A DNA stretch of 64,000 bases from Watersipora subatra (Eukaryota > Bryozoa > Gymnolaemata > Cheilostomatida > Watersiporidae): NCBI RefSeq assembly GCF_963576615.1, contig NC_088715.1, positions 50,322,007 to 50,386,006 of the forward strand, in the 5' to 3' direction. The translations under genes were made by a program, and so were the position numbers. Positions 1 through 64,000 of this stretch are shown here, piece after piece. The notes beneath the pieces were generated by a model. It had not been told where the DNA came from. It saw only the letters and a list, made by a program, of their open reading frames with translations, and ran no database searches. Position 1 is the stretch's first letter, and each line of letters starts with the position of its first letter.

Positions 1-246
1 ACTAAATCGGTAACTGAACAATTAATATTGCAGGTTTTTATATGCATGTAGTGTAGCAATCCTTACTTTTTCACCAATTTTAGATTTTGGCTTTGTTGAA
101 ACTACTGAAATTCATTCACTCCTCGCTGCCCTTTATATAAGAAAATTGCTGCCATGGAAATCCCCTTTGGCAAACTGCCAAATTCTCTCCCCCCTAAAAT
201 CCCAAAATTCTCCCCAGGGGGAATTCATCCTGTTTAAGAACCACTG
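1..246 (-). mobile_element. Terminal fragment of a Buster-like hAT transposon
   Basis: Read on the minus strand, the fragment starts at 246 with CAGTGGTTCTTAAACAGG, the CAGNGGTTCT type of terminus typical of Buster/ZBED-like hAT elements. It is followed directly by ATATAGTT (247-254). The same octamer precedes the opposite hAT terminus at 11461-11468 (ATATAGTT then CAGTGATTCTTGACC). The two ends therefore look like the two sides of one type of insertion with an 8-bp target duplication. No transposase coding is recognisable in these 246 bases. The rest of this copy lies off the window. Confidence 0.6.
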
Positions 247-1734
247 ATATAGTTTAATAACCTTTTACCGCCTTTGAATGTATAAATATCAACCAACACA
301 AAATGCACAGAGATAGAAAAACTCATAAGAAATCTCTGATTCAACTTTAAAGGTATTACCAAAGCCTTTTTGGACAGCTATCAACACCTATTCTTGCCAT
401 TTGATGATACTATCGCTTTATATGTATTTATTTACTTATTATTAACCCCTTTTAAATATTAAATGTTTAATGACACTGTGGTTTGAAAAGACAGTGGGTA
501 AAATGCAGACATTTATGATACTGAAAATTAAACTCATTCATTTAATCTCCTTTGATTACCCACACTTTTAATGAAAATAAAAGATTTGCAGTAGTATACA
601 CGTGTGCCTACTCAAAAAATTATTAGCAGTTTATCTGGAATGCATCTTATTATGATTAAAATAAACGTTACATATTTGTGTGTATCATAAAACCTGCATT
701 TAACAGGTTCTACAGGTATACATTATATTACTGTCATGCTTATATACAAACAAACTTTGACATGTGAAGTCAAATTATTTCAATATTTGTTGTTCGTGTC
801 TTAACTATCATATGTAAACGCAAACTTTATGACAAAAAAGTGATGGAATTCAGATTTAACCCAAACCTATCAATAAGCAACTAAGTGTTTAGAATTGCTT
901 GAACCGCTTATGAAACATGGTTTAGAAATATAAATTACGTATTTACCTTAAAAATAGAAAGCACGTATTTAGTTCTTTCCATATTTGATTTCTTCGTAGC
1001 AAACAAATTAAAATTGAAGGTTATCATAATGGTTAACACAAATATTTCTAATAAAATCTTTAATTCTAAAACTTGTATTTATTAAAATGCTGAAACTAGC
1101 AAAATCCTAATAAATCTTTATACTTAAACGTACTGAAACATGCAGGTTTTTCACTAAACGGTGGAAATTGTGATTAAATATTAGACTCTACTTCATCAAG
1201 CGTAACTTTGAAAATAAAACATTCAAATTTTTATAAAAAAATAATGAGCCAAAATAGTCTGAAGTGTTCATGGTAAAACTGAAAGCTACAAAAATTATTA
1301 AAAAGGGTGATTAAGTTAGTTTGAGTTCTGCTTGGTGTAAGTTAGAGCAACTTATGCTGTGTATCATTATCACCATATCTGTTTATGTACGCTCTACTTT
1401 TTTGACTTACAAATTCTGCACCTCCTCTCTATTGATTTAAGACAATGTGACAATGTAACCTTACTTTATGAATGCCTGTTTTATGTTATGCATTTGTATA
1501 GTCTGTTTTTAGCATATTTATCTTTAGTATTTACTGATTTTTGGTGTTTATTTTGGAATTAAAAGAGGATTTTGTAGGAACTACACGCAATTAAAACAAT
1601 TAATATGGATTTCTACGTAAATAATTGATCCAATGTAGAGACAGCCATGACACCCTCACAGAAGTAGGTAATGCAGATTATATAACTTTGGATGTGGCGG
1701 TTTGACTGTATTTGAATCAGTAAGAACCCAAAAG

Positions 1735-2045
1735 GAAACAACAGTTGTTTACTGGTTAGGGCGTTGACTTTTGATTGATAGGTCAGTGGTTCAATTCGCT
1801 TACGGATCATTGGAGGTGCTATGAAGGATGTCCAACTATCATCGCAACTGAGCTAAGCCCGTATATCGGTGTTGATGAGAATAGGTGGCTAGCAACCATG
1901 CAGGACTAAAAACAAAACCTGACAAACGGCGGAGAAGCTCTTCTGCAAGCTAACCGCCAGCTAGCTAGTAAGGATGTCGGAAGTCAAAACACCAAACAGA
2001 AGGTCAAAACCACTGTCGAAACCTGCCGAGAACAGTCATGTTTTT
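1735..2045 (+). mobile_element. tRNA-derived SINE (unit A)
   Basis: A tRNA-like head at 1747-1800 has an A-box-like TGGTTAGGGCG, an anticodon-arm-like GACTTTTGATTGATAGGTC and a B-box GGTTCAATTCG, one base off the GGTTCRANYC consensus. A tRNA-unrelated body follows to about 2045. The same element lies at equivalent positions in the other two units, so the three copies come from segmental duplication and not from three insertions. Confidence 0.6.
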
Positions 2046-2712
2046 AGGAAGTAAGGGAGAACCATGAATGCCAGCGGCTTCACAGAATATGCACATACAG
2101 AAAGAGAAATACTTAGAAGTTTGAATGAATAACACTTTAAAGTATTAAGCTAAAACTGTAGCTATATAATTTTTCAGATAAATTTTAGGTTTAGCAGGAA
2201 ACTTTAAAATTTTTTATAACTTTTAATACTTTAATTTTTTTAAACTTTTAAAAAGCTTTTACTTGGTTTATCAAATATATAAGTAAATAGATAAATCAAC
2301 AAAACCTTAACAATTTCACAGTCAGTTGTACTTGAGCATATATCAATTGTATTTTAAGGCGTTTAATGCAGCAAAATCTGTGAAGTAAATATTATTGTTT
2401 CAAATCCTTTACTGCAAAAGCCATATATAAAAATAGAGTTTGGTTTGCTCAGGAAAATTGTCTACAATCTATATGTATATATTTTGGCCTGAACGCAAAA
2501 GCAAGAGGTGGTAATATTTGTTTTCTTTTGAAGATTTTAGCATGATAGTTTTTCTATTTATGTTTGCGGAAAGTTTATAAGCCAATGAACTTTTTGTTTA
2601 GTTTTGACAAGCACCAAAATATGAAACTCTAGTGAATTAAATTTTGATTTTGTGGTAGCATTTTAAAAAAAAAATTTATTATTTAACCCACCTATTAGGC
2701 TATTACAATCAT

Positions 2713-3749
2713 TAATAGAGTTGCCCCGATTCTAATATCGGAAACGGTATCGGTGCCGATATGGGTGTTAAGTATCTGAATCGGTATCGACCGATCTTTC
2801 CTTAAAAAATTGGAAACTTCAGATACTTTTTACAGGTCAACTACTTAGCAGAAAACCGTTTTTTAGCCTGCTACACTAACAAAAAATTATCAGCTGCAAG
2901 TTCCTTTTTTTTACCTAATGAATTCAGAGCCTGTCACACAATCTAATTCATGTCTATAGCCTAATAAACATCCACACAGCTGAGGAATATTTTGGCTTTA
3001 GTCAGGACGTAATCACAAAGTGCAGTATTTTCTAATTACAGCGATATGATTTATTGCAGCCAATCACGAACAAAAGAACAATCATGAGAAACAAGAATGC
3101 AGTGTAATGTTTCGATTTACTAGCATTACGAAGTTAATTTGAGCAGCCGATGCATAAAGTTATTTATCTCTCTTTTGATCCTGACTATATGATGTATGGC
3201 TTGTATCGCATAAAATAACCTCAGTGGCTTATCGGTATTTAGCCTGTCCTTCATCATCTGTGGCACGTGAGTCCTTTTCCAGTACTACTGGCTACATCGA
3301 TAGTGATAGAAGATAAAGACATCTCCCTGAGATAATTGAATCACTCATGGTAAATAAACGAAACATTTATTTGCTCTAAACAGTACAGGCGCAGCAGTTT
3401 GTTCAGCAGTAAAAGAAAGACTTAATTATCACAGATAAAGCTGTACCACTAACAGTAATTCCATTATTAATAACAGATTTCAAGGACCATGGACTGTTTT
3501 GTTACTAGATGCACGGTATGGCAGTATGTGAATGTATATATATATGTATGTCTTTTTACATACTTACAAACAAATAATACAGCAATATTTACATTTTCTT
3601 TGCATTATATTTACATAATAAAATTAACAATTATCTATGCAACCCAAAAGATTTGATTCGGTATCTGAATCGGATTACTTTTCAATGAGAATCGGTATAT
3701 CGAATCGGTATCTGAATCGGCTGGTGAAATTAGAATCGGGGCATCCTCT
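2713..3749. mobile_element. Nonautonomous hAT-type element (MITE) with 8-bp TSD, unit A
   Basis: Terminal inverted repeats read TAGAGTTGCCCCGATTCTAAT on the left and, reverse-complemented, AGAGGATGCCCCGATTCTAAT on the right. Subterminal repeats are rich in CGGTATCGG/GAATCGG. The 8-base direct repeat ACAATCAT flanks it at 2705-2712 and 3750-3757. The third unit shows the uninterrupted site (ATTACAATCAAAGTATC at about 25343). There is no transposase ORF; the short ORFs inside are not coding. TSD length and architecture point to the hAT superfamily. Confidence 0.75.
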
Positions 3750-4728
3750 ACAATCATATTATCAAATTATAAAAAAATATTTAACTAAATTGTATCCAAA
3801 CTTTTGTTTTAGTTTATGGAATTTTTTTAAATACTAATTAATAGAACAATTTAGAACTATTACAAAGTTTTTAGTATAATCGTTGAGACAGAAGCCTGAA
3901 TATTTTTAGAAAAGAATTTTTTACAAAGTTTAATTGCATTTGCTGTTAAAAACAGTTTTGCAGATTACTGTACTAATAAGTGTATGTTCAAAGTGCGCTC
4001 TTTCAAAAATTAGGCTTAACAAAACATCCTTTTTAATATTATTCCACCGTGATAATCAATTAAAACAAGCTAAATGTAACATCTGTGGACAATTAAAGCG
4101 CTTGTATGATTGTAGTCTAAAATGCAGTTAACAATGATCAGCAGTCAAGAAACGAATAGGCAGTGGTATCACTTGTTTAACTGTATTTGGACAATGAATA
4201 AAAAGAATTTCACTCTCTCATATATGTAGACGAGAAAGCATAAAAAAAACATAAACAGTGCACACGTATTTTTTCTTAAGTTTTTTTACAGATTTAGCGG
4301 TATAGAAGAAGATTGGCAAGTATGATCGCTAAGTAGTTTAAAAAACGCAACTGGGCTTTTTTTATTTAAAACCAACATAATGCTGATGCTACAGAGAATA
4401 ATTTAAAATGGAAAAAGCAGCAATTGAACCTTGAAGGCAACTCTAGCCCCTGTGATGTTTTCAAATATGAGATGATCCTTTAAACCACTTTTAGATGTTT
4501 TTTATGGGCTCTAAAATGTACACAACACAATTTGTTGCAGAATAAACGGAAAATTTCTGAGTAGAATAAGTAAAGAGTTGTGAGGAAAACTATGCTTCCT
4601 CTTTCTTAATTACAGTGCCAGAAACAACCTATCACGGATAAAGCGTGTAGACCTATAAATATTATAAAAAGGGAAGCTTGATGAATTTTCTAAAACCAAA
4701 TTTTTTTGTGTTCTTTTTAGGGCTCACA

Positions 4729-4955
4729 GTTTCCATGGTGACCTATTTTGCAAGCTGTAAGCGCATCTCAAGTGTATTCCAGCAAAAGGCTAGCGCTAAT
4801 CTAATTATTAATGGGTGGTCTAAATCTTCCCTAGCAATAAATGTGACGTCTGGTTGACATCTATCAATCATCACACACCACCTGTTTGATTGGCGGATAG
4901 GTTACTGATTCCATCTGGTGACTCACCATTGTTCCATTAGATATCTGCTTATAAG
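4729..4955 (+). promoter_or_regulatory. Conserved core promoter of copy A
   Basis: Four blocks are shared with copies B and C. GTTTCCATGGTGACC (4729-4743) is an imperfect palindrome resembling an RFX X-box. GCTAATCTAATTAT (4795-4808), with TAAT homeodomain-type cores, is identical in all three genes. TGACTCA (4919-4925), a perfect AP-1/bZIP consensus, sits in TCTGGTGACTCA. TATAAG (4950-4955) lies exactly 24 bases after TGACTCA in every copy. Transcription is expected to start near 4980. Factor names are inference from motif resemblance; the conservation against diverged copy C is what the sequence shows. Confidence 0.7.
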
Positions 4956-4979
4956 CAGAACTTGAGCTTGAAGAGAGTC

Positions 4980-5109
4980 ACTAAGCGCAGAGATAGCAAA
5001 CAGTGTTGATCACTGGCATACAAAGGAAATACAACTTACACTATCAGTTGATCTGATTTGTAGTACATTTAAGTTTTATTAGGTTTAGATTGTTTCCAGA
5101 ACTTTTAGG
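4980..5109 (+). other. 5' UTR exon 1 of copy A
   Basis: The exon runs from the predicted start (about 30 bases after TATAAG) to the donor TTTTAG|GGTAAG at 5110. It contains no ATG. The following intron is 5110-5266, ending TTTGCAG; its 157-base length is the same in all three copies. The 5' end is estimated. Confidence 0.6.
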
Positions 5110-5267
5110 GTAAGTCAAAGTTTTTGGTATATCACTGATACTGCCACAATATTTTATGTTGATATTTTTAATCATGTGGTTTTGGAGTTTGCTATAACAA
5201 CAGTCTTGTGAGTTAAAAAAACTTTTAACCTAATTCAAGGTTTTAAACTCTCACCTATGTTTGCAGA

Positions 5268-8200
5268 ATGACTCGATTTGCTCAGATCATATGCGCCTTC
5301 ATCACCGTGTTAGTCGTATCACAAGCAATGACTATCGACTGGAGAGAAAGAGCTAATGCTATACAGAGTAACTACAGAACTTGGGATCCAACTCAATCTG
5401 GATCAGACAATGGAAACACTAATGGTGTTGGTGAGTAGAGTAGTTACACACTATCAGAAGTAGTTATTTTAGCAGAGAGGCAAACAAGAGTTTCTGAACA
5501 CTGCCGGATGAGATTCTGGAGAAATTATAAGCAATATTGAGCATATTAGTAGATGTAGTAGATTACAATTAGCTGGCTTAACAGTTCAAAAGTAAGTTTT
5601 ATCTATCACCTGTAGTTTTGTTGGTTTAATTAATTTAGCAAAAAAGTCATGAACTTTGTCCAAAATAGCTAACTTTAGGTAATATTTTTCCAGGAAACAC
5701 AAGAGGAACTCAGAATGGAAATGGTAACAATGGCGTCTCAAATGGAAATGTCAATGGCAACAAGTAAGAGCTATTTAAACCTTAACTCATTTGTTTTAAA
5801 GTTGCAAATCTGTTCTGCAGAAACAACTAACATGGCTGAAACATTTTACTTATGTTAAATAATTCACTATTATAGCAACACTGGAAGTGGAATTGGTAAT
5901 GTAAATGGAAATGGAAACAATGGAGCAGATAATGGAAATGCTAATGGTAATGGGTAAGTTTTATAACTATTTTTTGCCGTTCAGATTCAGTTATTAAGTT
6001 TACCTCCAGTTCAAGAGTTTCCAAGATTTAAAAGATATATTATTTATTCTAATACTTTTTTAGAAATGATGGCCATGACACCGGTAACAGAAATGGAAAT
6101 TCCAACAATGGTACATACAATGGTAACTTTAATGGAAACCATGATGAGGGAGTTGAGAATGGAAATGAGAATGGCAATGCTAATGCTGGAGATGTCAATG
6201 GAAACAACAATGGTAACATGAACATGGGAGACCTCAATGGAAATGCCAATGGAAATGGTAAGTTATTCTATTATGTTTGACGCGCTTGAAGACCTTAAAG
6301 AAACTAAATAAAAGCAAATATTCACTGTATGTGGAAAGCAAATATTTACTGTATGTAGTTTCATAGCATTTTTATTTAACTAATTTAGGCTATATAAAAC
6401 TTTGGTATTAGTCATTTGCCTATTATTACCAATATATATATATATATAATATAATATATATATATTTTACCAATATTAAAATTTAAAGTATACACTGACT
6501 ATTCATATTGTAATCTAAAACTTTTCTATTTAAAAATACAAATTTCTTTTTAGGTAATGATGGTAAGAACCAGGGTAATACCAATGGAAATGGTAACAAA
6601 GGAGAAGCAAATGGAAATGCTAATGGAAATGAGAACTACGGTGCTGGTAACGGTAACTCCAATGGTAACAGCAACAGTGGAGATCAGAATGGTAACGGTA
6701 ATGGCAATCTAAACAGCGGAGATGAAAATGGCAACTTTAATGGTGTGGAGAACGCAGGAAGTGGAAACGGAAACGACAATGGAAACAGTAAGTATTCATG
6801 TCTTATTAAGGAACTAAGTATTTAAGTAATTTTTTACAAGTTTTAACTTAAAGGTAAAAAAAGTGTTGTTAAAATATTAAGCAAGATTTGATTATGTATT
6901 TGCAGAAAACAATGGAACTAACAATGGTAATGTAAATGGGGATGGAAACATCGGCAACAACAATGGTGTTGAAAATGGAAACAGTAACAACTGTGATGGT
7001 AATGGTAATGCCAATGGACTGTCCAACCTTGGAAATGACAATGGTGGCACCAACGGTAACTCCAATGTAGGATCTTCTAATGGAAACAACAATGGTAACA
7101 GCAACACCGGTAACAACAATGGCCATGACAATGGAAATGGAAACTCTGGAGATGGCAACGGTAATGGAAATGGCTCAAATAACGGTGGAGATGGCAATGG
7201 AGCTGTTAACGGAAATGGGTAAGTCAAAACATATGCATAACTGTATATTTCGTTACTTGAAGGAGCTTGAATTAGGGTTGGAAAGATGTTTAACCACAAG
7301 CGATTAAACATTCTGCTGTAACCTATTTTGTCTATTCTCAGCAACAATGGTGACTCTAATGGCAATGGCAATGGTGGAAATAATGAAGGAAGCTATAACG
7401 GAGTCGCAAATGGAAATAGAAACAGTGGTGACAACAATGGTAATACACAACCCAATTAAAGTCTTGAGCTTTGTATTTGAATGTTAGTCCTCAAAACTCT
7501 TGCAAAATGGTATCTTTAAAAAATTAACAATTAGTGATATTTCAACAGGAAATGGAAATGGAGGTAGCAACATTGGAGATTCTAATGGTTCCAACAGCGG
7601 TAACTCTAACAATGGAGACAGCAATGGTAATGGTGTTGGAAATTCAAACAGTGGAAGCAGCAATGGTCTTACTGTTGGAAATGGCAATTATGGCTCTGAC
7701 AACGGCAATGCTGTTGGCAACAGTGAGTAGAAATTTTCAATGAAACAAGCACTTGATTGGATAAACTGTGTAACCACAGATAATCAACTTTGAGAAAGGT
7801 TTGAAAAAGCTTTGAAACAAATTTTTAATTTTTAGGCAATGCTGGAAATAACAACGGCGTTAATAGTGGTAACAGCAACAGTGGTAACAACAATGGCAAC
7901 AACGGTGGAAACGGTAACAATGGTGAATCTAACGGAGTTGGAAATGGCAATGAAAACTACGGAAACAACAATGGTAATGATATCGGAAATTCAAACACTG
8001 GAAATGGAAATGGTGCTGGAAGCGGTAACAGCAACACTGGCTCAAACAATGGTGGAGAAATTGGAAATGGAAACTCCGGCAATGACAATGGAGTTGGCAA
8101 TGGTAAGTAACAGTGCTATACTGATTAATGGTTAGGTTACAAGTCTTCTCTCTGCTAAAAATGTTTAAGTCATCACCTTGCTATAATTTCATTTTGTTGT

Positions 8201-10766
8201 ACAGGAAATGATAACAATGGCAATGGAAATGGAGGAGTAAATGGAAACAGTAACTCCGGAGATCATAATGGAGGTTTGAATGGAAATGATAACACTGGTA
8301 ACAGCAATGGTGAAATCAACGGTAATGGTAACTACGGAAGCAACAATGGAAATGAGAACGGAAATGAAAATGCAGGAAATGCTAATGGTAAGGAACAATC
8401 ATCAGTTTTGGCATTCACCAATCCAAAAGATTTTTCCACAAAGTATCTCATTTAGTAAATAAGTTAAGATTAGAAGCCCTAACAGAATTTATTCTAAAGA
8501 GAATATCAGAACTGAAACAAAATTAAAACATTTATTTGAAAAGAGTAGTTTTTTTTTGCTGTTTAGCTGTATCTGGCTTTGACTCGACCAACGAATTTAC
8601 TGAAACTTAGCAATTTGTAACAGGTCTCTTGGTCATTTCTGTTGTTTTGCATATAAGGTTGCAATCGGTGCAAAAAGTTTTGACAAATGAAAATGACTGA
8701 CTATGGTAGACATATCCTGTTGTGTTTTACTACTTTCTTTACATAAAGAATAACTGCACTTTTAGTAAATCTATATTAAATTTTTAGGTGTTGGCAATGG
8801 AAATGACAACAATGGGTCAGACAATGGTAACAACAATGGTAATCTCAATGAAGGAAGTCAGAATGGACAAGACAATGGAAACCTCAATGATGGACATAAC
8901 AACGGCCAAACCAACGGTGAGCATTGAATCTTTGAAATTCGAAACGAAGCAGATTATTGAGTTATAGGAGACTTTTAAAACTCTACAGAAGAGAACTCTG
9001 AATTTAAAAGTTGTTTTGAGTTTTACTGCAGCTTATTAAAATGTTGATATATTTTATAGGCAATGAAAACACTGGCAGCGAAAATGGTTTAGATAATGGT
9101 AATGATAACCTTGGCAACAACAATGGTGTTGACAACGGAAATGTAAACGCTGGCAGCGGAAACGGAAGAGAGAGCGGTAATGAAAATATAGGCAGTGGAA
9201 ATGGAGGACAAAATGGCAATGCCAACCAGGGTAGTGACAATGGAGTTGGAAATGGTAAGTCAGAGTGTTATCATTTCCTCTAACAAACCACAATGCTTTA
9301 CAGTTTAAAAATACTTATTTATGTGCTGGCTACTTTGTTTGCAATCTCATAAAGATTTCACTGTTTTAAAGAACGTTATAAATTATTCTTTGTTTTAAAG
9401 GTAACAACAATGAGGGAGATGCAAATGGAGTGTATAATGGAAATGTGAATGATGGCAGCAACAATGGACAAGATAACGGAAATGAAAACATTGGTTCTAA
9501 CAACGGCGCAGGTAAGCAAATGTTTTAACCTTGCATCAGTTTTCTTAAATATCTGCAAATACTTACTTTCATCGCATTGTTACTTGAATGCAAATCTGTC
9601 TTACTTTGGAAAACAAATGGCGTAGTATTAATTCCAAAGCTCAGGCAGAAAATTCAGGTCTCTGTAATTACAAGTGAGAGTAAAGTAAGAGCGTGACGTT
9701 ATGTAAAACATTCAGTGAAAGGCTTTTTTACTGGCTTGTCTTTTAAACAGAAACTGGCAGTTCTAGGATACTACTTTCTCATCAATGTTAAAAGGAATGA
9801 GCTGAAATAGCTAATGCGAGCAACTCTCTAGTGTGAACAACTCTTTTTATAACTCTGCATCTAATATTTTAGGTAACGGAAATGTAAATAATGGAGATGG
9901 TAATGGAGTAGGAAATGGAAACACCAATGATGGACAGAACAATGGAAATGGTGAGTAATAAAAACAAATAATAAAAGCAGAAATATTTTAAAACAATGTT
10001 TGAATAGCTCTACGCTTTTTGCAACATGATGTTCATATTCGTCGTAATCTAATCATTTCTTATTTCTGTAATCTACAGACAATGGAAATGCCAATGAGGG
10101 GTTAAACAATGGCGTTGGAAATGGTAACAACAATGATGGTAATGGTAACGGACAAGGAAATGGAAATGGTAATGTTGGTTCTGGTAATGGTGTCAACAAT
10201 GGAAACGGCAATGTCGGCTCTAACAATGGCAGTGGTAAGTTATCACTATGTGCCTTTCATTATATCTCCACAATATCATTAAGTTTTAGAGCAATCAAGT
10301 GACAGAAATAATTATCAATGGCTTTTGCAGCTATATTTCAAGAATAAGTCCACATAAATAATAATTTCATCAGATAATACGTTTGATAACTCTCTTTAGA
10401 TAGCCATTAGTCTAAAGTTTCATACCTAAACTTTTGGTGAAGGTGTTCTTTTACCAACAAAATCAACTTTTCACATCTAGTATTTCTGTAATAATACGTT
10501 TTATTGTATACAAACGGTAGTAAGTTTTTATTATTATTTATTTGCGCTGGTGTTTGGAGTCCTACTAGTGGCTTACATTCAACTTTATAACAAAACCTAT
10601 TTCTCAGAGCATGTGCTAATGTGTTCTTTACATTTTATTAACAGGAAATGGCAACGGAAACAATGATTCTGGCTCTTCCAGTGGTGGAGTTGTCTCTTAC
10701 ACAGTAGATCCCAACGCATGGAGAAAGTATCTCTCCCAAGGAAGTGGCAGATCAAAATACTGGTAA
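5268..10766 (+). CDS. Secreted Asn/Gly 13-residue-repeat protein, copy A (16 coding exons, 854 aa)
   Basis: Exons: 5268-5430, 5694-5763, 5876-5953, 6064-6257, 6554-6787, 6906-7218, 7342-7439, 7549-7722, 7836-8102, 8205-8387, 8788-8916, 9060-9254, 9401-9511, 9873-9950, 10079-10234, 10645-10766. All introns are GT-AG and the frame is open throughout. Residues 1-20 (MTRFAQIICAFITVLVVSQA) are a signal peptide. Residues 21-54 are the conserved head with WRERANAIQSNYRTWD, and 55-65 an irregular linker. Residues 66-819 are exactly 58 units of NxGxxNGxxNGNx. Residues 820-854 are a Ser/Gly linker plus VDPNAWRKYLSQGSGRSKYW. The only mature-region Cys is C276 (codon 6992-6994), replacing the invariant Gly of repeat 17; B and C keep Gly. 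The start follows a 157-bp 5' UTR intron. I do not recognise the family. Secretion is well supported; a structural, adhesive or surface-coat role is inference. Confidence 0.9.
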
Positions 10767-11168
10767 TAAGCAGTCAAACAGAATTTTTCTCAACGACTCT
10801 TCAGATGGAGGAATAGCTCTCACATAATCAAAAAATTAGAAAAATGTGACCTCAAAGAGACTTTAGGTTTAAAAAACTACTAAATTATTTTATAGGCCAA
10901 AGATTTATTATATTTTTGTAAGCGACAATCTTTGGGGTTATTGTCTCAAGACTTGGTCCTAACTGTTGCTCATCCTTGTCAACACACTGTGTTTTAGTGT
11001 TTAGTTGTGCAAACATGTAAACAAAGCAAAATTATTTTGCTGTCTATTTTCCTGCCAGATTATAATTTATTTAATGTCTTATCTGTTCTATTTTGTTGTG
11101 TTTGAATCAAGTTATGAATTCTGTGTAGGGCAGATATTCTACAGTGAGTGAGCATTCAAATGTGTTTA

Positions 11169-11174
11169 AATAAA
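11169..11174 (+). terminator. Polyadenylation signal of copy A
   Basis: AATAAA about 400 bases after the stop codon. The equivalent AATAAA is present in copy B. A second AATAAA at 11239-11244 is an alternative. Confidence 0.45.
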
Positions 11175-11468
11175 TATATGTTATTTACCGTAATTCACAG
11201 GCATATTTAAATTTGGACAGAAGAAGCTCTTTGGAGTTAATAAATTGGTACCTTCAGTGGCTAAGACATGGTGTGAAAAAGTGAAGCAGGACTAATTGGC
11301 TACTATTTGATGGGAAGTTAATACATCTGTTAAAAGCCATAAAGTTTTCTCAATTATTGCGGTTTCACATTATTGGATCTAACACAAATATAATCACCAG
11401 CTAAAGACGTTTGTAGATGCTTGTAACACTAGTTACCTTTTTTACAAATGAGTTGCCAGTATATAGTT

Positions 11469-12515
11469 CAGTGATTCTTGACCTTTTTTGCCCCATTCCC
11501 ATTTTTCCAAACCTAAAGACAGAAATTACCCCCTCCCAACTCCTTCAAATAATGCACTGCAACTAGATAGGGAACTTTATGTACATATATAACTTATATA
11601 CATATATTTGCATGTATATATGCATTTATTACAGTCATATTTACATGGAATATTAAAAATGGATGAATATTGAAACTCAATTTATCTATCATTGTAAGAC
11701 AGTCAGCAGACTAGTGCGATTTCTGTGTTTGTTTGGAGCTGACCAAAATTTTGATGTTAGGAGTTGTTGTGGATAGAGCACACCGTAGGTCAGCTTCTAC
11801 TTCCAGACGGTTTCTAGATTTGCTCTTTATGGTTAGCATTGCTAAAAATGCTGACTCGCACAGATATGTGGAAGCAAATGGTATGAGCATCTTGAAAGCT
11901 GCCAGGCTTATGTTGGGATACAATCGTTGGGCCTGAACCCAAAAGTGCTCTATTGACAGCTCCTTGAAGTATTCTTTTAATGCAGAGTTGTTTGTAAGCT
12001 CCAAAAGCTCCTCCGGAAGCTGTTCCGGAATCTCATGGACATTGCGCCTGAAAGGGTCGCGGGTCAGGCTCATCAATTGCTCTGTCCTAGGATCTAACTT
12101 TAGAAAGTATCTCTCAAACTCTGCTATCAAGCTATTCAAGTGATGCTTCATGTCGGTTAGCAGAGAAGCGAAAGGAGCTTTCTTGTCAACTAATGAATGC
12201 AGAACTGGAAAGAAAACTCTTACATTTCCAGTAGACAGTCTTTCCACCCAGAGTTTGAGCTTGTCTTTGAATGCATTGATACTATCAGTTACATTCAACA
12301 CACTTCTGTCTCTACCTTGCATCTTTGTGTTCACTTCATTCATTAAACCAAATATGTCAACCAGGTAAGCAAGATGCTGATGGAAGCCTTCCACCTGCAT
12401 TGAAGCCAGTAGTTTGGGTTTGTTATGAGTTTTCAAGCACTCATTGACCTTTTCTTGTAGATTGAAGAAACGGAGAAGCATTTTACTCTTTGAAAACCAT
12501 CAAACTTTGGTAACC
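11469..12515 (-). mobile_element. Truncated Buster/ZBED-like hAT transposon between units A and B
   Basis: The terminus CAGTGATTCTTGACC starts at 11469, right after the target octamer ATATAGTT (11461-11468). A minus-strand transposase fragment follows. The other end is missing: near 12515 the sequence switches to unit B flank at the position equivalent to about 1490. The element was truncated by the rearrangement that made the junction. Confidence 0.75.
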
Positions 12516-12520
12516 TTTTT
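11711..12520 (-). pseudogene. C-terminal part of a hAT (ZBED5/FAM200-like) transposase, broken
   Basis: A minus-strand open frame from 12481 to the stop at 11711 (256 codons) matches the C-terminal half of ZBED5/FAM200-type hAT transposases. It has a FFNLQEKVNECL segment, a helical region (VEGFHQHLAYLVDIFGLMNE) and the hAT dimerisation region around ESAFLAMLTIKSKSRNRL near the C end. The first ATG is not the true start. The frame continues upstream as TKV-stop-WFSKSK, where an Arg CGA has become TGA, then runs out at the truncation near 12515. The N-terminal BED zinc finger and most of the catalytic core are absent, so it is inactive. Confidence 0.8.
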
Positions 12521-12774
12521 TTATGTTACATGTTTGTATAGTCTGTTTTTAGCATATTTATCTTTAGTATTTACTAATTTTTGGTGTTTATTTTGGAATC
12601 AAAAGAGGATTTTGTAGGAACTACATGCAATTAAAACAATTAATATGGATTTCTATGTAAATAATTGATCCAATGTAGAGACAGCCATGGCACCCTCACA
12701 GAAGTAGGTAATGAAGATTATATAACTTTGGATGTAGAGGTTTGACTGTATTTGAATCAGTAAGAACCCAAAAG

Positions 12775-13076
12775 GAAACAACAGTTGTTTACTGGTTAGG
12801 GCATTGACTTTTGATTGATAGGTCAGTAGTTCTACTCGCTTACGAACCATTGGAGTTGCTATGAAGGATGTCCAACTATCATCGCAACTGAGCTAAGCCT
12901 GTATATCGGTGTTGATGAGGGTGGTTAGCAACCATGCAAGACTAAAAACAAAACCTGACAAAGGGCGGAGAAGCTCTTCTGCAAGCTAACAGCCAGCTAG
13001 CTAGTAAGGATGTCGGAAGTAAAAACACCAAACAGGTCAAAACCACTGTCGAAACCTGCCGAGAACAGTCATGTTT
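12775..13076 (+). mobile_element. tRNA-derived SINE (unit B)
   Basis: Equivalent of the element at 1735-2045, with the same A-box-like TGGTTAGGGCA. The B-box has decayed to AGTTCTACTCG. Small deletions lie in the body near 12920 and 13030. Confidence 0.6.
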
Positions 13077-13368
13077 TCAGGAAGTAGGGGAGAACCATGA
13101 ATGCCAGCGGCTTCACAGAATATGCACATACAGAAAGAGAAATACTTAGAAGTTTGAATGAATAACACTTTAAAGTATTAAGCTGCTAAGATTTTAGCAT
13201 GATAGTTTTCTATTTATGTTTGTGGAAAGTTTATAAGCCAATGAACTTTTTGTTTAGCTTTGACAAGCACCAAAATATGAAACTCTAGTGAATTAAATTT
13301 TGATTTTGTGGTAGCGTTTTCAAAAAAAAATTTATTATTCAACCCACCTATTAGGCTATTACAATCAT

Positions 13369-14199
13369 TAATAGAGTTGCCCCGATTCTAATATCGGAAA
13401 CGGTATCGGTGCCGATACGGGTTTTAAGTATCTGAATCGGTATCGGCCGATCTTTTCTTCAAAAATTGGAAACTTCAGATACTTTTTACAGGTCAACTAT
13501 TTAGCAGAAAACCGTATTTTAGCCTGCTACACTAATAAAAAATCATCAGCTGCAAGTTCTTTCTTTTTACCTAATGAATTCCGAGCCTGTCACACAATCT
13601 ATTTCATGTCTACAACCTAATAAACATCATCACAGCTGAGGAATATTTTGGCTTTAGTCAGGACGTAATCACAAAGTGCGGTATTTCCCAATTACAGCAA
13701 TATGATTTATTGCAGCCAATCACGAACAAAAGAACAATCATGAAAAACAAGATTGCAGTGTAATGTTTCTATTTACTAGCATTACGAAAGTAATTTGAGC
13801 AGCAGATGCATAAAGTTATCTATCTCTCTCTTGATCCTGACTATATGACGTATGGTTTGTATTGCATAAAATAACCTCAGTGGCTTATCGGTATTTAGCC
13901 TGTCCTCCATCATCTGTGGCAAGTGAGTCCTTCTTCAGTACTACTGGTTACATCGATAGTGATAAAAGATAAAGACATCTCACTGAGATAATTGAATGAA
14001 ACGAATAATGGTAATTGGTAATTAAACGAAACTTTTATTTGCTCTAAACAGTACAGGCGCAGCAGTTCGTTCAGCAGTAGAAAAAAGACTTAATTATCAC
14101 AGATAAAGCTGTACTACTAACAGTAATTCCATTATTAATAACAGATTTCAAGGACCACGGACTGTTTTGTTACTAGATGCTTGGTATGGCAGTATGTGA

Positions 14200-14249
<50 letters not shown>

Positions 14250-14448
14250 CTTTTTTCCATAAATACAAACAAATAATACATCAATATTTACATTTTCTTT
14301 GCATTATATTTACATAATAAAATTAAAAATTATCTATGCAACCCAAAAGATTTGATTCGGTATCTGAGTCGTATTACTTTTCAATGAGAATCGGTATATC
14401 GAATCAGTATCTGAATCGGCTGGTGAAATTAGAGTCGGGGCATCCTCT
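13369..14448. mobile_element. Nonautonomous hAT-type element (MITE), unit B copy
   Basis: Same insertion as 2713-3749, carried by the segmental duplication: identical target duplication ACAATCAT at 13361-13368 and 14449-14456, and the same TIRs. It is longer because a TA microsatellite inside it has expanded to about 40 bases (14203-14245). Confidence 0.75.
14203..14245. repeat. TA microsatellite
   Basis: About 20 TA dinucleotides inside the MITE of unit B. Unit A has only about five TA at the matching site (3536-3546). Shorter TA tracts lie at 6433-6468 and 23495-23548. Confidence 0.9.
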
Positions 14449-15433
14449 ACAATCATATTATCAAATTATAAAAATATATTTAACTAAATTGTATCCAAAC
14501 TTCTGTTTTAGTTTATGGAATTTTTTTAAATACTAACTAATAGAACAATCTAGAACTATTACAAAGTTTTTAGTATAATCGTTGAGACAGAAGCCTAAAT
14601 ATTTTTAGGAAAGAGTTTTTTACAAAGTTTAATTGCATTTGCTGTTAAAAACAGTTTTGCTGATTACTGTACTAATAAGTGTATATTCAAAATGCACTCT
14701 TTCAAAAATTAGGCTCAACAAAACATCCTTTCTAATATTATTCAACCGTGATAATCAACTAAAACAAGTTAAATGTAACATTTGTGGACAATTAAAGCGC
14801 TTGTATGATTGTAGTAAAAAATGCAGTTAACAATGATCAGCAGTCAAAAAAACGAATAAGCAGTGGTATCACTTGTTTAACTGTATTTGAACAATGAATA
14901 AAAATAATTTCACTCTCTCATATATGTAGATTAGAAAGCATGAAAAAAACATAAACAGTGCACATGTATTTTTTCATAAAATTTTTTACAGACTTAGCGG
15001 TATAGAAGGAGATTGTCAAGTATGATCGCTAAGTAGTTTAAAAAACGCAACTGGGCTTTCTTTATTTAAAACCTACATAATGCTGATGCTACAGAGAACA
15101 ATTTAAAATGGAAAAAGCAGCAATTGAACCTTGAAGGCAACTCTAGCCCCTGTGATGTTTTCAAATATGAGATGGTCCTTTAAACCACTTTTAGATGTTT
15201 TTATGCCAATAAACTCTAAAATGTACACAACACAATTTGTTGCCGAATAAACATAAAATTGCTGAGTAGGATAAGTAAAAAGTTGGGAGGAAAACTATGC
15301 TTCCTCTTTCTTAATTATGGTGCCAAAAACCACCTATCACGGATAAAGCGTGTAGACCTATAAATATTATAAAAAGGGAAGCTTGATGAATTTTCTAAAA
15401 CCAAATTTTTTTGTGTTCTTTTTAGGGCTCACA

Positions 15434-15660
15434 GTTTCCATGGTGACCTATTTTGCAAGCTCTAAGCGCATCTCAAGTGTATTCCAGCAAAAGACTAGCG
15501 CTAATCTAATTATTAATGAGTGGTCTGAATCTTCCTTAGCAATAAATGTGACGTCTGGTTGACATCTATCAATCATCACACACCACCTGTTTGATTGGCG
15601 GATAGGTTACTGATTCCATCTGGTGACTCACCATTGTTCCGTTAGCTATCTGCTTATAAG
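15434..15660 (+). promoter_or_regulatory. Conserved core promoter of copy B
   Basis: Same four blocks as copy A: GTTTCCATGGTGACC at 15434-15448, GCTAATCTAATTAT at 15500-15513, TGACTCA at 15624-15630 and TATAAG at 15655-15660. The 24-base gap between TGACTCA and TATAAG is kept. Confidence 0.7.
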
Positions 15661-15685
15661 CAGAACTTGAGCTTGAAGAGAGTCA

Positions 15686-15814
15686 CTAAGAGCAGAGATA
15701 GCGAACAGTGTTGATCACTGGAATACAAAGGAAATACAACTTACACTATCAGTTGATCTGATTTGTACTACTATAAAGTTTAATTAAGTTTAGATTGTTT
15801 CCAGAACTTTTAAG
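15686..15814 (+). other. 5' UTR exon 1 of copy B
   Basis: Ends at the donor TTTTAAG|GTAAGT (15815). The intron 15815-15971 is 157 bases long and ends TTCGCAG. There is no upstream ATG. The 5' end is estimated from the TATA position. Confidence 0.6.
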
Positions 15815-15972
15815 GTAAGTCAAAGTTTCTTTTACATCACTGATACTGCCACAATTTTTTGTGTTGATATTTTTAATCATGTAGTTTTGGAGTTTGCTAT
15901 AACAACAGTCTTGTGAGTTAAAAAAACTTTTAACCTAATTCAAGGTTTTAAACTCTCACCTATGTTCGCAGA

Positions 15973-18900
15973 ATGGCTCGATTTGCTCAGATCATATGCG
16001 CCTTCATCACCGTGTTAGTCGTATCACAAGCAATGACTATCGACTGGAGAGAAAGAGCTAATGCTATACAGAGTAACTACAGAACTTGGGATCAAACTCA
16101 ATCTGGATCAGACAATGGAAACACTAATGGTGTTGGTGAGTAGAGTAGTTACACACCATCAGAAGTAGTTATTTTAGCAGAGAGGCAAACAAGAGTTCCT
16201 GAACATTATTTGATGAGAATCTGGAGAAATTATAAGCAATATTGAGCATATTGGTAGATGTAGTAGATTACAATTAGCTGGCTTAACAGTTCAAAAGTAA
16301 GTTTTATCTATCACCTGTAGTTTTTTTGGTTTAATTAATTTAGCAAAAAAGTCATGAACTTTGTCCAAAATAGCTAACTTTAGGTAATATTTTTCCAGGA
16401 AACACAAGAGGAACTCAGAATGGAAATGGTAACAATGGCGTCTCAAATGGAAATGTCAATGGCAACAAGTAAGAGCTATTTAAATCTTAATTCATATGTT
16501 TTAAAGTTGCAAATCTGTTCTGCAAAAACATGTAACATGGCTGAAACCTTTTACTTATGTTAAATAATTTTCTATTATAGCAACACTGGAAGTGGAGTTG
16601 GTAATGTAAATGGAAATGGAAACAATGGAGCAGATAATGGAAATGCTAATGGTAATGGGTAAGTTTTATAAACTTTATTTGCCGTTCAGATTCAGTCATT
16701 AAGTTTACCTCCAGCTCAAGCGTTATCAAGATTTAAAATAGATGTTACTTATTCCAATACTTTTTTAGAAATGATGGCCATGACACCGGTAACAGAAATG
16801 GAAATTCCAACAATGGTACATACAATGGTAACTTCAATGGAAACCATGATGAGGGAGTTGAGAATGGTAATGAGAATGGCAATGCTAATGCTGGAGATGT
16901 CAATGGAAACAACAATGGGAACATGAACATGGGAGACCTCAATGGAAATGCTAATGGAAATGGTAAATATCTTCTATTATGTTTCGCACGCTTAAAGACA
17001 TTGAGAAAACACTAAATAAAAGCAAAAATCTACTGTATGTGAAAAGCATGGTTTCATAGTTTTTTTATTTAACTAATTTTGGCTATCTAGAACTTTGGTA
17101 TTAGACATTATCAATATTAAAATTAAGAGTACGTACTGGCTATTCACATAATGTTCTTAAACTTTTCTATCTATTCAAAAATATAAAAAATTTTTCAGGT
17201 AATGATGGCAAGAACCAGGGTAATACAAATGGAAATGGTAACAAAGGAAACGCAAATGGAAATGCTAATGGAAATGAGAACTACGGTGCTGGCAACGGTA
17301 ACTCCAATGGTAACAGCAACAGTGGAGATCAGAATGGTAACGGTAATGGCAACCTAAACAGCGGAGATGAAAATGGCAACTTTAATGGGGTAGAGAACGC
17401 AGGAAGTGGAAATGGAAACGACAACGGAAACAGTAAGTATTCACAATTTATTAAGAAATGGAAACTAAGTATTTAAGTAATTTTTTACAAGTTTTAACTT
17501 AGAGGTAAAAAAAGTTTTGTTAAAATATTAAGCAAGATTTGATTATGTATTTGCAGAAAACAATGGAACTAGCAATGGTAATGTAAATGGAGATGGAAAC
17601 ATGGGCAATGACAATGGTGTTGAAAATGGAAACAGCAACAACGGTGATGGTAATGGTAATGCCAATGGACTGTCTAACCTTGGAAATGACAATGGTGGCA
17701 CCAACGGTAACTCCAATGTAGGATCTTCTAATGGAAACAACAATGGTAACAGCAACACCGGTAACAACAATGGCCATGACAATGGAAATGGAAACTCTGG
17801 AGATGGCAACGGTAATGGAAATGGCTCAAATAACGGTGGAGATGGCAATGGAGCTGTTAACGGAAATGGGTAAGTCAAAACATATGTATAACTGTATATT
17901 TCATTACTTAAAAAAACTTGAATTTTTGTTGGAAAAATGTTTAACTACAAGCGATTAAACAATCTGCTGTAACTTATTTTGGTTAATTTTAGCAACAATG
18001 GTGATTCTAATGGCAATGGCAATGGTGGAAATAATGAAGGAAGCTATAACGGAGTCGCAAACGGAAATGGAAACAGTGGTGACAACAATGGTAAGACACA
18101 CCCCAATTAAAGTCTTGAACTTTGTACTTGAATGCTAGTCCTCAAAACTCTTGCAAAATGGTATCTTTAAAATTAACAGTTAGTGATATTTCAACAGGAA
18201 ATGGAAATGGAGGTAGCAACATTGGAGACTCTAATGGTTCCAACAGCGGTAACTCTAACAATGGAGACAGCAATGGAAATGGTGTTGGAAATTCAAACAG
18301 TGGAAGCAGCAATGGTCTTACTGTTGGAAATGGCAATTATGGCTCTGACAATGGCAATGCTGTTGGCAACAGTGAGTAGAAATTTTCAATGAAACAAGCA
18401 CTTGATTGGATAAACTGCGTAACCACAGATAACTGACTGCTGTCTCCAAAAGGTTTGAAAAAAATTTGTAAATTTTAGGCAATGCTGGAAGTAACAATGG
18501 CATTAATAGTGGTAACAGCAACAGTGGTAACAACAATGGCAACAACGGTGGAAACAGTAACAATGGGGAATCTAACGGAGTTGGAAATGGCAATGAAAAC
18601 TCTGGAAACAACAATGGTAATGATATTGGAAATTCCAACACTGGAAATGGAAATGGTGCTGGAAGCGGTAACAGCAACACTGGCTCAAACAATGGTGGAG
18701 AAAATGGAAATGGAAACTCCGGCAATGACAATGGAGTTGGCAACGGTAAGTAACAGTGTTATACTGATTAATGGTTAGGTTACAAGTTTTACCGCTGCTA
18801 AAAAAATTTAAGTTCTTACTTTGCTATAATTTTGTTTTGTTGTACAGGAAATGATAACAATGGCAATGGAAATGGAGGAGTAAATGGAAACAGCAACTCC

Positions 18901-21411
18901 GGAGATCATAATGGAGGTTTGAATGGAAATGATAACACTGGTAACAGCAATGGTGAAATCAACGGTAATGGTAATTACGGAAGCAACAATGGAAATGAGA
19001 ATGGAAATGAAAATGCAGGAAATGCTAATGGTAAGGAACTATCATCAGTTTCGGCATTCACAAAGCCAAAAGATTTTTCCACAAAGTATCTATTTTAGTA
19101 AATAAGTTAAGATTAGAAGCATTAACAGAATCTTAGTCCTATTTATTTTAAAGAGCTTTGTATATACGAGCTGAAACAAGATTAAAACATATTTTTGCAA
19201 AGAGTAATTATTTTTTGTTCTTTGCTGTATCTGGCTTTAACTTGACCAAAAAATTTACTCGAATTTACTAAAGAAATCTAGAGATTTGTAACAAGTCTCT
19301 TTGTTGTTTCTCTTGGATTTGCACATAAGGTTGCAATCTGTACAAAAATGTTTTGACAAATGAAAGTGGCTGACTATTGTAGACATATCCTGTTGCGTTT
19401 GACTACCTTAAATAATATGAATAATAACTGCACTATTTTTAAATCTATATTAACTTTTTAGGTGTCGGCAATGGAAATGACAACAATGGGTCAGACAACG
19501 GTAACAACAATGGAAACCTCAATGAAGGAAGTCAGAATGGACAAGACAATGGAAACTTCAATGATGGACATAACAATGGTCAAGCCAACGGTGAGCATTA
19601 AATCAATGAAATTCGAAAAAAGTGGAGTATTGAGTTATATGAATTTTTCAAAACTCTAGAGAAAAGAACTCTGAATTTAAACGTTGCTTTGAGTTTTACT
19701 GCAGCTTATTAAAATGTTGATATATTTTATAGGCAATGAAAACACTGGCAGCGAAAATGGTTTAGGTAATGGTAATGACAACCTTGGCAACAACAATGGT
19801 GTTGAAAACGGAAACGTAAACGCTGGCAGCGGAAATGGAAGAGAGAACGGTAATGAAAATATTGGCAGTGGAAATGGAGGACAAAATGGCAACGCCAACC
19901 AGGGTAGTGACAATGGAGTTAGAAATGGTAAGTCAGAATGTTATCATCTCCTCTAACAAACCACAATGTTTTACAGTTTAAAAATACTTATTTATGTGCT
20001 GGCTACTTTGTTTTCAACCTCATAAAGATTTCATTCTTTTAAAGGTAACAATAATGAGGGAGATGCCAATGGAGTGTATAATGGAAACGTGAATAATGGC
20101 AGCAACAATGGGCAGGATAACGGAAATGAAAACATCGGTTCTAACAACGGCGCAGGTAAGCAAATGTTTCATCTTTGCACCAATTTGCTTAAATTTTTGC
20201 AAATACTTTCTTCGCACTGATATTTTGAATGCAAATCTGTCTCGCTTTGAAAAACAATCAGCGTAGTATTAATCCAAAACCTCAGGCAGAAAATTCAGGT
20301 GCTCTGTAATTACAAGTAAGAGTTAAGTAAGAGCATGGCGTTATGAAAAGTGTTCAGTCATAGGCTTGTACTATCTTGTCTTTTAAAGCAGAAACTGGCA
20401 CAATTCTAAGGTCCTACTTTCTCATCAATGTAAAAAGGAATGAGCTGAAGTAGCTAATGTGAGCAACTCTCTAGTGTGAACAACTCTTTTTATAACTCTT
20501 TACATCTAATATTTTAGGTAACGGAAATGTAAACAATGGAGATGGTAATGGAGTAGGAAATGGAAACACCAATGATGGACAGAACAATGGAAATGGTAAG
20601 TAGTAAAAACAATTAATAAAAGCAGAAATAATGTAAAATAATGGTTGGACAGCTCTGTGTTTTTCATAAAATGATGTTCCTATTCATCATAATCTAACCA
20701 TTTTTTGTTTCTGTAATCTACAGACAATGGAAATGCCAATGAAGGGTCAAACAATGGTGTCGGAAATGGTAACAACAATGATGGCAATGGTAACGGACAA
20801 GGAAATGGAAATGGTAATGTTGGTTTTGGTAACGGTGTCAACAACGGAAATGGCAATGTTGGCTCCAACAATGGCAGTGGTAAGTTATCACTATGTGCCT
20901 TTCATTATATCTACAAAATATCATTTAATTCTAGAGCGATCAAGTGACAGCATTAATTAGCAACGCCTTTTGCAGGAATGATTGGAGAATGATTCGGCAT
21001 AAATATCAATTTCATCAGATAATCTGCTTGAAAATTCTCTTTAGATAGTCACTAGCTTAAGTTTTCACACCTAAACTTTTGGGAGAATGTTCTTTTATCT
21101 ACAAACGCAACTTTTCATATCTAGTATTTCTGTAATATTATATTTTACTGTATACAAATGGTAGTAAGTTTCTTATTATTATTTATTTGCGCTGAGGTTT
21201 GGAGTCCTACTAGTGGCTTACATTCAACTTTATAACAAAACCTATTTCTCAGAGCATGTAATAATGTGTTCTTTGCATTCTATTAACAGGAAATGGCAAC
21301 GGAAACAATGATTCTGGTTCTTCCAGTGGTGGAGCTGTCTCTTACACAGTAGATCCCAACGCATGGAGAAAGTATCTCTCCCAAGGAAGTGGCAGATCAA
21401 ATTACTGGTAA
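15973..21411 (+). CDS. Secreted Asn/Gly 13-residue-repeat protein, copy B (16 coding exons, 854 aa)
   Basis: Exons: 15973-16135, 16399-16468, 16581-16658, 16769-16962, 17199-17432, 17557-17869, 17993-18090, 18198-18371, 18479-18745, 18848-19030, 19462-19590, 19733-19927, 20045-20155, 20518-20595, 20724-20879, 21290-21411. Every exon matches the length of its copy A partner and all splice sites are GT-AG. The signal peptide is MARFAQIICAFITVLVVSQA. The 58 repeats and the tail VDPNAWRKYLSQGSGRSNYW are intact, and the mature region is cysteine-free. One notable replacement is Gly to Arg at residue 698 (repeat 49). Near-identity to copy A extends through introns, so this is a recent tandem duplicate or a pair homogenised by gene conversion. 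Function unknown, as for copy A. Confidence 0.9.
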
Positions 21412-21813
21412 TAAGCAGTCAAACAGAATTCTTCTCAACGACTCTTCAAACGAAGGAATAGTTCTCACATACTCAAAAAAATTGAAAAATCTGACCTCAA
21501 AGAAACTTTAGGTTTAGAAAAGTACTAAATTATTTTATAGGCCAAAGATTTATTATATTTTTTTAAGCGACAATCTTTGGGGCTATTGTCTCAAAACTTT
21601 GTTCTAACTGTTGCTCATCATTGTCAACACACTGTGTTTTTGTGTTTAGTTGTGCAAACATGTAAACAAGGCAAAATTATTTTGCTGTCTATCTTCCTGC
21701 CAGATTATAATTTATTTAATGTCTTATCTGTTCTATTTTGTTGTGTTTGAATCAAGTTATGAAGTTCGTGCAGTGCAGATATTCTACAGTGAGTGAGCAT
21801 TCAAATGTGTTTA

Positions 21814-21819
21814 AATAAA
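21814..21819 (+). terminator. Polyadenylation signal of copy B
   Basis: AATAAA about 400 bases past the stop, at the same place as in copy A. Confidence 0.45.
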
Positions 21820-23104
21820 TATATGTTATTTACCGTAATTCACAGGCATATTTAAATATGGACAGAAGAAGCTCTTTAGAGTTAATAAATTGGTACGTTG
21901 AGTGGCTAAGACACTGTGTCAAAAAGTGAAGCAAGACTACTTTGGCTCCTATTTGATGGGAAGGTAATGCATCTGTTAAAAGCCATAAAGTTTTCTCAAT
22001 TATTGCGGTTTCACATTATTGGATCTAAAACAAATATGATCACCAGCTAAAGACATTTGCAGATGCTTGTAACACTAGTTACCTTTTTTACAAATGAGTT
22101 GCCAGTATATAGTTTAATGACCTTTTACCACCTTTGAATGTATAAACATCAACCAACACAAAATACAAAGAGATAGAAAAACTCATAAGAAATTCCTGAT
22201 TCATCTTTCAAGGTGTTACCAAAGACTTTTCGAACAGCTGTTTTTGCCATTTGATGGTATACTATCCCTTTATATTTTTATAATACAACTTAAATTTTTA
22301 AAATTGGTTAGCACAATAATTTAAAAAGACAGTAGGTAAAATGCAGACATCTATAGTACCAAAATTCAAACTCATTCATTTAATCTTTTTTTATTATTTA
22401 CACTCTTAAAAAATTAAAAATTTGCAACAGTAGACATGTGTGCTTAATCAAAAGGTATGTGGAGTTTATTTGGGATGCATCTTTATATAATTTTAAACAA
22501 GGGTTACACATTTATGTGTGTCAGAAATCCTGCAATGAGCAGCTTCTACAGATATACATAATGATACTGTTATGGTGATATACAAACAATCTTTGACATG
22601 CAAAGTCAATTGATTCCATTATTTGTTATTTGTGTTCAAACTATCATGCGTTGTAAAAAACGTTTTTATAAGAAATTGTGTATTAAGTTTAGTTTATCCT
22701 AAAAAGTGATAAACAATGTTGAAATTAATTATGATTTAATAGAGCATAATAATTGGTATGTGAAACAAATAAAAAAAACTAAATCATATGTAAATGAAAT
22801 AATTAAAAAAGTATTCCTCAGTAAAATGTTTCACCCTTACTTTATTTAACAAACGTGTAAACAGAAGTGCAGGCTCATCAATAATTGTAATTGGGTACAA
22901 TTTTATAGCCTTTCAAAACTTCACCAGCTTAGTGAAGGTCAACATCTAGGGATTAGCTATAGTGATGGGAGATGTAAACGCGAATGTTAAAGCTAGTAGA
23001 ATGATAGAATTTGGATTGTGACCCTAACCTGTCAATAACCTATCAATAACCTATCAATAAACAGCTAACTTTTTAAAATAAAACATGGTTTAGAAGTATA
23101 AATT

Positions 23105-23990
23105 ATTTACTTACTTTAAAAATAAAATATTTAACCCTTTCTATATTGGATTTCTTAGTAACAAATAAATTAAAATTGAAGGTTTTCATAATCACATAAT
23201 GGTTAACACGAAAGATTCTGCTAAAACCTTCAACTCTAAAGTTTACATATATTAAAATACAGAAGCTAGCGAAATTCTTAAGAATGTTTATATTTACAGA
23301 TCCTGAAACACACAGGTTTTCCATTTTACGGTGCAAATTATGAGTAAATATTGGATTCTACTTCACCAATGGTAATTTTGAAAATACAGCATTCAAATTT
23401 TTTTCTGAAAAAAATGATGCAAAAGTGTTTAAGAAGTGTTTAATCTAAAAATAAAAGCTACAAAAAGTATTAAAATTTTAATACTTTAGTATTAAAATAT
23501 TATATTATATTATATATATATAATATATTATATATATATATATATTATAGTAGTTTTAATGTGATTAATGTGATTAATGTAGTTTGAATAATAAAAAGCC
23601 CGTATTTAACCCTTTCTATATTTGATTTCTTAGTAGCAAGCAAATTAAAATTGAAGTTTATCATAATGGTTAACATGAAAGGTTCTAATAAAATCTTTAA
23701 TTTTAAAACTTACATCTATTAAAATGCTGAAGCTAGCAAAATCCTAATAAATATTTATATTTACACGTGCTGAAACATGCAGGTTTTCTATTAAACGGTG
23801 AAAATTGTGAGTAAATATTGGGCTCTACTTTATCAAGCGTAACTTTGAAAATACAACATTCAATTTTTTTATGAAAAAATTAGTGAGCCAAAAAAGTCTG
23901 AAGTGTTCATGGTAAAACTGAAAGCTACAAAAAGTATTAAAATAAGGTGATTAATGTAGTTTGAATTCTGCTTGGTGTAAGTTAGAGCAG
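23105..23990 (+). repeat. Internal tandem duplication of about 475 bp in the third unit
   Basis: Two successive copies start at TTAACCCTTTCTATATT (23131 and 23606). They continue in parallel through a CAGGTTTTC-type segment (about 23310 and 23780). The corresponding part of unit A (about 960-1190) is single. AT-rich sequence and a TA run (23495-23548) separate the copies. Confidence 0.7.
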
Positions 23991-24376
23991 CTTATGCTGT
24001 GTATCCTTATCACCATATCTGTTTATGTACTCTCTACGTTTATGACTTACAAATTCTGCACCTCCTCTCTATTGATTTAAGACAACGTGGCAATGTAACC
24101 CGACTTTATGGATGACTTTTCTAGGTTACGCGTTTGTTTAGCCTGTTTTTTAAGATACTTATCTTTAGTATTTACTAATTTTGGGTATTTATTTTGGAAT
24201 TAGCAAAGAATTTTTGCAGAAACTACATGCAATTAAAACAATTACTATGTATTTCTATTTAAATAATTGATCCACTGTACAGACAGCCATGACACCCTCA
24301 TGGAAGTAGGTAATGGAGTTTATATAACTTTGAATGTGAAAGTTTGACTGCATTTGAATCAGTATATACCTAAAAG

Positions 24377-24675
24377 GGAGCAGCCGTTGTTTACTGGTAA
24401 GGACAATGACTTTTGATTGATAGGTCAGTGATTCCAGTCGCTTGCGGATAGTTGGAGGTGCTAAGAAAAGCATCCAACTATCATCGCAACTGAGCTAAGC
24501 CTGTATATCGGTGTTGATGAGAATGGGTAGCTAGCAGCCATGCAAGACTAAAAACAAAACCTGACAAAGGGTGGAGAAGCTCTTCTGCAAGCTAACAGCC
24601 AGCTAGCTAGCTAAAGATCTCGTCTCAAAGCACCAAACAGAAAGCACTGTTAAAACCTGCCGAGAACAGTCATGG
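24377..24675 (+). mobile_element. tRNA-derived SINE (third unit)
   Basis: Same element in the third unit. The tRNA-like head is more diverged (TGGTAAGGACA; B-box GATTCCAGTCG), in line with the greater overall divergence of this unit. Confidence 0.55.
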
Positions 24676-25984
24676 TTGTAGGAAGTAGGAGAGAACCATG
24701 ATTGCCAATGTGTTCACAGGACATGGTGCTTACAAAGAGAAATACTCAAAAGTTTGAGTGAATAACACATTTACTCATTCAACTAAAATTGTAGCTATAT
24801 ACTTTTTCAGATAAATTTTCTGTTTAGCAGGAAACTTTTAAATTTTTTACAACTGTTGAAACCTTTTACTTATTTTAACAAATTATTAAGTAAATATATA
24901 AATCAATAAGCTCCCAAGAATTTTAAAGTCGGTGGTACTTGAGCATATGCCTATTCTTTTTTAAGGTGTTTAATGCAGCAAAATCGGTGAATTAAATATT
25001 ATTGCTTCAAATAATTTGCTGCAAAAGCCATATATTATATAAAAATAGAATGTGGTTTGCTCATAAAAATTGTTTACAATCTATATGTATGTATTTTGGG
25101 TTGAGCGCAAAGGAAGAGGGAGTAAAACTTGTTAACTTTTGAGTTTTGAAGAAAAATGATTGTTTTTAAATTTACAATTAAGTTCAACAAAATAATGATT
25201 AAATTTTTGAAGAAGGTTTATATGCCCAGGAATTTTTTGTTCAACTTTAACAAGGACTAAAATATGAAACTCGAGTGAATTGAATTTTGTTTTTTCGGAA
25301 GCGTTTGCTTAAGAAATTTTATTATTTAAACCACCTATTCTCCATTACAATCAAAGTATCAAATTATAATCCAGTATTTAACTAAATTGTATGCAAAATT
25401 TTATCTTAGATTATGGGAATTCTGTAAATACCCACTAATGGAACAATCTAGAACTATTACAAAGTTTTTTAGTATTATCATTGAGACAGGAGCCTGAATA
25501 TTTTTAGATGAGAGTTTTTTATAAAGTTTAGCTGTATTTGCCGTTAAACACAGTTTTGCACAATACTGTGCTACTAAGTTATGTTCAAAGTGCACTCTTT
25601 CAAAAGTTAGGCTTAACACAAAATCCTTTTTAATAATACTCAACCGTAATAATAAATTAAAACAAGTTAAACATAACATTTGTGGTCAATTAAAGCACTT
25701 GTATGATTGTAGTTAAAAATCCAGTCAGCGATGATCAGCAGTCAAAATGAATATGCAGTGGTATCATTTGTTTAACTGTATTTGCACAAGAAATAAAAAC
25801 AATTTTTCTCTCTCATATAGATTAGAAAGCTTGAAAGAACATAAACAATATAAATGTGTTTTTTTCATAAATTTTATTACAGATTTGGCGGTATAAAAGG
25901 AGATTGTCCAGTATGATCACTATGTAGCTGACAAAACACAACTGGGCTTTCTTAAATTAAAACAAATAGGACAAATTAAAGCTA

Positions 25985-26150
25985 ATATGTCTTGCTGAGC
26001 ATTGATAGGGTGACTTCTGGCTCAATAGCCAATTTAACAAAACTGCTAATAAGCTATATAGAGCATAAAAGCTATACAGCTGATATGCTAACTAAAGCAA
26101 TAACCATTGTTGAACACCAAACAATGTTTGTCACTTCTTTGGTATTCTTT
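25985..26150 (+). mobile_element. Possible remnant of a Ty1/copia-type polymerase C-terminus
   Basis: The plus strand reads ...YIEHKSYTADMLTKAITIVEH.. and then a stop. The ADMLTKA motif resembles the conserved ADxLTK near the end of Ty1/copia polyproteins (RNase H region). The match is short with no LTR seen, so it is tentative. It fills the join between the third unit and the 3' end of inverted copy C, just outside that gene's stop codon. Confidence 0.3.
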
Positions 26151-26169
26151 TGATGTTGTCTGTTACTGA

Positions 26170-29100
26170 TTACCAGTAATTTGTTCTGCTACTTCCTTGA
26201 GAGAGATACTTTCTCCAGGCGTTGGGATCAACTGTGTAAGAGACAGCTCCACCGCTGGAAGAACCTGAATCGTTGTTTCCATTGCCATTTCCTGTAAAAA
26301 AACACAAATAATTAATACAATTAACACCTTTAACAAGTAGCATGATGACTTTGTCATTCTAGCATATTGAAGATGTTATCAATTTTTAGAAAAAAAAATA
26401 GATTCAAATTTAAATCAATTTCAGTCAAAAAACAACTGTAAAGTCTAAAATCAGTAAATTGGTAGCAAACTTCCAATTTTGGAGTTTGTTGATCTCAGAT
26501 AAAGCTTTGTTAAAATTGAATAAAATAAAGCTTGCTAGTTATAAAAATGATATTTTATAAAACTGGTTTATTCCCTAGCGATTTCAGAAAAGAAGGTCTT
26601 GTTTGATAGCTTACCACTGCCATTGTTGGAACCAACGTTGCCATTTCCGTTGTTGACACCGTTACCAGTGCCAACATTTCCGTTTCCATTTCCTTGTCCG
26701 TTACCATTACCAGCATTGTTGTTACCATTTCCGACACCATTATTTGACCCTTCATTGGCATTTCCATTGTCTGTAGATTAAAAAAAGAAGAAAATTGAAA
26801 CCATGGTAAATAGGAACATGGACTTGAGAAAAGCACAAACTTAGCAACGTTTTCAAAGTTTTTTTGCTCTAACAAGTTTTTGATTACTCACCATTTCCAT
26901 TGTTCTGCCCATCATTGTTATTACCATTTCCTACTCCATTACCATCTCCATTGTTTACATTTCCGTTGCCTAAAATAAAAATAGCAATGTAAAAATAATA
27001 ATTTTCAAATTTGAATTTTTGAATCCACTCTTAGTTCCTAAATACATCTTTGTAGCGTTTTCTCAATATGTTGCACTATGGTAGGTTCCATACAAATATG
27101 CTACATAGATATATCTTCATTGCTACAAATGACTCAAGCGAGTTAAAAGCTAATAACTGAATGCTTTAAGCAAAGTCAGGTAAAAGTATAACATGAAATA
27201 GCTCCTTACCTGCACCATTGTTAGAACCAATGTTTTCATTTCCGTTATCTTGTCCATTATTGCTGCCATCATTTACATTTCCATTATATACTCCATTGCC
27301 ATCTCCTTCGTTGTTGTTACCTGTAAAGGAAAGAATAGGTTATAAGATTGAAAACATACTACAACTTTATAAAAATAGAAAATTGCATATTATTATGAAA
27401 GCCTGTGACAAACACAAGTTCTCCAATATCCACTTACCATTTCCAACTCCGTTGTTGTTTCCAAGGTTAGCATTGCCATTCTCTCCTCCATTGTTGCTGC
27501 CAATGTTTTGGTTTCCATTTTCTCCTCCATTTCCGCTTCCAACGTTTACATTTCCGTTGTCAACACCATTGTTGTTTCCAAGGTTATTGTTACCATTATC
27601 TACACCGTTGCCATTTCCAGTGTTGTCATTTCCTATAAAAATACAGATATCAAAATTAAATTGGGAAAAAATAGGTAAAAACCAACATAGAGTTTTTGCT
27701 AGTAGTTTTGCTGATATTAACTGGTTGACTGAAACCTTTTCATACAGATTACTCACCATTATCTAGCCCATTTTTGTTTCCATCATTGATGTTTCCATTG
27801 TCCTGTCCGTTACCATTGCCTTCGTTAAAGTTACCATTGTTGCCACCATTGTCTGAGCCATTGTTGTCATTTCCATTGCCAACACCTATGAAACATTAAC
27901 AGAAATAATGATAACGGGATAACTTGTAATACCATTTCAAATGAAATAACAATAGATCATCTAAATTTAAGGTTTGAAAAGTAGTTGATTGTTTTTGTTT
28001 TCTCTTTTTCATATACTTAAAATGTATATTTTATCGCATTGTAAATTTAATTATAGAAGGAAACCATGAGTTAAGGTTCAAATTCACAATTGATGGACCG
28101 TGTTAAAAATTAGTTTTTGAAAAATCAAAAAACCTACTGTATTGGATGTTATTTCAGTCTTCTAATATGAGCCACTTCAAATGAGCTTCCCATAAAGGCT
28201 GACCAAAAATAATCGATGTTGTAGATTTTGAAAGCTACTTCTATAGATTATTACATTTTTTGTGAATTTTATTATGTAATGTTTTATGGTATTCACGCTT
28301 CATGAAATCCAGATGCTAACTCCTTACCATTAGCATCTCCTGCATTTCCATTTCCGTTCTCATTTCCATTGTTGCTTCCGTAGTTACCATTACCGTTGAT
28401 TTCACCATTGCTGTTACCAGTGTTATCATTTCCATTCAAACCTCCATTATAGTTTCCAGAGTTGCTGTTTCCATTGATTCCTCCATTTCCATTTCCACTG
28501 TTTCCATTTCCTACAAAAAATACATAGCAATACTGACTAACTGGTAATATGATTATTAATTTGTAATAACACCTTCTGCATAACTTGCTGGAAACAGATT
28601 CCTTCCTTCTCTCTCTCACTCTATATTTCTCTCGCAGTCAATCAGTCAACCTTTTCGATAATGGCTTTCTTATGTTCCAGGCTTTATCACTGACTTCCAG
28701 ATTTATTATTATGGTTCAAACTTACCATTAGCAACTCCATTGCTATTGCCAGAGTTTCCATTTCCATTTTCTCCACCATTGTTGGAGCCAGTGTTGCTGT
28801 TACCGCTTCCTGCACCATTTCCATTTCCACTGTTGGAATTTCCAATATCATTACCATTGTTGTTTCCGTTATTTTTGTTGCCATTTCCAACTCCGTTAGA
28901 ATCACCACTGTTGCTGTTTCCACCGTTGTTGCCATTGTTGTTACCGCTGTTGCTGTTACCGCTATCAACACCGTTGTTGCTTCCGGCATTGTCTGCAATT
29001 TAAACATAGCTGTCTAATATCAAGCCAGAAACCATATCAGTGAGTTGTGATAGTTATCATATTGACTAAACAAACACAACTGTCAAATATTTGCTTACAA

Positions 29101-31834
29101 TTTTCAACTGCAAGGTAAATGAAATACACGCAAATAAACAGACAGTTGTCATATGATGGGGTACTTACTGTTTCCAACAAAATTTCCATTGTCAGAGCCA
29201 CTGTTTCCATTTCCCGCTGTCACACCATTGCCGCTGCCACTGTTTGAATTTCCAACATTATTCCCATTACCACTTCCACTGTTGGAGTTACCACTGTTGG
29301 CGCCATTAGAATCGCCAATGTTGCTACCTCCATTTCCGTTTCCTGTCGCAATTGAAAATGAAAAACGTTATTTTAAAAACAGCATTCCCTATTTCAGTTT
29401 ACCATCAAAAATAGCTTATTGAGTTTTATCTATGCTGAGAAAGAGGAATCGCCACTCTTACCATTGTAGTCACCGCTGTTGCCATTTCCATTTGACCTTC
29501 CATTTTGATTTCCTTCGTTGTTCCCTCCGTTATTACTTCCATTAGCATCACCGTTGTTGCTGAAACCAATAGATAACATCATTTAAATTGCAATGAAAGT
29601 GTGTCACACTTTTCACTACTACAGTTATCACCAACAAAAGCATTGTTCAATTAAAGAATTTGACAGTCAAAAAATCATCATAAATCTATTGGTATTGACT
29701 CACCTATTTCCGTTAATGGCGCCATTGCCATCTCCACCATTGTTTGAACCATTTCCATTGCCATTGCCATCTCCAGAGTTTCCATTTCCATTGTCATGGC
29801 CATTGTTGTTACCAGTGTTGCTGTTACCATTGTTGTTTCCATTAGAAGATCCTACATTGGAGTTACCGTTGGTGCCACCATTGTCATTTCCAAGGTTGGA
29901 CAGTCCATTGGCATTACCATTGCCGTCACCGTTGTTGCTGTTTCCATTTCCAACACCATTGTTGTTGCCAATGTTTCCATCTCCATTTACATTACCATTG
30001 CTAGTTCCATTGTTTTCTGCACAAAAATGCAAAATATTATAAAGTTTAAATAGCATAAAATAGTAATTCCATAAATATGTTTAGTAATTTTACAATACTG
30101 ATAGCAAAAACCTAATTTCTGTCTCATGGAGTACTTACTGTTTCCGTTGTTGTTTCCATTTCCACTTCCTGAGTTTTCCAGTCCATTAAAGTTGCCATTT
30201 TCATCTCCTCTGTTTAGGTTACCATTACTATTACCATTCTGATCTCCACTGTTGCTGTTACCATTGGAGTTACCATTACCAGCTCCAAAGTTTTCATTTC
30301 CATTAGCGTTGCCATTTGCGTCTCCCTTGTTGCCATTTCCATTGGTATTGCCCTGGTTTTTGCCATCATTCCCTAAAGCCGGAAAGGTTATTTCACAATG
30401 CTGTGGTACAGACTGACACAGCAGTATATTGCTATGCATGTTTTTCATAGTTTCATCATAGACTCAGATACCAAAGTGCAATAATTTGCATTATTCAAAT
30501 GATGATACTCATGTCCGACTCAATATAACTCATTAGCAGTTCAAATCGGTACATTTATGATTCAGAGAACCCATCAAGTAGCCAATAACGTCATAAAATA
30601 TTTTAAACAGTTCCAAAGCTAAAAAAAAATAAGGATTTGTCTTTTAAGCATAAGATAAGATTAATTTTTATATTATGTTGACAAAAACTATAAAATCGTT
30701 AAAGTCGTAACTTCAAAAATTTGTTTGGCTATCAGCCAGGTTACGATTAGGAATTTTTTTGTTCTGTACTGCTAAAAAAATCTGTTTAGCATTTCACAAT
30801 ATGTTCAATCATTAATAGAAGATACTTACCATTTCCATTGGCATTTCCATTGAGGTCTCCCATGTTCATGTTACCATTGTTGTTTCCATTGACATCTCCA
30901 GCATTAGCATTGCCATTCTCATTTCCATTCTCAACTCCCTCATCATGGTTTCCATTGAAGTTACCATTGTATGTACCATTGTTGGAATTTCCATTTCTGT
31001 TACCGGTGTCATGGCCATTATTTCTAAAGAAATATTAGAGTAATTAAATCTTATATCATATTTATATCTTATATATTATATATAGGTGTCTTGGTGATGG
31101 TAAGAATGATAACTGATGATGAATTATAAATGAACTTTGTAAAACTTACCCATTACCATTAACGTTTCCATTATCTGCTCCATTGTTTCCATTTCCGTTT
31201 ACATTACCAATTCCACTTCCAGTATTGCTGTAATAGTGAATTATTTAACATAAGTGAAAGTTTTCAGCCATGTTACTTGTTTTTGCAAAACAGATTCACA
31301 ACTTTAAAACATATGAGTTAAGATTTATATAGCTCTTACTTGTTGCCATTGACATTTCCATTTGAGACGCCATTGTTACCATTTCCATTCTGAGTTCCTC
31401 TTGTGTTTCCTGGAAAAATATGTTAATAAATTAGTTTCTTTTAATAAATTCTATGACTCTATTGCAAATTAATTAAAATGATAAAGCTACAGCTAATGGG
31501 CAACACTTACATTTGAACTGTTAAGACAAATAGTTGTAACCTACTACATCTATCAATATGCTCAATATTGTTTATAATTTCTACAGAACCTCATCAGACA
31601 ATGTTCACGAACCCTTGGTTGCCTCTCAGCTAAAGTAACTACTTCTGATGGTGTGTAACTACTCTACTCACCAACACCATTATTGTTTCCATTGTCTGAT
31701 CCAGATTGAGTTGGATCCCAAGCTCTGTAGTTATTCTGTATAGCATCAGCTCTTTCTCTCCAGTTGATATTCATTGCTTGTGATACGACTAACACGGTGG
31801 TAAGGGCGCATATAATATGAGCAAATCGAGCCAT
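26170..31834 (-). CDS. Secreted Asn/Gly 13-residue-repeat protein, copy C (inverted, 16 coding exons, 854 aa)
   Basis: Exons in order of transcription: 31834-31672, 31409-31340, 31227-31150, 31023-30830, 30372-30139, 30016-29704, 29559-29462, 29342-29169, 28992-28726, 28510-28328, 27885-27757, 27632-27438, 27320-27210, 26969-26892, 26770-26615, 26291-26170. All splice sites are GT-AG and every length equals that of A and B. Introns and the variable x positions of the repeats have diverged, but the register of 58 repeats is unbroken. Signal peptide MARFAHIICALTTVLVVSQA; head WRERADAIQNNYRAWD; tail VDPNAWRKYLSQGSSRTNYW. No Cys is seen in the mature repeats. It lies tail to tail with copy B. Its 3' flank differs from A and B and no AATAAA is evident close by. 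Probably functional: open frame, intact splice sites, conserved promoter. Confidence 0.88.
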
Positions 31835-31992
31835 TCTGAAAACAGCATTAAAATACAAGTTGAAAAGAGTATAACATTTACAGAGTATAACAGAGTATAA
31901 CTGTTCTTTGATCGCACCTTTTAATATTATCGAACAAATGTGCAGAATATAAATACTACAAGTTTTGTGAAGTGAAATAAACTATTACGTAC

Positions 31993-32132
31993 CTTGAAAG
32001 GCTTGATATTAAATTAAATTGTTAAATATTTCAAATAAAATGTGTATCAGATCAACTGATAGTCTCTTTATTGTATATCTATCTGTATATCAGTGGTCAA
32101 CACTGTTCGTGTTCTCTCTTTCTGCGCTTAAT
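31993..32132 (-). other. 5' UTR exon 1 of copy C
   Basis: The donor AAG|GTACGT lies at 31992/31991. The intron 31992-31836 is 157 bases, the same length as in A and B, and ends TTTTCAG. The 5' boundary is estimated from the TATA motif. Confidence 0.55.
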
Positions 32133-32156
32133 GGTTCTCTTTGAGTTGAACTCCAG

Positions 32157-32369
32157 CTTATAAACAGACCTCAAGCGGAACGCCACTGAGTCACCAGAAG
32201 GCAACCTATCACACAGATGGTCAGAATATAATAACGCAGGATGGTCAGATGTCACATCCATTACAAGGTTGTATAGCGCAGGCATCTATAATTAGATTAG
32301 CACCAACTATAGGCTGGCATGAGTGCAACTTGTGTGACCTGAATGAGGTATTACCATTGCTATGGCAAC
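32157..32369 (-). promoter_or_regulatory. Conserved core promoter of copy C
   Basis: On the minus strand: GTTGCCATAGCAAT (32369-32356), close to the RFX X-box consensus; GCTAATCTAATTAT (32301-32288), identical to A and B; TGACTCA (32193-32187); and TATAAG (32162-32157), again 24 bases after TGACTCA. The sequence between the blocks is strongly diverged, so they stand out as a footprint. Confidence 0.7.
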
Positions 32370-33097
32370 GAAGGTCCTTGATTTATTGCTCGATGGTGAA
32401 ACCAAATAGTTGATATTTAAATCATGGCTTATTTTTGTTGAAGCTCATGATGCAAAAGGTTTCAATAATTATTCATATTGACTACGAAATAGTTTGTGCA
32501 ACCCTATTTTCCGGAATTGTCTTAATCAGAAAAAGGTGAATGGATTTAAAAAAGAGTATTAGTGTTAAGTTTTTTTACAATGGTTAGCTTTTTCAATTTT
32601 TGATCTCTGCAGTGGTTATTTGTAGCTGGACAAATTATTTTGATAACTATCTATGTAAACATGATAGAGACTTAGTCTGAGATGGCTGGATCGTGTACCC
32701 AGAATGGAACAAAACCGGCTCCTTCGTCAACTTTTATACTCGTAACAATGTGATGGTAAATGAACTCAGGAAAAGCTTAGACTACACTATTAAGATGTAG
32801 CGAAAAGCAATTTAAAATGGAAGCTGATCAAACAAGCCCATGGCAAACAGCTGCTTGTAATCTAGCCACAACCATAGACAGCCGCACCTTGACTGACTGC
32901 AAAAGAGGAGCTTAGAATAGCTTTGAGAAAAGAAAAATTGCCAACTTAAACAGCTTGATGAATACATAGCAAATTGACAGGCAAAATTAACTATAATTTT
33001 TTCATCTCATGAAGCTCCAGTAACCCAAATACCTGCCAAATTGCGGACAAATGCGCATTGCAAACAAGAGGCAAGAGCATGCTCTTGTAGACACTTC

Positions 33098-33305
33098 TTG
33101 TTACCACCATCAGCTCTTCTGGGAATTAAACTCCGTCTCTTGTTACCACCATTAGCCCTTTTGAGAATAAACCTCGATCTTTTGTCACTACCATTTGCCC
33201 TTCTGGGAATTAACCTCGGTCTCTCGGCATGCCTTTCTGAGAATTAACCTCGGTCTCTTGTTACCACCATTAGAACTTCTGGGAATTAACCTCGGTCTCT
33301 TGTTG
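33098..33305. repeat. 42-bp minisatellite, about five copies
   Basis: Units begin TTGTTACCACCATTAG at 33098, 33140, 33182 and 33258, spaced 42 bases apart except for one shortened unit at 33224. A partial unit ends at about 33305. The local ORF with a repeating LL..LALL pattern is produced by this repeat. Confidence 0.85.
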
Positions 33306-33440
33306 CAGTAAAGGCCCTCTCGACCACTATGCCATGAGTGTTCATATAATGCCATGACTAGTTACTAAAGCTATATTAAGACGTCTTTTACAAAGTATGA
33401 CTGAACAATGTTTGGAAAATCCTGGCAGCTATCAGTTTGG

Positions 33441-33514
33441 TTGTTAGCAAGTCACGCTGACACAAATAACAAAAGCTAGCTTTTGTTAGTTGCGTCAGCG
33501 TGACTTGCTAACAA
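33441..33514. repeat. Near-perfect 74-bp palindrome
   Basis: The arms starting TTGTTAGCAAGTCACGCTGA pair across a central GCTAGC with only two mismatches and no loop. It is a hairpin or cruciform candidate, most likely the relic of a very short MITE. Confidence 0.85.
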
Positions 33515-33774
33515 AAGCAGGTAACCACAAAACAGGCTCTTTCTAATAGTGTCTTAGGTTTTTCTATATACGGATTCAACCCCTTTGGTCTACCTTGGTC
33601 CCGTGAAAAACTCCAACAAAAAACACATGCAGTTATAAATCGATGAAACTAGAACATGTATATTTACCTATAAAACTCTAATCTTGTGAACTTTCTTGGA
33701 ACTATCAGAACTAAAAAAATAAATTTGGCGGTAGTTAAAATGCTCCATAAAAGATTGCTTCACTCAGGTTTTGG

Positions 33775-33840
33775 ACTTCTAATATGTACCCTGGTAGACT
33801 GACACTCTACCATTTGAGCTACTCAATTTTCTTTCAACGG
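33775..33840 (-). mobile_element. tRNA-like SINE head remnant
   Basis: The minus strand has the A-box-like TAGCTCAAATGGTAGAGTG followed by an anticodon-arm-like segment. The B-box region is decayed (AGTCCAAAACC). No intact tRNA cloverleaf is apparent. Confidence 0.4.
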
Positions 33841-34163
33841 TTGTTGAATAATCTGTAGTATGATAAGGTCAGTGTCCTGTGACATTAGAAAAATCTAGCG
33901 TCAGCGATGAGTTGTAAAAACAGAGTGTCAGATCCTCGTGACTTGCCCACAGCTTATTTAATGGGCAAATACAGGTTCATTTCAAACACTGCAGGGCTCA
34001 ATGTGCACTGTTAGCAATTTTGTTCTTTACATAAATTTATCACAATCTATCTGATTATAACCTCAAATAAGCGCATACACACGCATTACAGACTAGTTCA
34101 CTCAATAAACATGTTCATAGATTGCTGCCATGAAAGCAGTGTAGCAATTTGCATTGAAAATTT

Positions 34164-34505
34164 AGACCTGGTTCCCATATCGATTGCGAAACCCTGGCGG
34201 TAATCTTGCGCAGCAAAACACTTGCGGTGCTAAGCTCAGCGGCTTCTGTTCACATAAAGCTGCATCACTAATAATCGCATAATAAATTGCCACTCTCCAT
34301 GTCGTTAAGATAATGGTAACATTCACCAGCACAGTGCATTTCGGAAAGGTTTTGCCTGCGGCTCTTCGCGAAAGTTGAACAGCGCTGACCTCTTGCGTTG
34401 ACCGATAGCAACTACCAGCGATACTCGAAGCGTAGGTTCACATTTCACCGCTGATAGCCCTGTTGTACTGTCGCCGGTGTTTGCAGGGCATATGGAAACC
34501 AGGCT
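34164..34505. mobile_element. MITE-like element, family 1, copy 1
   Basis: About 340 bp bounded by inverted ends of the type AGCCTGGTTCCCATA. It is richer in GC than its surroundings (GGCGGTAATCTTGCGCAGC, CGCCGGTGTTTGC). Most of it is repeated at 38002-38315. No coding capacity. Confidence 0.7.
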
Positions 34506-35054
34506 TTGAGAAATTCTGAGCTATATCAGGCTTATTTTTAGTAATATATAAATATTGTTGAAAGTCTGTAGAGTTGAATGGTCCAGCACCCACAATAGTT
34601 TGGCCTAAATATAGGGATCAGTTATGTTATATAATAAAATATTTTGAATACACAGCCATGCCTTGAAAAGCTCGCTTAATTCCTTTTAAGACTGAGCTCG
34701 TGTGTCAATGTTCTCATATATCTGAGCAAGATTCCTTGTGTAAACTAGCTAAAGACAATCTAATCCATTTCCAAACCTTCAAAAAGCATGATGGGGCAAC
34801 CGGTCCAGCACAGCGGGCTCTGGCCACTACCATCTAGAAAGGATGGGAGAAGCCCACTGTCCGGTGTATGTACATGTATATATATTTTTATTTATTTACA
34901 TGTATATCCATTTATATTGTTGCCAGACAGTTGAGAAATATATTTTTCTTATATTTTCCTAAGGTAGCTTTTCTCTGCAGAGCTGCAAAGAGCTGCATCT
35001 CCTGCCCAAAGGTTAAAAAAACATACTTAGAAAATGTTATGTAGTTGAAAAAAA

Positions 35055-35130
35055 ACATTGCACCACACAGGTTTTGAACCCGCAGCAGCGAGTTTACTAG
35101 TCTAGAGCAATACCACCTGCACTGATCATT
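35055..35130 (-). mobile_element. tRNA-derived SINE remnant
   Basis: The minus strand reads GGTGGTATTGCTCTAGACT (A-box-like) and GCGGGTTCAAAACC (B-box) at tRNA-like spacing. The body is not defined. Confidence 0.4.
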
Positions 35131-35317
35131 CGTATTCCATGGCTTTAGAATTGTCGTGTATATAATTATTATCTCTACTTTATCAGCACGCCTGACAATC
35201 TTTCACAGTTCTTGAAACCGCGAAGTTACATGTATTTAGAGTTTGCTATAATAAGGGCCGTGTCCATCTATCCTTTTATCTTTTCATTTGTCGGAAGCAA
35301 CAGTTGGATGTTTGAAC

Positions 35318-35398
35318 CAAAAATTCATCACACGGGATTCAAACTCGCACATTTAGCTTAGCAGCCAGACACGCTACCATCTGCAATTCTCAAACACC
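35318..35398 (-). mobile_element. tRNA-derived SINE remnant
   Basis: The minus strand reads GCAGATGGTAGCGTGTCTGG and then GAGTTTGAATCCCGTGTG, A-box-like and B-box-like segments about 35 bases apart. A TTTTTGGTTCAAACATCC tract follows. Confidence 0.4.
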
Positions 35399-35399
35399 T

Positions 35400-37120
35400 T
35401 TGTGCATCTTGGAATAAATTCGCAGTTGGGTGTAGCTCCTGATGATCTCTCACAGATGAGTAACACTGGTCCACCCTGGTTTAAAGGGATAAAAGATTAA
35501 ACAAAGATCAAGGCAGTCTAAGATATCAATTATCTTTAATATAATGGGATCAAGTCTTGTGAACAACCTGTAATCCGCTCAATTGGGGTCAAATGTAAGA
35601 TTTTCTATTCAAACTCAGGAAATATGGCTTTCCTCAACAACCTTATCAGGTTATTAAATGAATGATTTCTGGCGCAAGCTAAGGTTACCACGTCAGCTGG
35701 AACCAATTATGATCATAGCTGAATACATAATTTCAAGTTTAGTAGGAGGAAAAATTTATTTACCTGTGTTAACTTCAGGCCACTCATGCAGGTTCAGTTG
35801 TGGACAAAACATTTAAAACAATTTATCAAGGTTGCTGTTTCAATTATATTTCAAGTCCTCAAAGAAGTTGACAACTAGTGAAGGAATCTGTGTAACAACA
35901 TGAGTATGAATTTTTGTTAACAGCAGGTGTGTAGATATGTTACAGGAGAGTGGCTGTCATTTGGGGCACGTCAAGCTGGAAGGATTAGAACTGAACTTCA
36001 AATAAATATTACTTTAAAAATATGTCTACTTTATATAAACATAGTCCACTTTGTCAATGTGTCTGTCTGTTAGTCTGCGTAAACACTATTTGTTCTCATA
36101 TTTTCTAGCCAAGTTTTATCCGAACTTCCTATGCATATGCTTCGTTCTTGTTACTCGGTCGCCAAAAATATTTAGTTTATAAACTCTATCTGGTTACTAA
36201 GAACCAGTTTTTTGAACATCAACTTTGTGGACAATCTGATAAAAATAAAAGAAACCTCAAATAGTTTCCTGCTTACTGCCAGTAAAATAATAAAATTATA
36301 TTAAAAACAACTTCACATCTATTGGAACTGTGTAATTTTGGAAACTACTTTCAAAATTCTGAGCACCAGTAAAATGACTGATAGATTGTCGATACACACC
36401 AGAACACGTCGATGTTTCCTTGCCAACATTCAGGGGAATGCAAGTGCTAGCGACTACACCAGGGGGTAAATGGATTGCCTAAATGTAGGAGGTATTCTTA
36501 TAAAGGCACGCATACATGATTAATATTCATATTTCCTACTGCACTTCTCAACTGAAAAAATAATTGCTGTTGTTCTTGCTATAAGATAAAAGATTACACA
36601 GTATGTAAGTGAATGGCTCTTGATGAAGCGCTAAAAACTTTAGTCTGAGGTAAGTTTTGTAGGCTACCAAAGCCGCCCTTACATTTAATTGACATATATG
36701 GTGTGGTTAATAACTTTTGTGTTGGAGAAATTAACACTTTGCTCTCTAATTAATAGGTAAATTCTTGTCTCCATCACTAGTCACTAAAAGTGAGATGAGA
36801 AGAAAACTTCCAAGTTTAAGAATGCATGAAGATGTCAGTGACTGCTCATCCCATACAGACTGTTAACTATTGATATCTTCTCAGGTCAAACCGAGTTGAA
36901 CCTCCAAGTGTAAAACCTATCAATGCCATGGTAGGTTTAAAGTTTTTAATCGACACAAATAAAAAGCACAGGTAAAAACTCACAGATTGATAAAATATTC
37001 TGGAAAAAACAGAAGTTTTTTCCAAAGAATCTTTCACTGCTGCTGTGTATTTGCAGACAAAACTAACTGTTTATTCAATGTCTCAATAACTTTTGTATAA
37101 GTAAACCCGTCAGGTATAAA
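35400..37120. other. Noncoding stretch, no gene seen
   Basis: No frame shows a credible exon and no conserved protein motif was found. The sequence is AT-rich and apparently unique, without clear inverted or tandem repeats. Confidence 0.5.
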
Positions 37121-37123
37121 TTT

Positions 37124-37440
37124 AATTCAACTACTACTACTACTGTTACTACTACTAATACTACTATACTGTTACTACTACTGTTACTACTACTACTGCT
37201 GCTACTACTGTTACTACTACTGCTACTACTACTCCTACTATTACTACTACTACTGTTACTACTACTACTTCTACTATTACTACTACTATTACTACTACCA
37301 CTACTGTTACTACTACTATTACTACTACCACTACTACTGTTACTACGACTATTACTACTAATATTACTACTGTTACTAATATTACTACTATGGTTACTCC
37401 TTCTATTGTTACTCCTACTATTGTTACTCTCACCACCAGT
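37124..37440. repeat. ACT/GTT trinucleotide microsatellite
   Basis: About 315 bases of ACT triplets interrupted by GTTACT, CCACT and CTACT variants. The Ser/Asn-rich and Val-rich minus-strand reading frames here are products of this repeat, not genes. Confidence 0.95.
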
Positions 37441-38001
37441 ACCCACTATGCAGACATCAACTTTAAGTATGCTCATAGTTGCTGACACTGATTATATAGA
37501 ACTAGTACAAATGTTACATGAAAATCTTATCATATTCAGTTTGCAATATGTTAGTAACTTCCATACAAAACCTGAGCGTATAAGAAACAGCAAGGAGCAA
37601 TTGTGTATGGCTGTATCAGTTGTGCATATACATATAAATGATGACTGGTTTTGCGAGCTACACCATAGGGTAGAATTTACAATTGCTCTGACATATACAT
37701 CGCTACTGCCTGCCCCTCTTAAACTTTTTAAGTAGGGTTATTAATGACCTATTGTAAAGAAGATTTGTGAAGGACCAGGGCTGTGTTTACTGCTGCCTCA
37801 AGATTCTCTTAGTTCGACAGCAGTGAGCCTTACGGATCTGAGAGACGTGAAACTGGTGTTGATCGGTGTGTTGCATGTAATGCTAAGTTACCTTTTAAAT
37901 AAGGCTGCTAGAGTAAAACTTCCTAAAGCGTGTGACAAATTTGGTCAAGGTTGTATCTTTCACCTATTCGCATGTACAAGTGATATGCCGCTAGTCGCTA
38001 A

Positions 38002-38315
38002 AGCCTGGCTCCCATATCGGTCGCAAGACCCCGGCAGTAATCTTGCGCAGCAAAACACTTGCGATGCTAGGATCGGCAGCTTCTGTGCACATTAAGCTGC
38101 ATCACTAATAGTTGCATAAAAAATGTTCGCGCGCCATGCCGTGTCGAAAATACTGAGATGGTTGCCTGTGGATCTTCACGAATGTTGAACAGCGCTGAAC
38201 TCTTGCGTTGATTGCCGGCAGCTACCGGCGGTTCTTGGCGCGTATGTTCACATTTTACTGCTGATAGCTCTGCGGTGCTGTCGCCGGTGCTTACGACCTT
38301 TATAGGAACCAGGCT
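38002..38315. mobile_element. MITE-like element, family 1, copy 2
   Basis: Starts AGCCTGGCTCCCATATCGG and ends GGAACCAGGCT (inverted). It aligns along most of its length with 34164-34505, for example CAGTAATCTTGCGCAGCAAA and GAACAGCGCTGA. The two copies are in the same orientation. Confidence 0.7.
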
Positions 38316-38757
38316 TAAGGCTGTTTTGATGGTAAAAAGATGGCGCATCCCACAAATGTTTCATGTACAAACTGAATCATAGCAGAATGGGAGCGACTTA
38401 GTTGTTTCCATGATGGCATCGCAGCCCCATATGGGAGTGTGTCGCTACGCTATTACTGTACTCTGCACCGGCTTTTGTGACATCAGTGTGTGATGCGGTG
38501 ATGCGTGAACAAAGAATTTTGTTTTTTCCGCATTCGCAAACAGCTTTCATGATTATGCGCCGCACAAGTAGGTGTCAGATGGCGGTGATGAGGTTGATAT
38601 GATCATTCACTCTGACGGAATAGTTTTATTCATGCTTATTAGGCACTATTGCATAAGACTAACAAGCCCACATGACTAAGGACTAGTTTGGAGGAATAGT
38701 TTTGTGTGAATCCAAGGGACCTAGTGTTATTGAATAAAGAACTAAACTAGGACTGCT

Positions 38758-38910
38758 ATTCTACACTTAGAAGATAAACTAAAACTCATTTAAAAGAATA
38801 TTCTAGATAACATAGCAGGCCAATAGATGCTTCAATATATCTATCGACCTGCTATGTCATCCAGAATCTTTCTTTAAATAGGTTTTGGTTTATTTTTGAA
38901 GCTTAGAATT
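38758..38910. mobile_element. Foldback MITE, about 150 bp
   Basis: The two arms are inverted copies. The arm with ACTAAAACTCATTTAAA..ACATAGCAGGC pairs with the one with GACCTGCTATGT..TTTAAATAGGTTTTGGT, across a short AT-rich centre near 38835. Several mismatches indicate age. Confidence 0.7.
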
Positions 38911-39054
38911 GCCGTTACATCTTATTTCCGAGTAGCTTTTTCATAATTGTTCATGAACACGTAAAGTAATTCCATTCGTCTTATATAAATCTATATATAC
39001 AAATCTCAAAGTTTGTCATCTGTCCAATTATAATTCAGAAATGAAAAATCCACA

Positions 39055-39345
39055 TAGCAGATGACTTGAGCTTAGAACCTCCCAATCAACAGACCTGCAA
39101 TCTAATCTACTACACTACGATAGAGGAGCTATTCTTAACTGTTAGCACATTTATTACATCAGTTTAAATAATCACTAGCATGGTTGGCAGTTACTCATGG
39201 TGATTATTAAACATTCTGCAAACACGGTAATTGTTTTAGTAAAGGTAAGTTTACCTTTACTTTCTTACCAAGTAAGTTACTCAAATTCATTTGGTAATTA
39301 CTTTATTACCCGCGCAATGCCGGGCATTTGGCTAATGTTTTATAT
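39055..39345 (-). mobile_element. SINE-like repeat, family 2, copy 1
   Basis: On the minus strand it has the CCGGCATTGCGCGGGTAAT block at one end and a tRNA-like segment (GGGAGGTTCTAAGCTC) at the other, like the repeats at 42170-42470 and 52295-52610. Degraded. Confidence 0.45.
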
Positions 39346-40450
39346 AAAATGGTGAAGCAATGTGGCCACTAGCTGTTAATTAGGCAAGTTTTGCTAAAAT
39401 CTTGATTGGCCGATTAAATTTCAAAAAACTTTTATCTTCGCCTTACTAAAAATGATTCGAATAATTTGAATTGCTAAGTTTATTTAATTTTCATACGGTC
39501 GTACAGCAGTTTAACTTTCTCATGCAGGATAAGCTAGCTTTCAAAACTAACAAAATAAAAAAATGACAAGTGTATTTGTTTCCGTAACATCAATCAGCAG
39601 TACAGATCAGCCAATGTATAGATTTGGAAGCAATTTGTAAGCCACAAGAATTGAACAATGGGTAACCACAGATTATCAGCATGTGTACATGCAGCTGGAG
39701 CCAGTATTTGCTGTAAAGTCTTCTCGTGGCAAATACTATTTAGGTTTCTGTTTATTCTACTTTAGGGTGATTTCAGATTCTCTATGTGTACCCTCAAAAG
39801 GTCCTTATTATGAAGTATAAAAAGCAGTCCATCATGGAATAAGTAATGCAATAAGCATACATTTAGTTCTACTCGTATTTATTAATTAGAAGTTATCTTA
39901 TCAGCTTTTATCAACTTGGCAGCGACGCAATAATAAAATTTTATTGATGACTTGCAGTCGATTATAATAAATTTTTTTAGCATACACCAATATGTTTGTC
40001 ATAAAGCAAATATTCTCTGAATGTTCAGCAAATAAACCTAGAAATAACCTAAAAATTATTACCTTAAAAATTTAAAACTAAAAATGAAAGATTAAAATAT
40101 TTACTATCATAAGAGCTGTGGGCATTTGTTGCTTTGGAATCATAGTCGGTTGCTGAGAAAAGGATTGCAGCGTACTGGATTTGTACGTGCAGCCATCATT
40201 CTCCTTCCATGACTTTCAATTATTGAGTACTTACTCTCTATGCTACATTTACACACTTGACAATCACTCACAGTACACCAGACTGTCATGCTACTAGTAT
40301 TTATAGAGTATTATATTAGAGTATTATATATTCTCATTGCTAGGCATCTGAATATGACATTGAGTGTGCTGCAGTTTTTCCCTACCTTTTTTAAAGATAA
40401 ACTTACACTAATTTTCTTGTAGATTTTACAAGAGATTATTGGCCTTTTTC

Positions 40451-40772
40451 ATCATTTGAGGTGATCTTTTTATCGGGATGTTTCAAAATTAAAACTTGAT
40501 TGCGATTATAACACTCAGAAGAAAAATGAGTGCAGTATGATGTCACTAATTGTTATAGTTGCAATAGCCGATAACAATTAGTGACATATGCTACAACTTG
40601 ACCGCTATGGCATTCAAGTTGAGCATGTTGTAGCAAGTCTCCATGTTGTATGTCTCTTTGAAACTATAGATGTAAAAATTGCACTTCTAATTATTCTGAG
40701 CTTTCTAACCGCGATAGAGCTTTATCGATTCTAATCTTGAAGCATCCTAACAGTTAGATCACCTCATACATC
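40451..40772. mobile_element. MITE-like inverted-repeat element, about 320 bp
   Basis: Outer arms TGAGGTGATCT...GGGATGTTTCAAAATTA and the reverse complement of TAATCTTGAAGCATCCTAA...AGATCACCTCA pair. Inside lies a perfect 17-bp inverted repeat, ATGTCACTAATTGTTAT, around a 14-base loop (40540-40587). No ORF. Confidence 0.6.
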
Positions 40773-41283
40773 AAAAACAATAATAAATTAGAGAAACAAT
40801 TTATGATAGGCCTGCCAAATTTAAGATTTCCAGAGAATTGCGATCTTGTGCTGCCACCTGATATTCATGATGTCTCCCAGTTTTGAAAAGTACCAAGCGT
40901 ACACAACTGTGCAACCTTTCTGTCAATTATAAGCCATTGTTCTGCATGCGCAGGCTTGTAATCTGCAGAGCAAGGGACTTGATATCAAGTCCTAAGGAAA
41001 TCCGCAACCTACTCAACAAAAGCTCAACATATTTAATTAACTGCAAGACGAAATGATTAACAATTTTATCAACAAGTTATCTATTTCATTTCTCCAATGT
41101 TCGACTAAACACATAGATCTCGTATGACACAAACATACTTTTTTGCTGTTTGCCAAGAACATATATGAACCCTTGCTTGAAGCAGTAAAACCAAATATTT
41201 CTTGGTCACACATTTTTTATTGGATATAAGATCATACATACATATATATACACATACATAAATGTATGCGTGTGTATATATAG

Positions 41284-41371
41284 GATACATGAATATATTG
41301 TTGTGGAATGTGATCCACCAAGAGCTGAGCCTAGACCTGAGCCAAGGCGAGTGCAGTCAAGTGGAACAAAA
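41284..41371 (+). other. Possible isolated exon
   Basis: An open 88-base segment lies between an ATATATAG acceptor and an AAAAG|TAAG or AAAA|GTAAGT donor. One frame reads EYIVVECDPPRAEPRPEPRR. No homologue is recognised and no partner exon was found. It could be chance. Confidence 0.15.
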
Positions 41372-42169
41372 GTAAGTATGTATACTTACTATGTAACTCT
41401 TACTAGTAAGTATGCAATGAGCTCTTACTATGTATAAAAGCTCTTATGTATAACAGCACGCGCTCTGATGAGAAGGTAGAGCCGATCTGCGCCTGTTATA
41501 CGACTTGTTGTATAAACTCTTGCACCGAGTCTTGTACTTTGGAGTAGTAAGGGGCAGCACACAAAACCCTTACAATATCTCACTTTAGCCCTTCTCTTGG
41601 TGAGAACTATAAAAAAACAAGGTTGCTCCTAAAAACCACCCATGCATAACAGTCAATCAGAGGCCACCGTTTGTTTCTCAAGAGATTTGGTAACATCTCT
41701 TAGTCACCTCTTCATCTTCCTGAAAACTGAAGTTGCAAAATGACAAATAGATGACGTACTATCGTACTGCGTGCATCAGTGACACACGCAGCTGCAAAGC
41801 CTCTTTGCTACGTGTGTCTAGCTAAAAAGTCAGTGAAATAAGAATTGAAGAATTTCACAACGCAGGTCCAAAAGGTAAGCTGGAAGGACTAAGAGTAGAC
41901 TCACATTGTTTGTCAATTTGATATTGGCCGAGTTAACTCTCACACCAAATATTACTCTGATGATGTGGGTACACAGGCTAATGTTTTTGGAAGGTGCTTA
42001 GGCTTATACCATCAACACTGCATTCAGGCTTTTGGCGTCTATTCCAGGTGTTTTGCTTTGTTCCCTTCACAGCCGAAATACTTTATTGCGCTTTGAACAA
42101 AAACAAACCACTAATCTATATTTCTCAAAGTTTGTGTGTGTGTAGCTATTAAAATCTTGGAATAAATAA

Positions 42170-42470
42170 TCTGTATCACAGAAGATTTGATATCTGACCC
42201 TCCTGTTCACCAGTCCAACACCTTACTAATTCAGCCACACAAGCTTGATGTAGCGGTATATGGGAACAAATACGCAACGGCTTTCCATTACTGCAGCATG
42301 GTGATGGCATAACGTCTTGAGAAGCTGGTAGCTCTTATTATTAAGCTTACTCAAATTATCCATTGGCAATGCGCCAGGCTAATAGCAAGTGGCAGGAAAC
42401 TCTGATTACCTCTCATTGTTTACAAGCTGAACTGAATTTTAATACCCGGGCAACGCAGCCAGTCATAATA
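42170..42470 (-). mobile_element. SINE-like repeat, family 2, copy 2
   Basis: The minus strand starts near GCGTTGCCCGGGTATT and runs through CAATGGATAATTTGAGTAAGC. It ends with a tRNA-like part (GTGTGGCTGAATTAGTAAGG) and ATCAAATCTTCTGTGAT. It aligns with 52295-52610. Confidence 0.6.
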
Positions 42471-42673
42471 TATATATGGATCAGTAGTAAAGAACCCTGG
42501 AGGTATAACCTCAGTGGTTCATAAATAACCAACGAGTGTAAGATTGAAGATAATATTATTGTCTATGACGTAGCTAAGAAAAGGTTGGCAGGTGTGTCTT
42601 TGGTATGGACAGCCAATAATGCATACACATGATCTCACGGGCCAAACAATGGCATTCTAAAATTCTGGATTGA

Positions 42674-42861
42674 GTTTTCACCTATTGATAGGAATACATG
42701 TGATGATAACATACTTTAAAGTTGTCACCCCTTGATGGCAATACATGTGATGAAAATATACTTTAGAGTTGTCACCCCTTGATGGGAATACATGCGATGA
42801 TAACATACATTAGAGTTGTCACCTCTTGATGGGAATACATGGGATGATAACATACTTTAGA
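42674..42861. repeat. 47-bp tandem repeat, four copies
   Basis: Units begin GTTNTCACC at 42674, 42721, 42768 and 42815, exactly 47 bases apart, each with GATGGGAATACATG near the middle. Confidence 0.95.
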
Positions 42862-43384
42862 AGTTTTCTTCAATATAAAACTAGCCGTGACACAAATACT
42901 TTCAAATTTTAAAACATAATAATCAGAAGTCTTATGGTGCAAGGAGGAATAAATCATAAAACAGAAGAAATGAATAGAGGCTATAGTGCAATGGCTTCAG
43001 TCTTATAGCAGAAAACAAACCAACAAAAATTTTCTAACTTAGCTTGAGAAAAAGTCATACAAAGAAATGGTTATAATGGAACAGCAAAACATCCAATTCA
43101 TTTGACGATATCTATAATATAGCAAAAATAGTTTTGCAACACGACTTGCTTCATGTAATATAGTACACCATTTAATTGGGACCAGTCTGGATATAAATGA
43201 ATAAGCTGGATTCGCTACAACTAAATCAAAAATAGCCATACTTCTCTGCTGTGTTGCAGCGTTAACCGCAAATACTACAGATGGAATCATGAGGGAATAA
43301 GTAAAAGAGCGGGTCATATCAGAATATAACGTACATAAACTCATTTTGTTATATAGATAAACGATGAGGTCAATCCTAGTACCG

Positions 43385-46300
43385 TTAATCCTGGTATTTC
43401 ATTGGCTTTGGCGACGACATGGGTGAGTCAGCGTCATTGTCCAGTTTGCTACGCTTGTGTTTCACCATATACATGAAGTAGTTGAGCACTTCCTTTTCGT
43501 TAACACTGATGCTTTTGAAATGCCGATAGACAGCCTGCAACAAATGAAGCACAATTCTGTCTATCCTAAGGCTAAACAGAATTTTGACTAACCTAAGGCT
43601 AAACAGAAGTCTGTCTATCTTAAAGCTAAACAGAACTCCGTCTATCCTAAAGCTAAGCAGAATTCTGTCTATCCTAAGGCTAAACAGAATTCTGTCTATC
43701 CTAAGGCTAAACAGAATTCTGTCTATCTTAAGGCTAAACAGAATTGGAATGAAGACAAGTGACTTATGAAACCAGGACAAACTCAGAAGGTCGCAGAAGG
43801 GAGAGATCATGAAAAATGTATAATGTAGTGGAAGGTGTAGCAAGGAATACGGTAACTTGTGAAAACCTTGAATGATTTTGTAAAGTTTGATGCAATGGCA
43901 ATAAAACTTGAAGCCCGGCGATGATTTTAAAAAAGTTTTGGAACTTGGCTACGTTTAGTACTTCTGCCTAGCGGCTATTTTGGCGATGACGCCATTCTGC
44001 ATTGCTTGTGACAACCTTGAATAATTTTGTAATGAAATGTGATGCATTGGCAATGGTGTTAGCTCAAAGCCCAGGCAATGAATTTAAAAAAGTTTTGGAA
44101 CTCAACTACATTTAGTATTTATATTAAAAACTAGTTTAGCGGCTAGTTTTTAATTTCATGCAGTAGTTATTCTCCCTTGTGATTAAAAATAGAACTAATT
44201 ATTCACGGAATTTAATATCAAAATCAAATTTAAATCTAAATTTAAGTATTCAAAATCGCGAATTTTTATAACCAACAAATATTTTCATCCTGTAGGGTAT
44301 ACATTACAGATAGTGAATGTTTATGAGTACAAATGAAGCCAGCAGTCGTGATTTATAGGATGACAACATGAAGCTCACGTCTAACAATAGGTCACTGGTG
44401 CTGTCAGAATGAACTTATAGTTTAAAGGCTTTAATACTATATCAAACTTTAGAGGTTTAAGTCATGGTTGAAAAAAAACATCAATTTTTTTAAGAAAAAT
44501 ATTAGAATTTTTTGAAAAAAATCAGATTTTTTCACTACAGTCGATTTTTATGACTTTTTAATAAATTTTATTTTTTCGCTCACTTGCTCAAGCAAATTGT
44601 CTGTAAATCGCACTGCACATCAAAATGCTGGTAAACCAAGCTTTCAGTTTTAGTGACTTACACGCTTTGAAATTTTTTTATATTTTTTGCATTCAACAGT
44701 TATATAAAATTATAATGATCAAACTGCATGTAAGTTAGTGTAGTAGAGCTACTAGCAGTTCCACACAAAGTAGGAATGAAAGCCAAAGGCACAGAAAGGC
44801 ACTTTAAAATATGTAAACACATTCGTCTTTGATTTAATCGATACAGTTTATCATGAGAAATATAAATACCAATTTGCTAGTTTTTTAGTACTTAGCCATT
44901 TTATAATTTTTGAACGAATGAAACCGAAGTAGAAAACACTCTTCAATGCATGTTTTTGAGCTGATTGCAGGAAGGAGTTTGATGCGATGTCATTTATTAA
45001 ACAGAGTAGGGAGGGGAAACTACCAGTTACAGTTGCTACCTCACATATAATACTGCTAAATGCAGTTTACTGAGTAAATCCATGGGTCCTAGCTTCATAA
45101 GTGTTCTTGTAGCATTGCTCTGCAGATTCAATCAATTCTTTCCATCCCAATTATTAATTCATGACAGGAAGGTTTTTACAGACTTGTCACACACATGAAA
45201 ACAATATTGTTTGTCACAAAACAGTTTTTGTGAATTTATGAGAAAATCAAAAGATCGGCAATTTAAAAAAGAAATCATGATTTACATCATTTGATTTTTT
45301 ATGCCAGACTAGGTCCGAACAAACAAGGATGGACTGTATTTGCTATACGGAAGAGAGAAGAGTTTCAGCGGAATGAAGAGTGATGACAAGGAAACCCACA
45401 AGTAATTTAAGAGTAGTGATAATAGAACAACATGACTTTCTCAGCATTCAACCTTAAGGCTTGTTTACAATGTATCGCAGGACTTTGGGGTTTTCCTATC
45501 AGCGATTATTTGTCACGCCTATGCGCAGTAAACCAATGACATCGCTATAGTAACTCAGATATGTTGAAAAACATCGCAGCTGTCAAACTTTCCTCATATT
45601 TCGCAAAACATGGACATGAGGAAAATGTATTTATCTCAAGTCGCCACAAATCTTTTTCGTCTAACCATGCTCTGATTGGGCAAAACAGATTTGTAGTGAC
45701 TTCAAGCTAAGACTATTTGTTCTCTTAACATATTATTATACTTATATATATAATATATATATTCGCACAGAAATCTTTTATTCGTTAACATTTTTTGTCT
45801 TAAAGGTTGACTTGCAACAAAATTCACATTACAGTTATTTGATATGAAAAGATTCACCATGTCTTACTCTTACTCTTACAAAATATGTGGAAAGGTGATT
45901 ACAAGCTCTTAAAAGCTAAAAAATGAACAGTTAATCGCAGCCCCCCCTAGCCCGCCAGTTTGGATTCCCTTTCCAAAATGGCTCCAATGAGATGTAGTTG
46001 TGAAAGATGGTTTCTGTTTACACTTTCATGCAACCTTATTCGTCGAAATATTTTCACAAATATACTTCACGCATTCAATAAAACTATGTCTATTGTTCTT
46101 ATGCGTCTATTTTATCATCATTGTAATGCTGTCACTTTTAGCACTGATATCTTATAACTTACCGTAAAAATTCGTTTAATTTTTTAGCCTTAGCTTGAAG
46201 GAGTACATATCATTGTCTGATAATCATGACGAGCCTGTTGGTCACCTGTGATAATCGAAAAGGGCTGCAAAAATTATTTGCGAAGTATTGGGTCACATGA

Positions 46301-49300
46301 TCAAATTACGACATGCCGATTAGACCAGACCGAAACAAAACTGTAAAGTAGCGAGCATCTATATTTGATACGGAGTCTTCGGTAAAACCCAGTGTTTGTC
46401 ATAAACTAGTGCTACGATAAGTTTTATATTGAGCTTTGTATTGGCCTTTCAATTCACGTGAGAACATACAAGACAAGACAATAACCAAATTTCTTGGTTA
46501 CGTCATCGAAATAAAGAGATTCTAATCTGCGGCGGCTTTTCGTTTTTGAGCTTTTAAGAGCTTGTAATCACATTTCCACACATTCAGCACTTACAACACA
46601 ACAGAGTAACACATGGTGAATCTTTTGATACCAAATAACTGTAATGTGAATTTTGTTGCAAGTCAACCTTTAAGGCTGGTTCATACTATATGTCGCATCT
46701 TGGCATTGATGTCACAATACTTCGGTGATCGTCGATCTATTTTGGGATTGATGCCAAAATAGATCGTTGGTGATAACGATGTTTACACTATCAGAAACAC
46801 ACACCGTTGTTTGCTGCCGTTTTTAGATTATCTCGAAGGAACCTCGTCCTTGCCGCGCGTTTGAATCATATTCTAATCCCCTAGCAATTGTGACAAATAG
46901 TAGAGTTGGAACATCAACTTATCTTTCAGCTTATTCCTTCAGAGGGTAGACTACTCATACAAAAATGTTTCTAATTAGTCGGAAATTTATGCTGAATTCA
47001 ATTATAACATTTCTAAACCTATGTGTTTGCACATTTTTGAGCTAGAGAGCCCTTTTGAAATGGGAGGGGACAACTCCAAGATTGCTTGGAAAAACTTACA
47101 AATCAGACAAAGAAAACTATTTTATAATCTCGAAAGTTAATAAATGTCTTTTATTTGAGATTAGGTGAGTCAACTCTCAGCACTTCTTAACCCATGCCAA
47201 GGATGCAGCAAGACTGCTTATTTCACTGTCTTGATCAGTTTGTGAATGAAACCCTAGTCAAAGTGACTAAACTTCAATATGAGACAGCCAAACAGTATTC
47301 AAACAGATGGTTGATATTAGAAGAAGAGAGCATTCAATGTGAAATTGCTCAAAAAGTGCTAAGCTTTGAAAAATTTGATGAGAGTTCAGACTTGTTATGT
47401 CATTATGCATGTTATAAAAAGTATTGTAACAAACTTGTTATGAAAAGAGCTGAGAAAAGACATGAGAAGAAACAGAAGGAATGTGATGCAGCAAAAGAGG
47501 TGAGACTAGATATTTATTACTTTACAAATTCATGATGATTACTCCATGATGATGGTACTTTTGTGGGAGAAAAAGAAAACATTTTAATTTTTGTTTGCAC
47601 ATTTTGTGAGCAGCAAAACTAACTCTTTGCAGTTTCCATAACGTGTTATAGCCTACAATTTGGACATAAATATATAGATAAATTACATGTATGATTCTTC
47701 CTTGATTTTTTGCATATGACCACACAAACTACGCTAGATATGGCACGCTGAACAATGTAGAGATGACTAATCTGAAAGTATAGCATAGCAAGGTGTACAA
47801 GGCTCTTATGAAGAAGGGGTATTTTACTTATCAATCACGACATCACTGTAGATTCAGCTTTATCGCTTCTGATCAATCTATTGAGCAAACAGTTAAAAGA
47901 GACTCAAAGTCTCACGGTGGAATCATAGGGTTTACCAGAAAGTCATTGGCCTCTCAACGCTGGACTCCATCTCACCCGGAACGAACAGCTGTACATACAG
48001 ACATGAAGAAGATGCCAGTGCTTGGTGATTCGGATGCAGCAAATTATGAGATGGGTGAAAAGGCATGGAAGGCTGATGAGGAAATGAGGGAAGTCATGAA
48101 AGACTCATAACAACAAGAATAAATCCGTTTGGGTTTCAAACCACCAAACTAGTACATATAACCATTGGTGCAGTGGGGCCTCCATCGAAGTGAAGCAGGA
48201 TCATGAAATGGGAAATGTGATAAGAGAGAAACAGCTTTCAGACTTTGTCCAGAAGAGGTTAAGCATCCAAGAGATTGATTTCAATGCATCTATCAAGTCA
48301 AACAAGCTCCAAACCTTCACCACATTACCATCAGCTAAACAGAAATCTAAATAAAAAGTCCTAGAGTGTTTGCACAGACTGTTTGAGAATTTGGTAGTCA
48401 TCCGCTAACAGTGTAACTTGGATTTGAAAAAGTGTTATCATTCTCTTTTGGCAACATCAGCTGGTCCCTGGCTAACTCTGATGGCTCTATATTGAAGACT
48501 GCTAAGTTGACTTTGATGGCTGCTGTTTAGAAGGATGTTGCTGATCAACCATCAATCTATGTTAACCAGGATCAGCTACCAGTCTTTGACGCGGTTGTGG
48601 TTGATGCTATGGCCGAAATTCAGACCCTGAAAGCTCCTCCAGCTTTTGCAACGGATAGTTAGTAGTGCAGGCGTGTATCACACATGTGGTGTAGATTTTG
48701 TTTGTGACACATACCCTGATATCAGCATTAAGGGAGGTGAGAGAAGTTGTAGAAGTGTGAAAGGAAGGCAAAAGGTTGCTGTGTTTAGTCCGAACTAATC
48801 ATTGCCAAAATGGTCTGAATTTTTAGCAGATGGCTCAAACAAGCCTGCCCTAGTTAAATTTTTGAATGACACATGAAGCAAGTCAACTGTGAAGCAGAAA
48901 CTAGGTCTTGTAACAGCTTTTTCTCAAGAATGCCACATGATCAGCTATGACCTTGATGGATCAATCGCTGTAAGCCAAATAGATAATTTGACATCACACC
49001 ATGAGGAGGCAGATACACATACGGCATGTTATCACTTATCGCAAAGATATTGGAAGAAAAACCCAGCTCAAAAGTTCTAGTCAATTGCCAGGACACAGAT
49101 GTTTTCCTAAGCTGTCTATCTCTAGTGGATGAGCTGCTATCACAGAAACTCATTTACTGCTGTAGTAAGGAGCAGTTGAGATATGTAAACATAAGCTGTC
49201 TGTCTACTACCCACACACCCGAACGATGTAAAGCACTGCTTGGACTCCATGCTCTAAATGGATGCGACAGTGTAAGCGCATTCTATTCCAAAGAAAAGAT

Positions 49301-52300
49301 AACCTTCTTCCAGCTGCTAAAGAACCATCCTGAATTCTGTAACACACTGAAATCATTGGGAACAGATGCTGAAGTTGATGGTGCAATAAGAGAATCTATT
49401 GAGACATTCATATGCAGATTATACGGTGAAGAGACAAATTCCATCAATGAAACACGTTATAAGATCTTCTGATCACCATCTTGCACAACGCAATCAAACC
49501 TACCACCCACACTAGATGAGTTAAATCTCCATATATCTAGGGCTGCCTATCAGGCCGCGATATGGAGAAAAGCCAAGCGAATGATCATCAATGCCCCATC
49601 CCTCCAGCAACATGGATGGTTTATGGAAGGTGGAGAGCGTAAAGCTAGATGGATGACACAACAACCAGCACCTCCTTTTGTGCTTATGGACATGTTTTGG
49701 CGATGCAAAACTGGATGCCAGTCTCGTCGCTGTCAGTGCAGCAACACAGATCTCAAGTGTACGGACATGTGCAGATGCAGCTGCTGTAGCAATAAAAATA
49801 AAGAGGATGGAGATGAAAGTGGTGATGCAGAAGACTCAGATGACTCTGAATTAGAAGATTATTATTCGAGTGGTATGGTAACCAGAAGTGTGCTTCATGT
49901 TTGATAAGAATACATATGTGTCATACCGTATAAAAGACTGACTAATTGTGATTTCACTTGCATAATAAAGTACACGGTTCAACATAATAAGCATTAATGA
50001 TGAATATATGTATACTAAAATATTATATACACATGGTCTGAGTTTTTAATAATACTTTTCATTTTGTTTTGTAGATCTGTAATGATATAGGAGGTGCGGA
50101 TAAACAAGGACAAACTGTAAAGCTGCCACAATATCAACCAATCTGGGAATACACAATATTATATAATACACTTTTAATATTATTCTAATATTTGAATAAA
50201 TATTTTAGTGTTATTAGAATTGATTTCAATTTAGGTTGTTGCTAGGTATTTAGTATTTATATGCCTTTTTCATAATCACATTGTTGGCAGAAGCACATAA
50301 AACATTACAGACATTTATTTAATTAAAATAATATATTAATTGTATTGCTCAAAAATGAACAACCTGAGAGGCGTAGAAACCAGATATTTGAAATCAGCTC
50401 GAAATTCTGATCTAGGTGCCAGTCTTATCACATAGCTCACCTTCAAAAAGAATAAATCACTTTTTTGACAGCTTTTTAATGCCCTCCTGCTCTACTAAAA
50501 GGGAAATATGGCAAATCATCATCGTCGAAATGGTACACATTGTACAGGCTGTCTTCGATGCTTGACAAACTATCGGGAAGGTTTGACAGCTGCAAACTTT
50601 CTGCGTTGATCCCATTTGTGCACAGTGCACATAGTCGATGATGAAAGCCGAAAGGACAACGACGATATAGTGTGAACCAGCCTTTCGTCAATTAAAAGGT
50701 TGGTGACTCTCAAGTGAAATTCTTGTGATGCATAAGTCATGCTTTTTGTTCGATTCAAGATCGTTTTTATCAATGACTATTATTTTACTCGTAATCATCG
50801 ACTAGTGAACTCAATAACACCATCGTCTTGGATACCTTTGAGAACAAAAGCCTATCTGTCTTATAAATGCTATTGGCTCTAATACTCTTGGCTATATGAA
50901 AGCTTCAAAAATGCCGAATCAGAACCAAATAGCAAAGTCAGTCTGCTGCCGCCTAAAATGTATGAAAAGCTGCCATATAGGCATAAATGAGTAGCAAGAA
51001 AGACAGCAAGTCACAGACTTTACCTCAGAGAGTTGATTCTTGTTTAAACCTGGTTTGGTCTGAAGCTTGTAGTGTCTTTTGTATCGTCTCAATGTATTTA
51101 CTGGCATCTGTAGGAAGTTGACCTGTCAGAAAAGAATGAAGCTTAGTGGTTTAGTTTCAAATGAGCCATTTAGCGTGCAAAAGAGATCTCTGCTTCAGAT
51201 TTGTGACATAATTTGTCTGATAAAGCTGTCAGCAGCAGGCTGGATGAGACCAAATTTAATCTCCTTCAGAAATTAGAAAAACAGCATCATGAAGTTGGAG
51301 TTTCCCCTCCATTTTAGTTACGTTACTAATAATATTTCAGCAGTTGTTTTCGAAACGCCTTGCCATAGAACAGACAACTCCTAAAACATTGCACAAAACC
51401 AATGAGATGTGGAAGTGGCAATGTGCACTAGCATTAGAATAAACAACATCATAAAACTAGAGTTTTCCTCCCTTTAGTTGATCTATTAATATTTCAGCAG
51501 TTGCTTTCCAAATAGGCTACCTTGCCATAGAACAGATAACTCCCAAAAAATCCAACAAATAAAGAGACTAAGTCAGCGATCAACAAGGTTCTTTAAAACT
51601 TTATATCTACTAAACTATAAATGCAGTCATATGAAACAACAAAAGATAATACTCAAAGAGCTGTTGATATTAGCATGAAAATTTGCTCGGTTTTAGCTCT
51701 TTTGTAATTCCATTCTCTTCCGTCTCAAAATCATCTAGCTGCTGTGGTGGTGGGGAGATACGTAGAAAAAATATTCGAAACTTACAAAAATTTGAATACA
51801 TGGAAACATGCATAAAACATTTGCACAAATTGTGGTGAGCATGAGTACAAAAGTGAAATCTACAATTGAGAGTAAACGGAAGCGTATATGATTTTAGTCT
51901 GTTTAGTGGCGACATTTAAAAACTACATTTTCATGAACTCCAACATATCAATGACCACAATGACAGGAATATCATAATTTTTGAACTTCAAATAAGTTAT
52001 TAAAAGAAAAAATTTACTATTATATCAGCATAGAAAGACTTGCTCATTTTATGATTTATTTATTTACGTAAAATTTGCTGATTGCTAAACGGCAGACTAC
52101 GCATCTCTGATGCCTTCACTATGGGGCAATTCAGAATCAGACAGTCTATTCTTCTATTTCAGCTAACGATAAGAACTTTCACAATTTGATTGGTAAAACT
52201 TCTCTAAGTATTTTAGAAAAAGTAAGGTAAAAGGATGCGGTTAAATTATAATATGCTAGGGGAATGCCTAGCAATAAATAATACAAAACAAATAAAATAA

Positions 52301-55276
52301 ATTACCAGCACGGGTAACAAAAAACAGCTTATAAACAGTGGCAGGTAATGTACCTGCCATTGGCTAATTTGAGTAAGCTAGTATACGTAATGCTACACTT
52401 ACTAATAAGAGCCGTGAGAGCAAGCTTAAGTGACGTTGCGCGTATGTGACTGTTATGCGTATTGTAACCCAAATAATGACTCCCTACCAAATGAAACTAC
52501 TGTATGCTGTGTGGTTTAATGGGTTAATTTGGCACCTTATGAATGGGAGGTTCTGAGATCAAATCTTCTATGATGCACATTTTTTATTGCTAGATTTTAA
52601 TAGCTATAACTGGACACTGAGATGAAAACAGAAATACGAACAAACACTGAGATTTAGATATATAGATTTGTCGACTTTCCTTATGCTGCCATAGTGATAC
52701 ATTGTAACAGCAAGCACACAACATGCATTGCTTTTGTTGGTGTGTAGCAGTTTGGTTATGATGAAAGGAGAAAAATTGAACACACAAGCTTTTTCATATC
52801 TTACTTAAAATTGCTAAGCTTTACAATTTTCCAGCGGATAATCAGGTTTTATTAAAATTGATTACAAAATCAAACAGTTCTAAACTTTCTTCACTTATGA
52901 AACCATAAAATAGTGACGTAACTCGGCTTTAAATGATCTCAACAGACAAAAGACTTCTTTAAAACTCAAAAAAAGTGGTTTGGTACACTCTAGAGAAGAC
53001 CAAAGAATTTATTATAAACGAAAACCGCTACAGCAATATTTGATAATCGTAATCAATAATCGATGATGATACCTTAAAAGCGGCATATCTTCTTGTACGT
53101 ATGTGTACCCACAAAATAAACTATTATTTTCCCATTAATTTATGGATTACTAAAACAGAATTATGATTACTGGGACATGTAAGGCAGTATTAAAAATGCC
53201 AAGGGCTAACAATCAATTTTAGTTGTGCATTTTAATTTTAATTGTAGCATTTGGTATACAAACGCAGGACCCGTTACAGAACACTATGATTATTAAGCCT
53301 AGTTATGAACACTAGTTATTAACCAATTATCCCCTTTGCCTAGCTACGATACTTCATGCTGAAGGTAACACAATATTACTAAGCTCTCTCTTGTATTCGA
53401 GTGCATAACTTGAACTCATCATAAAAGCCAATTTTTACTATAAAAAAAATGCTGTCACTTTCAGCACTGATATCTTATAACCTACCGTGAAAATTCGTTT
53501 AATTTTTTAACATTAGCTCGAAAAAAGAGTACATATCATTCTCTGATAAACATGACAAGCCTTTCGGTCACCTGTGATAATCGAAAAATGCTGCAGAAAT
53601 TATTCGTGCTGTTTGGCAGGAAGTATGGTCTCTCGATCAGACTAAGACTAGACAATTAGACCAAGCCAAAACAAAACTGTAAAGTATCGAGCATCTATAT
53701 TTGATACGGGGTCTTCGGTAAAACCCGAAGTGTTTGTCAAAAACTAGTGCTACGAGACGTTTTATATCGAGCTTTTTATTGGCCTTTCAATTCATGTGAG
53801 AACATCACGTGCCAAAACAATAACCAAATGGATTGACAACGTCAGAGAAATAAACTGATATCAATCTACGGTGTTTTCGTGATTGATGGCTGCGATCAAC
53901 TGTTCGTTTTTGAGCTTTTAAGAGCTTGTAATCACATTTCTACATATTTTGCACCTACGACACAGCAGAGTAAGACATGGTGAATCTTTTGATATCAAAT
54001 AACTGTAATGTGAATTTTGTTGCAAGTCGACCTCTAACTGTACGAGAGAAATAGTATGAAATATATATAAAACATTATTTGGTAAAAGCGACATACATCT
54101 GGTCTTCTCTTGGACTCTACTTCCGGAGAACTGTCCCGGTCGCTGCCGGGTCGTTTTCTGGGTTTAATCTGCCGAAGAGAATGGATCATCTCTTTATGTC
54201 GATCACAGATATAGGTGTGATTAATCTAAAATAACAAGAGTACTTGTTGTGAAATGTGAACAACATTAGGCCCAACTTCATCGTAGTTGTTTTATCTAAC
54301 GTCCACATAACTGGATGTATGCGCTATATTAGAGAAGAGGCTCGCTTACGGGGCAAACTTGAAAATGTTTGCATGCTTAACTTTAATCTATCGACTTCTA
54401 AAATAACTGAATGAAAATTTATTTGCAAGAATTGCCTATTCCTCAGCGAAGGTACATATACCAAGCGGTAGGTAAGATAATACGTATGTCAACCGGCACG
54501 GCATAATCCAAGTTAGACGCATGTGAACATACAGTCAAATGATGACCGCTAATCTTTTGTATATATAAAATTCTAATCTACAATGCAGCAAAACACTTTA
54601 GGATCTAAGGAGGTAATTAATCAATTTGACTCTATTTAAATATGATTTTTTTTTAAAACATGTTATTATGGCAACCGAATCATAGGCATATCGCTGCAAA
54701 ATTGGGCTTGTGATTTACAAGATTCTCATCATGGTGATTGTGACAACCGATCTCAACTCTCAGCCTTGTGGTCTGGTAGTTCCAAGCTAGTATTCATAAC
54801 AGGAGATACCACAATCAAATAATTGTACATAATTATGGAGGCTAAAACTTCATGTTTGTAAAACAAAAATTATAGATATGAACTTTATCATCACTGGTGA
54901 ATGCAATTCAAAGCAAATTAGACCATGATGACCTAAGAAAATGGTTCATTTTGTCGAAATAAATTTTGCAAACCAACAAATTTCTCCATTTATATCCTAT
55001 TTGACTTTTTTCTAAATACACCCGTACACTATTTTATTTGCGGCAAAACTCAGTTTAAAAGATAAGCGACCAGATCAGCGACTTGGGCAGTCGTCTTCCA
55101 CCAACCTTCTCATTGATCTCTAGCTTAAGCTTACGCTGCTGAACGGTCCGCTGTATTTTTTTCCCATAGCTCGCATTTCCTGCTTTGAACATACATGGCT
55201 TTGAGTTCTCTACGAGGCAACATAGCTGTTCTGTGGTAGCGCCCTCTACATCCGCCGCTGATTCTTCTAGAACCAT
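43385..55276 (-). CDS. SAP30L: Histone deacetylase complex subunit SAP30/SAP30L, 4 exons, 177 aa
   Basis: Exons (minus strand): 55276-55106, 54225-54097, 51107-51024, 43534-43385; all junctions are phase 0. SAP30 proteins bridge Sin3 and HDAC1/2 in the nuclear Sin3 co-repressor complex. Residues 19-67 form the family's atypical C2CH zinc finger: CC (19-20), C28, KAGNASYGKKIQ, then YIC (C64) and H67. Basic KPRKRPGSDR (78-87) is a likely nuclear and DNA-binding patch. Residues 101-177 are the Sin3-binding domain (VNTLRRYKRHYKL, KPGLNKNQLSE, YRHFKSISVNEKEVLNYFMY). The length is close to vertebrate SAP30L (about 183 aa). An in-frame TGA lies 30 bases before the ATG, fixing the start. Intron 1 has a weak GTTGGT donor; the other sites are ordinary. 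Intron 3 is 7.5 kb and carries a minisatellite, a TTAA-flanked element and an opposite-strand pseudogene. SAP30 versus SAP30L cannot be separated in an invertebrate. Confidence 0.93.
43551..43746. repeat. 27-bp minisatellite, about seven copies
   Basis: Units of the form TCTGTCTATCCTAAGGCTAA + ACAGAAT are repeated about seven times with few changes. It begins only 17 bases upstream of the exon 4 acceptor of SAP30 (intron side), inside the polypyrimidine/branch-point neighbourhood. The repeat-like ORFs on both strands here are by-products. Confidence 0.92.
45800..46673. mobile_element. Long-TIR DNA transposon, nonautonomous, TTAA-flanked (family 3, full copy)
   Basis: 874 bp starting TTAAAGGTTGACTTGCAAC and ending with its reverse complement. 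The inverted repeats extend about 120 bases per side (..AAGAGCTTGTAATCACATTT..), with TTAA at each end, the target signature of piggyBac or Kolobok elements. No transposase. It lies in SAP30 intron 3. Related pieces are at 53450-54036 and 59835-59985. Confidence 0.75.
47194..49904 (+). pseudogene. Decayed member of a multicopy invertebrate protein family (PIN-like motif, Cys-rich tail)
   Basis: Blocks of one ancestral protein occur in order, broken by stops and frameshifts. N-terminal part with LCHYACYKKYCNKL (47194-47500). QSIEQTVKRDSKSHGGIIGF (47870-48000). A block containing SWSLANSDGSILKTAKLTL (about 48455-48520) and FDAVVVDAMAEIQ (48590-48625). HHEEADTH (about 49000) then QDTDVFLSC (49090), acidic motifs like a PIN/FEN-type nuclease fold. 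LHALNGCDSVSAF (49240) to CRLYGEE (49430). Finally GWFMEGGERKARWMTQQPAP and a Cys-rich CQSRRCQCSNTDLKCTDMCR tail (49610-49780). I recall this arrangement from highly multiplied, probably transposon-linked genes in cnidarians and molluscs, without an established name. It lies in SAP30 intron 3 on the opposite strand and is not functional. Confidence 0.7.
52295..52610 (+). mobile_element. SINE-like repeat, family 2, copy 3
   Basis: Runs from CCAGCACGGGTAAC through GCCATTGGCTAATTTGAGTA to a tRNA-like segment (GTGTGGTTTAATGGG, GGAGGTTCTGAGATCAAATC). The match to the reverse complement of 42170-42470 extends over most of its length. In SAP30 intron 2. Confidence 0.6.
53450..54036. mobile_element. 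Family 3 element, 5'-truncated copy
   Basis: Aligns with 46124-46673, from TGCTGTCACTTT to the terminus ..GTTGCAAGTCGACCTCTAA. It has the right inverted repeat only. It sits in SAP30 intron 2, about 60 bases downstream (transcript sense) of the exon 2 donor. Confidence 0.7.
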
Positions 55277-55437
55277 CTCTGTTCTGCTGTAATCTACTAT
55301 ATATCAACAGTTCCAATAGAACCATAACGAAACACGAAACACTCCACCACGAGTTGGCAAGTTCAAAATGATTAGTAACAACGAAAAACGAGATGAAAAA
55401 GCAAAAATAGGGAAAGCAATGGATCCGTAGCTTTGCT

Positions 55438-55450
55438 TGCGTCACGGAAG
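55438..55450. promoter_or_regulatory. CRE-like plus ETS-like promoter elements upstream of SAP30
   Basis: TGCGTCACGGAAG on the plus strand (CTTCCGTGACGCA on the SAP30 strand) combines an ETS-like CTTCCG with a CRE-like TGACGCA, 160 bases before the SAP30 start codon. This is a common arrangement in housekeeping promoters. No TATA at a suitable distance is certain. Confidence 0.4.
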
Positions 55451-55459
55451 AAAGATCAG

Positions 55460-56980
55460 AATGCTTGCAGATTGGGACATTCCATCAAAAATAAACCATT
55501 TGCAATTTACACATACAATGAACCGCCAGGTTGCGATGTCTCTGATAAACGATTTTTTGCCTTAGGATGTCATAAATGATGTTTTATCGTTGCTGCCATA
55601 CGACATCAACATAAGTTTCTGTCAAAATTAAAAATTGGCAGTCAGTGTGTTGACTACATCGGAATAATAAAGATGCCGATATGCTATTCGTCGAAAGCCC
55701 TCCTACAATTCCTGAAAGCGATATGATATTGGCTCTCTCTCCCTCTCCCCCTCTCCCTCAGTTTAACGATATTCATTATAAGTTATAGAGAGAATGAAAC
55801 CGGAAACAGATAGGCGATACAATTTTAGACATGACAAAATTAAAGTTCAGTAAAATACATACTAAAGCTTAGCTTCAGGTGTGTGTTTTTTAAGCTACAT
55901 GTAAATTGACACGCTAATGTGTAGCAAAGAGTCGTGGTGGCTACTGATCAAGATGCTTGCATTTAGTTTAAAAAATAACTAAATTTCCATCCAGCCAGGT
56001 ATTAATCATTGGTCTTGCCCTTGTTTATCAAATGGACAAATCATGCAAGTATTCACTCTAGTTTATTGGTTTAGGCTGACTAAGTGATAGTGATTTCCCG
56101 AGTCAATGTTGTCCTGGCATTCATTTAGCTACATGAAGGGAGTCAGAAACCTGCTACTCACGATAAACCATATCAAGATGAAGCACCAGAGAAAATCACA
56201 ACATCTAATTATGTTGTCCACTTATACGCTTCAAGACCTACATTTAAACATATAAGCATGATTTTTGAAAAGGTGCGGTACTGCTCACACATATCAACTA
56301 CTCGCAAAGCTGTCTTTCATGCGGCCAAAACTATGTCCCCTGATATGTTTATCTATCCTGTAAATTAACCTAAGATGTGATTTCTTCAGTTGTTTTAACT
56401 ATAATCAAGTAACTGATAATTGATAAGCAGTACCCTGTATTGTTTTGCAGACCAGCTTGTACTAGTATGGCAACAAAGATTGTCACTATATCGCCCTACA
56501 AGCAACTATGGCCCTCACAACAGATTTAAACTCTTATTGACATCTTCAAGCATGGTTTCGCGTAAACAACTTGTTAATTTTGGGAGAAGTGCACTTGTCT
56601 ACACATGCAGATGGATTGTAGAATGCTGCTACTATCAAACAGGAAGAACGTATACTTTATAGAATTTTGAGCAAGATGTGGTTGCTATAGGGATGGCCTC
56701 TCATAACAAGTGTTATGACGAGTATATCTGCGTAATGCTCGATACGCAATGGCATAAGTGGTTAAAATTTTGATCAATCTTGCCTCAACAGAATCAACTG
56801 TTCACTACTTACCTACGATATCTTGGAACTTTTTATGTAAGGGGACAAGCAGAGAACTGTGCCTCTAACTGCGGTTTGTGGATATGACAGCCCAGGTTCC
56901 CAGAGGGCACCTGAGTTAGAAACCTTCTCAAAGGACTAGTTCGTATATATGGCAGACATGATCAAACTACAGTGACTCCA
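55460..56980. other. Noncoding stretch upstream of SAP30
   Basis: Contains a short CT-rich run (55733-55760) and AT-rich sequence, without a recognisable exon or repeat unit. The 80-codon frame at 56420-56662 has no recognised motif and may be the decayed front part of the pseudogene that follows. Confidence 0.4.
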
Positions 56981-56989
56981 AGCTATTGA

Positions 56990-57720
56990 GGGTTTGGGGC
57001 CATTCTTGTGGATGCCATAGGACTTATACAAGTCCAGCCGGCCAGTGTCATTCCTTCAACTTGCTGATACCATTCTTGATGTGCTTATTGTTCATGCTAA
57101 GAAGTACAAAGCGGTTTGTGTGGAATTTGTGATCGAAAACTTGCAAGAATAGAGCTACTAAGGCTACTATGCTCGGAGATAAACTTCCAATGTAAAAATC
57201 TCATAAGTTTGCATGGTTTATCTGGCTGTGATGCAGTTTCATCCTTTTCAGGCTAAGGGAAAAAGAGTCATAGAAAACCCATCAAAACAGAAGTCGAGCT
57301 TCAGCAGACAATGAAAGGACTCTGAGAATCATTTAAGTTTCGGGGCAACTTTATTCTCTCTGTGAGACTTACACATGTAGACTCTATGGCGAAGAAGACA
57401 GCACCAAGGAAAATGGCACAGACTTAAACTGACTAAGGGACAGGCTTTTTGTGTCTAGGTCAGGTTAGTCCCTTCCTTCAATAACTGAAAAAACATAAGC
57501 ATTGTGTCAATTATGTCGCAGCTACCTACATGTATATGGAAAAAGTCAACAACACAACTTGTCACTGTATCATTTCCATCTTTACATGGGTGGATACTGG
57601 GTAAGGAAAACGATGAGTATGCAGTAAAGTGCCATACCAGAATTATCGCCCCAGCTGATATTCTACAAGCAGTTTTATGGGAGCGTCAAAAATCCAGGTG
57701 CCGAGGGAACTGATGTGCCA
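56990..57720 (+). pseudogene. Second, more decayed copy of the PIN-like/Cys-tail family
   Basis: Fragments match the 47194-49904 copy in order: VDAIGLIQ (57007; cf. VDAMAEIQ), LISLHGLSGCDAVSSFSG then a stop (57200-57255; cf. LHALNGCDSVSAF), ETYTCRLYGEED (57365-57400; cf. ETFICRLYGEE) and CIWKKSTTQL..HGWILG (57530-57600; cf. HGWFMEG). Frames change and stops intervene, so it is dead. The Cys-rich tail is lost where the next transposon begins. Confidence 0.65.
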
Positions 57721-57748
57721 GTATCATGGCAAAGCTACCTAGAGGTGA

Positions 57749-58526
57749 AAACACACTAGGCAATATTTAGAGCGATATCGCGCTGCGTAGCGCTAATCTG
57801 CGCTAGAATTCACTCTGCGTGCTCATGCAGAGCGATAACGCTAGACTTTCTTTTTTTTACATAACTTTATCGCCAGCGAGATGCATTTCGATTGGTTGGT
57901 TTTTACCAGAATGCAATTTTATGGCGGGTAATTATTTCTTATCGATGTTCACCAACGTACAGCAGCGACAACTGGCTAGTTTGTTACGATGGAAACATCT
58001 TCAGAACGAACACTGAATTGTTCATAAATATAATAATAGCACTCCCAGTCCTGTGCACCATAACAAACAAAAATTTACAAAAAAATTCGAGTTGAAAACC
58101 AACAGGTGGAGTCAATCGTTGCACAGGTTGACCATCTTGAGAACGGTAAATATTTAATTTATCAAGTATAAAAAACAACTACAAAATAAAATATGTATAC
58201 AAATCGTAAAAAATATTACAGTTAAAAATACCATAATTGTTTTTTCTTGTCTTCCTTGCAGTGTAGGCAGTGTACAATCCGTGAAAGTGAGATAGGTTTA
58301 ATAACAAATATGTAAGTTGTTTACGTTGTCGCCTAGACGGCGCCATATTGACTAACCTAAATTTATTGACAACTCCGAAGAAACTAATGATACAGAATTT
58401 TATTGGCAGTTTGTGAGCGTGCCCATTATATCGTTTGCTAGCGAATCGCTCAAGTATGTTTATGCACAGGCCAGCGATATCTCCGCCCTCCCCATGACGC
58501 TCGCGATAAAATCGCCTAGTGTGTTT
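57749..58526. mobile_element. MITE-like element, family 4
   Basis: Bounded by AAAACACACTAGGCAATATT on the left and the inverted AAACACACTAGGCGATTTTA on the right. Subterminal regions are rich in AGCGATATCGCG / TCGCGATAAAATCGC. No transposase ORF. It begins immediately after the second pseudogene. Confidence 0.6.
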
Positions 58527-59462
58527 GGACATTTACACAGAGCTTTGCACATGCGTGCACTGAAACAAAACTGTAGCAGGAGTAACAGAGCATGTCGATG
58601 GTGAGGACACTGACTAAGAACTCAAAATATTAAACAAACAGTTAGGATATGCGATATTTTGAAATATCCCAGCTCATTTTGCAAGACTGTTGATATTAGC
58701 TACCAATAATACTATTAATAATAATGCTAATAATAATAATAACCAATTGTTACTTTCTATGATTCATCAGTGTCAGGTTATAAAACATAATTATAGTGTT
58801 TTGAATTTTTTTGTAAAATAAAGATATTAAACCATACAATTATACAAATATGTACAAATACGTATATACATGTATATAGTTTACCTGTGAGTGTAACAAT
58901 CGTAGGACATGGAATGTTCGAAAATAGATAAAAGATGAATTCTGATTTCACTAACGACATATTAAATCACTGCAAAAGAATTATGATGAAAAGTTGCAAA
59001 CCTGATGATTCTATGAAACGAACCCTATTTACAGGGGAGATAAATCTTAAAATATCATTCTTTTTAAATTTCTCATGGAAGTGGGAATGGCAGCTGTGGC
59101 AACTCTTCAGTTTTGAATTCTCCATACCAAAATTAGTCTGAATCACTGCAGAAATTGCCACTGAAAGGGGGCCAGCGGAAACGCAAGATAAATTGCCTTG
59201 GCTCACGGTCTAATTGTAATGTTGTTTTCTTGTTGATCATAATTACTAAATGTACTAAACATACTAAAGTTACTGTAGGTAACTATAGTTACTAAGGTTA
59301 ACATACTATTTTGTTACTAATTTTTAATATTTACAGTACATATAAAAAAATTTCATGTTTTTTACTAGGGGGTGTTTGCATCTGATAATTACTATGGGTT
59401 TCTATACCCCTCTATACGACATTTACGCCTTACGATGCCACAACTGGAACAAATTAATGTCA

Positions 59463-59500
59463 TATGACAGGGGCCCACTGTATGACAGGGGCCCACTGTA
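59463..59500. repeat. 18-bp tandem duplication
   Basis: TATGACAGGGGCCCACTG occurs twice in succession with the next two bases also shared. Confidence 0.9.
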
Positions 59501-59834
59501 TGTTGTTATTCTTCCATATGAAGCCAATGATGCTGACCAATATCAATGTGGGCAGATATTTGTGTATGCCTCAGCAATAATTAATAACATATGATGCCAA
59601 AGTTTCTCAACATGCTCCGTTTTGTAAATATCGCCACACGTATGTATGCAGTTCTAATTCACTTAATTGGGTTCTAGTGTTCAAATGATATTATATATTG
59701 CTTTATTCCTACACAACTGGATGTGAGAGGTAATAGCGACAAAACAGGAGAGCAAAATATGCTTTTCTTAAAATTAAAGAAAGACATAAAAAGCAAGACT
59801 AAAGACTATTTTATTTGGATTATTTTCTCCAAAA

Positions 59835-59985
59835 GCTGACTTGCAACAACATTACAGTTATTAGGTACCAAAAGATTCACCATGTCTTACTCTGTTGTGT
59901 TGTAGGTGTCAAATATGTGGAAATGTTATTACGAGCTCTTAAAAGCTCAGAAACGTGCAATTAATCGCAGCCATCATGAAAACGA
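59835..59985. mobile_element. Family 3 element, solo left end
   Basis: CTGACTTGCAACA..ATTACAGTTATT..AAAAGATTCACCATGTCTTAC and ..GAGCTCTTAAAAGCTCAG match the left inverted repeat at 45805-45920. The rest of the element is not here. Confidence 0.6.
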
Positions 59986-60485
59986 TGTAGGCTGGAATCC
60001 TTTTATTTCGACGATATACTCAACTCGACGTGGTTATTATTTTGAGATGTGATGTTATCACGTTTCAAAGGTTTTTGAAGTCATCTATGTTGTACTGTAC
60101 GTGAAGAAAATGAGAGTATTGTGAGAAATAGAGATACTGAAATAAAAAAGTTGAGAGACTAGGCAAGACGAAATATAAGAAATGTCAGATATAAAAAACG
60201 AAAATAAGTTGCACCAATTAAAATTTCCCATAGTCTAAGTCTGTGTAACGTTGTGTCTACATCTTTACCTACCCATTGTCCATCGCTTTTATCGGACAGC
60301 ATCATGTCAATAAACACCTCTTTTAATTGATTATTACTTCACTTACTTGATTTCTTAAATATAGTTTAGAATTTGCTATTTAGTTTTTACACTTTAATGC
60401 ATCTGTTTGCCTCAAGTATTATCATTAAGTTTTTGACCTTTGGAACTAAGTAATTGAACAATGTGTGCTGCTCAAAGATTTGAGA

Positions 60486-61871
60486 AAGCATAATATTATT
60501 ATGCTTTATTATTTATCTTGAGGTGTTGCCTGATGTTCTAAAAAGAGAATCAAGGAGATTGACCCATCAGCAGCTGAGATGTAGCCAGCTAAAAACAGGT
60601 CTGCCTAATAACGAATCAGAGGCAAAACCCTTCGAAAATCCAGAGAATTGTGACATATGAAATCGACTTATTGGAGATGTGCCGAAGTTGCGCACCCTTA
60701 CCGCCATTACGTATACTAATTGTTTGAGGCTACGAGATATGAAACGCTTCTCGCGATAGTAAAGAATTTATACAAACTAGCTCTGGTTTCTCAGGAAAAC
60801 CAAGCAAACATTGTGTGGTAAAGGCATTTACCCACAACCCCTTGCCATGATTTTTCAAAACAGAAGAGCAGATTTTCACTATTGTGCCTCAAATTTGAAC
60901 TCGATCTTCACGGATATGCTCCGAAGATCCCCTGTTCAACGAACGGCGCGTGTATAGTCTATATTATACGATATCCGTGATTTGCAGTTTGTTTACAATA
61001 AGAAATGGGAATGTGAATTTTTGTTCATTCATCATCTTTCTACTGTGTACCTACTGCATCATTCAGTTGATTTGCATGATTATCGCCACTATTTACAGAC
61101 TGTAAGTTCACTACAGCCATAATTTAAAAAAAAATAACTTGACCGTGCTGCTCTTGCTGTGAGAAAAAAAACGATAACTTATGATTTGATTCTACTATTT
61201 ATCTATTATCTTATCTATGATTATCTTTTATGATTAAATTAAAAAATAATTTTTTATGATTAATATAATAATCGTAATGCATATTATACAAAATAATAAT
61301 ATAAATGTATATAGAATAAATGATATAATTTGTAGAAAATTCCAAATGATAACCGAGATTGATAATTGATTTATTTGATTCCATTTATTAGCTATAGATA
61401 AAAAAATCTGAACAGCACTAAAGATAAGTCTGAATAGGGAAGCTAAGTGGGAGAACAACAAAACTGAGCTGAACCAGCAAGATAGCGAAATATTGCGAAA
61501 TAATAGATGCGTGTAATTATTTCATGCTAAAACTAATCTACATGTCAGAGGGACTGGTTCGGAATTCTCAGAGCAATGATTGTTAGGCCCAATTTGATTG
61601 CTCTATACTTCCTGGGATTAAACCAATTAAAATGCCGTGATTGTTATAGGAGAGCGCATTAGTTGGCTTAATTGACCAATGGCACACAAGTCGATTTCAT
61701 ACGTCATATATTTGATGCTAATATGAGTGTTACCAAAACACTTATGTATTTTAGTAGACCTGTGTTTGGCTGGCTATATCTCAGCTTCTGGTTGGTCAAT
61801 TTCCTTGATTCTTTTTTAGAACATCAGTTAACACCTCAAGATAAATAATAAAGCATAATAATATTATGCTT
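60486..61871. mobile_element. Long-TIR element, family 5, about 1.4 kb
   Basis: The ends are inverted copies for at least 110 bases. Left: AAGCATAATATTATTATGCT..TTATCTTGAGGTGTT..CTGATGTTCTAAAAAG..GAGCTGAGAT-like sequence. Right: the reverse complement, 61755-61871. The outermost 20 bases of each arm are themselves palindromic. Weaker matching continues inward (ATATGAAATCGACTTAT/GTATGAAATCGACTTGT). The interior is AT-rich with no recognised protein. Confidence 0.7.
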
Positions 61872-61899
61872 TTTCTATTCTTTAAGATATTTGTTCTGA

Positions 61900-63390
61900 C
61901 ATATGACAAGTTAAACATACATGTACGTGACCAACGTAAAAACTTATCAACTCCGTATGTCGAAGTGCGACTGCAGTTTAAACTTAAACAGTAGAAGTAG
62001 GCAAAATAATTGCCAAGTTTCCTAGTATGCCATGTTAATAAGTGTGATAATGATAATAATATAGTAATTGTCACAGCTCCTAAATTTGGGTATCTTACAA
62101 AACCTTGAATAATTTCGAATCAAACAATAGTTCTAAGTGAACGCAGCTCAATAATGCCTACCTGAAGCATCAGAGTTTTGTTTTACATGACAAATTTACC
62201 AAATTTATAGTGCTGACACAAATTTCATGCTTTGGGTTGCTGTGAAATTGTGTTTAAATCACCGAAAATTGTTCATTTACATTTTGAAATAAAATATCAA
62301 CACATATTCACAACAATCTTTTAAAAGTTGATGTCTCATCAAAGACAAGCAAGCTACCGATTTTATTAGTTATTGTCCTCTAATTAAAATTTATTTCCAA
62401 AAGCTACCCAAAAAGATTATTCTAAAAGGTTAATACTGCATGATAATCACTTGTAGATCTTAAATTAAACTAACCAATAGACAGCCAGTTTAGTCGGAAA
62501 ACACAAAAAAGGCAACTTTGATGCTTTGCTATGTTATCTAACTCGGCGGCGCAGTTGTTGAATTTATTTATCTGATGTAGTTCCTCATCGAAAAACTGCA
62601 AACACTGGATAATTTCGCAGCACAATCAGGGCGATTGCATCAGTATCAGTACCCGCAGAATTTCCCTTGAATGTTTGTGCTTCAATAAAATGGTAAAAAA
62701 TAAAATTGATAATAAAATGACAGCATTGTAAGTTTGCATGTGCATACAAAAATGAACATAAACATCGTTGCCATTTGAAATTAACAAAACAGGCCGCACA
62801 AAACATCAACAACAGAACTTAGTTGTGATATGTAACACAATTAATAATAAAAACTCTAACGCCGCCCATCCTAGTCTATAGAAACATTAATAAATGTTAC
62901 GTCTTGCCACTGCGATTTTTGATAATTATTCAGATGCATGAACTATAACCTGGAAACAAAAATTTCACGATAGGCAAAACTAAAACTGTTTATAGGTACA
63001 TATAAACCAACTAATGTACGCCAAGAACTCGCAACCCTAGTAAATTGTTGGATCACCAAAAGAAAAACACATTTATAGACTTGGTGCTAGATTTTAATAA
63101 TACGGTAAGAAATGAGTTATAAAAAGGACTCGTAAAAAGCTTTTAGTTTGTCGGTAGAACCAAGGTTAGTGTTACAAAAGTTGAAGGTTTCTTTTTATCA
63201 TGCAGGGAAATTCAGCGTGAAACTGAAAATTTATTTTTAAAAATCATGAAAACGAGCAAATTTTTTTTCAAAAATTAATTTTATTTTAAATGTTCAGTTA
63301 AAAAAATGTATCAGATAACGTTTTAGTATTTAAGATGCAAAACCCCATTCCTGTATTGACCGTAAAAATAGCGCCTATGTAAGTACCTTT
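61900..63390. other. Noncoding stretch, nothing recognised
   Basis: AT-rich, no conserved protein motif in any frame and no clear repeat structure. The short ORFs here look random. Confidence 0.4.
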
Positions 63391-63399
63391 GTTGAATAG

Positions 63400-63765
63400 G
63401 ACGGTGAAATAATGTATGATGATTGGACAAATTAAGATGAATTCGAATCTATTGGGCGAGGTTCCCGCAATATCGCAAATCAGCCAATAAAATTCTTCCT
63501 TTGTGACGCCAGTGCCTTCGTGTACAACTCGGTTGAGAGCTAGCTCCTGTACTAACCATTGAGAGCGGATACTTCACTGCAAATACAGTATTCTATAAGG
63601 CACTTCGCAAGCTTCGTGCCATTGTAAGTGTACAACATGCCGATTGCGCACAAGTCGGTGGCTGGACATAAGTATTTTACGTTGCTTTATGAGCGTTCTA
63701 GAGTAGATATAACTTGAAACAATATCTAAGTGATACAAAATGGACACTAAAATGGCGAAAGTAAG
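63400..63765 (+). promoter_or_regulatory. Possible promoter and first exon of a gene running off the window
   Basis: A locally GC-richer stretch has a CCAAT-like CAGCCAATAAA and GTGACGCCA (CRE-like) near 63480-63510. Further on, ATGGACACTAAAATGGCGAAAG|TAAGG (from 63740) could be a short first coding exon with a GTAAGG donor. No downstream exon is visible in the 240 bases left. Confidence 0.2.
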
Positions 63766-64000
63766 GAAAATAGAGGAAATTGAGTGTTTACTTGATGTTT
63801 TCGAACTCGATTCCTATTGTGCTCTCATTGTGGCCGTTCTGCTTTTTTTTTAATTATTAATATGATTTTTTATTCATAGTTTAAAAATTTTCAAGTGTTA
63901 TTAGCAAATTATTCCATTTAGTCACTGCAGACCAACGGCGACATTGACTTTCGGTTAAGAATTGCTATTCGGAATTTTGCTATATATATTGCTATACCAA

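Follow-up and report, generated by a model that had tools for sequence, protein, structure and literature searches.

We found three copies (A, B and C) of one gene in the 64,000-nt window, by which we mean the whole stretch of DNA that was analysed, and the encoded protein, which looks secreted, is predicted to carry an array of 58 consecutive 13-residue units at residues 66-819. The first-pass annotation had described this gapless array, and we recovered it in 3/3 copies, so that a three-copy family with a 13-residue array is confirmed as far as sequence can establish it. The accompanying claim that no family has this period did not hold, since bacterial, fungal and algal proteins also carry this 13-mer; none of the Pfam or NCBIfam repeat models matched those that were tested. 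A transposase ORF, which as part of a mobile element is indirect evidence, points to a Watersipora bryozoan as the most likely source of the window; the roles listed in the first-pass annotation lean towards molluscs (shell, mucus). The presence of the 13-mer across bacteria, a fungus, an alga and a bryozoan suggests an overlooked rod-like building material.

The three copies and the elements assigned to them are as follows.

5268..10766, plus strand: copy A, 16 coding exons, product of 854 aa with 58 13-mers (residues 66-819)
5268-5430, 5694-5763, 5876-5953, 6064-6257, 6554-6787, 6906-7218, 7342-7439, 7549-7722, plus strand: copy A exons 1-8
7836-8102, 8205-8387, 8788-8916, 9060-9254, 9401-9511, 9873-9950, 10079-10234, 10645-10766, plus strand: copy A exons 9-16
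5268..5430, plus strand: copy A exon 1, signal peptide at residues 1-20 (read by eye) and Trp/Arg head
10645..10766, plus strand: copy A exon 16, final repeat residues, Trp/Tyr/basic tail and stop TAA
5110..5266, plus strand: presumed intron in the 5'-UTR of copy A, with donor GTAAGT at 5110 and acceptor AG separated from the ATG by one base
15973..21411, plus strand: copy B, exon lengths as copy A, 829/854 residues identical to A
15973-16135, 16399-16468, 16581-16658, 16769-16962, 17199-17432, 17557-17869, 17993-18090, 18198-18371, plus strand: copy B exons 1-8
18479-18745, 18848-19030, 19462-19590, 19733-19927, 20045-20155, 20518-20595, 20724-20879, 21290-21411, plus strand: copy B exons 9-16
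26170..31834, minus strand (inverted): copy C, exon lengths as copy A, 760/854 residues identical to A
31672-31834, 31340-31409, 31150-31227, 30830-31023, 30139-30372, 29704-30016, 29462-29559, 29169-29342, minus strand: copy C exons 1-8, 5' to 3'
28726-28992, 28328-28510, 27757-27885, 27438-27632, 27210-27320, 26892-26969, 26615-26770, 26170-26291, minus strand: copy C exons 9-16, 5' to 3'
4950..4955, plus strand (A); 15655-15660, plus strand (B); 32162-32157, minus strand (C): presumed TATA box, TATAAG

The 16 coding exons proposed earlier recur in all three copies with identical lengths, giving in each a predicted reading frame of 854 residues, and all introns of copies A-C (45/45) have GT-AG splice sites. 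In copy A the exons were called by a splice-site and composition search in which the 13-residue register played no part; the non-repetitive first and last exons, split by the splice-site search, were rejoined as single exons in A, B and C. Read by eye, the N-terminus of each copy has a hydrophobic core followed by SQA, as in secreted proteins. Upstream of exon 1, BLAST returned just one block common to A and C (4911-5057 versus 32201-32046, 72 percent), and this block contains the TATAAG motif.

The nearly fixed Asn/Gly ladder was borne out, with N1 in 57, G3 in 57, N6 in 55, G7 in 58, N10 in 48, G11 in 58 and N12 in 52 of the 58 units of copy A. Overall 385/406 ladder positions match and 21/406 depart, one of them being a Cys at a Gly position, and the best of the 13 registers in 2000 shuffles of copy A reached 177 matches against the real 385. 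The autocorrelation of copy A is 0.58 at period 13 and 0.60 at 26, with 0.24 at 5 and 0.11 at 3. Cys, Trp and Pro had been described as essentially absent; Trp is zero in the arrays of A, B and C, and Pro does not occur in the units displayed. Hydrophobic residues are scarce in the array, leaving little to make a core, which counts against a folded rod. The array is acidic, with D+E of 64, 62 and 54 against K+R of 6, 6 and 8 in A, B and C, that is, a net charge (D+E minus K+R) of about -46 to -58. Counted in copy A, all 58 units differ from one another in both protein and DNA, so its array is no recent expansion.

The comparison between copies supports the earlier view that the ladder is the constrained part, since dN/dS lies at 0.008-0.03 for ladder positions, indicating strong purifying selection, against 0.19-0.27 for x positions. 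The coding sequence is 2565 bases in each copy, with zero length difference among A, B and C, and the introns of A and B differ by 26 indels over 2821 aligned bases and by 327 substitutions in the same 2821, a level similar to the dS of 0.117; A-C introns were too diverged and were left out of the indel count. As 3/26 of the intron indels are multiples of three, about 2.7 in-frame coding indels would be expected, and their absence (probability about 0.07) gives weak evidence that the register or the unit number is itself guarded.

The same unit occurs widely in alphaproteobacterial proteins, where arrays of the form NxGxxNGNxNGNx were found at 84/119 genome loci; a 13-residue pattern served to retrieve these loci, which means that the period of the bacterial arrays was partly selected for. 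From 122 pattern loci, leaving out 35 without an array by the cut-off and 60/163 ORFs, we built a profile of 809 units in one register, taken from 103 ORFs at loci in genomes and viral contigs, with ladder frequencies of 0.95 (N1), 0.98 (G3), 0.95 (N6), 1.0 (G7), 1.0 (N10), 1.0 (G11) and 0.98 (N12). Applied to copy A, this profile scored +2.72 at register 0 and -11.1 at the next best register. The x residues of the 809 units differ from the bryozoan ones and are more hydrophobic at 5/6 x positions, and the same ladder with different x residues is what would be expected of a common backbone with different surfaces. Period controls on viral contigs gave 0 contigs at period 12, 3 contigs with 12 matches at period 13 and 3 contigs with 3 matches at period 14, numbers too small to weigh much.

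In searches for a known family, copy A had no Pfam match up to E=1 and matched 0 solved PDB chains at E<=0.001, the profile of the window exons matched 0 solved chains at E<=10, and the bacterial array profile retrieved two lysozyme chains (E of 0.11 and 0.83) that we take as chance. The head region alone, used as a protein query, gave 7 candidates, none at E <= 10. One bacterial array protein (L085) had no match in phage and plasmid records in protein mode, an uninformative result given that the BLAST low-complexity filter was on; a plasmid DNA search with another locus, L018, gave 22 records, and in the two inspected the NG stretches were simple low complexity and not the 13-mer. Clustering of neighbour genes at the fetched array loci gave no usable signal, as antisense ORFs dominate. 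Among the papers listed by searches of open-licence PubMed Central for this 13-mer, no title or abstract start dealt with it, which does not imply its absence from print.

We consider that the array is probably a folded rod that depends on its register, a reading drawn from the pattern of conservation. Each gene would then encode an extracellular matrix protein, secreted and rod-like, of a bryozoan of the Watersipora type; its chain would coil up as a solenoid with 58 turns, 13 residues to each, the conserved Gly at 3, 7 and 11 permitting tight corners, the conserved Asn at 1, 6, 10 and 12 stacking from coil to coil as side-chain ladders, and the x positions forming a solvent surface that is acidic in the bryozoan protein. 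The Trp/Arg head and the Trp/Tyr/basic tail might cap or cross-link the rod. The solenoid idea agrees with the constraint pattern, ladder against x positions; a coarse backbone closure search lent it no support, since the real N/G order (6 runs, best energies -5.0 to -10.0, mean -7.9) had no advantage over 18 permuted orders (-5.9 to -13.9, mean -9.2, better than the real order), even though the top real-order run (-9.97) beats 12/18 of them. The acidic x surface would let such a rod take up calcium, attach to carbonate mineral or pack in a calcified cuticle; the analogy with nacrein and N66, whose NG domains act on CaCO3, would favour a mineral role, and we regard a cuticle or mineral role as somewhat doubtful. 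Taken whole, a secreted rod-like matrix protein with a 58-coil solenoid, an acidic surface and a role in calcified cuticle is our best explanation, held tentatively at a little under even chances.

A disordered matrix is improbable but has to be weighed, since Asn-Gly is the fastest-deamidating residue pair and mussel thread matrix proteins have been called hyperunstable owing to NG deamidation. Each chain has 140 (A), 144 (B) or 142 (C) NG dipeptides, which could turn into Asp or isoAsp after secretion and so make a sticky gel that becomes more acidic with time, or a molecular timer, with no defined fold; the absence of in-frame indels counts just weakly against this. However, a disordered gel should tolerate one-residue shifts, yet 58/58 units are in register in every copy and ladder dN/dS is near zero; moreover, mussel TMP-1 has another repeat (PMC6474901).

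That the gene descends from a bacterial NG-array gene acquired horizontally, and gained introns later, is less probable still. It would account for the same unit in many alphaproteobacteria, and the abstract of PMC9825505 places bacterial symbionts in some bryozoans, but it fits poorly with a gene of 16 coding exons and a presumed 5'-UTR intron, with the divergence among the 58 units, with x residues unlike the bacterial ones and with a head that has no protein match at the threshold given above. As repeats of such low complexity contain little phylogenetic signal, convergence is just as possible.

Binding of ice or of another crystal face by a solenoid, with Asn ladders of the kind by which ryegrass antifreeze protein works, would suit a regular, secreted-looking, multi-copy ladder repeat, but is very unlikely, as no flat Thr/Val face is seen by eye among the x positions, no solved chain is similar in sequence at the E values given above and Watersipora are warm-temperate fouling animals. 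Similarly remote is a nacrein/N66-type shell protein, with the NG domain of a carbonic anhydrase kept and the enzyme lost: the protein is NG-rich and acidic and comes from a probable calcifying lophotrochozoan, but copy A lacks carbonic anhydrase among its Pfam results and its autocorrelation at period 3 falls far below that at 13, and we rejected membership. A sequence artefact or pseudogene, which low-complexity composition might suggest, is extremely unlikely given three intact copies, GT-AG at all 45 introns and purifying selection.

Returning to the folded rod, we hypothesise, with somewhat less confidence than for the bryozoan protein itself, that the 13-mer is an unrecognised fold, a minimal three-cornered solenoid that is held together by Asn side-chain ladders and has hardly any hydrophobic core. 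Alphaproteobacteria, a fungus, a green alga and a bryozoan would use it to build structures outside the cell, having come by it independently or by transfer, and in the bryozoan it would have grown to 58 coils, as in all three copies. If the unit folds, the rule for making a long and rigid rod that lacks a hydrophobic core would be very simple (three Gly and four Asn per thirteen residues), offering a design template for materials, a folding question on all-amide cores, a name for many bacterial proteins that look secreted but have no annotation, and a way to study a matrix protein of bryozoans.

Mussel TMP-1 shares with the bryozoan array a Gly- and Asn-containing matrix repeat, and is secreted; we rejected the mussel thread matrix proteins as relatives, since the TMP-1 consensus, GYGYGNYGYGY (PMC6474901), is Tyr-rich and differs, and the bryozoan chains (A, B, C) have just 11, 10 and 9 Tyr per 854 residues. 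The Gly-Xaa-Asn or NG domains of nacrein and N66, which act on CaCO3 (PMC6599672, PMC3439604), resemble the bryozoan array in being acidic, Asn/Gly-rich and extracellular in calcifying lophotrochozoans; as described there they are tripeptide repeats on a carbonic anhydrase, unlike the bryozoan 13-mer protein. The mycobacterial PPE MPTR repeat has the Asn/Gly pattern NxGxGNxG (PMC7028111), and the Pentapeptide-2 repeat, XNXGX, had a structure stated to be unknown in 2016 (PMC4858275). Pentapeptide-2/MPTR (PF01469) and the bryozoan proteins alike have long Asn/Gly arrays, secreted in the former and secreted-looking in the latter, but the periods are 5 and 13, and membership was rejected as copy A has no PF01469 match (Pfam to E=1) and a far lower autocorrelation at 5 than at 13.

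Closer are the proteins with the 13-mer itself. Geosiphon pyriformis G9A89_006378 (P0004) has 13 consecutive units and a sub-cutoff F-box match, Coccomyxa elongata g2897 (P0006) has 8, and three unnamed metagenome proteins (P0001-P0003) have 10 each, P0001 with a sub-cutoff VPLPA-CTERM match; all have fewer units than the bryozoan copies, joined to other sequence. Runs of 2-4 units, also joined to other sequence, occur in P0005, a protein from a Cichorium endivia contig that may be a contaminant. The alphaproteobacterial NG-array proteins (e.g. L085:2005-2427, from an Afipia MAG) differ in being shorter (5-10 units in 94/103 arrays, against 58), in having Asn at position 8 almost invariably (0.94), in x residues that are mostly more hydrophobic and, in those displayed, in lacking the Trp head and tail; they have runs of the same 13-mer in the same register as copy A, and the 52 chosen ones start, like the bryozoan copies, with a signal-like N-terminus.

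Three genes for one repeat protein, copies A (5268–10766, forward), B (15973–21411, forward) and C (31834–26170, reverse), make up a gene family that is both real and unusual. For copy A, exons were placed by a dynamic-programming exon finder that weighed amino-acid composition together with reading frame and splice sites, independently of the 13-residue register. It had split the non-repetitive exons at either end; these were set back to single exons, as they were for copies B and C. Copy A then has 854 residues in 16 exons with a single stop, and B and C, treated in the same way on their respective strands, have identical exon lengths. The first-pass annotation had described 16 exons and 58 unbroken 13-mers, and this register-blind search bears it out in all three copies, where residues 66–819 fall into 58 gapless units. 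The near-fixed Asn/Gly ladder that it reported (N1 G3 N6 G7 N10 G11 N12) also held, with 385 of 406 positions matched in copy A, where 2000 shuffles reached no more than 177; the autocorrelation of copy A over periods 2–30 peaks at 26 and 13. No two of the 58 units in copy A are identical in protein or in DNA, their DNA identity averaging 0.59 over all pairs, so the array is old; it contains 14 introns, six of them at repeat position 13. By inspection, residues 1–20 look like a signal peptide, and a presumed 5′-UTR intron ends one base 5′ of the ATG. Besides exon 1, the upstream regions of A and C share a single block by BLAST (72 percent over 156 aligned columns), within which sits a TATAAG box.

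Among the 854 residues, 829 are identical between A and B, 760 between A and C and 762 between B and C. The dN/dS ratio among copies is 0.11–0.15 overall, 0.008–0.03 at ladder positions and 0.19–0.27 at the remaining (x) positions, and exon 1 departs from this purifying pattern, with 10 replacement and 2 synonymous changes between A and C. Coding length is unchanged in every pair of copies. The A–B introns carry 26 indels and 327 substitutions over 2821 aligned bases, and because just three of these indels have a length divisible by three, the coding sequence should show about 2.7 in-frame indels; that none occurred is suggestive, not strong. Intron divergence agrees with synonymous sites for A and B, unlike for A and C, whose introns 4–13 and 15 align at merely 43–57 percent identity, a figure for which no chance level was computed, and whose coding sequences have a mean dS of 0.37 (raw proportions 0.25 in exon 9 and 0.15 in exon 10). 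Exon-limited gene conversion or synonymous-site constraint are possible explanations of this mismatch.

The window also holds the following features:

3001–11474 and 13657–22120: tandem duplication holding A and B, flanks 93–94 percent
25346–25966, forward: sequence like the A/B upstream flank (compare 3749–4375), beside copy C (inverted), at its 3′ end
950–2711, 12517–13367 and 23128–25353: dispersed repeat near each gene copy, related at about 80–84 percent
11714–12499, reverse: transposase ORF, ZBED5/FAM200-like, with identity to Watersipora subatra copies reaching 91 percent
47191–49904, forward: several neighbouring open frames that look like a disrupted gene of transposon type, Cys-rich C-terminus
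33096–33304: tandem array, 42-base unit, five copies
37130–37428: ACT tract, trinucleotide-like tandem array
42673–42865: tandem array, 47-base unit, four copies
43553–43745: tandem array, 27-base unit, seven copies

Copy C appears as if it were a third tandem unit with its gene inverted. The transposase ORF has 57 matches at E ≤ 1e-30, 33 of them from W. subatra (26 of these at 74–91 percent identity), and the best from any other source reaches 52 percent; through this single mobile element the window points, indirectly, to Watersipora or a closely related cheilostome bryozoan.

The spread of a 13-residue Asn/Gly unit without a model across bacteria, one fungus, one alga and one animal is, in our view, a more interesting point than the gene family itself. 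The earlier claim that no described family has this period needs correcting: copy A has no match in Pfam and no sequence match in PDB, but the unit recurs in bacteria, a fungus and an alga. A protein search found at least six matches (among 7966 candidates sharing most words), namely three unnamed metagenome proteins (P0001–P0003) and proteins of Geosiphon pyriformis (P0004), a Cichorium endivia contig (P0005) and Coccomyxa elongata (P0006). Consecutive units in ladder register number 10 in each metagenome protein, 13 in Geosiphon and 8 in Coccomyxa, with runs of 2–4 in P0005; in tiled stretches of P0001–P0004 and P0006, period 13 or 26 dominates. Lys-Arg pairs lie between the NG arrays of the Geosiphon protein, spacers that we take to resemble those in processed fungal precursors.

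A DNA pattern of one and a half units, run on a genome collection and on viral contigs, retrieved at least 119 and three stretches, respectively. Among the matches listed (122 loci, 163 ORFs), 103 ORFs carry arrays of 5–15 units, at 87 loci comprising 84 genome loci and all three viral contigs; we take these 84 to be Alphaproteobacteria, mostly Hyphomicrobiales, apart from one whose name goes no further than Proteobacteria. Judged from examples, the remaining 35 genome loci listed are a mixture, part alphaproteobacterial with short or cut-off arrays (e.g. L005, L013, L114) and part isolated matches elsewhere (e.g. L010, L034) that look like simple low complexity. The template-free best period of NG-rich ORF tails was 13 in 109 of 131, at loci preselected by the 13-residue pattern, and 52 ORFs among the matches listed passed our own rule of signal-like start and length. 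Pfam gave no match for any of eight array proteins tested; among P0001–P0006 its matches were confined to P0004, where neither of the two reached cut-off or overlapped the repeat, and NCBIfam, run on eight proteins other than copy A, gave a signal in P0001 alone, below cut-off (VPLPA-CTERM, 23.5 bits against 25.35). Three Labrys loci (L058, L051, L086) hold three NG-array ORFs apiece, and several further loci among the matches listed hold a pair, of which the second often ends in a tail containing STSGN or SSTSGN.

A profile of 809 fetched units was scored on copy A in each of the 13 registers, with the composition of copy A itself as reference; per unit, the ladder register gave +2.72 and the best other register −11.1. 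Copy A and the fetched units agree at ladder positions and differ at x positions, mean hydropathy at position 4 being −1.99 and +1.47, respectively. Judged from sequence, this contrast is the pattern that one backbone with different surfaces would leave, via descent or convergence, and the likeness of the units is not proof of common descent. Because of the register constancy, the selection on the ladder and the cross-kingdom unit, we propose that the array may form a solenoid rod, in which Gly would occupy the corners and Asn side chains would run as ladders. In a coarse backbone search, 13-residue coils roughly closed with the real order as well as with 18 permuted ones, the real order having no advantage (mean energy −7.9 versus −9.2 permuted). 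The arrays of copies A–C hold 54–64 Asp and Glu and 6–8 Lys and Arg, and a mineral or cuticle role is plausible, since the array is acidic, the animal probably calcifying, and the NG domains of nacrein and N66 analogous. Those domains interact with calcium carbonate, according to two reports (PMC6599672, PMC3439604), and the likeness of the array to nacrein and N66 is one of analogy, not of membership.
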